From the NCBI GenBank assembly GCA_001599975.1, contig BCIO01000003.1:1364001-1428000 (forward strand): a stretch of 64,000 nt of DNA, read 5' to 3'. The DNA is from Cystobasidiopsis lactophilus. Its lineage: Eukaryota > Basidiomycota > Agaricostilbomycetes > Agaricostilbales > Chionosphaeraceae. The translations under genes and the position numbers were made by a program. This document shows positions 1 through 64,000 of the stretch, in pieces (position 1 is the stretch's first letter; the number at the start of each line of letters is the position of its first letter). The notes beneath the pieces were generated by a model that did no database searches, was not told the origin of the DNA, and was given only the letters and a program-made list of their open reading frames with translations.

Positions 1-73
1 CGTTTGTCGAACCTCTTTCACCAAAAGGCTTCAACAAAATTTCTGAAGGTCGCCCTGTTACCGCCCATTGTCA

Positions 74-1612
74 ATGCGGCGCAACTCTCTGCTGCAAGTG
101 GCGCGATGCACCTGCTCCTCGTCAAAACAAGCGGTCGCCGCGCTGTCCACCTCAGCCCGAGCGGCCCCTGCCTTCACTAAACCAGATCTCGTCCCTCCAA
201 AACGACCTGGCTTGCGACCCGCCCAGCTAGAGCCCATCTACAACCTCCTCGCCGCACCTCCCACCCCAGCCTACGCAGCCCTCGCGCATCGAATAGCGGG
301 CCTGGAAAACTTGGACCTCAAACTGGTCGAGCAATGCTGCTGTTGCCCATCTTTTTGGCAGGACCTGGTCGGCCGCGCGGACCAGGTTGCGCAATGGAAG
401 ACGGTGCGCTCGGTGACAAATTTTCTGGACGAGGGGAAGCTGGACAACAGGCGGCTGGCCGCGCTGGGGAACGATTTGCTGGGCCTGTTTGCGTTGGAAT
501 GGCTAGAACGCAGGTACCCGCACCTACCCACAGAGTGCGTTCCCTTCCTCTTCACTTTACTATGCAGCTGGTTTATAGGGAATCGCCACGGGTGCAGAGC
601 ACTAAAAGCGGCCACCAGCATGTATGTTGGAACACTGTCGTGTGCCGACGTCGCACGGTCTTGGGGCATCACATCCGGCGCCGCAACCCGCCCAAAATTG
701 CCAACGGGAGCACCAGGGCGGCCGACGAGGGGAGTCGAAGAAGGGAGAAAGCCGGGCGTCGGAACTTTGCGGTGGGCTCGCCAGGTGAGGCTCCCTTTTC
801 GTTTCGTGGACTCTCTTTTCTGACTTCTTTGTCAATCAGCCTCCGGCAAAAGCTTCGTTCAAATCTGAGGCGCAAGAACTGGACGGCAACAGCTTCCAAT
901 CTGCCATGGCAGTCGCGGCACGGGCTTTTGTCGGAGCCGTCCACCAGAGCCAAGTGAGGCTTTTGACCTTTTCAGCTTCACCCAGAGCTGATGATCTTTG
1001 CTTTCCGGACCCCACAGGGCTTTGCAGCTGCTCGCAACTTTGTGCATACGCATTTCCTCACACGCCAAGCAGACATTGCCTCTTTGCTCCGATTTGCCAA
1101 CCCGAAAACGGTCCTCTTCAAGACTCTGACCAAATACAATCTCGGCGACCCTGTGTTCAGGTATGCTGTGCTTCTGACGGCCCTTCGTGCCGCTGATTTT
1201 AAGAACGCTTTGCAGACTTGTCAAAGAAACTGGTCGCTTGTCCCATGCCCCTCTCTTCGTCGTGGCCATCTATACCCCCACAGAACACAAGCTCGGCGAA
1301 GCGATGGGCTCCTCCATCAAGATGGCCGAGCACCGAGCGGCGGAAGACGCCCTGCGCCGCATCTACCTCTCCCCCTCTTCTTTCCCCTTCACGACCTCTT
1401 CCTCCACGTCCGAATCTATCACGCTACAGCTTCCCTCCGACACGGTCTGCGATCCTCATGCCACATGGGACCTCGAGGGCCGAGAGTGGGCATTGGGAGA
1501 CGACGAAGTGGACTGGGAGTCGGCAGGCGGCGGAGGGCGAACGCTCAATGCGCCGCCACGGAAACCATGGGCAGAGAAGGACAGGGTAGATTCACTGAGG
1601 TGGAAGGCATGA
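74..1612 (+). CDS. MRPL3: Mitochondrial large-subunit ribosomal protein mL44 (MRPL3-type, RNase III-like fold)
   Basis: Predicted mitoribosome structural protein of about 430 residues, derived from an RNase III fold without nuclease function in this family. The Ser/Arg-rich N-terminus looks like a mitochondrial presequence. The block 'VTNFLDEGKLDNRRLAALG' and the following 'LGLFALEWLERRYP' are typical of mL44. The last exons carry a double-stranded-RNA-binding-like region with 'MAEHRAAEDALRR'. Four introns restore the frame: about 535-597, 785-839, 954-1017 and 1161-1215. Removing the first joins LPTE to ALKAA, as in homologues. An ATG at 74 is the first usable start. It is the first of two mitoribosomal genes in the window; bL21m is at 61.8 kb. 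I am confident of the family. Confidence 0.9.
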
Positions 1613-1688
1613 AACTAGAAATCAACGCATACACTGCTCTTTCCCTCTCCAGTTCCGCATCGCCTGTTTGAGGAAACGAACTCCTGGC

Positions 1689-2841
1689 CTAGTAGCCGCC
1701 CGCGAACGAGAAGATGTCATGGAGAATCTTGAGGGGCGGCATTTGAAGCACGCGGTGAATTTTCATGCCCTTCAGTAGATTGCCGTTGCACACCAGACTC
1801 CGAAGAGGCTGGAGATGGGCCGAATCTGAGGCGCGTTCCAGCCTGCTGAAGTCTAGGTAGTGCGACAGTGGCGTCAAGAAGGCGTTGTCGATGCCTCGGC
1901 GTTGCGGCCAATACTCTGAATGAGAAAGGAGGCCCCTATATCCCGTCATTTCTTGGACATTTTTGTAGTTCTTGCCGGGGCCATCTGTTTCGAAAGCTCA
2001 TTAGGGACCTTTATAAACCTTGTAACAAGACATACTGCGCAGTCTGTGCTCAATGTCTTTATGCAGCACCAATAGAGCGAGCAGGCGCTCATATACACTA
2101 TAGCCGAGGTCGTGCCGTAACAGGCCATGCTTGTGCTGCAACAGCACGCGGACCATCTGCCGGCAGATAATCCGGCTCTCCTCTACGAGTTCCTTGACGT
2201 GAGGCTCTTCGAGGGCCGCTTCGGTCTGACAACGAAGTGAGCCACAACCCGAAAGGGAAGCTGCAAGTCCCACGAACCGTGTGGAAGGTCTGGGGCGAGG
2301 GGCGCTCCACGCAGAACTCTTTCTCCAGAGATTCCTCAATGAGAGGCTGCAACTTTGCCGCTACGGTGCTGGGGTCCAAAGCTTCTTGGAAGAGGACGGG
2401 GAGGTTCTGCTTGATTCGTGGCTGAAATACGAACTGGTCCAGAGCGCCCCAATAGTCAGAGCGATAAGATGAGAAGGTCCCCGCTGTACAAAGCCAGAGC
2501 CAAAGTCGACTCAGTCGATCCTTTAGAACGGCTTCAGTGCGAGTTTCCATCCATGTCGAGACATTTGCCACTGACCCATTCCGAACCGGTCCCAGCGTTT
2601 GGATCAGCCCAGTCGTGCAAGGCCAGGGCAAAGTCCAAGCCACGTCTATGCATTAGGTCATGAGAATCGGTCCCCGAGCATTTATAGAGCTCTGTAAGCC
2701 GGCGATCGACGACATCTGTTAATTCTGTTGCTTTCTTGGGGGGTTGAGCTGTCTGCCAACAACGATGATATTCAGAGTCGCCTTTTCGACTACAAGGATA
2801 TCACAGACGGGAGCTGCTTGTATGACATCGGTGCCAGTCAT
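1689..2841 (-). CDS. Orphan protein, multi-exon, no recognised domain
   Basis: I do not recognise this protein. A consistent minus-strand model of about 350 residues starts at the ATG at 2841 and ends at the TAG at 1689. It needs at least four short introns, around 2745-2790, 2555-2610, 2230-2285 and 1985-2030. Each restores an open frame with sensible GT and AG ends. The middle is helical and charged, for example 'VKELVEESRIICRQMVRVLL'. The C-terminal exon runs from 'EMTGYRGLLSHSEYW' to 'ILHDIFSFAGGY'. No signal peptide or membrane segment is evident. It converges on the mL44 gene, with only about 75 bases between stop codons. That several independent splice events all keep coding potential argues that the gene is real. 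Confidence 0.6.
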
Positions 2842-3469
2842 GGTTGGTTGTAACGGTAAAAGCTCTGGCAAGACTGCAAAGAGAGAAAGAAGGCGCCAGA
2901 ATAGGTACTGCAGTGGCGATGAATCGAGTCCCAATGCCTGCATTGGAGACCAATCTTACGAGACCTCGCCATTGAAAAGCACATAGACCAGGGATACTGC
3001 CGGGATACGGCAGCACTCAACCCAGTTCGCAACAATCCCAACTCGCCAATCGCCACCTGCACAGCCTCCAAACGCATTCGCCACTATTGGACAGAACAGA
3101 ACGGTAACATCGTCTATTCAAGGCTCGGGCAACCTAGGGGGCATGGGAGGAACCCGCTGTGTCCGCATCGCAAGCAAGAGATGAACCTGGCAGATGGGCA
3201 AGCTGCTTAGATTTTCTAACTTGGCCCAATGTGAGAACAAGGACACGCAGACAGACGCGAAGGCGCTTGCAATCGGCCTAGAGTCAGAGGGGCTGCTCTA
3301 TTAGCATCCGGGCAGGTCGACGAGTGAGCTCAACAGGTTGTCCTCACTCGATCACTCGCATCACTGTCTTCGCTTCTGGGCTCGCGTCCTTGAAGTGATT
3401 GGGCTCTGTGGCGCGTTTGGAGTGACCAGCAATGCTTCGCAGCGGCCGGCTATAACGAGAGAACACGCT
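2842..3469. other. Intergenic stretch, no gene seen
   Basis: About 630 bases between the divergently transcribed orphan gene and the acidic orphan at 3470. Only short overlapping frames are present. It probably holds the two promoters and 5' untranslated regions. Confidence 0.5.
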
Positions 3470-4006
3470 ATGTTGTCGGCTTGTTTGCCCTGGCGCTCGT
3501 CGAAGCGCATCGCACTGGAGGGAGACGCCGACGACGACGCCCTCAGTCTGCACAGCAACTGGGCAACCGGAGGACCTGAAGGGCAGAAGAACATCAAGAT
3601 CAGTTGGCTGGACTATGGCCGGTCATTGTTTCCGTGTGGAGGAGGCGGCAGGATTGCGTTGGATGATGCGGACGATCAGGAGTGGGCTGGCCACCAAGAG
3701 GACGAGCAGGATGCAGAGGAGCTGGCCACCAACGTCTTCATTGATCCCTCAGCCTATGCGGCGGCCTCCTCACCCCTTCCGGCGACCGACCAAACCCCTG
3801 TTCCTGCTGACCAGGAGGATGAAGACGAAGAGGAAATGGCAGACTTCGACGCCTCCCACTTCATGAAACGCCGGAGTAGCACGCGCAGGTCTCAGCAGCA
3901 CTCGTCCGAGGGCAGCTCCACCACCATGTCCCGCTCGTCAAACGCCCGCTCCCATCTCTCCTCTGCACCCACCACGCTCTCTTCAGACTCACCTGACGAC
4001 ATCTAG
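3470..4006 (+). CDS. Acidic orphan protein with an open frame continuing past its UAG stop
   Basis: No family is recognised. The ATG at 3470 opens 178 codons to a TAG at 4004-4006. The protein has an N-terminal 'RIALEGDADDDALSLHSNW' block, a second related 'RIALDDADDQEW' block, a run of Asp/Glu, then a Ser/Thr/Arg-rich tail around 'FDASHFMKRRSSTRRS'. The same frame stays open after the TAG for about 37 more codons (to 4120), with GC-rich third positions and a Lys/Arg-rich helical sequence containing 'AQAKAARKLAKQKRKRERE'. I could not find a frame-keeping intron whose acceptor uses this TAG. The mature C-terminus is therefore uncertain. Confidence 0.5.
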   Translation: MLSACLPWRSSKRIALEGDADDDALSLHSNWATGGPEGQKNIKISWLDYGRSLFPCGGGGRIALDDADDQEWAGHQEDEQDAEELATNVFIDPSAYAAASSPLPATDQTPVPADQEDEDEEEMADFDASHFMKRRSSTRRSQQHSSEGSSTTMSRSSNARSHLSSAPTTLSSDSPDDI

Positions 4007-4120
4007 AATGCCACGATGTCGCTCGAGGATGCCCAAGCCAAGGCCGCGAGGAAGCTGGCCAAGCAGAAGAGGAAGAGGGAGCGCGAACTCTTGAAGCAGT
4101 CGCTGTCTTCGGCTTCGTGA

Positions 4121-4645
4121 TAATCGCACGTCCTTCTGTTCATTCTATATCAGCTTTGTGGGTCGTTCTTAAAACGGCAATGAACTCCGCGCTGACCTAT
4201 GTGCAGGCAGCCTTTTGCTGTCGTCCCAGCCGTGCTCGCAATACCCCCGGCCCGTCGTCTATCACCTCGCATGTCTATACCATCTTGATGCCACTTTTGC
4301 TTTCGTCCTGCAGTTTTGTAGCAAGCGGGAGCCGCCAGATCACAGAGTCGACGTCCAGCTCATGATCAACGCCACCACCGCTTCCTCAAGAGCTTTCCGG
4401 GTCTGGCTTTGTCTGGGCGCTGGCTTTTGTACTAGTCTCTGAAGCAATCAGCTGCCTAATGTCCTGCACACTACCCATAACTGGGATGATGTCGATGCTC
4501 TCAAAATCGCGTTGCGCTTTGTCGCGTCTTTCCCGGACCGCCAATCCCTGAGGCTCCCTTCCGCTGTCTTGCTCGTGTCCTGAAGCATTGTTTAAGGCTT
4601 TCTCTACCGACACCGCCTTTGTTTCAAGGGTGAAGGGGCGGGAGG
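4121..4645. other. Intergenic stretch, no gene seen
   Basis: About 525 bases between the acidic orphan and the MYND gene. There are short frames on both strands without domain content or GC-rich third positions. It is likely 3' UTR plus the promoter of the MYND gene. Confidence 0.45.
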
Positions 4646-5541
4646 ATGGCCACACACTGCAAAGTCTTTTTTACCGTCTTTGGCCAGTCGGACGAGTACG
4701 AGGGGCTGGCAGTCGAAGCCAAATGGCCAATTTCTACTTCCGATCGGGCCTCAGACCAAGCGGCCGAAGCCTATAAGAAAGCCGTCGTGTCTGCCTTTCA
4801 ATTCGAGCTCAAGCATGCTGTCTCGTGGCTCTGCTTCGGGGGTTGCGGAAAACATGCACAAGAGTTGTTGCATTGCTCGAGTCATCACTTGAATAATGGT
4901 AGGCCGGAGACCGCTGTCGTTGTGAGTTCTGTCTACATATGTGGCTTCCGAAACTTCTGCGGTGCTGACCCCTTTATTTCTTCATTGAGGACTATGCGTT
5001 TGCTCTCTGCCGCGTGGACTCCCTGTGCAGGGCCTATGTGTATGCGTACCAAGAGCAAGCTAGAAAGGAAGGCCTTTGGCCCGCAAAGGACGAAAACTGG
5101 GTACCGCCGGACATGAAACTGCTCGGCCAATCGCCTTGGCCGAGAACTGCGTCCTGCTCAAGGTGCCACATCAAGGAAGAGGAGCTTTGGGCTGTCGGCC
5201 AAGAGCTGAAACGCTGTGGACGGTATGCAACCTCTTCCGCTTTTGCCTAACATGCTGAGAACCTAAGCGAACGGCGCGACAGCTGTCATTTGATTCGCTA
5301 CTGCGACGCAGATTGTCAGAAGACGGACTATCCAAGGCACAAATTCCAGTGCAAGGCGGTGAGTAGAAGGCTTCACGGCCTTGCTTTGCTCCCTCTCATG
5401 CAGTCACTTCAGATCGTCAAGATCAATTTCGAGAAATGCGAGTCCCAGGAAGCTCAACAGCAGCTGCGGGAGAGGGTTCAGGTAGATATGGTGATGGCGA
5501 CTGCCATCGCGGCTGCCCAGATGTTGGAAGGAGGGCATTGA
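4646..5541 (+). CDS. MYND-type zinc-finger protein
   Basis: Protein of about 240 residues with a C-terminal MYND finger, a Zn2+-binding protein-interaction module. The Cys/His ladder is assembled over exons: 'CSRCHIKEEELW', then 'LKRCGRCHLIRYCDADC', then 'YPRHKFQCK'. It gives the full C-x2-C, C-x2-C, C-x3-C, H-x3-C pattern. The N-terminal part has its own Cys/His-rich stretch, 'CFGGCGKHAQELLHCSSHH'. Introns lie at about 4922-4989, 5223-5282 and 5359-5403; the second falls inside the finger and joins G-R to C-H. The ATG at 4646 is favoured because the frame is coding from there. Fungal proteins of this layout are mostly uncharacterised, so no pathway is assigned. A second MYND gene lies at 30.2-31.7 kb. 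Confidence 0.8.
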
Positions 5542-6001
5542 TGAGCCGCGTGGCGGCTTTGACTTGGGCGAGAGGTAGGCTAGGGGCCACAAGTACTTGT
5601 TTTTCAGCTAGACTCAGGCTCTGGTGCATGACTTACAAACCGTCCTCTCTCTCTGGGTCTGGTGCGAGAAAAAGAGATGTGGCAAGATCTGGTGGCGGCG
5701 TCCTCTTGAAAGTGAAGTTGGAGCGCATCGATCAGCTCGCAGCTCTCAGATCTGAATACTCGTCTGCTCGTACTGCGGCTTTTCCGTATAGTTTCGTGGT
5801 AGCCAGCTGCCCCGCGACCGCAAGAAGTGACCGCGCCACTCCTGCCAGTGGACTTCCTTTCCCGCCGGGTTCGCTGCTGCCGTTGCCTTCCGTTCAATAT
5901 GCCTTTTGCTCTCTCTCTCCCGCTTGCTGTGACATCTAAGCTGTGCCTGGCGAGTCAATCGTCCCTCTCCTTGCTCTCCGGTGCCCATCTGCCAACGCAA
6001 A
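5542..6001. other. Intergenic stretch, no gene seen
   Basis: About 460 bases between two plus-strand genes. The last 130 bases are pyrimidine-rich on the plus strand, as is common just upstream of fungal start codons. No open frame shows domain content. Confidence 0.45.
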
Positions 6002-7249
6002 ATGACCATCTCAACTGATCCCAAAGCGCCGCTGGTCGTCGTCGTCGGATCCACTGGCATTCAAGGCGGAGTGTGTTGAAACTTCTGACCACGGTCGACT
6101 GAGTGCTGAAGTGCTAGCTCGGCAGTCGGTTGTCCGAAACCTGATCTCGTCCAACATGCCCTACCGCATCCGCGGCTTGACACGAAATGCGGATAGCGAA
6201 AAAGCTCTCCAGCTCAAAAAAGAAGGTGTTCAAGTGTATGCTATCACGATTGCTGTTGGAAACGAAGAGAGCGTGTACAAGGCCTTCGAAGGGGCAGACT
6301 ATGCGTTTTCGTAGGTTTCATATGCTCTTCGCTTCACCCCCGCATCATCCAAGGTCAACAGCGTCACAAACTTCTGGGAGCACATCGATGACCTAAGAGA
6401 AGAGGCGGAGGGCAAGATCATTGTGGACGCTGCCAAGCAAGCTAAGATCCAGCTCCTGGTCTGGTCCGGCCTGCCCGACATTTCCGCCATGTCCTCAGGC
6501 AAATTGACTCATGTTGTACACTTCGACGGCAAAGGTGAGATTTTGACCGCTGTATGCCGCCGCTGCAGGCGTTGACGAGTTCCGAAGCGCGAGTCACTGC
6601 CTACGCACATGCCTCTGGTGTTCCTACGGTTGTTTGTATGGCTGGGTGGTACGCCAGCAATGCTTTGGGCTCCAATTTTACCTCGAACACATTCGGCGGC
6701 TTTCGCAAAGACGGCCAAGGCAAGTGGGTGTTCGATCCGGCGTTCGACGCTGCAACGCCACTGCCTGTCATCGACATGGACCACGACTTCGGCCTGTTCG
6801 TACGAGCTGCCATCGAAAATGAAGCGATTCTCCCTGGCACAGAGATCTATACTTGTGGCGAAATGATATCGCCGAAGGAGATGGCCACTCAATTCACGCA
6901 AGGTAAATAGCTGCGTCTCAGCTTGAGCTTGCTGCAAGATCTCAGTTCCAGAGCAACCAGTGACTGGAGAGGCTGTTGATTTCAAGCAGATCGACGGGGA
7001 AGAACTCGTTCGCCAGATGGAGGCCTTCACTGGCCACCAATACCCCGAAGTCGTCCGCCTTGACCTGATCGAAGTGTGCATTTACTGCAAAGATTATGGA
7101 TGTGAGTTTGATTTGAACATTGCTTGCTGACCCAAATTGAAGTTCTGGCAGATTATGGGCCGGGCAAGAACCCGCCAGAGTTTCATAGATATCTGGCTCG
7201 CGCTCCGCGAACTTGGAAGGATTACGTTAAGAATCGTCTAGGATTGTAA
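6002..7249 (+). CDS. NmrA-like NAD(P)-binding Rossmann protein
   Basis: Member of the NmrA-like atypical short-chain dehydrogenase family of redox sensors and isoflavone-reductase-like proteins. The N-terminus has the glycine-rich dinucleotide motif 'VVVVGSTGIQGG', followed after an intron by 'SVVRNLISSNMPYRIRGLTR'. Later come 'GADYAFSVTNFWEHIDD' and the central 'VTAYAHASGVPTVV', where the usual Tyr/Lys catalytic pair is not obvious. The C-terminal exon ends 'TWKDYVKNRLGL'. About five introns of 40-60 bases are needed, near 6071, 6312, 6535, 6903 and 7103; each restores the family sequence. The substrate cannot be predicted. Its stop lies 43 bases from the stop of the convergent START gene. 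Confidence 0.82.
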
Positions 7250-7292
7250 TACAGCCTTCAGTAGCAGAAGGTGAAATTGTACACGCCAACTC

Positions 7293-9420
7293 TTACTTCG
7301 TTCCCAGATTGCACCGATGCAGTGCTTCCTTCATGGCCTTAGCGACCGCGTCTGCTCGTCTGAGATCCTTCTCGCCATCTGCCCACTCAACCAAGCTGAA
7401 CCTCTCTTCCTCCTCCATCGCATCAATCGCCAGAGCGGCTTGCTTGTGCGCAACCGTAAATGCTTTGGCCATCTTGGCAAGGTTGTTGACGGCCTCCGAC
7501 TGGTCCCTTGGCTTTTTACTGATGGCGATCTGCACCAGCTTGTGCGGCTCGTCGGTGAAGACGAAGAGAGTATTGCCACCTTTAACTCCCGTCAGTTTGG
7601 CAGGGTCCAGTGCTTCTTGGGCGCCAGACGGGTCATCGGACGGGGCTCCGGCTCGATTGACGGCATGCGTAGAGAAGCGTTGGCTTAGTCGCGGACGCAA
7701 AACACCGGGCTGCCGTGTGTCCTGCAATGTCGTGACTGAGGTAACCCGGGCCGGTGGCTCTTCAAAGTCTGGCTCCAGGTTCCAAGATTTGGCGCCAGTG
7801 ACGTTGACTTCGAATCTTCCCTCTGAGAAGCCGAGACCATGGAACCGAAGCCGAATGGGCTCCTCTTGGTCGACGTTCTCAGGCTTGCGCCTCACGATGA
7901 GGTTGTAAGATCCCGTGGGGTCGTCTATACCATCTAGCTTAGCTCCAAGATGCAGGAAATGCAGCACCGCTCACAGCTTTCGGAAAGGATAGAAAGGCCA
8001 GCGCGGCTGACGAGGTGAGGGGCGAAGCCATAGGTCTTGAGGAACCGGTTTAGGTGGGCGATGCAGACTGACAGGACTTTGAAATTTGGAATACAACCAT
8101 AACGATGTAGACTCACGAGGAACATGCGTCTGTCCTCGGGCAGGCTTCAGTGTATGGCGAAGCAAGCTCAGGCAAAAGCGCTCACGTTTAACTGATTGAT
8201 GAACGTGATAGGCAACTGCCCTCCCGGATTCGTTCTGAGAACAAAGGTCGCTTTGATCTGCAATGGCGACCCGGATCAGGATTTCCGCGTCGAAGGGAAG
8301 ATCAGACACTTACGCCACTCTTGAGCTTGCCAGCGCTTGGCGCCTGTCGCATGTCCTGGCTATGGAGCTCCTTGGCCCCTCTGAGCTTGCCTCTTTTCTG
8401 TAGATTCGATGTTGAGATGGTGTCAAGCAGAGACTGGGATTGCCTGTGGCCAAAGTTGGGGCGCGCTGGAGGAAACTCGATGATGCTCTTCCTCGACAAA
8501 GTCGGCAGAGTGTGGGATACTACAGAGCAACCGGTTGAGCTGTTATTGGAAAACAAGGAGCGAGAAAACACGAACGAGGTTCAAATTGCCTGGACATTGT
8601 TTTGTTGTGCGCCCTCCAAGACTTTTCCGCTTGCTCCGGCGAATCCGTCCCCTCAACAGATTCCGTTGGAGTCTCTTCTTCCTCGTCGCTTCTTGCTCGG
8701 AGGATCCATCCAGCAAGCGAGACGTCTGTCAAGGCGGTCAGGGTCATGGTTGGAGAAAGAATGGGTGCCTCTTGCACTCACGATTGCGCAAAACTTTTCC
8801 AAGCTGGATTCATACAGTTAGAATCTTTTTCTATCTCTTAATATTGAGCACTTACCGGAACGGAGGCGTCGGTTACAGAGCAACTGCAGTAAAGTCCTAC
8901 ATTGTCGGATGGCTGGGACATCGAGCACGCCTGTACCGAGTCCCGCTCGCCCACAGGAAATTGACCTTCGACAGAAGTATGGATCAAGGTGTCCGTATCA
9001 GCTGTAAAGTCAAACGCTCAGGCCCGCGCAGAATGGAAGGAAACGGAAGAGCCCACATAGGATAGCCACGACCGCCGAATGCTGGGCCTTGAAGCGCTGA
9101 TCCCAAACAGATCGAGCTCCCACGCTTGCAATGGTCGCCAGGACATCCGCAATGTGCCAACCGCCTTCTATTGTCGCTTCGCCTCTGAAGAAAGGCAAGC
9201 CCGAGTCGATAATCCCGGGCACCGTCGACTCCGGCAGGTCGAGCTCGAGATCACTTTTGGAGAAGATGGCGACTCCGCTCTGGCTGCCGTGATAGAACCA
9301 GCTCAAGCTCGACGACTGGTCGATTGAGCGTCGCCGAGAAACATCGTCTTTTCCAATGGATTCCAAAGCCCGCCAGGCCTTGGCGATTGAGTCTGAGTGC
9401 GCATGAAGCAGCTCGGGCAT
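7293..9420 (-). CDS. START-domain (lipid-binding) protein
   Basis: Predicted soluble lipid-binding protein of the START/SRPBCC superfamily. From the N-terminus: 'SSLSWFYHGSQSGVAIFSKS', 'FFRGEATIEGGWHIADVLAT', 'GARSVWDQRF', 'VEGQFPVGERDSV', 'VSLAGWIL', then 'IKATFVLRTNPGGQLPITFI'. Together these follow the START order of strands and helices. A Ser-rich insert of roughly 100 residues interrupts the domain before the last strands. The C-terminal half contains 'KTYGFAPHLVSRAGLSIL' and a tail of unknown role. At least six introns are needed, so exon ends are approximate. The ATG at 9420 is the first Met of the exon that begins the domain. It is divergent from CTF4, with 154 bases between starts. 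The ligand is unknown. Confidence 0.75.
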
Positions 9421-9574
9421 GCGTGCACAGCTCGATCTCGTTGTCAAGGGACAGACTGACCAGAAACCATCGAGGTAGGCTGCGGAATCAAGAAGGACTT
9501 GTTGTAGTTATGGTCACGCGCAAATGAAGCTGAAAATCAAAACAAACTGTTTGTCCCGCATCCTCGAGGGCAAG
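9421..9574. promoter_or_regulatory. Compact divergent promoter between START gene and CTF4
   Basis: Only 154 bases separate the two start codons, so both genes must share or overlap promoter elements. No specific motif is claimed; this is inferred from gene geometry. Confidence 0.4.
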
Positions 9575-12500
9575 ATGGAAGTGGACTCATGTACGAGCGC
9601 GTATTCGCCTCTCGATGTCCCAAGCTAATGCCCGCTGGCAGCCGACTCGAATTTCTACATCAATTGGTACCACACCGAGGGCCAACAGGTCGTCGCTTAT
9701 GCGCCTGATGGCAAGTAAGTGGCCCTCTCTCTGGCTTGGGGGCTGGCGCTGGTCTGAACCAGCCGAGCAGGTTCCTTTACACGGGCGGCACAGACACGTT
9801 CATTCGCGCGCACGATGTCGACAACATGGCCGGCGAGCCGACCTTGATTGAATATTTCCAGCAAGCCGTCACGTCCCTGCATTGCTCGGTGCGCCTTGAT
9901 TTCGCTATTTGACTGGGGGTGTAAGAGCTCACCTAGGCCACAGTTTGATGGCGTTGTGGCGTGTTCCGAGGACGGACAGACGGCTACTTTTGCGCACTCC
10001 GCCCATCACGAACAGCTCGCGCTCATCACCCGGACCGATGCCAGCACGCCCTCTCGCGCAGTCCGCTATGGTCACTCCGGCCGCAAGCTAGCCGTCGCTT
10101 CAGACGAGCTCTTGGTCAAGGTCATCGACGTGCGAGACACGACCGAAGTTCAGCAGCTTGCCGGCCACTCGAAGCCTGTGAGGGCGGTGGGCTGGAACCC
10201 AGATGGCACCTTGTTGGTCACTGCTGGCTCTGAAGGCCAGTTGCGCGTCTGGAACATGTCCACAACCGAGCCCGCGTGCATCAAAACGATTGATGGCTTG
10301 ATCCCTGCCGTCGAATCCGAGTGCGTTCTGATTCCTCTCTGAGCTCGCGTTGCTGTGTGCTAATGAAGGAATGTCCTGTACAGCTCGCCAATCTCTTGCG
10401 AGCCTGTTTGGCACCCTAGCGGCAAGTGCTTCGCCATCACCTCCCGTACCCACGGTGCGTTTTCTCTGTCAATCGATGTCTACTACCCTCTCAGTGACGA
10501 CTTCTTTGCAAATTCGTAGACATTAGTCTGGTGTCGCGCGAAGATTGGAGCCGGTCCACCTTTTCAACCTCGGACGGCCACAACTCTGAAGTGCTCCAAC
10601 TTGCCTGGTCTCCCAACGGCAACTACCTGGCGTCTGCTGGAACTGATGAGAAGGTCATCGTTTGGGAATACGCGTCCAAAACTCCCGTCTACAAGACGAC
10701 CATTTCGTCCGGCAAAGTCACAGCTTTGGACTGGCAACCTGGTCCGGGCGGCAACACCCTGGCCATTGCCGACGACTCGGGCCAACTCACCCTGTGGAAC
10801 AATGTTATCCCCGCTGAATCATCCAAAGCCCATCCGTCTGATGGCCCGTCCGTTGGCGTGGCCCAAACTGGCGGACATGCTGCAGCGGCGGCATCGAAGC
10901 CCAAGCCCACCGAGAACCGGCACGCCAGGAACGCCAGCCGGGTCAGCGTTGGTGCCAAGAAGGCGGCCGCGGTGGAGGAGGACGACGATGACGGCTGGAT
11001 CGACGATGATATGAATGGTGCTTACAAGGACGCTCCTTCGCCCAACGGCGTGCCTGAAGCCGAGGAAGAGGACGGAGAGGGCAATGTCCTGCACGTTGTT
11101 GGTGGAGGTGCGGCTGCCGTGCCCAAGTTCAAGGGGCTATCACTTGTCAAAGGCGCCTCCTACGGTGGCGGTGAGTTTCTTGCCTGGAGTTCCGGTAGCA
11201 AACGTTATTCAAGCGAGAGCTAGCTGTCGGCCAATCGCCTTTCCAACCTGGTGCGTCGCCAGAGTTCAAGAACAAACGACGCTACTTGGGTTTGTTTTGC
11301 TGCCTGTGCTCCTAGCAATGACAATCTGATATTGATCATGCAGCATTCAACCACATCGGTCTGATCTACTGCATCGACCACGACCATCAGAACTTGGTCC
11401 ACGTCGAGTTCCACGATCGCACCGCCTACCGCAACTACCATTTCGACGACAACTTCAAGTTCGAGTTCGCCGCCTTGGGCGAGCGTGGCGCCGTCTATGC
11501 CTGCCCGGCTCGAGGAGAGCACTCTTCTGTTGTCGCCTACCGACCGTACCAAAGCTGGACGAGCTCGGCTGATTGGCAATACAGTCTGCCCGATGGCGAA
11601 TCGGCTGTGGCGATTGGTGTCGGTGGAGCGCCATCAATGGCCGTCGACGATGATCTTTCGCCAGTGCTTGGTATGGGCTGTGTTGTGGTCGCCACTGATT
11701 CTGGCTATCTGCGCTTCATCGGCGCCAGTGGCCTGCAGCTGCATGTGGTGGACCTCGGCGAGGAAGTTGTTGCCTTGTCCGTCGGCCGCGAATGGGCCCT
11801 TGTTGTGCACCGCCAGGGCACCGTCATCAGCAACGGTAAGCCTAGCTTCCCAAGCCTGGCGCCTCCGTCTCATCAGATGCGCTGTTGCAGGCCGCGAAAA
11901 TTTGTCCTACAGCGTTTTCGACTGCGACACCTTTGAACTCATCCAGCAAGGCTTGGTCCCGATGATGCAAAACACGACCCTCAAGTGGATCGGCTTCTCG
12001 GATGATCAGGTGCGTTGGCTAGACCTAAGCCTCCGGCCGCGCCAGACTTATCAGAGTGGCCGCTCAGCTTCCGGCCATCTACAAATCGAATGGCGTGCTG
12101 TCTCTGCTCAATCGTTCTCGCCGACCTGGGCAAGCCAGATGGGTGCCGATCCTGGACACCAACACGCTCGACCGCCGCGAGGGCAAAATCGAGTCGTACT
12201 GGCCCGTGTCCGTGTCCAACGCGCAACTGCACTGCATCATCCTCAAGGTGAGCATGAAGCCCTCTTTGATGCCTGGCTTTGCTCTGAGATTGTTTTGACA
12301 GGGCGAGGACAAATACCCGGGCTTCCCGACTCCTCTGCTGCAAGAGCTGCCCCTCCAGATCCCAACGCTCAGCCGTGACAGTGAACAAGGCAAGCTCGAA
12401 GAAAGGTCAGTCTTTGCTACATTATGACTCTTGGTCCTAAGCTCATTCTTGGCGTTCTTACAGTTACTTGCGCGACTCGGTCATTGCCGGCCATGTCAAG

Positions 12501-13748
12501 GACGGATGCGCCCCTGGCGACTACGCTTCGCAAGACCGTCTCAAAGCCTCTGCTGTCCAGATCGACTCGAGCCTCCTCAAGATAATGCAGATCACCAGCA
12601 AGGCCGACCGCTTGGAGCAGGCGCTCGAGGCCGCTCGTCTGCTGAACCAGCCGCAATCCCTGGACGCCGCTGCCAAGCTGGCTGCTTTCTTCCACCAGCC
12701 TGGTTTGCAAGAGCGCGTTCTTTTGATCAAGGAAGCGCGCACCGGAGAGTCGAGCGAGGAGCTGGAGCGGCGCGAGGCGAAGTGGAGCCACCTGGTCGAC
12801 AACCGCGTGCTCATCGACTCGGCTCGTCAGGCAGAAGACTACACCAGCGAGTACACGAACCGCAACAAGAAGCCGACTGCCGCCAACGTTCTCAGCCGGC
12901 CCATCGAGGTCTCGCACACCCGAGCCAGCTTCGGCGACACCTCGGCACTGGGCGCGAGCAAGCCCGCTAAGGTCACCGTCTCCGTCGAAGACTCGGGCCA
13001 TGGATCCTCAGACGCCGACGAAGACACGCAAATGATCTTGGACGACCAGATTGGCGAGCAGTCCTTCGACGACAGCTCCTTGCCGCCACCGATCCCGCTG
13101 CCTGCCGCCAAGTCCTTCAACCCTTTCGCTAAGAGCAACAAGCCTAAGCCGGCGCCTGCAACCACCAACAACCCTTTCGCTAAAAAGGCTGGCAACGGCA
13201 AGGAGATCAAGCGCTCCGAATCCTTCTTCAACCGCGTCGAGGCCAAGTCGCAGCCAGCAAAACCTAAGGAAGCAGCACGCCAATCCACCCTGTTTGGCCT
13301 GCCAGCACCAGCACCTGTTGTGGCCGAGGCCAAGAAGCGCGGTCGCAAGCGAAAGTCCGACGCTGAGGGAGCAGCGGCGGAAGGCGAGGAGACGCAAGCG
13401 AAGGAGGTCAAGGCCGACGCCCAGCCCAAGCTGGCCAACTTCCTCGGCTCAAAATCTGACAAGGCAGCGGTCCCTTCTGCTGACGAGTCGGCGGAGCAGC
13501 CTGCCAGCGAAGCAAACTCTCAGGTCAGTTCAAGTCCTCCTCACTTTGCCTAGCTTAATCCTTAGATCATCTGTCCACAGGCATCCTCTCCCAACAAAAG
13601 GCCGAGAACCGAAGAGGTTGCGGAAGAGCAGGAAGACGAGGGCGAGGACGCGCAAATCACGGACTCGCCGATGCAGGAGACGCCGCGCGAGATGAGCCCG
13701 GCTCCCATCGTCGAGGCTTCGGCTCCCCTCGTTGAGGCTTCTGCTTAA
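9575..13748 (+). CDS. CTF4: Ctf4/Mcl1/WDHD1-type replisome hub protein
   Basis: Homologue of Ctf4, the trimeric hub that links the CMG helicase to polymerase alpha and cohesion factors. The N-terminal WD40 propeller starts 'WYHTEGQQVVAYAPDGK' and includes 'DGHNSEVLQLAWSPNG'. An acidic 'DDDDGWIDDDMNG' linker follows, then the SepB propeller: 'FNHIGLIYCIDHD', 'VEFHDRTAYRNYHFDDNFKF', 'NTTLKWIGFSDDQ'. A helical region and a long Ser/Pro/Lys-rich tail complete it, about 1,150 residues in all. About a dozen introns are needed. One pair around 11171-11343 flanks a short exon encoding 'FQPGASPEFKNKRRYL', which homologues carry. No HMG box is seen. The tail has an AT-hook-like 'KKRGRKRKS' and two PCNA-binding-like motifs. 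The first ATG that splices correctly into the propeller is at 9575. Confidence 0.93.
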
Positions 13749-13850
13749 AAAAACACGCACTCTCTCGTATACCCTCAACACTTTTGCTCTTCTCTTCGCT
13801 GTAACATTGCATTCTTCTCATTGTAGCACACTCTACACCTTCCCACTTCT

Positions 13851-16573
13851 CTAAAAAGTGTGCGACCGATTGCCCGAAGCTTGAGAAGAGAGGTCCCGAG
13901 GTCGATGGACGGGCAAGCCTTTGATCTTGGGCTTGGTGGGCTTCTTGCGCTCGAAAGCGGGAATCTCGACCGAAGGCGGGGGTGGCAAATCCAACAGGGA
14001 GACGACAGGCGAGCCGTGCGATGGCCCGGCTGTCGGTGGAAGGGGTGCCTTTTGCTTCTTCTTTTTCTTTTTTTCCGGTTGCTCGTCGCCGTCCAAGTCG
14101 ACGACATCGTCGTTGTCTTCCAGAAGGGAGGTGGACAGCTCTTGCTTTCGCTTCTTCTTCCGCCTCTTTTCGCCACCACCGCCGCCGGCTTGTTCAGAGG
14201 CGATGATGATCTCGTTGCGATCTGCAAAAGCGGGCGCGGGAGGAGCCGAGGGCGTCGATTCTTCAATGACGGGTGGTAAAGACGTCGGCTCTTGAAAGGC
14301 GTCGGCGTCCAGTTGCATATCAGTTGGCAGTGCAGAGGAGCCCTGTACGACAACAACGGGTTCAGCACAAGTCAGTGCTAAGAGGGTGAGAGATGTGCGC
14401 ACCACAGTGAACGACAAGGCGGCCTGTAAAGTCTGGTGGACCTTCTCGAGCGTCTTAGACACGCCTGGTGCGAGAAGCGTCTTCGTCTGGCTGTTGGGCG
14501 AGGCGAACAAGGCGCTGGTGGAAGCTTGCAAGGTGGTCGTGGTGTCGGGCGGGAAGAACTTGGACGTGCTGGCTACTGGTCCGATATTGGCTGTGGTTCA
14601 ACACACACACCTGAGTTAGTTTGAAAGCTGACTAAAGGGAGGGAAGCGCACTGTGATCCCACAAGGCCTCCGCGACCGGGCCCAACGCCTTATCCAACCT
14701 GACCCCCACCCTAGCTCGTGAGACCATCGTAGGCGTTTCCGTAGCTTCAAACTTCTGCCAATCGGGGTCCGGTAAAGTCTCCCACTGCTCCGTGGCCTCT
14801 TTGATCAACCACGCCAACCGCTCTTTCCTCTTCGCCACCGCCGCCGAACAAGGTGCTACCGTCGTTAAGACGCCGGCGGCATTGATCGGCCTCTTCTCCG
14901 CCAGTTTGAACAGCCCAGCGTGGGACAGGATGAACCGAGGCGACTCGTCCTCCTCCCTAGCCACGCCGTCCCTCCAATCGTGCAAGGCGCGGAACACGTG
15001 GAACTCCAAGCTCGTCTTGGTCCGCGCTGACAACTTGAAGGGTTGGGGTAAAAGGGGCACTCCATACTCGTGGGATTTAGACCATTTCTGGATTAAACCC
15101 CGCCAGCCGATGTTGCCTGCTCCAACTAACGGGTTGTAGTTGGGGAAAGCGAAAGTTTGGGCGGCGGTGCGGTTGGAGTAAGCGAACACTTGCCGAATGG
15201 CCTCTGTGGAGTTGGGGGAGAGGGCGAGGGCGAGGAGGAGGGAGCGGTAGATGAAGAGCAAGAAGTGGGTGTCGGACCGGGCGTAGAAGAGCATCTCTTG
15301 AGGTAAAGGCCGTAAGCGCCAGTCGGCCAGTTGATACCTCTTGTCAGCTTGGAAAGCGGCGAACTTGTCGAGCAAGAAAGCCAATGAGAACGCGGGGTAG
15401 CCTGTGCGTCCATGCGTCTGAAATCCATATCCACAAAGAGGGATGAAAGGGAAAGGAACACACCCAGCACTTTTGAAGCGTGGTAAGTATCGAACAGGCC
15501 AACCACATAGACCGAGAAGTCGCGCTGGAGCCACATGACGTCCCTATCCGCGCCATGGAACACCTTGACAATCTTCGGGTCGGTGAAGGTGTCGTTCAAC
15601 TCGACCATCCTCGCCCTGACCTCGGGCTTCAAAGCATCCACTACCCAATCCCTGCCCTCGATCGAGATCTGCACCAAGCACACTATCCCATGGTAGGACC
15701 GAAAGTCGTGGTGCTCCAGATCGACCGCGATCACTTTCGCCTGTGCCAAGTGCGCCAGCATAGCTTCGAACTGCTCTTCGGTGTCTACGAATTCAAACGG
15801 CGTGTCTTCGAATGAGGTGGTCGATAGAGCCTCAGGCTGCTTGTGCGTAGAAGGGAGGAACAAAGCCGGGTCGAGGGCGTCCGGCATCTCCCTCAATTCG
15901 GCCTCGTAAGGGTTGGGGACGCGGAGGAGGATGGAGGAGACGTTATCTGCGCCGGACACTTCTTCGGGCGTGAGGTCTAAAGGGGAGGTCGAGTTGGGCT
16001 TGGAAGTGAGGGAAGGGGTGAACACGGCTTGTCGGTCCCTCGAGAGGTTGGAGAGGAATTCAAGTTGCGGTTTGGGCAGGTGCTTGGCGTCCAATAAAGA
16101 CGAGGGTAGCTTGCTTGAGTCCTTCTTCTGTTCGCACACCCAAACGCCCTCAGACAAAAGTTGAAGAATGTCTGAAGGGACAAGGGACGAACCCAAGTGG
16201 ATGGTCCGGGCAAGTTGTGCTTCTGGTTCAAGCCCAGCCGACCGTCGATGCTCTTCTCGGCCGCGTCCAACAAGCCATCCACCAAATCGACCAGCCGACC
16301 TTGGAACTCGCCCGGGTTCACGACGTCCTCCTCGTCCCTCACCCCTCGCTTCTGCTTCCCCTTGGACTTGGTCTTGCCAGGCTGTTGCTGCTCTCTGACA
16401 GCATCCAACAATCGGTTCGTCAGAGCCAACACGCGGGAAGAGGCAGCGTCCAAGTCGGCAGCGAAGGATTGAGACAAAGAGCGGTGGTAGGCCACGTCCT
16501 CGGGTGCGGGCAAGGCAAAGGCGGCTTGGGTGGTGAGGCCCGCTTGATCCCTTAAGGCCTGCAAGTTGGCCAT
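13851..16573 (-). CDS. RRP6: Exosome 3'-5' exoribonuclease Rrp6 (PM/Scl-100)
   Basis: Catalytic subunit of the nuclear exosome, an RNase D-type DEDDy nuclease of about 815 residues. The N-terminal PMC2NT region carries 'QSFAADLDAASSRVLALTNR'. The exonuclease motifs are present: 'VIAVDLEHHDFRSY' (D-x-E), 'GADRDVMWLQRDF' with 'GLFDTYHASKVLG', and 'YARSDTHFLLFIY'. An HRDC domain follows, 'EFHVFRALHDWRDGVA' to 'RFILSHAGLFKLAE'. The C-terminal tail is Lys-rich with two basic runs that could be nuclear signals. Introns near 16125-16190, 15395-15475, 14600-14655 and 14343-14403 restore the frame. The tail overlaps nothing but ends about 100 bases from the convergent CTF4 stop. Confidence 0.93.
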
Positions 16574-16698
16574 GTTGCCCGGGACTTGGAGGTTGTACTG
16601 TTGAAATTAATATTTTCTTGGAGCACCTGCTTTTCGCCACCCGACACACTCTTGGGTTTTCTCTCTCAAACTAATTCGAGTCTTGTCATTTGCACGAA
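16574..16698. promoter_or_regulatory. Compact divergent promoter between RRP6 and TPR gene
   Basis: The two start codons are 125 bases apart and point away from each other. A shared promoter is inferred from spacing only. Confidence 0.4.
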
Positions 16699-18153
16699 AT
16701 GCCCAAGCCAAAGCCACACAAGAAAGGCGCTCCCCTCCAAGCCACGACCTACGAGGAAGCCTACGACGAAGGCGTCAGGCTGGAGGAGCAGGCCGAGCGC
16801 TACCTGTTCGGCGACAAGGCTCTCAAGCGCTACCTCGACTCCTTGACTTACTACCTCCAAGCGGCCTCCTTCGACCCAGCCAAAGTGGATGCCGTTTATA
16901 ATGCGTACGGCCTTCCTCCTCCTCGTCAAGGTCTCGGCCTGTGACTTATTGGTGGCGTACACAGGGCAAGAGTGATGCAGGTCTTAGCTACCATCTTCCA
17001 CCCTGGTCCCCAACCCGCTCTCTCGAGGCTAAAAGAAGCAATTGGGACCTACCGCCAAGCCCACGCGCTCGACCCAACCTCGTCCGACGTGCTCTTCAAC
17101 CTCGCTCAGGCCTTGGTCGAACTGGGCGAGTTGGACCCGACGCAGCAAGCGGCAGCGTGGATGGAAGCCAAGGGGATATTGGAGGTCGTCATTCGCGCGC
17201 AGAGGGACAACTTGACTCTGCCTTCTGCTGCCCTTTCAGAAGATGGCACTCAAGCATCAGAAGAGGAAGAGGAGCAAGAAGTGAAGCAGACCTACTCGGT
17301 CGTCCCGTCCACGCTGATCGAGAGTTTGGTTGCATACGCCGACCTCTGCGCTTCCCTCTACGCCTCCTCCCCCGACCCCGCGCTCAAAGCCACAGTGAGC
17401 GAGTGCATCCAACAAGCTCAATCCCTCGACTCCTTCGGCGGGTACGACACTTTGGACATTGCCTTAGCTGAAGCCTCTTGCGCTTTGGCTGTGCTCGAAG
17501 TTGATTCTCGCTCGAGGGAGGTGGCAGGGGAGTTGAAGGTGGTTTTGGAAGCCCTCCAGAGGCTGTACCAAGCCAACGAGGGCAAGGTGGAAGTGGCGAC
17601 GGACTACTTGGACGCTCTGACCACCGCCCTCTCCCTCCTCCCCCCTTCCGAAACTTCGACTTTACTCCCTGTGGCCAAGGGAGTGCAAGAGCAAATCTCC
17701 GCTCGGGTTTCCTCCCCTTTCTCAACTAAAGACCTACCCATCCACACGCTCAACCAAACCAAATCCTCCGTCCTCGCTAAACGCTCCTTCCTCTGCCTCA
17801 TCGCCCAACAACCGGCTCAAGCTGGCCAGGCTGCCTTGGAAGCGATTCAATCTACGGATACAGGCGTCACTTTGAACTTGGCCAGCGGGCAATTTGAGAA
17901 GAAGGCGGGCGGAAGGGAGGATTGGCCCAGCCAGCGAGCTCTGAGAGCCGCAGCGTTGGTTTATGCCCGAGCGGCGTTTTACGCTCAACAAGAAGCAGCG
18001 CTGGGGAGTGCAGTGGTGCTCCTTCAAAAGCTAGGGATGGAGGCGGTGGAGGTAGGGCAGATGGTAGAGGATGAATTCGAGGGGGATGGAGTGTGGACCT
18101 CGGAGGAGGTGACATTTTGGGAAGGGTTGAAAGGGCAATTATTAGCACCTTGA
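16699..18153 (+). CDS. TPR-repeat protein, conserved fungal type
   Basis: Protein of about 460 residues built of helical repeats. The N-terminus, 'PKPKPHKKGAPLQATTYEEA', is basic and leads into TPR-like helices. 'LDSLTYYLQAASFDPAKVDA' and 'IGTYRQAHALDPTSSDVLFN' fit the 34-residue repeat, with the second especially canonical. An acidic 'SEEEEEQEVKQ' loop follows. One intron (about 16907-16967) joins N-A to A-R-V-M-Q. The last two thirds are helical without clear repeats. No catalytic motif or signal peptide is seen. Its divergent position beside RRP6 and its shape suggest an RNP- or ribosome-assembly chaperone such as the Acl4 type, but that is a guess from context. Confidence 0.7.
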
Positions 18154-18173
18154 ATGCAAAACGTAGAAGGCTA

Positions 18174-19332
18174 CTATTGGCCAAGACGGTTGCCCGACCC
18201 CCAGCGGTGTCCGGCCGCAGCTGCCGGCGCGGCCGCTTGCCTCGCTCGGGGCGGTACGAAACCGGTGGTGGCTTGCCCCACCCTGAACCCTTCTGGGGAG
18301 CCGTCGCCTAGGAGGTTCTTGAGGAAGGAAGGCGTGGCCAGGGGTTGGCGGCCGTTGTTCTCCCTCTGTCGCTTCTCATCATGCACAATCCCAAATGGGA
18401 TGTTTGGAGGGAAGAAACTGACTGGGAACACTTCGCTGAGGTAGTAGTAGATGTGTGCGGCCCCCATGCCTGTTAGCGCCACGATTGCTGCTGAAGGACC
18501 ACCTTGGAGCTGTTCGCGCCATTTTTGGAGACATTATCCGGTTTTGGAATGAGGTAAAGCCCGACGAACCAGATCAAACACGAGCATGGCCCAAGGAAAG
18601 TAAAGTGCTGGTCTGAACGCCGCAGCCGAGGAGCTTAGCCTTTATCGAGCGGCTTAGGTACGGATGCGACGTACATTGTGAACACGCCGTAGAGGGAGAC
18701 AGATTGTGAGCGGTTGGCTTGGGCCCAGAGGTAGATGATGCTGGCGATCATCGGGTTGAAGAAGACCGCCGAGCCCAGCGGCTTGTTGAGGAGCTGAAGG
18801 ACCAGGATATCAACCAGCATCTGTAAACGGCGAGGCTTGGCTTACAATGATGATTGGTGCTGCAATACACACTCCTGAGTGATGTTACAAGATGAAGTGC
18901 GAGAGGGACTCACCCATGATCAAGAGAGCATAGGCGTAGGTCGCCGTCCGCTTTTGAAAGCGGCCTTCTTCCAGCTCGGACGAGTAGCGGTACAGAAAAA
19001 AGAGTGAAAAGAGGAGCGAGATGCCAGACGGCCCCAAAAAGAAGGACGCTGCGTGGCCAAGCACTTCAGGGCATCTTCAATTCTGCTTCGTAACGGTGGA
19101 CGCACTGAACAGTCTCCAGACTTCAAACCGCTCGAAAACACGAGATTGGTCGTAGACGACATTGTAGGGGCTGACCACTCCGAGGATGCCGCCGACAGTG
19201 ATGCCCACCGTCCCAAACAGCAGGACTCTCGAGACTGAATCGCCCGTCCCTCAGCTCCACGGTTCGCACGGGGCGCTTTGACGGCTTGAAAGTACCTGGA
19301 GGGATGCTGTAGACGGCAGAGCGCAAGTCCAT
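18174..19332 (-). CDS. Derlin (ER rhomboid pseudoprotease, ERAD) with SHP box
   Basis: Multi-pass ER membrane protein that helps retrotranslocate misfolded proteins to Cdc48/p97. Spliced exons give 'MDLRSAVYSIPP', 'SRVLLFGTVGITVGGILG', 'VFERFEVWRLFTSFFLGP' with the derlin W-R motif, 'YRYSSELEEGRFQKRTATYA', 'NPMIASIIYLWAQANRSQSV', and 'LTGMGAAHIYYYLSEVFP'. These match the derlin transmembrane series. The C-terminus ends 'GHRWGSGNRLGQ', a good SHP box for Cdc48 binding, as in Derlin-1 and Dfm1. At least six introns are required. One exon appears to be only 14 bases (18846-18859). No rhomboid Ser/His catalytic pair is expected or seen. It diverges from the ALDH gene with 93 bases between starts. 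Confidence 0.88.
18846..18859 (-). other. 14-nt microexon in the Derlin gene
   Basis: The preceding exon ends in ...LLIM plus one base at a GT donor. The next exon starts MLVDILVLQ after an AG acceptor. The 14 bases between two introns add five codons, APIII, and restore the frame exactly. Both flanking introns have GT-AG ends. Without this exon the frame breaks. Confidence 0.6.
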
Positions 19333-19425
19333 TGTTGCAGAAAGCAAGCGAGGTGGCGAGGGGTGACGTGGCCGTCGAAGGCAGAAAGAGGGCCTCCGCC
19401 TCTTTCTTCCGCGGTCGGCGACAAG
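19333..19425. promoter_or_regulatory. Very short divergent promoter, Derlin/ALDH
   Basis: Only 93 bases lie between the two start codons. Both products act on or near ER membranes, so co-regulation is plausible. This is inference from spacing. Confidence 0.4.
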
Positions 19426-21233
19426 ATGCCTCTGGAATACACTCCGGTTGAAGAGATTTCCTCAATTGTTGACGAGCTGCGCGCCACCTTCAAGTCTGGC
19501 AAGACGCAGGATGTGGAATTCCGCCTGCTCCAGCTGAAGCAGCTGGCCTACTTGCTGGACGACAACCGGGAAGCGCTCATGGATGCTGTTTTTGCCGATC
19601 TAGGACGTAAAGCGGACGAGACCATGCTGCTGGAGTACAACACCACGCTCGATGAGGTCGTCCATGCTGTGAAGTCTCTCAAGTCTTGGGCCGCCCCGAA
19701 GTCCGTGTCTGCTTCCCTGCCTTTCAACTGGGCGGCGCCTCGCAATGTCAAGTGCCCAAGAGGAGTGGTGTTGGTGATCTCGCCTTTCAACTATCCCCTT
19801 TCGTTGCTCTTGAAGCCTTTGGTTGGAGCAATCGCGGCCGGAAACACTGTCGTTCTCAAACCGTCGGAGGCGTGCGAGAATGTGGCAGCTCTTATTTCAA
19901 GTTTGATACCCAAGTATCTCGACACCAGCTGCTATAGAGTGGTGAATGGAGCTGTCGAACAGGGCCAAGAGCTTTTGAAGCAACGTGCGTGTCATCCCTG
20001 CGCCGTAGTGGCGTGTCGGTCCGACGCCTTAATTTCTTTGCCGCAGACTACGACTTCATCTTCTTCACTGGAAGTGGTGCGATGGGCAAGCTGGTGGCCA
20101 AGGCTGCAGCTGGGTTCTTGACGCCAGTGCTCTTGGAACTGGGCGGCCAGTGCCCTGTTATTGTGGACGAGACTGCCAACTTGAAGATTGCTGCGAAACG
20201 AGTGGCCTGGGCTGCCAACTTCAACGCCGGTCAGAGCCCTCTTCTCTGCCTTTCAGTCAATGGTTCCATTGACACCTTCGATCAGGCCAAACTTGCCTGG
20301 CCGTCAATCACGTCTTTGTGGTCGAGTCCGTGCATGCTCCGTTTGTTGAAGCTTTGAAAGGAGCATTTGCTGAGATGGTGAGCTTCGAAGCCTTGAAGTG
20401 ATGACAATTGTTGAAGTGAGGCCCAGTATCCGCCTGAGAGCCAGTCGAACATGTGAATTTTTATCCGCACGTATAGCAGGCGATGTTAATATGTTTTCTT
20501 CAGCATAAACGACCGAGCAGTGCAAAGGCTGACCGGCCTTCTATCCTCTACCCAGGGCAAGATCATCCTCGGCGGGCAGGTCAACGGTTCCCGACGAATG
20601 GATGCGACCATCGTGGACAACGTCAAACCGACGGACCCCCTCATGGAGGCTGAGATCTTTGGACCTATTCTGCCAATTGTGCCCATCACCGCTGTGGCCG
20701 AAGCGGTCGACTTGATCAACACCAAGCAAGTCCACTTTGCTCACCTTCGGACCCAGTACTGAGCATTGTGCAGGGGCTCCGCGCTGGCGATCTATCTTTT
20801 CACGTCATCAAAGGCGACTGAGGACCTCGGTCAGTCTGCGCACTGCCTCGAACGAGACACGAGCTGAACGGCAGCAACTTCCAGTCATGAAGAACACTCG
20901 GTCGGGCGCATTTCTGGTCAACGAATGCGCTGCACATTATGCTGTACCTGAACTGGGCTTTGGAGGTAAGCGTTGGTTCAAACCAACTGACTTGCTCGCT
21001 TTGAGACTGACCCGATGGCAGGTGTCGGAGAGAGCGGGAACGGCAGTTATCATTCAAAACGCAGCTTCGACGCGTTCTCTTACGAACGCGCGCTTCTCAG
21101 CGCTCCCACCTGGATCGAATCTCTTCTGGCAGCCCGCTATCCTCCGCTCGAAATCCCGTGGAAGCGAAGAGCTGCGTCGTGGCTTCTGGCGCCAAGGATC
21201 CCTTTCAGCCGGCCTACTCCAAGTCGTCTGTAA
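19426..21233 (+). CDS. Class 3 aldehyde dehydrogenase (fatty aldehyde dehydrogenase-like, Hfd1 type)
   Basis: NAD(P)-dependent oxidation of aldehydes, most likely long-chain fatty aldehydes. Class 3 signatures are clear: 'PRGVVLVISPFNYPLSLLL', 'GAIAAGNTVVLKPSE', 'YDFIFFTGSGAMGKLVAKAA', 'LELGGQCPVIVDE' (catalytic Glu), and after splicing 'FNAGQTCLAVNHV' (catalytic Cys). 'EAEIFGPILPI' is the cofactor-end motif. 'SGAFLVNECAAHYAVPELGF' and 'GESGNGSYHSKRSFDAFSYE' complete the core. About seven introns are inferred; one at about 20230-20290 separates NAG from QTC, so the active-site block spans a splice junction. The C-terminus is short, with moderately hydrophobic 'AASWLLAPRI', which may or may not be a membrane anchor. 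The ATG at 19426 begins an uninterrupted family-like sequence. Confidence 0.9.
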
Positions 21234-21582
21234 AAGGCTTGCACAACGGTCGGAAGCGTCGTAACTTCTGTTCTGGCATCGAGGGTTGCTTGCAGTCCGA
21301 CTCCCTAACTTCCACTGTTGAAGGCGTTGCTTCTGAGGCCATATGTAATTGCATCTTTACGAGCCTTTGTTCATGTAAGGACTAGACTTTGCCACTGCCA
21401 CAACTCGCGACTAGGGCGGTTGGCAGCTCTGGCAACCTTGTCAATCGCGGGGACCTCCTGAACAGCCAAGTGCTCGTCCACGCGACCTCTGCCCACTCGT
21501 TGCGGTGTCTGCCACTACAAAATAAGCGTCCTCTACTCGATCCGTCACTTATACAGACATCGACGCGCTTTCTGGCCTCACA
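21234..21582. other. Intergenic stretch, no gene seen
   Basis: About 350 bases between the ALDH stop and the first NCL gene. Only short frames are present. A TATA-like 'cttataca' lies about 35 bases before the NCL start. Confidence 0.4.
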
Positions 21583-23917
21583 ATGCCGTCTAAGATCAGC
21601 ATCAATTTCGCGTTCCATTCCATTGAAAGCGGCGAATGGGTGTGTGATGTGTGCACGGCAAGCGAAGATTCGACTCTTGCGCAACTCGTGCAGCGCTGTG
21701 TGCACATGTTCCTTGATGGGGACTTGGCTTCGGACGACCCCGGGTTCTTGAGGGTGTACCGCTGTTTGGCGGTGACCCCGTTGCTTTCGGACTTGACTGC
21801 ACCCACTGGCCGAATAAACGCTTCAGGCTGTGGGGTGCAAATGCCGGACTCTGTCGCCAAAGGGTTGCCAGCCGAGGACATCAAGGCTTTGCAGCAAAAG
21901 GGTGGGCCGAGCTACAAACCTTGTCCTTTATCGCTTGGCTGACTACGCCTTTCAGGTGTTAAATGGAGGACTACCGTGAACATGCGAAGATTGAAAGACA
22001 TCTGGACGGAAGAGGACTTGCTGCAGGACCCGTCCCTCGACTCAATGCTGCACCTCATCTTGGTCTATGCGCCTTCGTCTTTTACCTCACCTTTCTCTTC
22101 GCCCAAATCTTCAGCACGGCCCCCTTCACCCTTGCGCCCGTCGCCGAGCCCGGTCGGTGCTCATTCGAGACCCCAACTCAGCCCGATACCACCGACAGCT
22201 ACGGGCAGGCCACACGCAATCGTTGCTCCCATTTCCACCCCACCTACAGCTACGGGAAGGCCACACGCAATCGTTGCTCCCATTTCCACCCCACCTACAG
22301 CTACGGGAAGGCCACACGCAATCGTTGCTCCCATTCCCACCCCACCTCCAGCTGTGGGAAGGTCACACGCAATCGTTGCTCCCATTCCCACCCCACCTAC
22401 AGCTGCGGGAAGGTCACAACTAATCGTTTCTCCAACTCCGGCCTCTCCCACGCCGGAGAAGCCCACTGGCAGCGCCATTGCTTCATCGACTGCTCAGATC
22501 CCGGATCAGCGTGAGGCAGCTCTTTACGCTTACCGAGGCCCCAGCCTCAAATTATGTGCACAGCCGTCCCCGTGCCAAAACCGAATAAGAAGAAGCGCTC
22601 TGTGACCACGGAAGGCCTCCCAGAGAAGAAAAAAGCGAAGACAAGCCCGACGCAGGGCAAGCGGACAAGCAAGGCACGGCCCACTAGCGAAGGCCGGGCA
22701 AAAGCCGACGCCAAAGTCAAGGCCAAGAGAAAGTCAAAGGGCGAGCAGCTGCAACAGTTGAGGTCCCACCTCGAACCCGTGAGTCGTCTTGATCGCCTCT
22801 TGGACGATCGGCTCAAGTTGATGCCTCTAAAGGTGACCGTGGAGTTGATGGTCGGCCCATGCCCCGAAAATTGTCCCCTTAGCTGCGAGACGGCGGATTA
22901 TCCGGACGTGGATTGTCCCCCAGCCATTCCGAAGGACTTGGAGGCGCTGGCCATCTTGGTCCATCGACCAGACGACGAAAACCTGAAGCCCTTGCCGCCT
23001 GCTTCTCAAATTAGCGAGGTGGTGCCGTTCAATGACCTTTGGTACCTTATTCTCCAGTCATGGGAAGGTTGGCCGGCGGGCAACTTGGATCCCCCGCCCA
23101 CAGAAGTGCGTCCATTACCGCCACGGCGCTGTGGTTGTGATCTGACACTCGTCTCCAGCCCATGCCATACCTTGCTGAGGCTTGCGGAGCCTTTTTGGAA
23201 GACCTTTTGGGCAGCCTGCCGAGGCTCACCGAGCTCGACATGCGCTATTTCAAGTCTTCGCCAGTCGTCGGACTGCCCAACATCATGCCTTGCGCTCTCC
23301 ACACGCTCAACCTGCGGCTCTCCAACCTGTCTCCGAGAGACCTGCACCAGATCGCTGCTGGATCGGCCACCACGCTCAAGGTCCTGCTTCTTGGCTTCTA
23401 CGACAATACGCCTCAGTTGGAGCTCGCCAATGCACTGAAGGACAGCAAAGCAGCCAGCAACCTCATCGAAGTGCACATCGAGCTCAAGACCTTGCAACCC
23501 ACGGTTGAGTTTGGCCGCTGCGGTGGCGACTTCCTTAACGTGTTCACCCGCCTTCGCTCCTTCACCCTCGATAACTTCGACATGGCGGACACTACGGCCA
23601 AGTCGCCAACTTACCTGGACCCACTGTTCTCCAAGGCCGGCACCTTCCGCGCGTTTTGGTCGACACTCGAGATATTGAACTTGCCCTTCATGACGGCGGC
23701 TCTTCAAAAGCAGGTCTGTGGAGTGTGCCCCAAGCTGCGCAAGGTTCGCTTCATTGCGTTCAGCGGAGGACCGACGTTGTTTCCCAAGTACAAGAAGGCA
23801 ACGTTCGCTTGCCAGAACGAAGGCTTTCAAGATGAGCCGTGGATCTCCAGCGCAAAAGAGGCCAGCCAGTTGCTGCGCGCGCCCGTGGCCAGTGGATCCG
23901 GGACAGGCAAGGCATGA
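21583..23917 (+). CDS. NCL1: member of an unrecognised three-module family (N-module, Cys/WEGWP, LRR-like)
   Basis: About 725 residues, function unknown. N-module (about residues 1-130): 'KISINFAFHSIESGEW', 'LAQLVQRCVHMF', 'AEDIKALQQKGVKWRT', 'LKDIW', 'LHLILVYAP'. A Ser/Pro linker follows with five 17-residue repeats, then a strongly basic stretch, 'KPNKKKRSVTTEG' to 'KVKAKRKSKGEQ', likely a nuclear signal. Middle module: 'VELMVGPCPENCPLSCE' and 'QSWEGWPAG'. The C-terminal LRR-like half has 'LTELDMRYFKSS', 'LHTLNLRLSNLSPRDL', 'LKVLLLGFYDN', 'LIEVHIELKTL'. Introns at about 21902-21955, 22515-22567 and 23106-23158 restore the frame. The start ATG is 21583. Three relatives lie at 41.7-50.3 kb. 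Confidence 0.72.
22195..22449 (+). repeat. Five tandem 51-bp coding repeats (17 residues each)
   Basis: Copies begin at 22195, 22246, 22297, 22348 and 22399. The first three are almost identical and the last two have diverged. Each encodes a unit like 'PTATGRPHAIVAPISTP'. The period is a multiple of three, so the frame is kept. It lies in the linker of NCL1. Confidence 0.92.
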
Positions 23918-24171
23918 TGCAGCGGCAGGGTCCAAGATGGGATGCTTCGAAGCTCAGGTTGTGCGAATGTCAAGCTCGAGGCGAAAGTGGTCAAAACAGT
24001 GGAGCTCGTGATATTAAAAGTTAAGTACACGCTGGAGCTGTTTTTGAGGCCCAAGAGCATGAGAGGGAGGCAGACTGGCTCGCTGAGCCAGTCGCGTACA
24101 CCTCCTCCGCCCTCCGAGCAACTCGCAAAAACAGCACGCAGGAAACGTTAAGAGTTCAGAACAGGGGCCAT

Positions 24172-26237
24172 TCAAATGTCTTCCAGGTTGGATGCGGTCG
24201 TAGCGGACAACCGCCAGTTGGCAGATTGACCGGCTCTGCCAATGGGCGACTGCTGCGAGCCGGTCGAGGACACGGAGGGACCTCGGGGCTGGCGCAGTGC
24301 CGATGAGAATGAGCCGTTAGACGTCGGAGATGGCGGCGCCATATCGTCGGGCGACTGAGCGCGCGCAGAGTGAAGGGCGTTAGAGGGGAGGGGCGGGATG
24401 GCGCCGGAGGGGTGCTGAAAGAGACCGCTGAGGCTGGGTCGCTCCCGCTTAGATGTGGAGCGCAGGTCGACGTTCGACTTGCGGGTGTTGATGCTGCCAG
24501 CGGCAATGCTGCCCGCAGAAGGCGAATGGCGCATGTCTGGCATGGACTTTTTGCGCAGGTTCGACTGCGAGGAGCCCGATCGGCTGAGGGTCTGCAGCCA
24601 AGGGAACGTGAGCATTCGAGTCACTCAGTATCCGCACTGAAGACGCACCTGGTAGCTGTCGTTGGTGACGTCGCCTTTGAAGACCACGACATAGCGGTCG
24701 TCGCCATCGCCCACGCTCTTGTGGTCAAGGTTGAGCTTTTGGGCGACGAGGTGGACGACGCGGCGCTGCACGCCAGTCAGGGACTTGGAGAAGGCCAGTT
24801 CGTCTCTTAAGCTGTCGTCCTTAAATATCAAAACGCGAGAGTAGACTGAACGGAGCAAACTCGTGAGCTTGAGATCAACATAGAGAGAACAAGGATGGAC
24901 GCACTCTCTAATGTTTGCGGGTCGTTCATATCAAGCTCTGAGAACGATCCGAGGTCAGAAATTGAAGAAGAAAGCAGTTTTGGAGGCATCGGAAGCGTAC
25001 CGGTTGGCACAGTCTTCGCCGGTATTGAGCGAGGCGCCGAGCTGGATTGGGAGGAGGAGGAAGGGTCCATTTCACTTGAACCGGGTGAGCCGATGCTGTT
25101 AGAGGGCTGCGAGGTGGTGGAGAACTGAGACGAAGGGGTGTTGGCCAAGTGCGAGAACCCGGATGTGGCGGATGGCGGGTTAGAGCCCACGCTGCCCCAA
25201 ACGTTGGGCGCATCGTACGAAACAGGTGAGGTCAGCTCGTCGTGGGAAGCCGAGTTGGATAGGCCGGCCACCGGCGACAGATAGTGGCCGTTCGCGGTGG
25301 TCGGCGTCGAGTTGGGTGGGGTAGCCAAATTGGTGCTGAGGCCGGCGGCGCTGCGCATCCTCTTGAGTGCCTTTTCCCTCTCGATCTTCTCCTTCTCGCC
25401 CTGGCGCAGCACCCGCTTGAATTCGACTCGCAAGCGGCGACCTTGGATCTCGTAACCGTTCAAAGCGGCCAGCGCCGCCGTCGTTTCGTTAGGGTCCCTG
25501 AAGTTGGCGAAAGCCAGGCCTCTGAACTGAGCGGGTTGGTTCGGTCCGGCAATGTCGTAATGGTAGTTGAAGGCGTAAGGCGGAGCTAGCTGCAGCGAAT
25601 CCTGTTTTGTTTTGCATGAGCGATAATTCTCACATCTTCGCCTGCGTAAGGAAGCAGCGAAACGCACCATAATAGACATGACTTGCTCCCTGGGCACGCT
25701 GAAGGGAATATTCTTGATTACAATGGCGGTGGGAATCACTTCGTCGGAGGCATCTTCCTGCCCCGGCAACAAACTGCCCGGCAGGGCGAAGCTGTTGTGC
25801 TGCAGCGACGCAGGCGGCGGCGACAGCTGCTGCGGCGGCGGAGGGGCGTACATGGGCGTAGCGTTGACGTCGGGCCGGCTGATGACAGGGTTGAACCAGA
25901 GCGGCGCCGGCTGGTAGCCGTAGAGGTTGTTCGACTCGGAGGACGAGTCGGACGAGAGTGAGCGATCTATATGGTGCTGTGGCATGAACGGGTCGGGCTG
26001 GTGGGAGAACATGGGCATGGGCGGAGCAGGGCCAAAGTCGGGCGCTGCATTGCGGCTGACGGTGAAGCGCTGGCTGCGTTGCTGTTCCGGGCAACCGAGT
26101 GCGTCAGTACACGCTGTCTGGCCCTTCGCACGACAACCAGGGGCGCCCACCTTGCGCAGGCCAGGCTGGTCGTCAGGCCCCGAAGCAGCCAAGGAGACGG
26201 AATCGAAATGCTCCTGCAAATTATGCATAGCGGCCAT
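24172..26237 (-). CDS. RNA-binding protein with RRM and R3H domains (Pin4/Cip2-like)
   Basis: About 620-residue low-complexity RNA-binding protein, presumably a cytoplasmic post-transcriptional regulator. The RRM has RNP2 'TAIVIKNIPFSV' and RNP1 'FRGLAFANFRDP', ending 'GRRLRVEFKRVLRQGEKEKI'. A Ser/Pro/Thr-rich linker follows. The R3H-like domain contains 'RRVVHLVAQKLNLDHKSVG' with the R-x3-H signature and 'RYVVVFKG'. The N-terminus is rich in Pro, Gln and Met; the C-terminal tail is Ser-rich with many SP/SQ sites, as in phospho-regulated Pin4-type proteins. Introns lie at about 25603-25670, 24835-24895 and 24590-24650. The ATG at 26237 begins 'MAAMHNLQEHFDSV'. The relation to Pin4 or Cip2 is from domain order and remains tentative. 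Confidence 0.78.
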
Positions 26238-26611
26238 TTGGGGCTTTTCAGGTGCAAAGGAGGGACGTTCGAGCTAAGCCTGGTGAAGGGCTTGAGGCTC
26301 TCGTAGTGACGGGGCAGAGGGTCGTGGGTTAGAAGAGAAGAGTTCGAGCAGTGCTTCGCCGGCGCCCAAAACAATCTGCAATCTTTTCGTGGTGAGGTCC
26401 AGGAAAGGAGTCTGGCCAGAACTGCCAGCCACCTCGGTTCGTAGGCGAAACGCTGCCTGGACCTGGGCGAGCTGCCAAAAGAGTCGACGGTTCAGCTCGA
26501 AAAGGCAACTTCGCCAGGCGACATCGAGGTCGGTTGCTCAGGTGACCTCTGGCTACGTGAGCGTGGAGCTAAACGAGGGGTTGCAAATCGTAATGATAGA
26601 ACGAGTCTGTG
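26238..26611. other. Intergenic stretch, no gene seen
   Basis: About 370 bases between the start of the RRM/R3H gene and the stop of WAPL, both on the minus strand. It probably holds the RRM/R3H promoter and the WAPL 3' end. Open frames here are antisense shadows without domain content. Confidence 0.45.
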
Positions 26612-28854
26612 CTATGAGCCTAAAGATTCCAGGACCTTGTCGAGCAACTCATCCCGATCACGGCCTTGCTCTGCAAGTCGGGCCAGCACCAGCTTTCGGT
26701 CCTCCGTTGACGCCACCATGCACATGCCAAGCAAGACCCTCAGGAAGGCGGTCAGGAAGCCGTGCTCCTTGGAATCCGCGTCGGCGGAGTGCAGCAGGTA
26801 AAGGTCCGCAAGGTGGCGCAGGATGGGTTGCTGGTCGGCGCAGTGGCACGCGGTCAGACAGCCCACACTTGCGCTGCAGGTGGTGGATATGGTCTTTTGC
26901 GAGAAGGTGGCAATGTGGGCGGGATCAGCTTCGAGAAGGTTCGTGAGGAGGCCAAGGGTGAGCGAGAGGAGATCCAGCTTGATGGCGTCCAGCGGCCCGG
27001 AGCTGAGGTCGGCATCGCCGGTCGAGCGCATGAAGCGCATAAGTACATTGAAAAGAGAAGGTGAAGAATTGATCATGGCGGCAGCGAACTTGAGGTCGAG
27101 GTTGGTGAGGTTAATGCACAACTTGAGACATGAGAGCAGCCCGTCCATTGCTGAGGTTCCAGCCTTTGAGACGAACCACTTGAAGAGCTTGAGGGCTTGG
27201 CTTACCTGTAGAGGCTTCATGCACGTCGACTCCACACGCCAAAAGATGCGACACCGCCAAAAATGTGGTCAGCTGCTGGCCAAGGCGTGGCGAGATCTCC
27301 AGCTTTTCGTGCATTGTTGGGGCTGTGCAAGGCTCTAAGATGTCAAAAGTGGCATCAAACGCCGCGACATCAATGTCGGTCGAGCCGAGGTCGATGGAAG
27401 CCGCCGCTATGTCTTGCTCCAGGCCAGACAGCAGGCGGGGTGTGTGAAGGGAAAGTGGGACAGCGATTGCCGGAATTTGAGTGAGAAGGAGCCCGAGGTC
27501 CAGAAAGAGCAGCTGCTTAAGGGAGACGCCGCGCGGTGGCAGGATGGAGTCGGTCCAGAGCTTGGCCGAGTCGATGGTCGATTTGAGCTGTATCAACGAG
27601 TTGGCCTCCAATCTGGAAGGGGAGGATCTAGGATGGCCAATATCCAGATTCACGAATTTGTGGTCTAGCGTCTCCATCAGGTAAGCCAGGTTAGACGACC
27701 CCGGTTGGGCAAAGTCGGCGAAGGAGTCGACGTCGCGTTTATCTTTGAGCGAAAGGGCGATGAAGAAGAGTAAAGAAAGATCCAAGATCTGGTTCTGTGC
27801 GTCAACATACTGAGAGGTGCCGGAAAGTGGCAGACCCACCAGATCGTGCGCCACCGCTGCCCCTTTCAACTCGTCGTACACGTGCCTTGTCGACCCGCTC
27901 AGGCGCATCTTCCGAAGGAACTCGGGTTCCGAAAGCTTCTTGACCAGCTCCATCGCGCTGGCCCTACGCAAGCCGACCGGCTCCTCCGGCGAGAGACCAT
28001 CCAGAACGTAGGCCAGCTCGTCCTCGAACCGTTTGCTCTCCCCTTGCGACCGCAGCGCATTGATGCCTTTAGATTTGAGACGAAGGGCGTCCGAATCCGA
28101 ATCCAATCCGCCATCCTCCTCGTCCGAGTCCAGGTTGAACTTGGTCCGCAGATCGACATATGAGGACGAGGCAGATTTGAAAGGGTCTTCGGAAGTCGTG
28201 TCGATTAACAGCGTCGGCACAGGGCTCTGGTTAGCAACGACGTAGGACCGGGACTGGGCGTAGGTTTTAGAAGCTGACCCGGGCCTAGAGAGCGGAGGGC
28301 GACTGGGCGACGGCGATGGCGAGCGGTCGTTTCGGTATCGAACTGTGCTGTTGCCCGGTGTGTTGAGCCTAGGGCTACTGTGTGATCTTACGGAAGGCGT
28401 TGTTGATTGCCCTGGCGAAAGCGTGCTAGTGCCAACAACTGGCATCGAAGAGGCGTGTTTTACGGGCGAGCCGCTTTCGCCTGTTGCGCCATCAGCGTCA
28501 TTTCTGTACTTATTAGAGCTAAAACTGACTCGAGGAGGCTTGAGGATTAGCTGGCGACCTCCGCCGGCCCATGCGTTCGACAAGCCGCTTCTTGGCCGTG
28601 TTGCTCGAGGCGACGCTCTCTGTGTCCTCGGTATCGTTACCAGACGCGACAGAAGCTTCGTGGAGCAACCTCTTCCTCTTGCCTATTTGCCACCGCGGCG
28701 AAGGAGGATTGTCAACCTCAACGACAACCTCGAAGGTTGCGGCGCCAGAGGAGCTCGAAGGCGACGGAGGCCCACTGACAACGGCCAGGGACGACCGCTT
28801 GCCCTTGTCTTTACGAGAGTAGGTGACACCTTTCAAACGCGCCGTCGTTTGCAT
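26612..28854 (-). CDS. WPL1: Wings apart-like cohesin-release factor (Wapl/Wpl1)
   Basis: About 715 residues. Wapl opens the cohesin ring in the nucleus. The N-terminal third is Ser/Pro-rich and basic ('KKRLVERMGRR'). The WAPL domain starts near 'EDELAYVLDGLSPEEPVGLR' and runs through 'AMELVKKLSEPEFLRKMRLS', 'VYDELKGAAVAHD', 'LLFFIALSLKDKRDVDSFAD', and the helical-repeat tail 'LKLCINLTNLDLKFAAAMI'. Two introns fix the frame, about 28519-28560 and 27164-27206; the first has a clear 'gctaat' branch site. Length is short compared with animal WAPL but ordinary for fungi. I saw no classical FGF or YSR motif in the N-terminus by eye. It sits next to MIS12. Confidence 0.85.
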
Positions 28855-28999
28855 CGTCTCCAATGGGGACCGAGTTGCAGGACGCGGACAACCTGCGACG
28901 TTCGCTCGACGCCTGGACGACTCTTGAGGCGGCGAAGGCTGTTGTGGTATTACAGGCTAATAAGACGAAGTATTACAGAGCGTTACAAGGAGTGCCAAA

Positions 29000-30085
29000 C
29001 TATGAGCGAGGAGGGATTAGACTCGCCAGAACCTGTGAAGGAGAGAGTGATGAGTTTGAGAGGTGCGGAAGCCAGCCGAATCAGAACCCTTACCTGCGCA
29101 TCTTCTGCCGTCCCTATCGCATCCTCGGGTGTGTTTCTAGCTGCTGAGGTATCGACCAAGGACGAGCCAAGAGCTGAGGTGGCAGCCTTGGCCAGCAGCA
29201 CATCCGAGGCTTCGGCAATGTATGCCTCCCGCGTCCCCTCCTTGACGCTTGACGGGCCGGCAGTAGACGTCGCCGGGGTAGGCGTCTTGGCTAGATCCGC
29301 CATTGCTTGCTCCAGAAGCCGGATTGACGGCTCAACTTCTTCGAGTTGGCGCACCATCCGCTCTGCGTCGCGCACACGCATGAGTCTGCAAACTGAAAGA
29401 GGCAAAAGCTGGCATGGGACGTACCAGTAGCTTCCTCTGTTAACCCTAGCGCGTCCAGCTCGGACTCGGCAGCCTGGAGGGCTTCCAATCGCCTGGCTAT
29501 CCGCTCATGCGCCAAGTCCAAATGGTGCGCCTTGTCGAGCTCGGCCTCGTACGACCGCCGCTCCTCCTCCAGCTGCCGTAGAAGCGCCTCATCTTGGCCT
29601 CTTAGCGAGTCCGGTAGGCCGGCCTCGGGGTGGTGGGCGAGCTTGATATAAGGGATGAGGTGCGGCAAGAAGGCGAAGACGTTTCTGTGCAGATAGGCCT
29701 CGTATTGGTCGAAGCGGAGGTCGACTAGGGATTCTAGCAGCGTCTCCAGTTTTAGCAGGCCCTGGGAGCGCTTGCTGTGAGCACCGAAGGCACCTGGGCC
29801 GGGTTGTTGACAAGAGGATCATGCGCGCACCTCTTCCACTTCTCGACTTGTCCCCAGCCGCTCTTTTACGACGGACTCGATGCTGTCCATAGCCGAGTAA
29901 ATGACCTCGTTGCCCAGGTCCACAGCCCGGTGGGAGAACGCTTGAGGGACGAAGCCAAAGTGCTCCATCAAGACCTCTTGGATCTGTTGCGCGCAAAGGT
30001 GCGTCGAACAGCATCAGCCAACGCGTCTGGACAGCTTCTGGAGAACACTGACTACGCGCCGCTGCTCCGGGGTGAGGTCGGACAT
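29000..30085 (-). CDS. MIS12: Kinetochore MIND-complex subunit Mis12/Mtw1
   Basis: About 300-residue coiled-coil protein of the outer kinetochore. The N-terminal Mis12 core appears after splicing: 'MSDLTPEQRRVVSVLQKLSR', 'IQEVLMEHFGFVPQAFSHRA', 'VDLGNEVIYSAMDSIESVV', then 'LLKLETLLESLVDLRFDQYE' and 'RNVFAFLPHLIPYIKLAHH'. Heptad-like helices follow, 'EALLRQLEEERRSYEAELDK' and 'ERMVRQLEEVEPSIRLLEQA'. Four introns are inferred near 30020, 29800, 29395-29425 and 29025-29087. The third is only about 32 bases if the frame is right. The ATG at 30085 is the only start that leads into the family N-terminus. The family is clear; exon edges are less so. Confidence 0.85.
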
Positions 30086-30244
30086 GGCGAGAAATGACCC
30101 TGGCGCGGGCGCGCTCTTTTTCGTTGATGCACGGCAAGCTGTTTCAATTCTGCTGGCCGTGTCGTGGCTGGGCCACAGTACCACGGATTGGAGCCTGAAA
30201 TCATAGCTTTACAATCTTGCAACGACCATTAAAACCAGAAAGCT

Positions 30245-31682
30245 TCATAGCTGAAGCTCCTTGAAACGCTCCCGTTCCTCCATCTCCGCCACCGCTGCTC
30301 GAAGTTGTCGCGTAGATGGCATCCGGCCATCCCCAGGCACGGCGACCACTTCGTTCTCTTCGTCAACATCCTCGTAGTCGTCCCCTTCGTCGTCTGAGCC
30401 GGAGCCGGAGCCGCCCAAATGCTTCATCAGGTAGCGCACGTCCGGCGGGTAGTATTTGAGCTGGAGCCATCAGGTTTGTGAGCATGTGAAAGCTATATGG
30501 AAGTAGATTCGCCTACAGGGTCGTTAGTCCCAAGCCATCCGGCTTTTTGGCCTTTGTCGTAGTGAAATTTGCGATCCCATTCGACGACTCTGTCTGAATT
30601 GGGCAGCGAGAAGACGCTTGCACCCCGAGCGTCATTTGGTCTCAGATTCATTACTTAGGGCGCAAAGAAACTGTCTAACGGCAAACATCAGGCCTAGTGG
30701 CAGATTAGGGCAGCAAGACAAGACCTACAAGGCTCATGCGGATGCCCTCGGAGTCTGTCTTCCTCCTCCGGCTCTGGATCCCAGTCAAATGCCTCGATCA
30801 CGACCAATACCGCAAGGTCATCAATCGAGGCTTGGGCGACAAGATCAACCCTCTCAATAGCTGCCTGGGGCGTCCGCCTGACTCTCATCTTGGCCTTCAT
30901 GTCATCGAGGGTGCGCCTTCGGATACTCTTGAGTTTGAAGGTACTTTCGGGGCCAAATACGAAGCCGGCAGCAGCGGTTTTACGCCACCTGAGCTTGACG
31001 TGGCAGCAATGTTGCTGCCGAAAGGTGGCCGGGTATCCGCTGAGCAACGCGCCATGAGACGCACTCAGGAGCATGGGTTCGAACACCTCTAGCCATCCGT
31101 CTAGGTCGGCGAACATTTTGTCCTCCGTATCTGGCGGCGGGCCGGGCTGTAGGCCAAATGAGGCCCACGAAGCGACGTGAATAGCAAAACAGACGGACAC
31201 GGCATATCTTCTTGTGCCATTTCCAGAACTTGCGTTGGCAGTCTTTTGACTGCACCATCGTGTGAGTCTTGAGGGATAACACGGGATAGGGGTCCACTCA
31301 ACGCAAAAGCTGGCGTGCTTGCACCTCGAGCAGAGCTGGAGCTTCTCTTCTTCGATGAGCCAGTCCTCGCCTGTGAGAGCTCTGGAAGCATGAGAATTGC
31401 AGGGGCGAACATAGCAAGCCAGAGTAAGCCAGGCCGACCTTTGTTGCAACCGTCACAGCGAGCGGTCATCCAGTGTTCGGGCGATAGCATCAACTCAGAA
31501 TTAACAGTGCCAGGCTCTATCTCGTCGCCAGAGGACTCTTCGACATAGGGGACAGAAAGGGCCAAATCATCCAAGTTCAAGTCGTCGATTTCGGCCTGCG
31601 GCTCTCTCGGTGCCGCCGTTGGCTTCGGCTTCGACTTGGTCGCCCTTGACGGAGGCGGGTTGCCTTTCTTCTTTGCGGGCAT
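30245..31682 (-). CDS. Second MYND-type zinc-finger protein
   Basis: Starts 'MPAKKKGNPPPSRATKSKPK', basic and disordered, then an acidic 'DDLNLDDLALSVPYVEESSG'. The MYND ladder is assembled across exons: 'RCDGCNKALTGEDWLIEEE', 'LQLCSRCKHASFC', 'SKDCQRKFWKWHKKICR'. The middle contains 'FADLDGWLEVFEPMLLSA' and 'FKLKSIRRRTLDDMKAKMRV', possibly partner-binding. The C-terminal exon ends 'RQLRAAVAEMEERERFKELQ', a charged helix after an Asp/Glu run. Four or more introns are needed, and exon ends in 30.6-31.3 kb are uncertain. The ATG at 31682 is the first Met before the acidic region. Role unknown. Confidence 0.7.
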
Positions 31683-32022
31683 AGCGGGGGAGAGCAAAGG
31701 TGTGCACAGAAGCGACTGGCCGCTGCGGACCAAGGGGACGAGAAGTCGGTTTCTGTCCGGGACGGCCAATCTCACTCGAACAAGCATCAGCTTTGCCTAC
31801 CAGACTCTTGACTAGGAGTGCTGCACGACGCGCCGTAGACTGAGAGTTGGCCCATTTGAGCGGCGCGTCTAGCTTGTGTGCTGGCTGCCCTGGCATCACG
31901 GCCCTTGAATCTTGACCGGTCGCATTCCTCATTTCCAAGTGTGCGGCTTCAAGTGAAGACTTCTGCTCAGTGTATACTGCGCTTTGCTCGCGCCCGGAAC
32001 GTCAAGACTTGGTGCAACCGCC

Positions 32023-32578
32023 ATGTCTCTGTCGGATCGCCTTCAAGACCTTTCTCTGTCGCAGCCGGCCGACGACCAACTTCCCGCGCCAGAGGACCTT
32101 GAATACACTTTGCCAAACTTCCGAGCCTTGGTGACCGAAAACGAGGCTCTTCGAGCCGAAAACAAGCGGCTCAAAATCACTATCCAAGATCTAGAGGAAG
32201 AGGACGAAGGAGTGCGCGAAGAGCTGGAACTTGTGACTTCCGATAACCATCGACTCCGGAAGATGTGGGATGACAAAGAGCTGCTCCGAGCCGAAGTGCG
32301 TCAACGTGAATTGGCGAGGGAGGCTGAGTGGCAAAAGGTCAAGGACTGGCCCATCCACAAGGTAAGCCCTTCGGTGCCATCAAATATCAAGCTTGATGGC
32401 TTCAAAAGCTACTTGGTGTGCCCGAAACGGCGTCTGTGCAAGCCAAGCGTGAAGCGGTTCGGGTGGCGTTGTTGAAGTGTGGGTCATTCTAGCTAAAGCG
32501 ACGTCTGGGCTTTCCTCACCTATTTGCTGTGAATAGATCATCCTGACCGTGCTCACGGTAGTAAGTCGAATGCTATGA
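32023..32578 (+). CDS. Small coiled-coil orphan protein
   Basis: The ATG at 32023 opens 'MSLSDRLQDLSLSQPADDQL'. A long leucine-heptad coil then runs through 'VTENEALRAENKRLKITIQD' and 'EGVREELELVTSDNHRLRKM' to 'KVKDWPIHK'. The first exon ends at a GT at about 32362. The best guess for the last exon is about 32536-32578, adding 'IILTVLTVVSRML' and a stop. That end is uncertain, and transcripts could continue further. No homologue is recognised. The dense coil without other domains suggests a structural or adaptor role. It diverges from the MYND gene with about 340 bases between starts. Confidence 0.5.
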
Positions 32579-32857
32579 TTGATTGCGGCGATCAGGAGTT
32601 GAGCAGCGACCTAGACACGAAGATTTGTCAGAAGGTACACCTCTGCCCGTCTTTCTCTCCCCATCCGCACCACCATGTTCAAGCATGCTTGTTGGTAGAT
32701 TACTCGCGCGAAAGAGAGCTTCCTAGGTTCACCAATCTGACGCGTCGCCATTTTATGTCAGCATCCTTTTGTTCTCATTATTCGGCCCGATTGGCGCCCT
32801 TTGCGGAATTGCGACCATCAAACCAGACGAAACTGGACGAAACTTTCAGCTGTTACA

Positions 32858-34403
32858 ATGATACTCGTCGCCCTCACAGCGAGAAGTCGCTCCAGAGCTC
32901 AAGGTCCACATGGTCTCTGTCGTCCTTTGGGTATTCAGCTCGCGCGCGAGAGCTCCTACGCACTAAAACTACCCGGAGCGAGGGCTCAGTCGACGCAGTC
33001 GCCTTCTGGGCCTCACCTGGGTGACTGGCTACGAAGGAAGTACACAGACTTTCGGAACTACACGACGGTGAGCAAGCGCCATGTGAATGCTAAGCAAAGC
33101 TGAATCGCTGTACTAGACCACCGAAGACGCCTTCCGCCGTGGTAAGCAGTGAATACGGGGCAGGAGACCTGGGCGCTGACGCCAATGTTGACAGCGAGCG
33201 CAGCGTTTGGACGGCAGAATTGGTCCGACGCCCTCTACTTCTATGCTTTGAGTCACAAAAAGGCTATGGAGACACGGAACCTCGAAGTGGCTTTCAAAAG
33301 TGCGAGCAAGATTGTCCAGATAGCGCTGAACAAGGTACAGCGAATCGGTCATACTGTATTTCTGCCGTGGATGTGACTTACGGGGTCCATCAGGAGCGGT
33401 TGCCTTCAACATTTTCGAGTACTCTCGCCCTGAATGGTGCACTAGATCTCACAGCGCTCATCTTGGGAATGGGAAAAGATACGAACAGCAAAATGGGCGA
33501 GTGCGTGGCCTTTCTGAGTGCAAACACTACGGCATGTGATTCCGTGTCTCACAGGTATCTCGAAATCGGCGAGCTTTTACTCAAGATCAACCAGACCGAA
33601 CTGGCTAGCGCCATTATCGAGCAAGCTGGTCAACACACCCCGGAGAATGACACTGTTCTGAAGCGCTTTTACTCCTTGTCGCTCGACTTCAAAGCCGCGC
33701 AGAAAAGCCGCGCTCGTACGCTTCGTCTACACAAGACAAGGAAAAAGAAGCCCGCGACCAAGGAGCTCTGCGGCGTCGAGCTCGGCATGAAGCCCGGTGG
33801 CTAAGGGCCAAACGACTTCGTGCCGCGGAGGCAAAAGCCGAGCACCAACGCTCCAGACAAAAACAGCAAGCTGCTCCAGAAAACAATAATACCAGCCAGG
33901 CAAATCAAAAGACCACGGCGAAGAAGAAAGCAACCCCAAAAGCGCGCCCTGCACCCAAAAGCGAGCCGACTTCTGCGCAAAGCAGTCCCATCAAGCCATC
34001 ACCGCCTCCCACACCGCCACCAACTCCTCAGCCAGTTTCACCTCTAGACTGGACAATGCAAAGTATTGCGCGCGTCGAGAGCCAGCTCCCCAAAAAGGGG
34101 CGGCCAAAAGAAGGCTACGCTATATGGATTGTCCTGGATCTGAAGAAAGAGAACTCTACACGGGAGCAGAGGCGCGCCGCCTACCTCAAGGTGATGAAGC
34201 AGAGTAAGTCGATTGGTGTTGATGACGCGCGCAGCAGCTAAGCGTGTTATCGCTTTAGCCCACCCCGACCGGCTCCCGCCTGCCCTCAGAAGTGAGTGCA
34301 ATATCGTACTCTTGTGGTTGGTCTCGTTAAATAACCTCGCCGCGTAGCTCCGGCGAGGGACGAATTTTCGGCATGGGTGAGCCTCCAAGTTGAAGTTGAC
34401 TAG
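32858..34403 (+). CDS. Mitochondrially targeted protein with TPR-like helices and C-terminal J-domain (HPD)
   Basis: The N-terminus 'MILVALTARSRSRAQGPHGL' and following Arg/Ser-rich residues look like a mitochondrial presequence. A helical region follows: 'WSDALYFYALSHKKAMETRN', 'LEIGELLLKINQTELASAII'. A Lys/Pro-rich linker leads to a divergent J-domain, 'EGYAIWIVLDLKKENSTREQ', 'RRAAYLKVMKQTHPDRLPPA', where HPD is the Hsp70-activating triad. Helix III after HPD is very short, so the J-domain is truncated compared with the usual 65-70 residues. HPD lies in a 33-base exon, 34259-34291, between introns 34204-34258 and 34292-34347. Other introns are near 33070, 33146, 33335 and 33770; the last of these is inferred only from frame. 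A role with mitochondrial Hsp70 is inference. Confidence 0.65.
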
Positions 34404-34643
34404 GCCTTAACCGAATCTGAAAGTATCGAGCCAGTTGAACGAAAAGTGGAGTGTTATCTCTGAGAACGACAGCTCCAACCTTTGAAGTGCTGTGGAACGC
34501 GGCTGGGACCATCGAGCTTCTCGTCTTTATCCGCCACCGACGAAACACTCTTTGGCGCTTCACAACGGTTTCGGAACCTCTTGTCCCTCAACCACCACCT
34601 TTCCTTACACGGTCCGGTCCCTTACTTTCGTTCATTCTCTCAA

Positions 34644-35204
34644 ATGCTGGCCATTTACCTCGTCTCCGCCCTCGCCGCCTTGACGCCCTCGACTGCAGCT
34701 TTGGGCCTACAAGCAAGAGCCACTACAGGCGTCCCAAACTGCGGCAAAGGTCCTCTGTTGAACTCTCACGACTGCAATGTGGGCTCCTCTTCTTTGTTCC
34801 CTAGGCTCTGTGCTAAGGCAGATTCGGCAGGTGGCTCTTCTCGACCTCGGCACTGGCATCGCAGGCGCTATTCAGTTCCTAAGAGTCGATGCTCCGTTCA
34901 CCTCTGGCAAGAGCGGCTCCTGCGAGGTCACAGCGGAGACGGACGACGGTGGCAACATCGACATCAGCAAGGGTCGCTTGGAGAACAACCGTTCGTTGCC
35001 TTCTCACTCGTCTTCTTTCTGCGATGGATATGGATCTTAAATGTGAACTATGATCTAGCCGGCTTCGAGGACCTGGTTCGCGTGTGTGGGCCGCAGGCGG
35101 GCAGCTCGATCTTAGTTGAGGGCGGTTCCACCGGAGGAGGCAACACCTTGGTGTCAATTGTCGTGCCACTTGGTGTCAATCGTCGTGCCAGTCAACTAAG
35201 CTGA
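34644..35204 (+). CDS. Small secreted protein
   Basis: The first residues 'MLAIYLVSALAALTPSTAAL' form a clear signal peptide with a likely cleavage near A-L-G. The mature part, about 120 residues, has 'VPNCGKGSVLRQIRQVALLD', 'FTSGKSGSCEVTAETDDGGN', and 'VRVCGPQAGSSILVEGG'. There are about three cysteines and a Gly/Ser-rich end. Two introns restore the frame, about 34749-34802 and 34970-35057. I know no family. It could be a cell-wall or secreted effector-like protein, but nothing in the sequence shows which. Confidence 0.65.
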   Translation: MLAIYLVSALAALTPSTAALGLQARATTGVPNCGKGPLLNSHDCNVGSSSLFPRLCAKADSAGGSSRPRHWHRRRYSVPKSRCSVHLWQERLLRGHSGDGRRWQHRHQQGSLGEQPFVAFSLVFFLRWIWILNVNYDLAGFEDLVRVCGPQAGSSILVEGGSTGGGNTLVSIVVPLGVNRRASQLS

Positions 35205-35265
35205 GGTCTCAAAGACGGGAATAATGGACAAGTGGGCAGGGTCTACGAGGGCGAAAAAAGGGCGT

Positions 35266-36575
35266 CTAGAATTCCAAGGCTTGCTTTGCCATTTTCAACA
35301 CGCCCTCCTTCGAGTCGCACCCTGTCATTCAACTCAACACATGAGCAAGCCACACCAATTAGATGCAAGCGGAGAGCTTCGACGAACCTCCAATGAAGCC
35401 AGAAGCATGGATGAAGATGGCGCCCGGCACGCCAATCTTGTCCGCGAGCACCTGGTCCCTCAGTCCCCTCCACGGCTCGGGCAAGGCCTTCCTCGACTCG
35501 AAGCTGTTCTCGGACGCGGGCACGGCCTGGATGCGCCACTTGGCCGAGCTGCCTTCTGGGTAGACGACGTAGAGCGCCTTCGGCGTGTCCGCCGGCAGCT
35601 CGGATTCGAGCGTGAACAAGTGGTCCTTCCACGGCGCAAACTCTTCGAAGATGAGCAGCTGGTCGTTGAAGCCGGCCGGACGGGAGGTCATGGCGGAAAG
35701 GACGATGGAGCGGGCGGGCAGCCACGATTTGTACGAGTATTCCAAGGCGGCGAAGAACTCTGATCCAGCCAATGTTGAGGCTTTTGCGAACTGAGACTGT
35801 GCGGGTTCACGACGCCAACTTCAGTCCAAAAGTTTGACTACAGGGAGGTGAGAGGCAAACGCACATCAAGGACGGAATCGTCAGAAGTCTCGTTCCAAGC
35901 GGGGTTCAGCTTTGCCACTCGGGAGCTGAGGTCTGTCCGGGACTTGTAGAGCGACTTGGTCTTGCCACTTTCCGCCACAACTTGCGAGATGCCATTGTCG
36001 ATGCCGTCCAGAGCTGGTGCGCACGAACAATCTGTCTCAGAAACGGCCCACATAACTGCCACATAGAAAGACAGACTGACCTTCGACGAAGTCCTCGTAC
36101 AGCTTCAAGAAAAGAGTGGGCACGTTAGGGTCGTCGGCTTTGAGGCTGAGGTGGTTGGCAATGATCTCGGCGCCAAAGTGTCTGTCCGCCTTGATCAACT
36201 CATCATCCTACGAACGGATAGTGTAAGAGAAATGGCGCAACTTGTAGACCAAGCCAGCGGACGAGAGCTTGGTGGTGAACCCTTGCCCAAAATTCTCCTC
36301 GAAGCCGCGTTGGTGGTGGTCGTACAGGCTCTTGGCGTGGTCGTACACACCTCCAACCTGTTGTCCCTACCTGAGGTAACAATCCAATTTGGAAGAGAGG
36401 GGGCAGGAGAACGAACATCAACGACAATGTCGCATTCGGCCAGCTTTGCAGGGTCTCGAGTCCTGACCAGGTCGGCGGCGCTGAAGGCGGGCAGCGAGCG
36501 CAAGAGGGCCACAGCGAGCGACTCGTCGGCGTGGAAGGTGCCAGAGTGGGTCCCAATGAGCTTGGCCATCTTCAT
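35266..36575 (-). CDS. MYG1: MYG1-type DHH-family exonuclease (UPF0160)
   Basis: MYG1 is a conserved DHH-phosphoesterase-like 3'-5' RNA exonuclease found in nucleus and mitochondria. Catalytic metal ligands are in 'GTHSGTFHADESLAVALLR' and 'RDPAKLAECDIVVDVGGVYD', with the DHH motif in 'HAKSLYDHHQRGFEENF'. Later motifs are 'ALDGIDNGISQ', 'NPAWNE', and 'GLRDQVLADKIGVPGAIFIH'. The C-terminus 'EGVLKMAKQALEF' is recovered only by splicing out about 35312-35376; without it the frame stops early. Four or more introns are needed. Start at 36575 or 36569, both giving the IGTHSG core; an upstream Met could add a targeting sequence. It diverges from MCX1. Confidence 0.88.
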
Positions 36576-36793
36576 ACGCTTGAACATGCAATAGGCTCGC
36601 AAAACAGCAGTGATCCAACAAATGAGCACAAGGCTAGGGCAGCAGGGCGCGACTGGGTTGAATTAGTACTGTTGACAGCTGGTGTTTGCTGCAATGGGTT
36701 CACTTGATGCTTGAACAAGTCGTCGAACCCAGAAGAGCGAGGTCTGACGCGGGCAATTCACGCTGCTTCAGGCGACGTCCTCCGCGAGCCACC
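36576..36793. promoter_or_regulatory. Divergent promoter MYG1/MCX1
   Basis: About 218 bases separate two start codons of genes whose products both act in mitochondria (MYG1 at least in part). Shared regulation is plausible from geometry only. Confidence 0.35.
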
Positions 36794-38735
36794 ATGCGCC
36801 CTCAATGCCGCTGCCTGTCGACGACAGCTCGCTTAAGAGCGTCCTCGGCAGCGTCCAGGGCGTCAGCGCGGACCTCGACGTCTCGCCTGAACAGCTCAAA
36901 CGAGTTCAATGGGCGCAACTCGTCCAGCTCCTCCGAGTACTCGCCAAGGACGCTGGCGGCTTATTTAGACAGCTATGTTATTGGCCAGACCAAAGCCAAG
37001 CGGGCCCTATCCGTGGCCGTGTACAACCACTACAAGCGCATCAAGGCCAACGAGGAGGACAAGGAGAGCATCGATTGGTTCATGTCCAGCTCCCAGCAGC
37101 CCACCGAGGAGTCGCCGCCGCCGCCGCCCAGCAGCAACACAGAGCACGCCCGGTCTGTCTTGCTCAGGGACTTTGAGGGCCAGGTCGAGGGCTCGTTTCG
37201 GTCGGCGGCGTCGTCCTCCAGCAGTGCCGGCGGCGGGCCCACCTTCGGCGACCTTCAGCTGTTCGAGAAGAGCAACGTGCTGGTGCTAGGCCCAAGCGGG
37301 AGCGGGAAGACGCTGCTGGCCCGGACCCTGGCCCGCTGCTTGGACGTCCCATTCGTGTCCATCGACGCCACACCTTTGACCCAAGCTGGGTGCGTTGCAT
37401 TTGCCCTCTTACAAACGGCATGGCGCTTTCTTGTACTCAAACTCAATCGTGACCACAGATACGTCGGGGAAGATGTAGAGACTTGCGTGCAGCGCCTCTT
37501 GCAAGCGGCGGACTGGGACTTGAAGCGGGCCTCTTCAGGAATCATCTTCATCGACGAAGTGGACAAGATCGCCAAGCGGTCTGGGGAAGCGGCTTCTTCG
37601 ACTCGCGATGTTTCCGGTGAAGGCGTCCAGCAAGCCCTGCTTCGGATCATCGAAGGCACCACTGTAACCGTCAAGGGCGAGAGCTCTTCCTCCTCTTCGA
37701 CGCCACCGCCTGCCGCTCCGCCACCTTCTTCGTCTTCTTCGTCCCATCCTTCGAGTCGCAAGTCGATCAACTTGGGCCTGCCCATCTCGCCTTCCTCGTC
37801 GGCACCGGTCCGGGGAGAAGTGCAGATGTCGACCGACAACATCCTCTTCATCCTCTCCGGCGCTTTCATCGGTCTGGAATCGGTGATCGAGAGGAGAATA
37901 TCCAAAGGGGTGAGCGTGCTTCCGATGCTTCAGATGGGCGAAATCTCATCTGCTGGTCTCGGCACGTCTTTCAGAGCATCGGGTTCGGCGCCAAGCTCAA
38001 GTCTTCCAAGCATGCCGCTCAGTCCAAAGCGACGTCTGCTGCTGGAAGCACCTTCTTCACCCCGTCCTCGCCTACCGGCTACTTGGAGCAAGTCGAGCCC
38101 GCCGACCTCATCTCCTTTGGCCTGCTTCCGGAATTCGTCGGCCGCCTACCGGTCGTGGCCGCCTTGAAGGCGCTTACGGAAGAGGACCTGTTGCGGGTGC
38201 TGACCGAACCCAAGAATGCGCTGGTCGTCCAATACGAGCAGCTGTTTGCGCTGTCCGGCGTCGAGTGCAAGTTCACCACCGGTGGCTGTTCGTGCTCTCA
38301 CTTTCTTCGTTTCATTTATGAATTCTTCGTTGAGTCGCGCTTGAACAGTAAGGGAGATTGCCAAGAGGGCCTTGCAGAAGCAAACCGGCGCGCGTGGCCT
38401 AAGGCGCATCATGGAGAGCCTCCTGCTCGACTCCATGTTCGAAGCGCCCAACTCCAACATCAAGTACGTCCTGGTCGACTCGCAGGCTGCCAAAGCCGAA
38501 GGAGGGCGGCCGCCGCTGTACTTCACGCAGAACCAAAAAGTGCGCCGCGTTCCCTTGTTCGCAAAAAATCGCGTCCACTCACCGTAAGCACGCACAGGCT
38601 TTGTTTCATGAGGCCATCGCAGAGGACGAGAGGCTGGAGGTGGGCCAGGAAAAGAGCTTGGCCAACGAGACCCCGCCACCGCCACCGCCACCTGCACCAA
38701 AGGAGCCCAAGCGAGCTGCGGCCGGTTCAAGATAA
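36794..38735 (+). CDS. MCX1: Mitochondrial ClpX-type AAA+ unfoldase (Mcx1)
   Basis: About 565 residues. The Ser/Arg-rich N-terminus '[20 protein letters not shown]' looks like a presequence. The ClpX start is '[20 protein letters not shown]'. Walker A is '[19 protein letters not shown]', Walker B is '[17 protein letters not shown]', and '[19 protein letters not shown]' and '[20 protein letters not shown]' are family blocks. '[20 protein letters not shown]' is the sensor-2 region. The zinc-binding domain of bacterial ClpX is absent, as in fungi. A Ser/Pro-rich insert of about 45 residues sits after the pore region. The spliced sequence reads '[16 protein letters not shown]', keeping the IGF tripeptide that contacts ClpP in bacteria. 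Introns: about 37389-37459, 37911-37975, 38283-38347, 38583-38621. Confidence 0.9.
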
Positions 38736-39279
38736 AGTCTGACCCCATAAGGAGATTGCGGCTTTTGTGTGTATGTACGCGACTCTGTGTGTTTAAAACA
38801 TGTATTAAATTGTAAGAGCTTGTCCCAAGGAACCGTTTGCTCCCTCTAAAGATCGACTTGCGCTGGCCGACTTCTGGCAGTCCTGAGAAGACCAAGCTGG
38901 CTACCCCGCCGCAACAACGAGTTCCTTTTCACGCGCTCATCATCGACTTGACGGGTCGGCATCGTCGCGTCCACCTCAAACCTCGTCGAGGCGCGCTTCC
39001 GCCACCTCCCGCCTCCGCCGCTTTTTTGGTTCTGACTGGGCGTCGAGAGATCTCCGAGATCCAGCAGATGACGATGGTGGCAAGCATGGAGTCCCCAACT
39101 AAAAGCCTGCATCATGTGCAACTTTTGAGGGGCAAGTTCAAGGTTTGCCGTAGGGGTCGGCAAGCCATGCGACAGCAAACGCGGAGTTGTCGGGAAAATG
39201 GTTCGAAAAAAACAAGGCCACCAAAACTTTTGTTCAGGACCTCCACACTCCCGCAGTGCTCGTCGGACATCTTGCTGCC
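38736..39279. other. Intergenic stretch, no gene seen
   Basis: About 545 bases between MCX1 and the transporter. Frames on both strands have no domain content. It probably holds the MCX1 3' end and transporter promoter. Confidence 0.45.
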
Positions 39280-41583
39280 ATGTCGCTGAGCGAAAAGGAC
39301 CAACACGCGCTCGATCTCGCCCGCGCCGAGCAAGAGAACGACAATGGCCACCTCTCCAACAACGAGAAGGCCCTTGTTGCCGAAGACCAAAGTCTGGAGA
39401 TGACTCCGAGCGAGGAGAAAGCCCTTCTCAGGCGCATTGACTTTCGCATCATCCCCTTTGTATCGCTTCTCTACCTGCTTTCGTTTCTCGACCGTGTCAA
39501 CATGTGAGGCGGCTTGCCACTTTCCGTGTTTGCCGCCACGATCCTGATGATTTTCACCTGCCCAGTGGCCAAGCGAAGACAGCCAACTTAATCAAAGACC
39601 TACACCTGTCGAATCAAGAGTATCAGATCGCACTGACTGTGTTCTTCGTGTCCTGTTAGTCTGGTTTCGTTTTATCGGCGCTTCTGCGCTAAACTATCGT
39701 CGCCACAGATGTCGCTTTCGAGATCCCTTCCAACCTTGCTCTCAAGTATCTTAAGCCTCACCGATGGATAACGGTCACGATGGTGGCCTGGTCGTTATGC
39801 ATGATTTTCATGGGCTTGGTGGAGAACTTTGGCGGCTTGGTGACGGCGCGCTGGTTCTTGGGCATGACAGAGGCCGGTGCGCAGCCTGTGCAAGGTGTTA
39901 TATTCACTGCTGACCGTGCTGAACAGGTCTTTTCCCGGGCCTCAACTTTCTGTTGACGACATACTACAAGAGGCAAGAACAGAATCTGCGCATCGGCATT
40001 TTCTTTGCTGGCGCAACTCTGGGTGCGTTTATGACTGATGCCACTGGTCTGTTGATTTTTTTTGCTGATAAGACATCAATCAGCGGGTGCATTTGGTGGC
40101 ATCCTTGCTTATGGCATTCGCCACATGGCGGGCGTCGGTGGCAAGGACGGGTTTGTTCCTTGCTTCACGCTCTCGATACGGCTGGTGCTAATAGAAGCAA
40201 TGCTTCAGATGGTCTTGGATCTTCAGTGCGTCGCTTTGTGAAGAAGCGATGGTTACCAGGCTGATCTGGAGTATCATCTTGAACAGTTCTTGAGTAGGTG
40301 CTCTTTCGCAGATCATTGTTGGCCTGTTGACCGACGTCACTTTGCAGAGGTCTCCTGACCTTTGTGGTCGCCTTGTTTTCCTGGTGGATGGTGCCTGACT
40401 TCCCAGAAGAGTGCAAGTTCCTCAGCGAAACCGAGCGCGCCAAGTGGCTCCACAGAATGAGGAAGAATCAAGGTCTCTCCAATGCCAGTCTGCCTTTTAG
40501 CTGGAAACAGGTTGCTCGAGCGTAAGTGCTGAGTCGGCTCCCATGGTATTTTACTGACACGAAGCGCAGATTTACGGACTGGAAGACTTATGTGTACTCG
40601 ATTCTTTACCTTTCGATCGCCCAACCTTTCTACTCCCTGTCACTCTTCACGCCCTCGATTATCACTGGCCTAGGCTGTGAGCTCGCGCTTGAATTTGCGG
40701 ATAGAGCTTTGCTGAAGTTTAGAATCGAATTTTACAGACACCAACGCGCAGGCCAACCTTCTCTCAGTGCCACCTTATGTTCTGGGTTTCATAACGACCC
40801 TGTTGACCGCCTATTTGTCCGATCGGTACCAAGTGAGGTCGCCTTTCCTCATCGGCTGGATGGCGCTTGTGTGTGTTGGCTACATTGTGGGTGGCTCTTT
40901 CTCTTCTTGGCTCGTCTGGTCTTCTGACACAACTACAGATCCTGCTTTGCGATGTGCCAATCGGCGCCAAATACTTTGCGGTCTTTTTGACGGTCTCCGC
41001 CGGTGGGTGCTTCTATCTTTCAGGCCAAAAGTGACCTCTGAGCTCACTTTACGACCGCTTACAGTCTCGCCTGTATGTCAACTCTACTCTGACTATGTGC
41101 CAATGATGGAACTAACGTTCTAATTGTTGCAGTGCATCGCCACCGCCATCACTTGGATCGGCAACAACGTGGGACCCGTCTACACCCGTGCCGCTGCCAT
41201 GGGATTGTTCTTCTCTTCTGGAAATGCAAGTGGCCTTATATCAAGCAACGTTTACCCCGCATCGACTGCTCCCCGCTACATCAAGGGACACGCCATCGCC
41301 CTTGCTTTCGCTGCCCTCGCTATCGTCTGCTCTGTTGGTCAGTTGTCGTCCCTTCATCCCAATGATCACAGAAGTGAAGTATTCCTCTGCAGTCCTCGCT
41401 GTGGCAAACCGAAGAGAGAACGCCCGACGAGACCGAGTCTACGGGCCCAGCGACCCGACCGGCCTCAGCTCTGTCAAAGCTACCTCGCAGGAAGAGAAAC
41501 TCAGATACGGCTTGCAAGATATGTCTGACGAAGAGGTGCTTCTCCTGGGAGACAAGCATCCCGAGTACAGATACATTTGGTAG
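39280..41583 (+). CDS. Major facilitator transporter, allantoate/nicotinate permease (Dal5/ACS) type
   Basis: Twelve-span MFS permease of the anion:cation symporter family. It starts 'MSLSEKDQHALDLARAEQEN' with an acidic cytosolic N-terminus. Helix 1 is 'FRIIPFVSLLYLLSFLDRVN'. 'TANLIKDLHLSNQEYQIALT' is typical, then 'PSNLALKYLKPHRWITV', 'LFPGLNFLLTTYYKRQEQNL', 'IGIFFAGATLG', and after splicing a W-R-W-I-type loop with 'ILEG'. The second half has 'IAQPFYSLSLFTPSII', 'LLSVPPYVLGFITTLLTAYL' and 'WIGNNVGPVYTRAAAMGLFF'. Eight or more introns are needed. The C-terminal tail is cytosolic and ends 'DKHPEYRYIW'. The substrate is likely an organic anion such as a ureide, pyridine carboxylate or vitamin, but cannot be fixed. 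Confidence 0.88.
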
Positions 41584-41679
41584 AGATTTGTATCATCATA
41601 TTGTTTCAACCGAGTAATTGCTACATTCACAAGTGGGGACCAGAAGCGGTATTACAAGTGTTATAAAAGGATCGCATAT

Positions 41680-43369
41680 TCAGTAGTTGGTGCCGTGCTC
41701 GAACTGCGCTTTGCCCTTCTTGGGGGCGATCGCGCCGCCGACAGCGTGCGTGTAGCGGACCAAGGTGAGCCGCGGGCAGCAGGCGGCGACGCGGCCTTGG
41801 AGCTCTGGTGACATGACAGAGACGTTGAGCGTCTCCAGCGGCGACCAGCAGGGACGCTTGCCCTCCGACTTGTCGAAGACTTTGGCGAAGAAGCCGGGTT
41901 GGTTGGCGGGAGCACGCGTGGTCGATGAGCCGTCCAGGTAAAGTGTCTTGGCGGCTGAAAAACTGTGTAAGAAATCGCCACCGTGCCGCTGAAACTCTTC
42001 GTCCGCCTCCTTTGACTTCATCTCCAACCGCAGCTCCGTCACACTGCCGGTTGCTCGCGTCCCCTTGATTGCTATCCCCAAGTTGACCAACGACATCCTA
42101 TCGTATATGCCCATGATTAAGACCTTGAGGGTGTCTCCGGAACGACCCAATATCTTGGTGAGGTCGATGTGGGAAATGGCCGAAAGGCGGACGTTGAGAG
42201 TGTGGAGCTGGCAGGACAGAGGAGGAAGGCACAGGGTGCTCGAGGACTTGAAGTAGCGGAGGTCGAGCTGCTGGAGGGAGGGGCAATTGCGCAAGACATC
42301 CTTGAGAAACGGGCCACACGTTTCTGGCAGTGGCTTCATTCGAGCCAGTGGAGGCGCGTTGGTGAGGGGGTCGGCCACCGGCCAGCCTTCCCAGCTGGAC
42401 ATGATTAGCTCTTTGGTCCGGTCGAGCTGCAGGGGGTCGGCGAGGCGCCAGGCGGCGGGCATGAAAGCGGACGAGTCTTCCGGGCGGTGGATGTGCATGA
42501 CCAGCAACGGCGGCCTCCCGGTCGTCTTCAGGGCCAGCTCTTCCACCGGGGTATACTCTTCAGCAGGGCATTCCTCGCCGCAGCCGCCCGTGCAGCCCAT
42601 CACCATCTCCACCATGGCTGCCTGTTTGACGACGCTTTCGCCTCCAGACTTTCCCCGCTTCTTGCTAGATCCTTTCGAGCTCGAGGCTTTCGCATTCGAG
42701 GATCGCTTGCGCTTCTCAGTTTTGCGGTTGTCTGAGAGATGTGTCAATTTCCTGTTGAATGCGACCGACCGCCGAACCAGTAACTCACTCGATGGACCGG
42801 CGCCGCTATCTAGTGGAGCATAAAGCCTACATTAGAGGACTAACTCCGAAAGTGCACCGACGCAATGGCTCACCTGAGTTTGTGGTTTCGTTTGACAGCG
42901 AGATAGCGCTGCTCGAGGCTCCCTGTGTGTTGTCGTCCAGGGAGGACAATGGACTGGAACCGTCGTCACTCTGCTCTTCAATGGACAACGGGTTCTGAGA
43001 CGATCCAGGCGCCGGGGAGCGCTTCGGCTGAAGACTTTTCGGGGCGCCTTGGTGGATCAGCACCAGTCGGATTTTGTTTTGGTCGTCCTCGTCGTCCTCT
43101 GCGTCCCAGAGCCCCAGGTTGGTGATTTCGTCTACCGTTTCCGCCATGCTGGACCTCCAGTCGACGCCGTTGGCTCTGAACTCCTCGATAACACCGGCGG
43201 ACAGCGCTTTGAGGTCGCAGTTGTTCATGCGATCTTCAGCTGGCAAGGGGTGGACCGCGACATTGTTGTAAATCTTCAGCAGCTCGGCGTCGTCGGTGCG
43301 AAACGGGCGGCCCACAGACAGGGAGAGGCACCGTTGGACCAGGCCGTGGAGGTGATCCCGCTTTTGCAC
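41680..43369 (-). CDS. NCL2: member of the three-module family, 5' end unclear
   Basis: The N-module is recognised from 'DHLHGLVQRCLSLSVGRPFR' through 'CDLKALSAGVIEEFRANGVD', 'WRSSMAETVDEITNLGLW' and 'NKIRLVLIHQGAPKS'. A Ser-rich acidic linker and a basic run, 'RKTEKRKRSS' to 'SSKKRGKSG', follow. The middle module is 'VEMVMGCTGGCGEECPAEEY' plus 'IMSSWEGWPVADP'. LRR-like half: 'LQQLDLRYFKSSSTLC', 'LHTLNVRLSAISHIDLTKIL', 'LKVLIMGIYDR', 'VTELRLEMKSKEADEEFQRH'. An intron of about 100-130 bases joins the linker near 42750-42870. The N-module's first strands are not in one uninterrupted frame with the rest, so the upstream limit given is where coding is clear. The gene may be impaired or have an unseen exon. 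Confidence 0.6.
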
Positions 43370-43701
43370 GAGCAGCGAGTCAGGTCACTTGGCCTCCGTG
43401 CCATCGAAGAAGCGAAGCAGAGACGAGCTTCCTCTGTCGACATTCTTATCCGTGACGCGCCTCTTGCTTCGGACTGGACAGTTGGCGGTTCGAGAAGAAA
43501 GACTTTCATTATCGTGAGCGCAACGGTGTAATTTTGCCAACCTCTTCAAATACTTTGCTAACTACATGTACAAGAGCCCACTACCATGATACTGTATGAC
43601 CGGGGTTATTGGGCACGAAAGCCTGAAAACCTCCGCGCTTTCACTTTGTCCATCATAAACCCTCCAACGCGACCAACGCCACCGCAGAGGAGTCCCTGCG
43701 C

Positions 43702-45730
43702 CTAGACTTGCATGTCCAACCAACCCATCCACGTTTGATCAAACTTGAGACGCTGAGACCATTGCCCCAAAAATGGGAACCTCTCTGGCACGTCCTTGAT
43801 GTCGGCCCGGTCGTACAGGTTGATGAATCTCGTGCCCCTCCTAGGTTTCGCCTTCGTGAGAACCTTCGCTGAGACCTGCATACGGCGATAGCGAACCACT
43901 TCGAGGTCTGGAAAGTGTTCCTTGCTGGACAGGATGTTTCTGTGGCGTCTGCAAAGGATCGTGATGTTCAAGAAGCGCAGCCGAGGCATGCTTCTGGGCA
44001 GCAAGTCCTTGAAGAAGAGCCCTTTAGATGCCTGGGGAGAAGGTCAGACTAGATCGGAAAGCGCGGAGACAGCAAACAGACACACGCAACCGCGGTACTC
44101 GAATGCTTCCACTGTGACCGATTCGATGGCTCCGTACAGGGCCAAGAAAGAGCGACAATCCGCGGCTTGAAAATTTTTCTCGACCTTCTGGGTCTTCATT
44201 TCCAGCCTGATCTCCTTGAGGTTTTCGAGAGCTCGGCGGCAGGAAAGCTGGCTTGAAATTTCCGACAACGCAGGCGACTGTTCACAGATGCCAAGGTTTA
44301 AGAATTCAAGAGAAGAACCAGAGTTGTGCAAGAGTGCGGCGAGGTCACGGGCCGAAAGACTGGAGACTCGTAGCGTCAAACACCGAAGGGCAGGGGTGAA
44401 GTTGGATAACGGCGCCGACAGGGCGGACCTGTAGTAAGAGAGCTCAAGATTTGAGAGAGGGCTCGCCCTCGTGAAAGCTGCCAGAAGATCGGCAACAGCT
44501 TCAGAAATGGGCTCCATCTCCTCTTCTTGAGGGCAGTCGGTGGGCGATTGACCCGGCGCTAGATCTGTTTCGACTGCGCATTCCCATCGCACAGTGCATC
44601 GCTTGGCTACAAACGGATCGGGGAGCGTACTCGGGCAGCCATTCCAGCTGACAATCGCCAGATCCTCCGCACTTGAGAACTGATCGATGATATGCTCTAC
44701 GTCGGAGCGGTCAGGCTTATGAGTCCATAGCTCGATGACCGTGTGGTGCCTCATGTGCGTCCTTACGTCCTCAATCTACACAGCTTGCTTCAGCCTTCTG
44801 CTCGGTCAGGATGTGATCCAGAGCTCACAAAGTTCCAACCTCCCAATCTCGGGCATCTCTCTTGGAATTCACAGTCTTCATCGCCGGTCGGCTCATGGGC
44901 CCAAGCCACTTCCAGCTTATCATGTGTATAGGTCAGATTAGCCTCCCAGCCAAGCAGATAAGTGCGAACGCTAATGCTCACCTTCGCGTCGGGTGCATCT
45001 TCCTCGTCGCTCTCTCCTCCTTCCTCTTCGCGACCCTGGTTTTCATTCTCTGCTCTGTCTTCACTTCCAGATCTAGAGGGAGATGGATCCGCGTCCTCCT
45101 CTCGAGAAAGGCGGCCCAAAAAGAGGGGTGAAGGTGGGAGAAAGGGTGGCGCGGCGCTAGTCTCGGTCGTGCGGGCCTTCTTGGGGGATTCGGCGGCCAG
45201 CGGAGTCGTCGCGGCCCTCTTGCCCGAGGACTGGGCGGGCTGATCCCTTTCCGGGCTGGCCACTGTCACCCTGGAGACCGATCGAGAAAGGGCGGGTTGG
45301 GATGCGGGCGTGGAAGGTCGCTGAATCGGAGGGCGGGCCGGAGCTTGGTTTCATCGGAGGCGCGAAGGAAGTATAGAAGGTGAAGCTCTCTGTCGTCAGT
45401 CGGGTCGAAGAGCTTCTCGAGCCTTGTTGAAAGGTGCTCCGATGTCCACGCCTCGCTTTCTGCCGAGAGCTCCTCAATCTCCGCAGCAGACGAGGCCTTC
45501 ACGCCGTCTTCCATTAACCACCTATCGTTCAGCGGGAGTAACGACAGGCGCTTGTGCGTGTCGAGGGATGACTGATCCTTCGGGTCGAACTTCAGAAAGT
45601 TCGTGCCCGAGAACATGCCCTGCCCATGTCTGAGGAGATTGATGACCTTGTGCGAGGGCAAACAGTCCTCCAGGCTGCTGAAGCTCCCTTTCCTTTGATC
45701 GGCGTTGTAAAGCAAGCAATTGAGCTCCAT
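43702..45730 (-). CDS. NCL3: member of the three-module family
   Basis: Starts at ATG 45730, 'MELNCLLYNADQRKGSFSSL', which aligns with the NCL1 start. N-module continues 'SHKVINLLRHGQGMFSG', 'AAEIEELSAESEAWTSEHL', 'ELHLLYFLRAS'. The linker is Pro/Ser-rich with 'SGKRAATTPLAAESPKKART' (probable nuclear signal) and an acidic 'NQGREEEGGESDEEDAPDAK'. The middle module is weak: 'DEDCEFQERCP', 'IELWTHKPD' and 'VSWNGCPSTLP' in place of WEGWP. LRR-like half: 'LSNLELSYYRSALSAP', 'LRCLTLRVSSLSARDLAALL', 'LEFLNLGICEQSPAL', 'LKEIRLEMKTQKVEKNFQ'. Introns near 44756-44810, 44042-44095 and about 45260-45280 (least certain) join frames. It is the most divergent member. Confidence 0.62.
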
Positions 45731-46450
45731 CAGGCGTCGGCGTCCTTGAACCCGACCTTAAAAAGGGCAAAGGCGGGAGGGAACGCGGTCAGACGAGTTC
45801 GCTTGCTTTCTCGTCGACGGGCAAGCTCAGTGAGGGCGTTTGCTAGCCTCTGCGAGACCTTGAGCGAGGGATGCTCGTTGCTCCCGAACGACCTTGCGCA
45901 TGCACGCTGAACCCTTTTTGATGCTCGGCTTCTCCTCTGCTCGTGTGCCATGTGGTTCTCTGCCAATGACCAGACACTTCAAAATGATGATGCTCGTATG
46001 AAAATCTTGCAGCCTTTGGGGATAACCAGCGTTCAGCTCGATTTCGCCACCAACCCGAAATGCCCTCTGTTCGCTCGAATTTGCTGCATCCATCGGTGTC
46101 TTTCTCGCTTGCAAATTACTTGTGTACTCGTGTAGTGATTCCAGTTTGGCAATTGGCCAAGACGCAAACACTTTAAAGTACCGAACGCTTGCTGGCAAAT
46201 AAGCTTTGCTGTCCGCTTTATGGAAATTTGTACCATTTCGGATCAGCGAGCTGCTGTGCGTCCACGAGTCACACTCAACTTAACTCGAGCAAGCGAAATA
46301 TGCCCGCGATGTGCCTGCCGCTTTTGCAAATCATTACGAACACTGGGAATCTCTCGCTTGTGCTTTTTCACTTGGCCACTCCCCTTTGCTTTCTTCGTCC
46401 ACCACACCACTCTTGCATCGCACCTTTCTTTCTAATTCTCTACGAACGCC
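45731..46450. other. Intergenic stretch between NCL3 and the Cys-rich gene
   Basis: About 720 bases, the longest gene-free stretch in the window. It separates two divergent starts. Open frames here are short and not GC-rich at third positions. The last 150 bases before 46451 are pyrimidine-rich. Confidence 0.4.
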
Positions 46451-47285
46451 ATGCATCTCACGCTGCTTGCGATCATCGCTTGGGCGTTGGTCGACACGGC
46501 TGGTGCCAAGTACATGCCCACCAAGGTGCTCACCGCGCACCAGTTGGCAATCAACAAGCGCCAAGTAAGAACGGCGTTGCTACGGCAAAAGCGGGTCAAG
46601 CGCTCTGACTTCGGCTGCGCTGCTGCGTACGTCGTCGTACTTTCCCTCTAGGCCAAGGCTGACCGGGAACAGACCCGCGCCAACGACCCAAGCATGCTCC
46701 TTCTTTGGCGGTCTGTCTACATGCGCCGCCTGCTCGAGCACTTGCGTTGATCTCCGAACAAATGCGAACAACTGTGGCAGCTGTGGAAACGTTTGCGGGA
46801 GTGGCAACATTTGCTCTGGCGGTGTGTGCCGCCCCAACTGCGCGGGTCTCGGCTTGAACCTCGACAGTATCTTGAACGTGTATGCTGATCCATCCTTTAC
46901 TTTGCCCAAGTGGACCGTCTGATTCGAATGATGTCTCGGCAGTTGCCTCTGCCTCGATCTGGGCATTATCAAGATAGGAAACTCCCAGTGCCTCTGTAAT
47001 AGCGCAGTGGGTCTTACATTGAAGTCAGTCGTCCTCACTAGACCTAGCGATTGGTTCTGACATTCGGGCGGCAGTTCATTGGGCACAGCATGCACATGCG
47101 CCAACGCAAACAGCGTCTATGTGGGCGGTTCTTGCGTCACCAAAGCCAACTGTCCATCGGGGTCGACGTACAACGCGGCGACGAATACCTGCACATGTGC
47201 CAACATCTCTCAAGTGGTGTTAAATGGGAAATGCCAATGTCCACCCGGCACGCTGCTCAGTTTGCTCGGCATCTGCCTTCTGTAG
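46451..47285 (+). CDS. Secreted cysteine-rich protein
   Basis: The N-terminus 'MHLTLLAIIAWALVDTAGAK' is a signal peptide. The mature protein has dense cysteines: 'TTQACSFFGGLSTCAACSST', 'NNCGSCGNVCGSGNICSGGV', 'CRPNCAGLG', 'CLCLDLG' and 'CTCANANSVYVGG', 'CPSGSTYNAATNTCTC', ending 'GKCQCPPGTLLSLLGICLL'. Two or three introns near 46870-46930 and 47025-47070 restore the cysteine frame; the first join (46560-46680) is not fully resolved. Spacing resembles EGF-like or adhesin-type repeats, but no defined family is recognised. It lies between NCL3 and NCL4, facing the opposite way. Probably extracellular or wall-associated. Confidence 0.7.
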
Positions 47286-47441
47286 GCAAAAAGCACCTAG
47301 ATGTACAAAGAGAATATCTACAATTGGCATTTGGAAGACCCTTGCTCAACCCACGCCGATTCACCTGGTCGCATCAAAGAGCACCGAGGCCAACTTCGAG
47401 GTCAAAGGGGACGCTTGACCTCGCCCGTCGAACTGAATGCG

Positions 47442-50319
47442 TCAAGGGGAGCCTAGACCAAGTTCCGGGTCAAAGGGGAAGGGCTTGGTCTTGTTCCAGG
47501 GCTTGAAAGCCAGATCGGATCGGCCCACGCTCGTGAAAAGTGGCCCGCATTCGTCCACATAGCGCACGGTCTTGAGCTTGGTATATCGATGCTTTTCGCT
47601 GAACAATGACTGCATAGTGTGGGACAAGGTGGGAAGATTGATGACGACGAGAGTGTGCTGGAAAGCGGCCACCTCGCTAGATTTGGGCCAGCGGAAGACC
47701 GGGACCAGGTAGTCTGCATCGGCAATGTAGGCGTCGTGGTTGATCACGTCGACACTGAGCGTGCGGAGGACTGAAAAGTGTTGTAGGAACGTGAAGCCGG
47801 TCTCGTGAAACTGGGTGTCCGCCTCGGCCGATTTGAGCTCAAGCCGAAGCTCCAACAGCGACTTGTCCACTTTGGCATCCTTGAGCGCTTTGCCCATTTG
47901 CAACAAAGTTGCGCCCGTCCCTTCAGCGCCTGTGTAGATGCCTACGGTCAAGCTCTTCAGACTCTTGCTGCTGTTGACCAGCAGAAAGTAGAGATCGAGT
48001 TCGGATATCATCGACAGGCGCAAGTTGAGGGCCGTGAGATCGCTTTGAAGCGGTCGAAGGGCAGGGGCCTCGGGGACGCTCTTGTAGAACTCGATGTCGA
48101 GCGACTTGATGTTGCACTTGAGCTTCAACCGATTGATCACATCGGTACACAGGTCGCTCAGCTTGGCCATCTTCTCCGGGTTCGGGTTGTCTTCGTCGGA
48201 CTCATACGCTTCCCAGCTGGTCAGCCTTTACGAACGCCGTTAGCTGCAGCAAAAACCTGGAGGCGCGGCAAGGTCTCACTTGAGTTCGTTGACGTGCGAC
48301 AGATCGACACCGGAAGCGATCAGGGTGGTGATCTGGCTACGGTCTGAGCGTCGCATGGGCGAGCCTGGAGGTGGCGCTCGAAGAGAGTTATTGCCGTCAT
48401 GCAGCCAGAGGACGATGTTCTCGACAGGCAGCTTCCTGCGTTTGATATCGGCCAGCTTGTCGTACTTGTACTTGGTGCACTCTCCACAGCCATCACACCC
48501 AACGACCATCTCGATGGGCTAAGAAAACCGGTTAGCTAGAGAGCTGCCTGCAGCAGCAAGTCCACGTACGCGGGACCTAGGTTTCTTGTTGGGCGACGGC
48601 GTCGACGTCGCGTTCCTGGACTTGCGCCAGGAGGGTGTATGCACAAAGGAGGCCGAAGTCCCTTTGGCAGGCACGGACTTGCGCGCTGTTCTGGAGCCGC
48701 CAGCGCCTAGGAGGGTCACGCCGCCACCCTGCCGGGCAGCTTGCGACGAACTGTCTGCCGTCTTGGCTCTCTTGTTGGCTTTCGCGGCCAAAGTGGGCGC
48801 GGGCGGCATTTCTGACTTGCGTCGCTTGCGCTTTCGTTTGGACGAGAAAGTCGGGCCCCATCCCATGGTTCGCGGTGCCGCGGTACTCTTCGCTCTTTTC
48901 GGTTTTGGTGGTTGGACGGGCAGGTCAGGTCGAAGTTGAGCAGACAAAGCAGCATCATCCAGTTCTAAAGTGCTCACGATCAGCTACTGCCACGATTTGG
49001 AACGCATTCAGCCAACCGTCTTCATCCAAGTCCGAGTCTTCGTCTAGTACGATAGGCTCTTGGTGCTCAGCCTCAGGGCTCAGCTCGTCCTCTTCGTCGC
49101 TGGCTCCAGCGGCAGGATCGACTTCCGGTCCCTGCGGCTCCAAAGATGGCGACCGCGAGGGGTGTGGCTCTGTCAAGGTCGACACCCTGCTGAGCGCAGG
49201 GCCAGCCATGTCGGGCGATTCGGCTTCGGCTTTGGTGGGGCGAGAGACGCGCCTCGGAAGGGGTGCCGTGGGGCGAGAGTTTGGAGGTCGTCGAGGCGAG
49301 GAGGTGCTTGGAGGAGACCGAGCGAACAGGAGCAGATGGATTTCTTCAGACCAAAACTGAATCGACGTTTGAGATATCAGTGCTTCAGGCTTGAACGAAA
49401 GACTCACGAACTCGTTAGGCCCCCAAAACGACTCAGCTTGACGCAATTTTTCTGTGCGCCAAGCGTTGGCAGGCGCCTGAAGTTCCGAGATGTCCTCCAG
49501 GGTGAGGGCATCGAGTCCGGTCACTGCAATTTGGTCACCGCCTTTCAAAGCGACCACGCCCAGGTTGTGAAAGAGCTTCATTGCCTGTGCGTCGTTTTCA
49601 TCGAACGGTCGCCCCAAGTGTTCTGCACAACATTTTCGAACGAGCCTGTGGATGGTGCAACGATCTGCACCACGCGGGATGCTGGTGCTGCCCACCGACC
49701 AGTGGCCGTCCTCTCCTGCATCTGCAAATCGAAAAAGCGAAGTTCAGGTCGATGGCGTGGGCTTCTTCATCATTGGGGCGATCACGATCAAGAAAGGGTG
49801 CCGTGAGACGCGAGTGCTGAGGCGAAGAGATGCCTGGAGGAGACCGAGCGAAAAGGAGCAGATGGATCCTTTCAGACGAGAACTTATTGGGGTTTGAGAC
49901 GCAAGTGCTTTGGGCTTGGACGGAAGACTCACGAATTCATTCGTCGCCCACAACGACTCAGCTGGAAGCTGTCCCTTTACGCCGGTGCGCCAAGCGTTGG
50001 CAGGCGTCTGGTGTTTGTATATGTCCTCCAAGCTGAGGGACTCGAGCGCGGTGACAGCAATCTGGTTCTCGTCCCGCAAGGCAACCACGCCGAGGTTTGC
50101 AATGAGCCTCATGGCTTGGGGGTCGCTCTCGTCAAACGGGCGGCCCAAGTGCTCCGCGCAACATTTCCGAACGAGCTTGTGGACAACGCAACGACCACGC
50201 GGGACGCTGGTGCTGCCCACAGACCAGTGGCCGTCCTCTCCTGGGTCTGCAAATCGAAAAGCGAAGTTCAGGTCGATAGTGTGCGCATCTTCATCATTTT
50301 GGCGATCAGGATCAGACAT
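47442..50319 (-). CDS. NCL4: three-module family member with a duplicated N-module
   Basis: The ATG at 50319 opens N-module A: 'IDLNFAFRFADPGEDGHWSV', 'VVHKLVRKCCAEHLGRPFD', 'LSLEDIYKHQTPANAWRT'. A splice at NEF leads to 'RIHLLLFARSPPG'. A second splice (about 49735-49800) enters N-module B in frame at 'AGEDGHWSVGSTS', then 'IHRLVRKCCAEHLGRPFDEN' and 'LTLEDISELQAPANAWRTEK'. A basic linker has 'SSKRKRKRRKSEMPPAPTLA'. The middle module is 'IEMVVGCDGCGECTKYKYD', with 'SWEAYESDEDN' in the WEGWP position. LRR-like half: 'IKSLDIEFYKSVPEAP', 'LTALNLRLSMISELDLYFLL', 'LELRLELKSAEADTQFHET'. Other introns are near 48980-49025, 48520-48570 and 48225-48280. An alternative is that module A is a separate remnant. 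Confidence 0.62.
49259..50319 (-). repeat. Adjacent direct duplication of about 530 bp (49259-49790 and 49795-50319)
   Basis: The two blocks match base for base over long runs. Anchors: 'tctgcaaatcg' at 49721 and 50246; 'gcgccaagcgttgg' at 49456 and at 49987; 'agcgaa..aggagcagatgga' at 49321 and 49847. The offset is 525-531, with small indels. Each block carries the whole N-module including its intron, so the duplication is at DNA level. It is the source of the tandem N-modules of NCL4. Confidence 0.9.
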
Positions 50320-50627
50320 AGGGACACTTTGGGCTCGACACGAAGGTCCTCTGAGAGCTGACCTCGTTGGGCAAGGAAGACAAGAGGTCCAGGCGAGCGA
50401 TTTAATTTATGCACGGCGGGGAACGCCACTCATGGTCTGTGTTGGCTTCAATTCCCGCCCATCAACTTTGTAGGCATGTATTGCAGTATAAAAGGGAAGA
50501 TGTGGGTCGTACGTCCGATGGCAAGAACACCTCGACGAGTTTAGAGCCAAGTTAAGCGTGATAGGAGCGAGGCACAGAGCGGAAAGTGAAGCGGTATGAA
50601 AGCCATAACGTGAGAGTGTTGAGCGTT

Positions 50628-52432
50628 CTATCCGTATCGTTGCAAATAGTCGGAAATCTGTTGGGCCCGAGAGGTCAACCATGGCCTGGAATGCAACGCG
50701 CGTTGCCAACTCACTTTGAGCGCGCCATTCCGGATGGCGTCTTGGAGCTGGGAAACGTCGTCGAAGCCAGCAGACTGCATGGCCGCCCGGGCCATTTGCT
50801 TGGCTTGGACTTCGAGGCCAGCGAGGGATTCGACGCCCAAGATGCCCTCCTCCACTTGCTGCGCTTCATCGTCTTCAATGCCAAAGTACTGCGTTCAATG
50901 GAGCCAATCAGCATGAGTGAAAAAGGCGCTGATAATGCACAACGCACCTGGTTGGAGGAGATTGCGGTGGCGCCAGAGAACTCGCGGAGGCGCGATTGGG
51001 CCTGGCGCGAAGCCTCGGGATCGTAGGCATTGCGGCCAAAGTACTGGTCAGAGGAGATAGACTTTTGGTTGGTGAACTTGTCCCTGGCATAGGTGAGCGT
51101 CTCCTCGGCGCGGTCTGCCAGCGCGGCCAAGCGGTCAGTGAGCGCCACCGTCGCGACAAAATTGAGGACACCTAACGCACCGTCATAGCCTTTGGCTTTG
51201 CGATCTGCAGCTTTCCTCGCCGCTTCTGACAGGCGGGCCGACTCTGCGCCGCTCACGCCAGCAATCTGCCCAAAGCCCAGCTTGCGTCCCATGCCCAACC
51301 TCTCGGTGTCGCTCTCTTTCCTAGCGTGGGTGGGTCGGGAGCCATTAGAGGAAGAAGTGGCGAGCCTGGCTTGCTCTACAGCGGCCGAGGCAGCCAACGC
51401 AGCGGCCTGAGCTTCAGCTTCCTGGGCCTCCCTAACAGAGTCGTAGCCGAGCTTCTTGACGCGCTCCTCCTCTTCTCTGGCCTTGCGCTCGGCCTCTTCG
51501 AAGTTGATGGCCACAGCCTTTTTAGCTCCCAGCTTGGCCCGGCCTGACGGCGCCGTAGTGCGAGCTGCTCCCAAAGCGGAAGTGCGGGTGGCCGAAGAAG
51601 CGGCAGAGGAGGCCGATCGAAGGGCCGACGAGCTGACCGTGCGGGAGGCAGGTGGTGCTGGTGCCACTGCAGGGGTAGCGGCGGGCGAATTGCCGGCAGG
51701 GGACGGTGCTCGAGGTGTGGCTGGGCGCGACGAGTTGGGGGTGAAGGAGATGAGCGGAGGAGCGATGGTGGGCGTCAGAGCCGGGGAGCCATTGGTGGGT
51801 GTCTTGGGCTTGTCCCAGGTGTTGAAAAAATCCTCATCCTTGGTCGCCGTGGTGGGCGAGAGGGTCGGGGCGGACATGCCCTCGACAAAGACCTTGCGAG
51901 GGCCGAACGCCGCCAGGTCTGCGGCTGCCCTACGCGCGAGCTCCTCCTTGTACTTGTCGGCGGCCTGGCAGGTGTACTTGTCCTTCACGTTGGCCGAGGG
52001 CGAGTAGGAGCCTGGGTGGCGAGCCAAGAACTCGGCGAAGCTGGCATTGCCGCCGACCTTCATGGTTCGCAGTTGGCCATACTGCCACGTGTCCAGATTG
52101 GTGGACCGGACGAAGGAGACGTGCACGCCAAAGTTGCGGTGGTTGCTGGAGCAGTCGAGGCTGGGCGAGAGCAGCAACGTATCAGCGAGTGGAAATCTCA
52201 TGCTTGCCTGGCATCGCGCCCTCACCAAATGTACACGCCAAACGTTACTGAGGACCAGGTGGGGTTCTTGGCTTGGCAGTCGAAGCACATCTGCAGCCAC
52301 AGACGCGGTCAGGACCAGCGCGATTTGCAGGAGCGCACAGCGAAGAGGCCCGACCTTGTTGCCCTTTTGCTGCTTGAGCACCTTGAACAAGGCGTCGCTC
52401 TCGGCCTTGACCGCGTACTCCTTGGACTCCAT
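50628..52432 (-). CDS. GLO3: ArfGAP Glo3 (COPI retrograde transport)
   Basis: GTPase-activating protein for Arf1 on COPI vesicles between Golgi and ER. The ArfGAP finger C-x2-C-x16-C-x2-C is assembled as 'CFDCQAKNPTWSSVTFG', 'VYICLDCSSNHRNFGVHVSF', with the catalytic Arg in 'HVSFVRSTNLDTW'. 'RTMKVGGNASFAEFLARHPG' completes the domain. A Ser/Pro/Ala-rich BoCCS-like region follows, then a coiled 'EERVKKLGYDSVREAQEAEA'. The C-terminal Glo3 motif shows as 'QKSISSDQYFGR' and 'TAISSNQYFG'. The end after the last intron is 'ISDYLQRYG'. Introns are near 52290-52360, 52185-52245, 50890-50950 and 50660-50715. ATG at 52432. Confidence 0.92.
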
Positions 52433-52594
52433 CTCTTATACAAATTATGAAGAAGAGCAGGAGGGCCGGTGCGGAAGGAGAGCAAGCTTGCAGGCACCTT
52501 CAGTGGGACTTCAGACGCACGGCGCCACATTTGGTATGGTCTGGTTCTGACCGGCTCGCAAGCTATACACAAAGCGCGTGGGCTTTGCTGCTAT

Positions 52595-53925
52595 CTACAA
52601 AGCCTCTGGTGAGTCTTGGAGGCTAGGCGTATCGGCGATGCGATAAACCAGCTTGACCCCGCTGACCTTGTTCTCTTGAAGCAGCTGGATGCCTTCGTCG
52701 ACCGAGTCCAGACCCTTTGGCATGAGCTGGACCACGTTGGGTTTTAGGCAGCCCTGCGCCAACCAAGCTGCGAAATGGCAGTACCACTTGGTGGCAAATT
52801 CCGAGTGCTGGAGATGTTTGGTGGGCTCTTCCCTATTGAGAGGGTAGGCTTGGCCAACTCGTATCATGGGCTCCAAGTTGACGTGGTCGATTTTGATGGC
52901 TTCGGGGCGCAAGACGACCCCTACCTCGCCCTTTCCACCGTGCGCCTTGACCGCCTTAGCCAAAAGCCCAGCAAGCATGTGCTGAGAGTCGGGGGTCGCC
53001 ACTGCGTCGAAGATCTTGTGGATCTGAAGCTCTTCCAGCCGTCGCCCCAATGTCGTCTTGAAATCAGCCGACCGATAATCTATAAGCTCGTCGGCCCCCA
53101 TCGACTTTGCAAGCTCCTGCGAGTTGCCAGCAGTCCCCAGGACTTTGAAGCCAGCTAGTTTGGCCAGCTGGACTGCAAAAGTGCCGACGGAGGAAGCCGC
53201 TCCATTGACGCAAATCCACTGATGAGTGGGGTGCGGTGGATGGCGTGGCAAAGGGAGGTTCAAGCGAACGAAAAGACCTGGCTTTCTTGTCAGCCTGATA
53301 CAGAATGTAGAAGAAGAAAGTCTTGGTGGACGGACCAATGGCAGCGGTCATTACGGCGAGCGGCAAGGTGGCGGCGTCTTCGAACGTGACGCTGTCGTGT
53401 AGCGGAAAACAGCAGTTTCTGGGAAACTGCTGTCAGCAGAACGGTCTGACGCAATCGAAGCCACGAAAGCTCACACTGGCGCCAGAGAATACTCTTGATA
53501 CGCGCCAAAGTCCGAATGCGTTCTCACTAGGCGCCAAGGCATGGCTCAGCTTTGGAGGCGGAAAGGGATCACCAAACGAGCATACTCCTTGTGAACGCTG
53601 CCACTCTCTGTCCAACCTCAAAATCCTCTGGTACACCGGGGCCCGAGGCGGCGATCGTGCCGCTCACATCGTTGCCTTCGCACGGCGTCAGAACTCTGGC
53701 TTGCCTCAGCTTTCAGATGAACCTGCCTTCAACGACGTCTTGCCAGTCATCAAATGACATCGACTTCCAGTCCTTGGGATTGCTGGCCACGGCCACATTT
53801 TTAATGAGAACCTCCCCACGGCGCGGCTTGGGGATCGGCCGCCTCGTAGCATAGCGCCTCGTCTTGTTGGACAAAATGGCATACTGCGTGCCGTCAAGCT
53901 CAACTGCAGGCCGTTGGGATGCCAT
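52595..53925 (-). CDS. MDR-family oxidoreductase (quinone oxidoreductase / enoyl reductase-like)
   Basis: NADPH-dependent medium-chain dehydrogenase/reductase without structural zinc. The GroES-like half is 'IPKPRRGEVLIKNVAVASNP', 'DWKSMSFDDWQDVVEG', 'LTPCEGNDVSGTIAASGP'. The Rossmann half is 'WICVNGAASSVGTFAVQLAK', 'LAGFKVLGTAGNSQELAKSM', 'GADELIDYRSADF'. The C-terminal part ends 'LLQENKVSGVKLVYRIADTP'. This layout fits the zinc-independent trans-enoyl reductase / quinone oxidoreductase group common in fungi. At least four introns are needed, and exon borders in 53.25-53.75 kb are rough. The ATG at 53925 begins 'MASQRPAVELDGTQYAIL'. Substrate unknown. Confidence 0.82.
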
Positions 53926-54280
53926 CAGGTTCAAAGCGCGTCGCTGTTTTGTGAAAGACCATCGGTTTGCCACCAGTCTTCCTTTCCCAGATCTTCCTAT
54001 CTCACTTATGGTCTCCTTTGCTAGCTTTGAGGTGTGATCGCAGGCGGGACGCGTTCTAGCTGCAAAATTTGCTAAATCGCGAGAATTTGGATGGCGCGGC
54101 CTCGAGTCCTAAACATTGCCAAAACATGCCAAGGCAAACCAACTCCACAATGCAAGATGAATGAGCCCTGAAGGGAAGGGGCATGCGTATAAGTAGAGCG
54201 CCGGGGAGAAGAAAATGCGAAGAAGGTCGTGAGGGGTGACGGGGGCGTGATAAATTCGAAGTGGCCAAAACGCCATATCT
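53926..54280. other. Intergenic stretch, no gene seen
   Basis: About 355 bases between two minus-strand genes, holding the promoter of the MDR gene and the 3' end of the WSC gene. No coding frame is convincing. Confidence 0.45.
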
Positions 54281-55509
54281 TTAATGTGAGGCGACCACTT
54301 TGTGCACCTTGGCGTTCTTGGAGGACTTGGAGGAGGAAGACGCGGGCAAGATTGAGTACTGCCTTGCAGAGTTAGAGCCGTGTCTCGATCTTCAAATGAA
54401 GCAGGTGCAAAACGCACGACGTTCAAAGCTTCCTCGCCACCGCAGTAGCTTAAAGTGTTGCCCTTGCACCTCATGCTGTAGGTTGTAGCGCAATCAGGGT
54501 TCGATAAACGGCGAAAAGGGGGGAAGGAATGGAGACGCACTTGCAACCGGCCAAAACTGGGTCCTTGTTCGTGCTAGCCTTGGCGCCGTTCATGAATGCC
54601 GAACCGCAGTGGCATTCTTGAGCCCACTCGACGCCGGCCAAAGTGAAACCGCCGCTGTCGTACAAAAGGCATCAGACTTGGTCGAGGACCTCCCCGAGAG
54701 GGACGCACGCATGGCAAAGAGAGACACAGTATGGCACTGTCATGTTGTTAGCGATGTGAGTGGCGCCGGTCAGAGCGCGTTTTGGCGATGGTTCGGGGAC
54801 GCAGCCGGCGTAGGTGGCGGAAGGCGTGGTGACGGATTGCACGGTGGCTTCGCAGACCGCGTTTCAGCGTTCTTCCACGCCGCCGACAAGAGCAGTAGGA
54901 AACTCACTAGCTTTGGTGGTCTTGGTCACCGAGTAGAACGCGGTAGCTGCTTTCCCGCCGCACACCTCTGCCGAGTTGCCGGCACAGGCCAAGTTGCAGA
55001 CCGAGTCGGCGGCCTTGGTCAAGCCCAGAGAAGTCATGACTTTGTCAGAGCATCTTGAAACAGGTTTCATTTTTAAGCATTCGTGCGAGCAAGGGATCGA
55101 CAAAATGGAAGGGAGCACGGACATGCAGGACGAGCCGCCTTTGAGGCCGGCGAGAGCGTAGCCAGACTTTGAGCAGGTCGCGATGCAGGACTCGACCGTC
55201 ATGCTGGTCCCATGGCTGATGGCGCCCTGTTATGGACGGCACCGAAAGTTAAATAGGGCGCGTTTTGTTATTTGTTGGGACTAACCTCGTAGTTTGTGCT
55301 CGCTGCGTCTTTGTAGCAGGCAAGGTATTTACCGCCTGCGAAGGGAATGAGCTTGGTCTTGAGACTTGAGCAGGCCCTTTTACCAGTGGGCGTTTTCTTG
55401 AGAGAGGCAGCCGCCGCACTGTCAACAAAGGATATTTTTGAGCATTTGACCTCGTAAGAAGCGTGTCTGCTCACAGGGAAACGAAAGAAAGGGCGAAAAA
55501 CGAATGCAT
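54281..55509 (-). CDS. Secreted WSC-domain protein, probably two WSC domains
   Basis: The signal peptide 'MHSFFALSFVSLSAAAASLK' appears only when an intron (about 55420-55475) is removed from the ATG at 55509. The first WSC domain spans 'LACYKDAASTNYE', 'MTVESCIATCSKSGYALAGL', 'CNLACAGNSAEVCGGKAATA'. The second shows 'FTLAGVEWAQECHCGSAFM' and 'RCKGNTLSYCGGEEALNV'. WSC domains bind glycans and occur in wall sensors and secreted wall proteins. Six or so introns are needed, so exon borders are approximate. No transmembrane anchor is evident, and the C-terminal exon is short and Ser-rich, so a secreted wall protein is more likely than a Wsc sensor. Confidence 0.75.
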
Positions 55510-55674
55510 GATGATAAAAGAGTGTGAAATTAGGTAGGGTGAGTGGTGGAGAGCAAGAGAGAGTCTTGAGGTGTAGCAGCCTGCTGAGGGCCGCCCTCAT
55601 CACATCGTGACCTTGCGATCGGGGCTTTGCAGGCGTCGAGCTGCAGTTGCTTGCCCGCAGCGTCCAGCAGTCAA

Positions 55675-57417
55675 ATGTCAGATTTCCCGGCTCTCAGTGG
55701 TACAGATCATCGGGGGCCACTGCCAGCCTTGTCCCTGGGGCAGACGAACAGCTATGCGACCCAGCTCGGTTCAGGTAAATTGGCCTTGCCTTCGTCCGGT
55801 GGCCTTCACGTCGAGGGCCGCGCACAAGCAGACCCTGGCTCACTCTGCGTTCTTGGACTTGCCAAGCAGTGCCGTATTCAGCAGCGTCAGGCCTCAGCTC
55901 GGCCCCCAGCAGCCAGCGCGATTTTGCTCCCACACTCGACGACTTCCCTGCTTTGGGCTCAGCGCACGGCAACGGCGTCGGTGTCGGCCTCGAGGCGCAG
56001 CAGCAGCAAGCCAGCTCGCTCAGGCAGCAAGAGCAGGCAGCAGCGGCCGCGCTCGCCCATCGCCAGGGCCTGCTAGGCTCCTTGTCCGCCAACGCTTCCG
56101 CCAGCTTGCCCTTCCAGAACAGGCTCGTCTCCCAGCCGGGCAGCGCACCAGATCCGCAGTCAGAAGAAGCAAAGAGGGTGCGTATTTGAGCCCTGGTGCT
56201 GTTCTAAGGGTCAAAAAATTGACCGCAAATTGGGCTTTCTCCCTCCCTTGCCTCTGTTTCGTTCCCACAGAATTACGCATTCAAGCTCAACCAGGCGCAA
56301 AATTGGCAGCAGCTGTCAGGTGCAACGTCAGCTTCCAACACGGGGACGCAACCGCCGCAGCCAGTCGGACTCAGTCGAATAGGCATGCCGCCAGGCGTCA
56401 ATGGCCTCTCCCAGTCCCAGCCAGCGAGCAGCGGGGGACCGCCCGGCGTCGTCGCCCCTCCGTCGCAGCAGCAGAACGGCGCGGCCTCCGCGTTACACCA
56501 AAGGGTCCGCTCGCCCTCCGTCCCACCCATCAGCAGCAACAACCCATCAGCCGGCACGCCCACCTCGAGCACGCTCTCCCACCGCTCCATCCCACAACCG
56601 TCAGCAGCCGCCAAGCAGCCACTACCGCCCCAACAGCAGCTGCAGCAGCATGCAAACGGCACCAGCTACCCATCAGCGGCGGCAGCAACAGCGACGGCGG
56701 CAGGAGGGGCAACAGAGGGGCAAATAGCTCAGACGCCAGCGCAGCAGGTGCTCTTCAGCCCGGCAGATCGGTTTGGCTTGATGGGCTTGCTCCACCTGAT
56801 CAAGATGGCGGATCCGGACACGGCACTGCTCTCGTTGGGCAGCGATTTGTCGAAACTTGGCTTGGACATGGGAAAACGAGAGTGCGTCGTCTCCTCTGTT
56901 CGAGTACCATGCCCAAGATCTCTCGCTCAATGGTAGACATTGGTGCGGGAAAACAGTAGCCTGGCACCGAGCTTCGTGACGCCTTGGTCGGACGCGGAGT
57001 CTGCGGCTGGCGTCGAGCCCGAGTTCACCTTGCCGGCCTGCTACAACGTCCAGCCGCCTGCAGCCAGCACCAAGATGAGCCACTTTGCCGAGGAGACGCT
57101 CTTCTTCATCTTTTACACCATGCCCAAGGATCACCTGCAAGAGGCGGCCGCCCAAGAGCTGTACAAGCACAACTGGCGGTACCACAAGGAGCTCAAGCTT
57201 TGGCTCACCAAAGAGTCCGGCATCGAACCCAGCCAAAAGACCAGCACGTACGAGCGCGGCAGCTACGTCTTCTTCGATCCTACCACTTGGGAAAAGGTCA
57301 AGGTAGGATTAGCGGTCACCTCCTAGCTTCCAGTGGCTCGTTGGCTGATTGTGTTGACTCGCCCAGCAGAAGGAATTCGTCCTCGTCTATGACACCTTGG
57401 CGCCAATGGCAGCCTGA
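55675..57417 (+). CDS. NOT2: CCR4-NOT complex subunit Not2
   Basis: Deadenylation and transcription-complex subunit. The N-terminus has two 'DFPAL' motifs, 'MSDFPALSGTDH' and 'APTLDDFPALGSAHG', as seen in Not2 proteins. A long Gln/Ser/Ala-rich region follows. The Not-box is well conserved: 'DRFGLMGLLHLIKMADPDTA', 'LSKLGLDMGK', 'WRYHKELKLWLTKESGIEPS', 'TYERGSYVFFDPTTWEKV', ending 'KEFVLVYDTLAPMAA'. Introns near 55771-55868, 56178-56271, 56880-56943 and 57304-57370 keep the frame. The first ATG leading into the DFPAL motif is at 55675. About 500 residues. Confidence is high because the Not-box is distinctive. Confidence 0.92.
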
Positions 57418-57757
57418 AAGCTCGCGCTCACCAAAAACTCGCCTCAACCACCACCGACCTTTAGCGCCTTCCATTTTCGCCACCTGACCCTTCCGGATCC
57501 CTCTGGTCTCCTCAAGACCACTTCGTTCAAAGGATAATCGTGCACGGAGTTCTCATGAGGGGAACGACACGGGAACCCGGGGCTTTCTCCTCTTTGTGAA
57601 GAGAACTTCGACACACAACTACTTTTGGGCAGCGGTTCTTTCTCTCGAACCTCTTGTTCGCGTTTGCATAAGCGCTGCTCGCATCATCTGCTTCCTTGTA
57701 CGGATATTACGTAGTATTGTGTTCACTTTCTTCGCAATTTCCCATTTGCACGCGCCT
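57418..57757. other. Convergent 3' intergenic stretch, no gene seen
   Basis: About 340 bases between the NOT2 stop and the stop of the convergent two-TM gene. It should hold both 3' UTRs. No frame with domain content was seen. Confidence 0.45.
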
Positions 57758-58521
57758 TCACTTCTTGGACAGCGCAGCCGCGACCACGATGCCTATCAAC
57801 GCAAAGACCGAGATGACAGACATGATCCGGCACCGCTGTCGCCAAACGTAGATGGACTTCTGCGAGGCCCAGAACGTCGGGTGTGTGTTTTGGCGAGGGT
57901 CGGCGCCACTCAAAAACCGCGAGAGCCGTTTCATGCCAGGCAGCGCATCTGCATCTTGATCCTCCTGTAATGTGATTCATTGAGTGGGCGCAACTTCAAG
58001 GGCAGACGCAGAGAACGCACTGGTGGCAAAACATTTTCGTGCGTGCCTCGGAACGAGTACCTCTTGAGCGCTTCCTCCGAGATGACGGGCAGAGTTTTCT
58101 TCTGCGAGTTCCGCTTCCAGGACTTCCACTCCTCCTTTTGCTTCGATTCCAGAGGCGGCCAGACGCTGCCGATCCAAAAGCAAGGAAACAGCACGAAGCC
58201 AGCCGCGAACAGAATGGCATTGGGCGGAATGGTCTTCAACTTGCTTGGCACCCAAGTGAACTGCTCCTTCGAGGAAGCGAGAGAAATGGAAGACTTGGAC
58301 CGCCGGCGTATGCCGTGACCGAAAGAGATTTGGGTGTGAGGAGCGGGGCGGACAATGGCCGTGGTCTCAGGCATGGTAAAAGCGTCACTGGCAGGCGAAG
58401 GCAGGGCGGAGTCGATCACGTCTTCGACAGTCGTGAAGGGAGACAGGTGCTGCAGCTTCCGCTCCCGTTCCGCTTCCGACTTGCGCCACTCTGAGCGCAG
58501 CTGATGAGGAGTCTTGTCCAT
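57758..58521 (-). CDS. Conserved fungal two-membrane-segment protein
   Basis: About 230 residues. The N-terminal part is charged and Ser-rich ('MDKTPHQLRSEWRKSEAERE', 'HGIRRRSKSSISLASSKEQF'). A first hydrophobic segment is 'NAILFAAGFVLFPCFWIG', and a second, near the C-terminus, is 'IMSVISVFALIGIVVAAALS' followed by two Lys. The motif 'SQKSIYVWRQRCRIMSV' before the second segment resembles fungal proteins annotated only as hypothetical or serine-rich. One intron (about 57970-58031) between 'VLPP' and 'EDQDADALP' joins the two halves in frame. Likely an endomembrane or mitochondrial membrane protein. Its start is 37 bases from the stop of the next minus-strand gene. Confidence 0.65.
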
Positions 58522-58558
58522 GACATTCGAGGGAGCGTGTGTAGGGTAAGTCTGTGGA

Positions 58559-59881
58559 TCAGATCACAAATTCAGTGATTGGCACAACTAGGACGACAAC
58601 ACCAAAACGAACAAGCTTGGAAGGCACAGGTTGAAAATGGCGAGGCAGCGCGATCGTGAACTCCAAAGGCGTTGTAAAGTCTTCCGAGCTCAGAGACTGC
58701 CGAGCGGACACGAAACCCTCTTCATTTTCTGTCGAGCTGGGGCGCGTGATCGTCAATGCCAAGGTGGTGCTGTCGGGCACGAGCGTGGGAGTGAAGCGCC
58801 AGAACGCTGATTTGAGATTGAAAGGGGAGCGACCTGGGGCCCGAGAGTTGTAGAGAACGGATGCCGCGTTGCTGTTCTTAGCCAGCTGGAAACTTTCGTC
58901 CAGCGCTTCGCTGTCCGAGCTGTCATCATCGTCTCGCGACGACTCGGGTGCCGATTCCCAATCCGCCTCCTCTTCGGTAGAGCCTTCGCCGACTGGTTCA
59001 ATCAGGATGTTGGGCAGACTGGATGATCTCCGTCTCGAAGGTCGTGGTCGGACTCGGGAGTGGGAATGGGAATGAGAGTCGTGGGACGAGGACAAGGGCG
59101 AGCGAGGGCCTTCGGACGAGGAGGTAACCCTGGCATCCGAGCTGATTCTAACGCTGTCTCCAGACTGGTTCGGCGAGGAGTGCGTCGACGATCTGTGCCT
59201 TGCAGCCCGAAGCAAGCTTTCGGCCACCTTCTCCGAAGCAATCAGAGGGCGCTCATCCAAATTGACTGAATTTGGCACACCTGATACTCTAAGCTGGCCG
59301 AGGAAGTGTTGGCTGAGGCTACCCTTGATCTTGAGGAGGCTGAAGACCGCGTCGGTGACGGTCGTGGTGACCTCGGTCGCCTTGGAGACGGGATTTGGAG
59401 AGAGCCTCCGGCTGAGGAATCGTAGAAGTTTTCTGAGCTGCTGCTGGTCAAGGCCGCTCGTCGTTGCGACCTGACCCTGACACGACGCGTGCCGGAGTGG
59501 GTGGCAGAGGACGACGGTTCATGGGGCAAGCCAGCAGCAGGATCCACGCGCTGAGTGGCTGTCACGTCCACATCGGGCCACAGGCTGAGGTGCGGAGCAG
59601 GCACGACCGTGTCCTCTTCATCCATGGCAGGCCAGAGCAGGAGGCCGTCCGCAGGCAAGAGACAGAGCGTCGGCCCAAAAGAAAGGGGAGCTGTGCAAAT
59701 GGCGCTCGACGCACGGACGTTGTTTTGGCCTTCGAGCTTTCCATCGACCTACAGACCAGGTCAACGGGAGCGTCGACACTTGGCAGCGCAATAGAATCAA
59801 GGCAGCCATGATTGACGCTGAGAGCCAGAAAGGGCCGCGTTGCCACTGCAGCTCAGTTTTTGCCACCGATGAGGCTCGCAT
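58559..59881 (-). CDS. Orphan protein with hydrophobic N-terminus
   Basis: I do not recognise it. The ATG at 59881 gives 'MRASSVAKTELQWQRGPFWL' and 'SASIMAALILLRCQ', possibly a signal anchor. A short intron of about 31 bases then leads to 'VDGKLEGQNNVRASSAICTA'. The middle is Ser/Pro-rich; a second splice changes frame to 'QQQLRKLLRFLSRRLSPNPV', 'VTDAVFSLLKIKGSLSQHFL'. A His/Ser-rich low-complexity part and an acidic 'SRDDDDSSDSEALDE' precede a more ordered C-terminus 'FTIALPRHFQPVPS' with a final hydrophobic 'RFGVVVLVVPITEF'. A seipin-like order was considered but not supported by motifs. Confidence 0.5.
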
Positions 59882-60122
59882 GCCCTTTGGTGGTCGGACG
59901 GACAAGCGGTTGTGAATGTAGGCAAGGCCAAGTGCAGGGATCAAGACCTTTTAACGCGTACGGCTCAATGGTGCGCGCGGGACAAGCGACGTCCTCCGAG
60001 GGCCGAGAAGTTGGACTCACGGTGGCAAGCTAAATAGACGTGTGCAGCAGATCGCATTGAATCTGTGGCATATGCGACGACAGACTTTGTACAATTCATG
60101 TCAACTAAGCTCTACAAATGGT

Positions 60123-61315
60123 CTACACCTTTGCCTCGACCATCCGCTTGTCTGCATTGTCGGAGAAGCGGTCCTGGCGCGGCGCCACCTTGCAGAAAGT
60201 GAACAAGGGGTGGCTGACGAAGAGGGCGATAATGCACAAGGACATGGGGATGGCATCAAACAAGAAGTAGAACTCGTGAGTCGAGAGGAAGCCGTCGAAG
60301 CCCTACACTGCGCATCAGCTCGAAATCATTACTCGGTATCGGCAAAACACTCACTTGTCCGAGCTCGACACAACGATAGAAGTTTCGGAAACAAAGCAAG
60401 AAGGAAGCGATGGCTAATCCGACGACGGCGAGCTTCAGAGGACGCGGCTGATGTGGGAGCGAGTTGCTCGGGGTGTATTTGTGGAGACGGTAGAAGTAGT
60501 CGATCGCCAGTCCCACGAAGGCCAGCATGTTGGCCTCTTGAAACGCGATACCAGCAAGGTAGATGTGCGAGCCGGTCTTGGCCGAAGCATGACTGGAGTT
60601 GTCGCCAACATAAGCGGCTGCAGCTGACCCCGACATACCGCCACCAGTGCCTTGAAGAATCAGAGTGAGGATGTCGATGATCACAAAGGCCCAGATGGCG
60701 ACGCGAGGCGTGATTCGCGACAGGGACGGGTCTATTCGAGTGAAGAGGCGGACAAAAATGACATAGCATGTCGCACTCCAGAATGTTGGTGCAAGAGCGA
60801 GACAGATTTGATTGATCAAGTAGAAACCCAGTGAGTTGGGAGTGTAGTGAGCCGCCAATCTTCCGATCCAGCCCTGTTGAGCACCAACAGCATTAGTAAC
60901 GGCTTCTAATCGAGTAACAGAAGACGTGGAGAGAGTAATGGAGATGAAGATTGACGTGGCGGTAACCATTGAATTGGAAGAGGGCAGCCATCGAGATAGA
61001 GAATGAACACTGACGATGACTTCAATCAATCCGCCGATGACCGTGACCACCGTCCACCATTGTTTCGACTTGATCATAGCTCCCAGGTGTGCCAAGGTGC
61101 CCAGAGAGTATATGATGACGAAAGCCACGCCCAAGCCTGCTCCAGGAAGTGAGCGGAGCAATCGTCGGTGGAAATTAAATCGCTCACCCATCGTTGGCCA
61201 GTACCCAAACAAGTTGTCGGGGTCTTCAGAGGCAACATAGGCTGTTTTTGGGGTCTTAGGCGAGAGCAGGAGAGTGGCAAAATGTAAACAACTCACGAAC
61301 GAATGGGAGTCCCAT
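60123..61315 (-). CDS. RTA1-like (7-TM lipid-translocating exporter) family protein
   Basis: Fungal RTA1/RSB1/PUG1 family membrane protein, linked in yeasts to sphingoid-base or sterol-drug resistance. From the ATG at 61315 a five-codon first exon splices to 'TPKTAYVASEDPDNLFGYWP'. Seven hydrophobic segments are seen, including 'GLGVAFVIIYSLGTLAHLGA', 'FYLINQICLALAPTFWSATC', 'VAIWAFVIIDILTLILQGTG' and 'LKLAVVGLAIASFLLCFRNF'. 'RNFYRCVELGQGFDGFLSTH' is the family loop, followed by 'EFYFLFDAIPMSLCIIALFV'. The 'DILTLILQGTGGGMSGSA' block is a hallmark. Introns at about 61263-61300 and 60305-60355. The C-terminal tail is basic and short. Confidence 0.88.
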
Positions 61316-61806
61316 GATTTTTGATGGTTTTGGAGGGAGATTAGGGAAATGTGATAGGATGAAGAGTCAGAGGAGAGATGAGAGGTCGTTTAAGAACAAG
61401 AGCAGCCAAGCCCTTCAGAGCTCAGGTCGGGCGCCTTGGTGCCCGCTCGGCGTGAGATGTGGCCGAAGAGCGCGATCTGGGGCGAGTGACGTCGATTCTG
61501 GCTGTATAGCGTATCGCTGAAGAAGTGCAAGGACGCAGAAGCTAGAGAAGCGAGAAGGCAAGCGAGGAGATCGGTGCCGTAATGGGAATGGAGAAGTGCA
61601 AGGCAGGCCGGCGCCAGGCCCGTGATATCGAGGGTCACTTGAGCACCAAAGGCCGCCTGGGCGCGCCACTAGCTCGAAGGACAGCTGTAATGTGACAACT
61701 ATGCAATCCAATTGTACACCAATTGTCGAGGGACGTCGAGGGCCGGGGACAAGAGACGCAGAATTGAACCCTCCGACCTTGCTCCACTCCCATCAAAACA
61801 CTAACA
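61316..61806. other. Divergent intergenic stretch, no gene seen
   Basis: About 490 bases between the RTA1-like start and the bL21m start. Short overlapping frames only. It likely contains both promoters. Confidence 0.45.
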
Positions 61807-62364
61807 ATGCAACAGTGCTCTTGCTTCCTCCGGCAGGCCTTGCGGACCCAGTTGAGACAGTATTCGACACCGGCCAAGCAGCTGCCGCCGGCGACAGCGC
61901 TAGAACTGCTCAAGAGCCAACCTTCCCACTATGCGGTCGCTCAGCTGCATCAGCGCCTGTACCTGCTCACGCCCAACGACCTGCTCACCGTCCCGCGAAT
62001 GAACGACCTCAAAGTTGGCGAGCAGATCAAGCTGTCGCGGGTGGTCGAGGTCGGCTCCAGAAATTTTACGCTGCGGGCGCCGGAGCTGCCCAAGGGAGGG
62101 CTAGAGCGGCCGGTTCTGGGCGACAACGAAGTGGAGGTGTTTGCGACGGTGGTGGAGCACACCAAGAGCCGGCTGCAGAGGGTGGAAAAGTTCAAGAGGC
62201 GGCATCGCTACCATCGCTCGCTCAAGCACAAGGGCAAATGGACCAGGCTGCGCATCAACGAGATCCGGTTGGGCTCCTCGGCGTCTTCTTTGTCCGATCC
62301 TGCGCCAACAGAGGCGACCAACCAGCAAGCAGATGGACAGGCTTTGCATGCAGCAGGACCATAG
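61807..62364 (+). CDS. MRPL49: Mitochondrial large-subunit ribosomal protein bL21m
   Basis: Intronless 185-residue protein. The N-terminus 'MQQCSCFLRQALRTQLRQYS' is a likely mitochondrial presequence. The L21 core is 'LHQRLYLLTPNDLLTVPRMN', 'VGEQIKLSRVVEVGSRNFTL', 'VFATVVEHTKSRLQRVEKFK' and the rRNA-binding 'RRHRYHRSLKHKGKWTRLRI'. A Ser/Ala tail of about 30 residues is extra relative to bacterial L21. It is one of the few single-exon genes in the window. Confidence 0.9.
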   Translation: MQQCSCFLRQALRTQLRQYSTPAKQLPPATALELLKSQPSHYAVAQLHQRLYLLTPNDLLTVPRMNDLKVGEQIKLSRVVEVGSRNFTLRAPELPKGGLERPVLGDNEVEVFATVVEHTKSRLQRVEKFKRRHRYHRSLKHKGKWTRLRINEIRLGSSASSLSDPAPTEATNQQADGQALHAAGP

Positions 62365-62750
62365 AGGATGCGTGCGTCCCTTGTTCATCATTTACACCTT
62401 GCGCCTAGTCTGACATTCACAAGTGCAGCTTACTGATCTTGTTTCACGTTGGGGCCGGAACGGCGGGCTTGCAGGGAGGCAGAGGGAGGGCGGTGATCTC
62501 GATGGAGGGCACCGGGGATGGATTTGACGAGGGCTCGTTAGGCTTTTGAGCCAAATGTCACACTAGACGCCTCAGGAAGGTGCCAACCATTTATTTAAGC
62601 TGCCTACCATGCCTTGAGTAACCATGAGCCCGAGCCAACCACCCACACGACTTCTTTTGATGTTGACTCAGGCGACCATCTTGCAAATCCCTGCCTTCGA
62701 AACCGCATCGAGTTTGGGCTTCTCTTCCTCACCAAAGTCTTACTTCAATC
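62365..62750. other. Intergenic stretch, no gene seen
   Basis: About 385 bases between bL21m and the PurU-like gene, on the same strand. No credible gene; probably terminator of one and promoter of the next. Confidence 0.4.
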
Positions 62751-64000
62751 ATGGCCTTCACACCGGATGGCATCTTCTCGTACATCTTGACCCTTTCCTG
62801 CTCGGACCAACCTGGGATAGTCGCTGCCGTTTCTGGACTGCTAGCCAAACACTCTTTGAACATCGAAGAGTCTGCGCAGTTCCATGATTCGCACACCAAA
62901 AAGTTCTTCTTGCGGATGCAGTTCGCGGCGACGCAGGGCACCTCGACACTGCTGGCTTTGGAGGAGATCAAGAAGGCTTTCGAGCCGGTTGCCAGCCAGT
63001 TCCAAGCGTCTTGGGAGCTGCACAATTCCAAAGACAAGCCCAAGGTCTTGATCATGGTGTAAGGTTCTCGAAAATGCTTGAATACTAGGTATTGAGAGCG
63101 TTTGACTTCAATAGGTCCAAGATTGGTCACTGCCTCAACGACCTGCTCTTCCGACAATCTAGCGGCCAATTGCCCATCGACATCCCGCTCATCGTTTCGA
63201 ACCACCCAGACTTTGAGAGTCACGCCAAAATGTACAACATCCCGTTCCATCACATCCCGGTGACTAAGGACACAAAGGTGGAGGCCGAAGCCAAGGTGCT
63301 CGACCTCATCAAGGAGCACGGCGTCCAGCTCGTGGTCATGGCTGTAAGCTTTTCAAATAATTCATGCTTACCTCTGCTCAAGCGAGAGTGCGCAGCGATA
63401 CATGCAAGTGCTGACGGCGCACTTCTGCGATACTGCGCCACCGGTTTGCTACTTTGCTTCTCGGCCTTGCTTTCGTTTTGTTTAAAATCAAGAGTCACAG
63501 GTCATCAACATTCACCACTCGAGTCTGCCGGCCTTTGCTGGCGCCAAGCCGTATCACCAAGCCTTTGATCGAGGGTGAGTTTCGCCTTAGAAGGGAGCTC
63601 TGAGAATGCTGACGCCGTTCTGAATCCTGTAGAGTGAAGCTCATTGGAGGTCAGTTGGATGAGAGAAACGACTGAGCGAGCGCGCTGAATTCCACTCCGT
63701 CAATAGCCACCGCCCACTTTGCCACCTCGGGACTAGACGAGGTGCGGCCCTTTGAATACGTTTTTAATGTCCTCCTCACCTCTGCTTTCGCTGACAGGGC
63801 CCGATCATCGAGCAAGACTTTGAAAAAGTCAACCACTCCAACTCGCCCAAAGAACTCACCGCCATTGGCTCAAATATCGAGTGTGTGGTGCTCGGCCGCG
63901 CCATCAAATGGTATGCGGAGCGCAGGGTCTTCCGCAACGGCAACAAGGTTTGTCGCTACCTCCACAAAACAAACTCTGCCGGCCACTCACTGTCTTTTGG
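62751..64000 (+). CDS. 10-formyltetrahydrofolate deformylase (PurU-like), 3' end outside the window
   Basis: Hydrolyses 10-formyl-THF to formate and THF. An N-terminal ACT domain is '[20 protein letters not shown]', '[18 protein letters not shown]'. The formyltransferase-fold part is '[20 protein letters not shown]', '[11 protein letters not shown]', '[11 protein letters not shown]', '[15 protein letters not shown]', then '[20 protein letters not shown]' with the catalytic Asn and His, and 'ATSGLDEGPIIEQD' with the catalytic Asp. Introns near 63060-63116, 63343-63389, 63444-63499, 63572-63634, 63645-63704 and about 63740-63799; several exons are tiny (VKLIG is five codons). The last exon seen ends '[10 protein letters not shown]', so only the final few residues are missing. 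Confidence 0.9.

Follow-up and report, generated by a model that had tools for sequence, protein, structure and literature searches.

NCL1–NCL4, a clustered family of predicted LRR proteins with an unassigned header, in Cystobasidiopsis lactophilus

Four genes, NCL1–NCL4, are true paralogues that form an old, locally duplicated family with the module order header, tether and LRR. Paralogy, module order, the LRR prediction and the lack of an F-box match were obtained by computation. The best explanation, on which our confidence is about evenly balanced, is a small family of LRR adaptor proteins acting inside the cell, probably in the nucleus, in which the LRR would hold a target, the tether would bring the protein into the nucleus and the header would dock a partner.

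The window analysed is the 64,000-nt stretch C3:1364001-1428000 of a 22.1-Mb genome in eight contigs. Splice sites for NCL1–NCL4 were read from the DNA without transcripts. C-modules score above all shuffles in 6/6 NCL pairs and N-modules (headers) in 5/6, which bears out the paralogous family proposed in an earlier, sequence-only reading of this DNA. Identity to the first C-module is 26, 31, and 39% for the other copies. NCL2, NCL3, and NCL4 all lie on the minus strand, in the array that the same reading described. It had also divided the C-terminal half into a third and a fourth module; these blocks look like one domain, an LRR solenoid by AlphaFold2, and the architecture is therefore given here as header, tether and LRR. 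Genes flanking the family match Ctf4, WAPL, RTA1, ArfGAP, an RRM protein, aldehyde dehydrogenase, and MYG1; the RTA1 match and the gene content are the basis for a fungal origin.

NCL1 is a complete ATG-to-stop reading in five exons (21583-21901, 21956-22510, 22564-22778, 22833-23105, and 23159-23917). Its introns are 54, 53, 54, and 53 nt in length with GT..AG ends, and the third is optional. The header (21583..22080, +) starts at the ATG, spans exon 1 and the start of exon 2, and was aligned with the other headers. The 54-nt GT..AG intron within it (21902-21955) contains an in-frame stop. The low-complexity tether (22081..22778, +) includes the intron 22511-22563 and carries the basic clusters KKKR and KKAK. 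At 22189-22433 a 51-nt unit is repeated in tandem about 4.8 times (93% matches), giving a 17-residue repeat, and this array is a likely site of length polymorphism. The LRR C-module (22833..23917, +) consists of 22833-23105 and 23159-23917 with the stop, and has a cross-paralogue match of E 5.5e-44 in an own-genome search. The intron before it (22779-22832) is placed as a guess by homology, the frame being open through it.

The NCL2 header and first part of the tether occupy an open frame at 42874..43369 (-), with the hairpin part missing. No in-frame ATG was found for this header, and an in-frame stop lies just upstream of the open frame. The rest of the tether and the LRR C-module form one exon at 41680..42809 (-), of which 42615-41683 was modelled. 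In NCL3, the header (45329..45730, -) is a single uninterrupted frame with an ATG, and the reading frame changes within the tether (44982..45328, -), where no convincing intron was found. The NCL3 LRR C-module (43702..44915, -) reads through in exons 44915-44829, 44775-44086, and 44031-43702 with the stop.

NCL4 contains two header copies. The first (49933..50319, -) has the ATG and is without its closing strand. The second (49357..49719, -) comprises a header at 49719-49408 followed by an intron at 49407-49357; it lacks its own ATG, and at the junction the two copies are not in phase. The closing header strand and an acidic/basic tether follow at 48570..49356 (-; exons 49356-49017 and 48964-48570), and then the LRR C-module at 47442..48518 (-; exons 48518-48280 and 48225-47442 with the stop). 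With a 576-nt intron passing over the second header copy, NCL4 has a five-exon reading from ATG (50319) to stop (47442); such an intron is far longer than the others placed in NCL genes (50 to 66 nt). A tandem duplication of about 525 nt takes in the header exon, with direct repeat blocks 76–94% identical at a spacing of 524–535. The copies diverge unevenly across 49257-50314 (94% in one block vs 76% in the next), which may reflect gene conversion in patches or constraint that varies along the copies.

Compared over 101 aligned codons, the NCL4 header copies have dS 0.80, dN 0.16, and dN/dS 0.20 (Nei-Gojobori). Header codons were therefore under constraint for most of the copies' separate history. 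The earlier suggestion of diversifying paralogues is not supported, and no sign of positive selection appears. These gene models also bear on whether the cluster is decaying, with one or two working genes (NCL1 and NCL4) beside relics (NCL2 and NCL3). Such decay would account for the NCL2 header without an ATG, the NCL3 frame change, and the second NCL4 header copy, out of phase and with no ATG. Against it, every gene keeps an open frame of 230 to 311 codons in its main LRR exon and dN/dS between header copies is 0.20, and we consider it unlikely.

An intron before the C-module common to three genes was reduced to a hint, because a stop forces it in NCL4 alone and the frame is open in NCL1 and NCL3. 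The NCL1 intron at this place is absent from the candidates of the intron scan. The shared intron was never the main support of the favoured reading of the family as nuclear LRR adaptors.

Other frames lie between the family members. In the interval 30694-33804, between NCL1 and NCL2, three frames (31101-31787, -; 30697-31449, -; 33139-33804, +) have no Pfam match at E 0.05, and a coiled-coil-like frame is found at 31984-32475 (+). A putative secreted cysteine-rich protein gene lies at 46451-47285 on the plus strand, between NCL3 and NCL4 and tail to tail with NCL4. It has a hydrophobic N-terminus and a KR site; its ends were read by eye, introns not included. One piece of it resembles STIG1 (PF04885; E 8.9e-5; 23.3 bits, short of the 24.1 cut-off) and another resembles the EB module (PF01683; E 3.8e-4, below its cut-off). 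Aromatic ammonia-lyase (PF00221) has no match in the whole genome at E 0.001, an argument against red yeasts of the Rhodotorula/Sporobolomyces type.

The AlphaFold2 model of the C-module is an LRR solenoid (pLDDT 78.4, pTM 0.82; first 60 residues uncertain), and the earlier call of an LRR-like C-terminal half is upheld by this prediction. The predicted fold resembles FBXL17, FBXL2, SKP2, Rad7, and RanGAP, and structure matches include SKP1-FBXL17, FBXL2, SKP2, TIR1, COI1, and Rad7-Elc1. By sequence, the C-module has no significant PDB match (best LRR rows BRI1, E 2.5), and NCL has no significant Pfam or NCBIfam family match. In these three libraries the claim that NCL matches no named family stands. 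No Pfam enzyme domain was found in module sequences or joined members. RanGAP1-type proteins differ in that RanGAP is absent from the PDB sequence matches of NCL (E up to 5 and 10), and RanGAP is not known to carry an NCL-type header.

The likeness to SKP2, FBXL2, FBXL17, yeast Rad7, and plant TIR1/COI1 in predicted structure raises the possibility that the NCL proteins are diverged FBXL-type substrate receptors. The LRR would then pick a ubiquitination target and the header would replace the F-box in binding Skp1, Elongin C, or a cullin adaptor. PF24758 touches 1/4 members (joined members, E 0.007), in agreement with this reading. However, no F-box family was found by hmmscan in six module sequences (E up to 5) or four joined members (E up to 10), and none of the 45 genome matches to F-box PF12937 at E 0.01 or better falls in the window. 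Genome-wide, PF24758 is matched five times at E up to 1, with a best E of 3.8e-4, and none of these matches falls in the window. The best 20 of the 45 PF12937 matches were scanned as a source of the LRR and rejected (LRR profile best E 3.2, header profile best E 1.1). A 21st F-box locus, on C2 with PF12937 and PF24758, gave an LRR-profile E of 1.6; in the 21 of 45 loci examined, the LRRs are not clearly related in sequence to the C-module. NCL further differs from FBXL proteins in its other N-terminal domain and long basic tether. NCL is not a standard F-box/LRR family: it shares that type of LRR fold, but an F-box match is lacking. Nuclear LRR adaptors are the most likely role, and an F-box-less FBXL-like role ranks second; the latter is possible, though we would not expect it. 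As a contrast case, the 21st locus, at C2:779000-783000, holds an ordinary-looking F-box/LRR gene (PF12937 E 0.003; PF24758 E 3.8e-4, over the cut-off with neighbours).

For the header, searches of Pfam, NCBIfam, and PDB gave no significant match. The AlphaFold2 model of the NCL3 header is weak (pLDDT 57.5); it begins strand-strand-helix and has a later strand, and the closing strand is outside the model. An L/V-x-PL strand is present in NCL1, NCL2, and NCL3, and the closing strands in the header alignment are LHLILVYAP, IRLVLIHQGAP, LHLLYFLRA, and IHLLLFARSPP. Crinkler PF20147 has no match in the four header sequences of NCL1, NCL3, and NCL4 at E up to 5. It has none in the four joined members either, NCL2 among them, at E up to 10; HMMER filters drop most matches above 0.1 in such searches. 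By sequence, membership in the Crinkler family was rejected. The single PF20147 touch in the genome (C2:1045693-1045791, E 0.26) is outside the window, in what we take to be a ubiquitin-like gene of the Hub1/UBL5 kind, preceded by an RS-rich frame.

The order of elements in the header nevertheless recalls the CR N-terminus, which an excerpt of PMC5289972 describes as a ubiquitin-like domain that carries LXLFLAK on an inner strand and closes with HVLVVVP. NCL headers likewise end in a hydrophobic strand followed by a different C-terminal half, and the start and later strand of the NCL3 model would fit. Nuclear association is reported for CRNs in the same excerpt, whereas for NCL it is guessed. 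A ubiquitin-like CR/SSK1-type header on a new C-terminal domain, the LRR replacing the CR toxin domain (NTPase, kinase, or REase-type), is improbable given the lack of PF20147 matches, the predicted LRR, and a header model too weak to fix a fold. More doubtful still is the broader proposal that a ubiquitin-like (beta-grasp) CR/SSK1-type header with an LRR sensor makes up an undescribed class of LRR receptors or adaptors in fungal nuclei. Fungi were surveyed as lacking LRR pattern-recognition receptors, according to an excerpt of PMC2939053.

P, S, T, A, G, and N make up 54 to 60% of tether residues. Overlapping matches to K[KR]x[KR] number 2, 2, 1, and 6 in NCL1–NCL4, the NCL3 count covering the part read in one frame. 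The three known N-termini (NCL1, NCL3, and NCL4) have no strong hydrophobic stretch by a hydropathy look. Their best 10-residue means are 1.26, 0.71, and 0.88, vs 2.91 in the neighbouring secreted-type gene, values from hydropathy and not from a signal-peptide predictor.

Six-frame genome searches with the NCL2, NCL4, and NCL3 C-modules each recovered the same four genes, with no further C-module in the 22.1-Mb genome (E up to 1 or 10). Many copies had been anticipated, but the LRR module was found at this locus only. Header queries reached less far. The NCL4 and NCL2 headers each recovered both NCL4 copies and NCL2, and the NCL1 header recovered itself only. The NCL3 header recovered itself and C3:3117153 (E 0.159), which gained no support from the profiles (listed header-profile rows E 41 and above, LRR-profile rows of that locus E 23 and above). 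A query with one header thus fails to reach known paralogues, and distant headers at other places of the genome could have escaped.

Against a protein database of 5.8 billion sequences, the NCL1 C-module region had no match at E up to 10 among 4,060 candidates, and the joined header and LRR alignment had none among the 7,997 candidates sharing most words. As a control, the RTA1 ORF of the window (Pfam E 7.8e-39), presumably of a fungal family, was equally empty (0 at 1e-5 among 7,999 candidates). Fungal proteomes therefore seem scarce or absent in the part of the database that this search can reach, and the NCL negatives say nothing on orphan status. Among viral contigs, 63 pattern stretches were found and none is related to NCL. 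The header, tether and LRR architecture was not found in the paper titles and abstract openings examined, which does not show that it is unpublished.

A local cluster with low identity between copies and a repeat-bearing tether in NCL1 would suit a locus of self/non-self recognition, with its clustered LRR proteins diversifying from strain to strain. Yet there is no sign of positive selection, and the four joined members, tethers left out of the query, have no Pfam match to NACHT or NB-ARC. Fungal NLR-like (STAND) proteins, which are also repeat-domain proteins, carry WD, ANK, and TPR repeats and no LRR in an excerpt of PMC4986451, whereas NCL has a predicted LRR. A recognition locus is the least credible of the readings weighed here.

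For the preferred reading as nuclear LRR adaptors, a mechanism can be proposed. The C-terminal half would form one curved FBXL-type LRR solenoid holding a protein ligand, and the long, disordered-looking tether with its basic clusters would take the protein into the nucleus. The header, a small domain probably beginning strand-strand-helix, would dock to a common partner, which may be a ubiquitin ligase or some other complex of the nucleus. We infer the nuclear location, the ligand binding, the header as docking site, and the partner.

NCL may be a new family. The apparent novelty lies in the header and the header-LRR pairing, for which no matching family turned up in the libraries searched; the fold of the LRR half is of a known kind. 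If the header is ubiquitin-like, CR-type headers would become linked to LRR recognition. If NCL is merely a diverged F-box/LRR relative, its interest would be that of one more orphan family. A clustered LRR and header of no matched family, with the LRR found at one locus in the genome, makes NCL amenable to study as a candidate lineage-specific nuclear adaptor.
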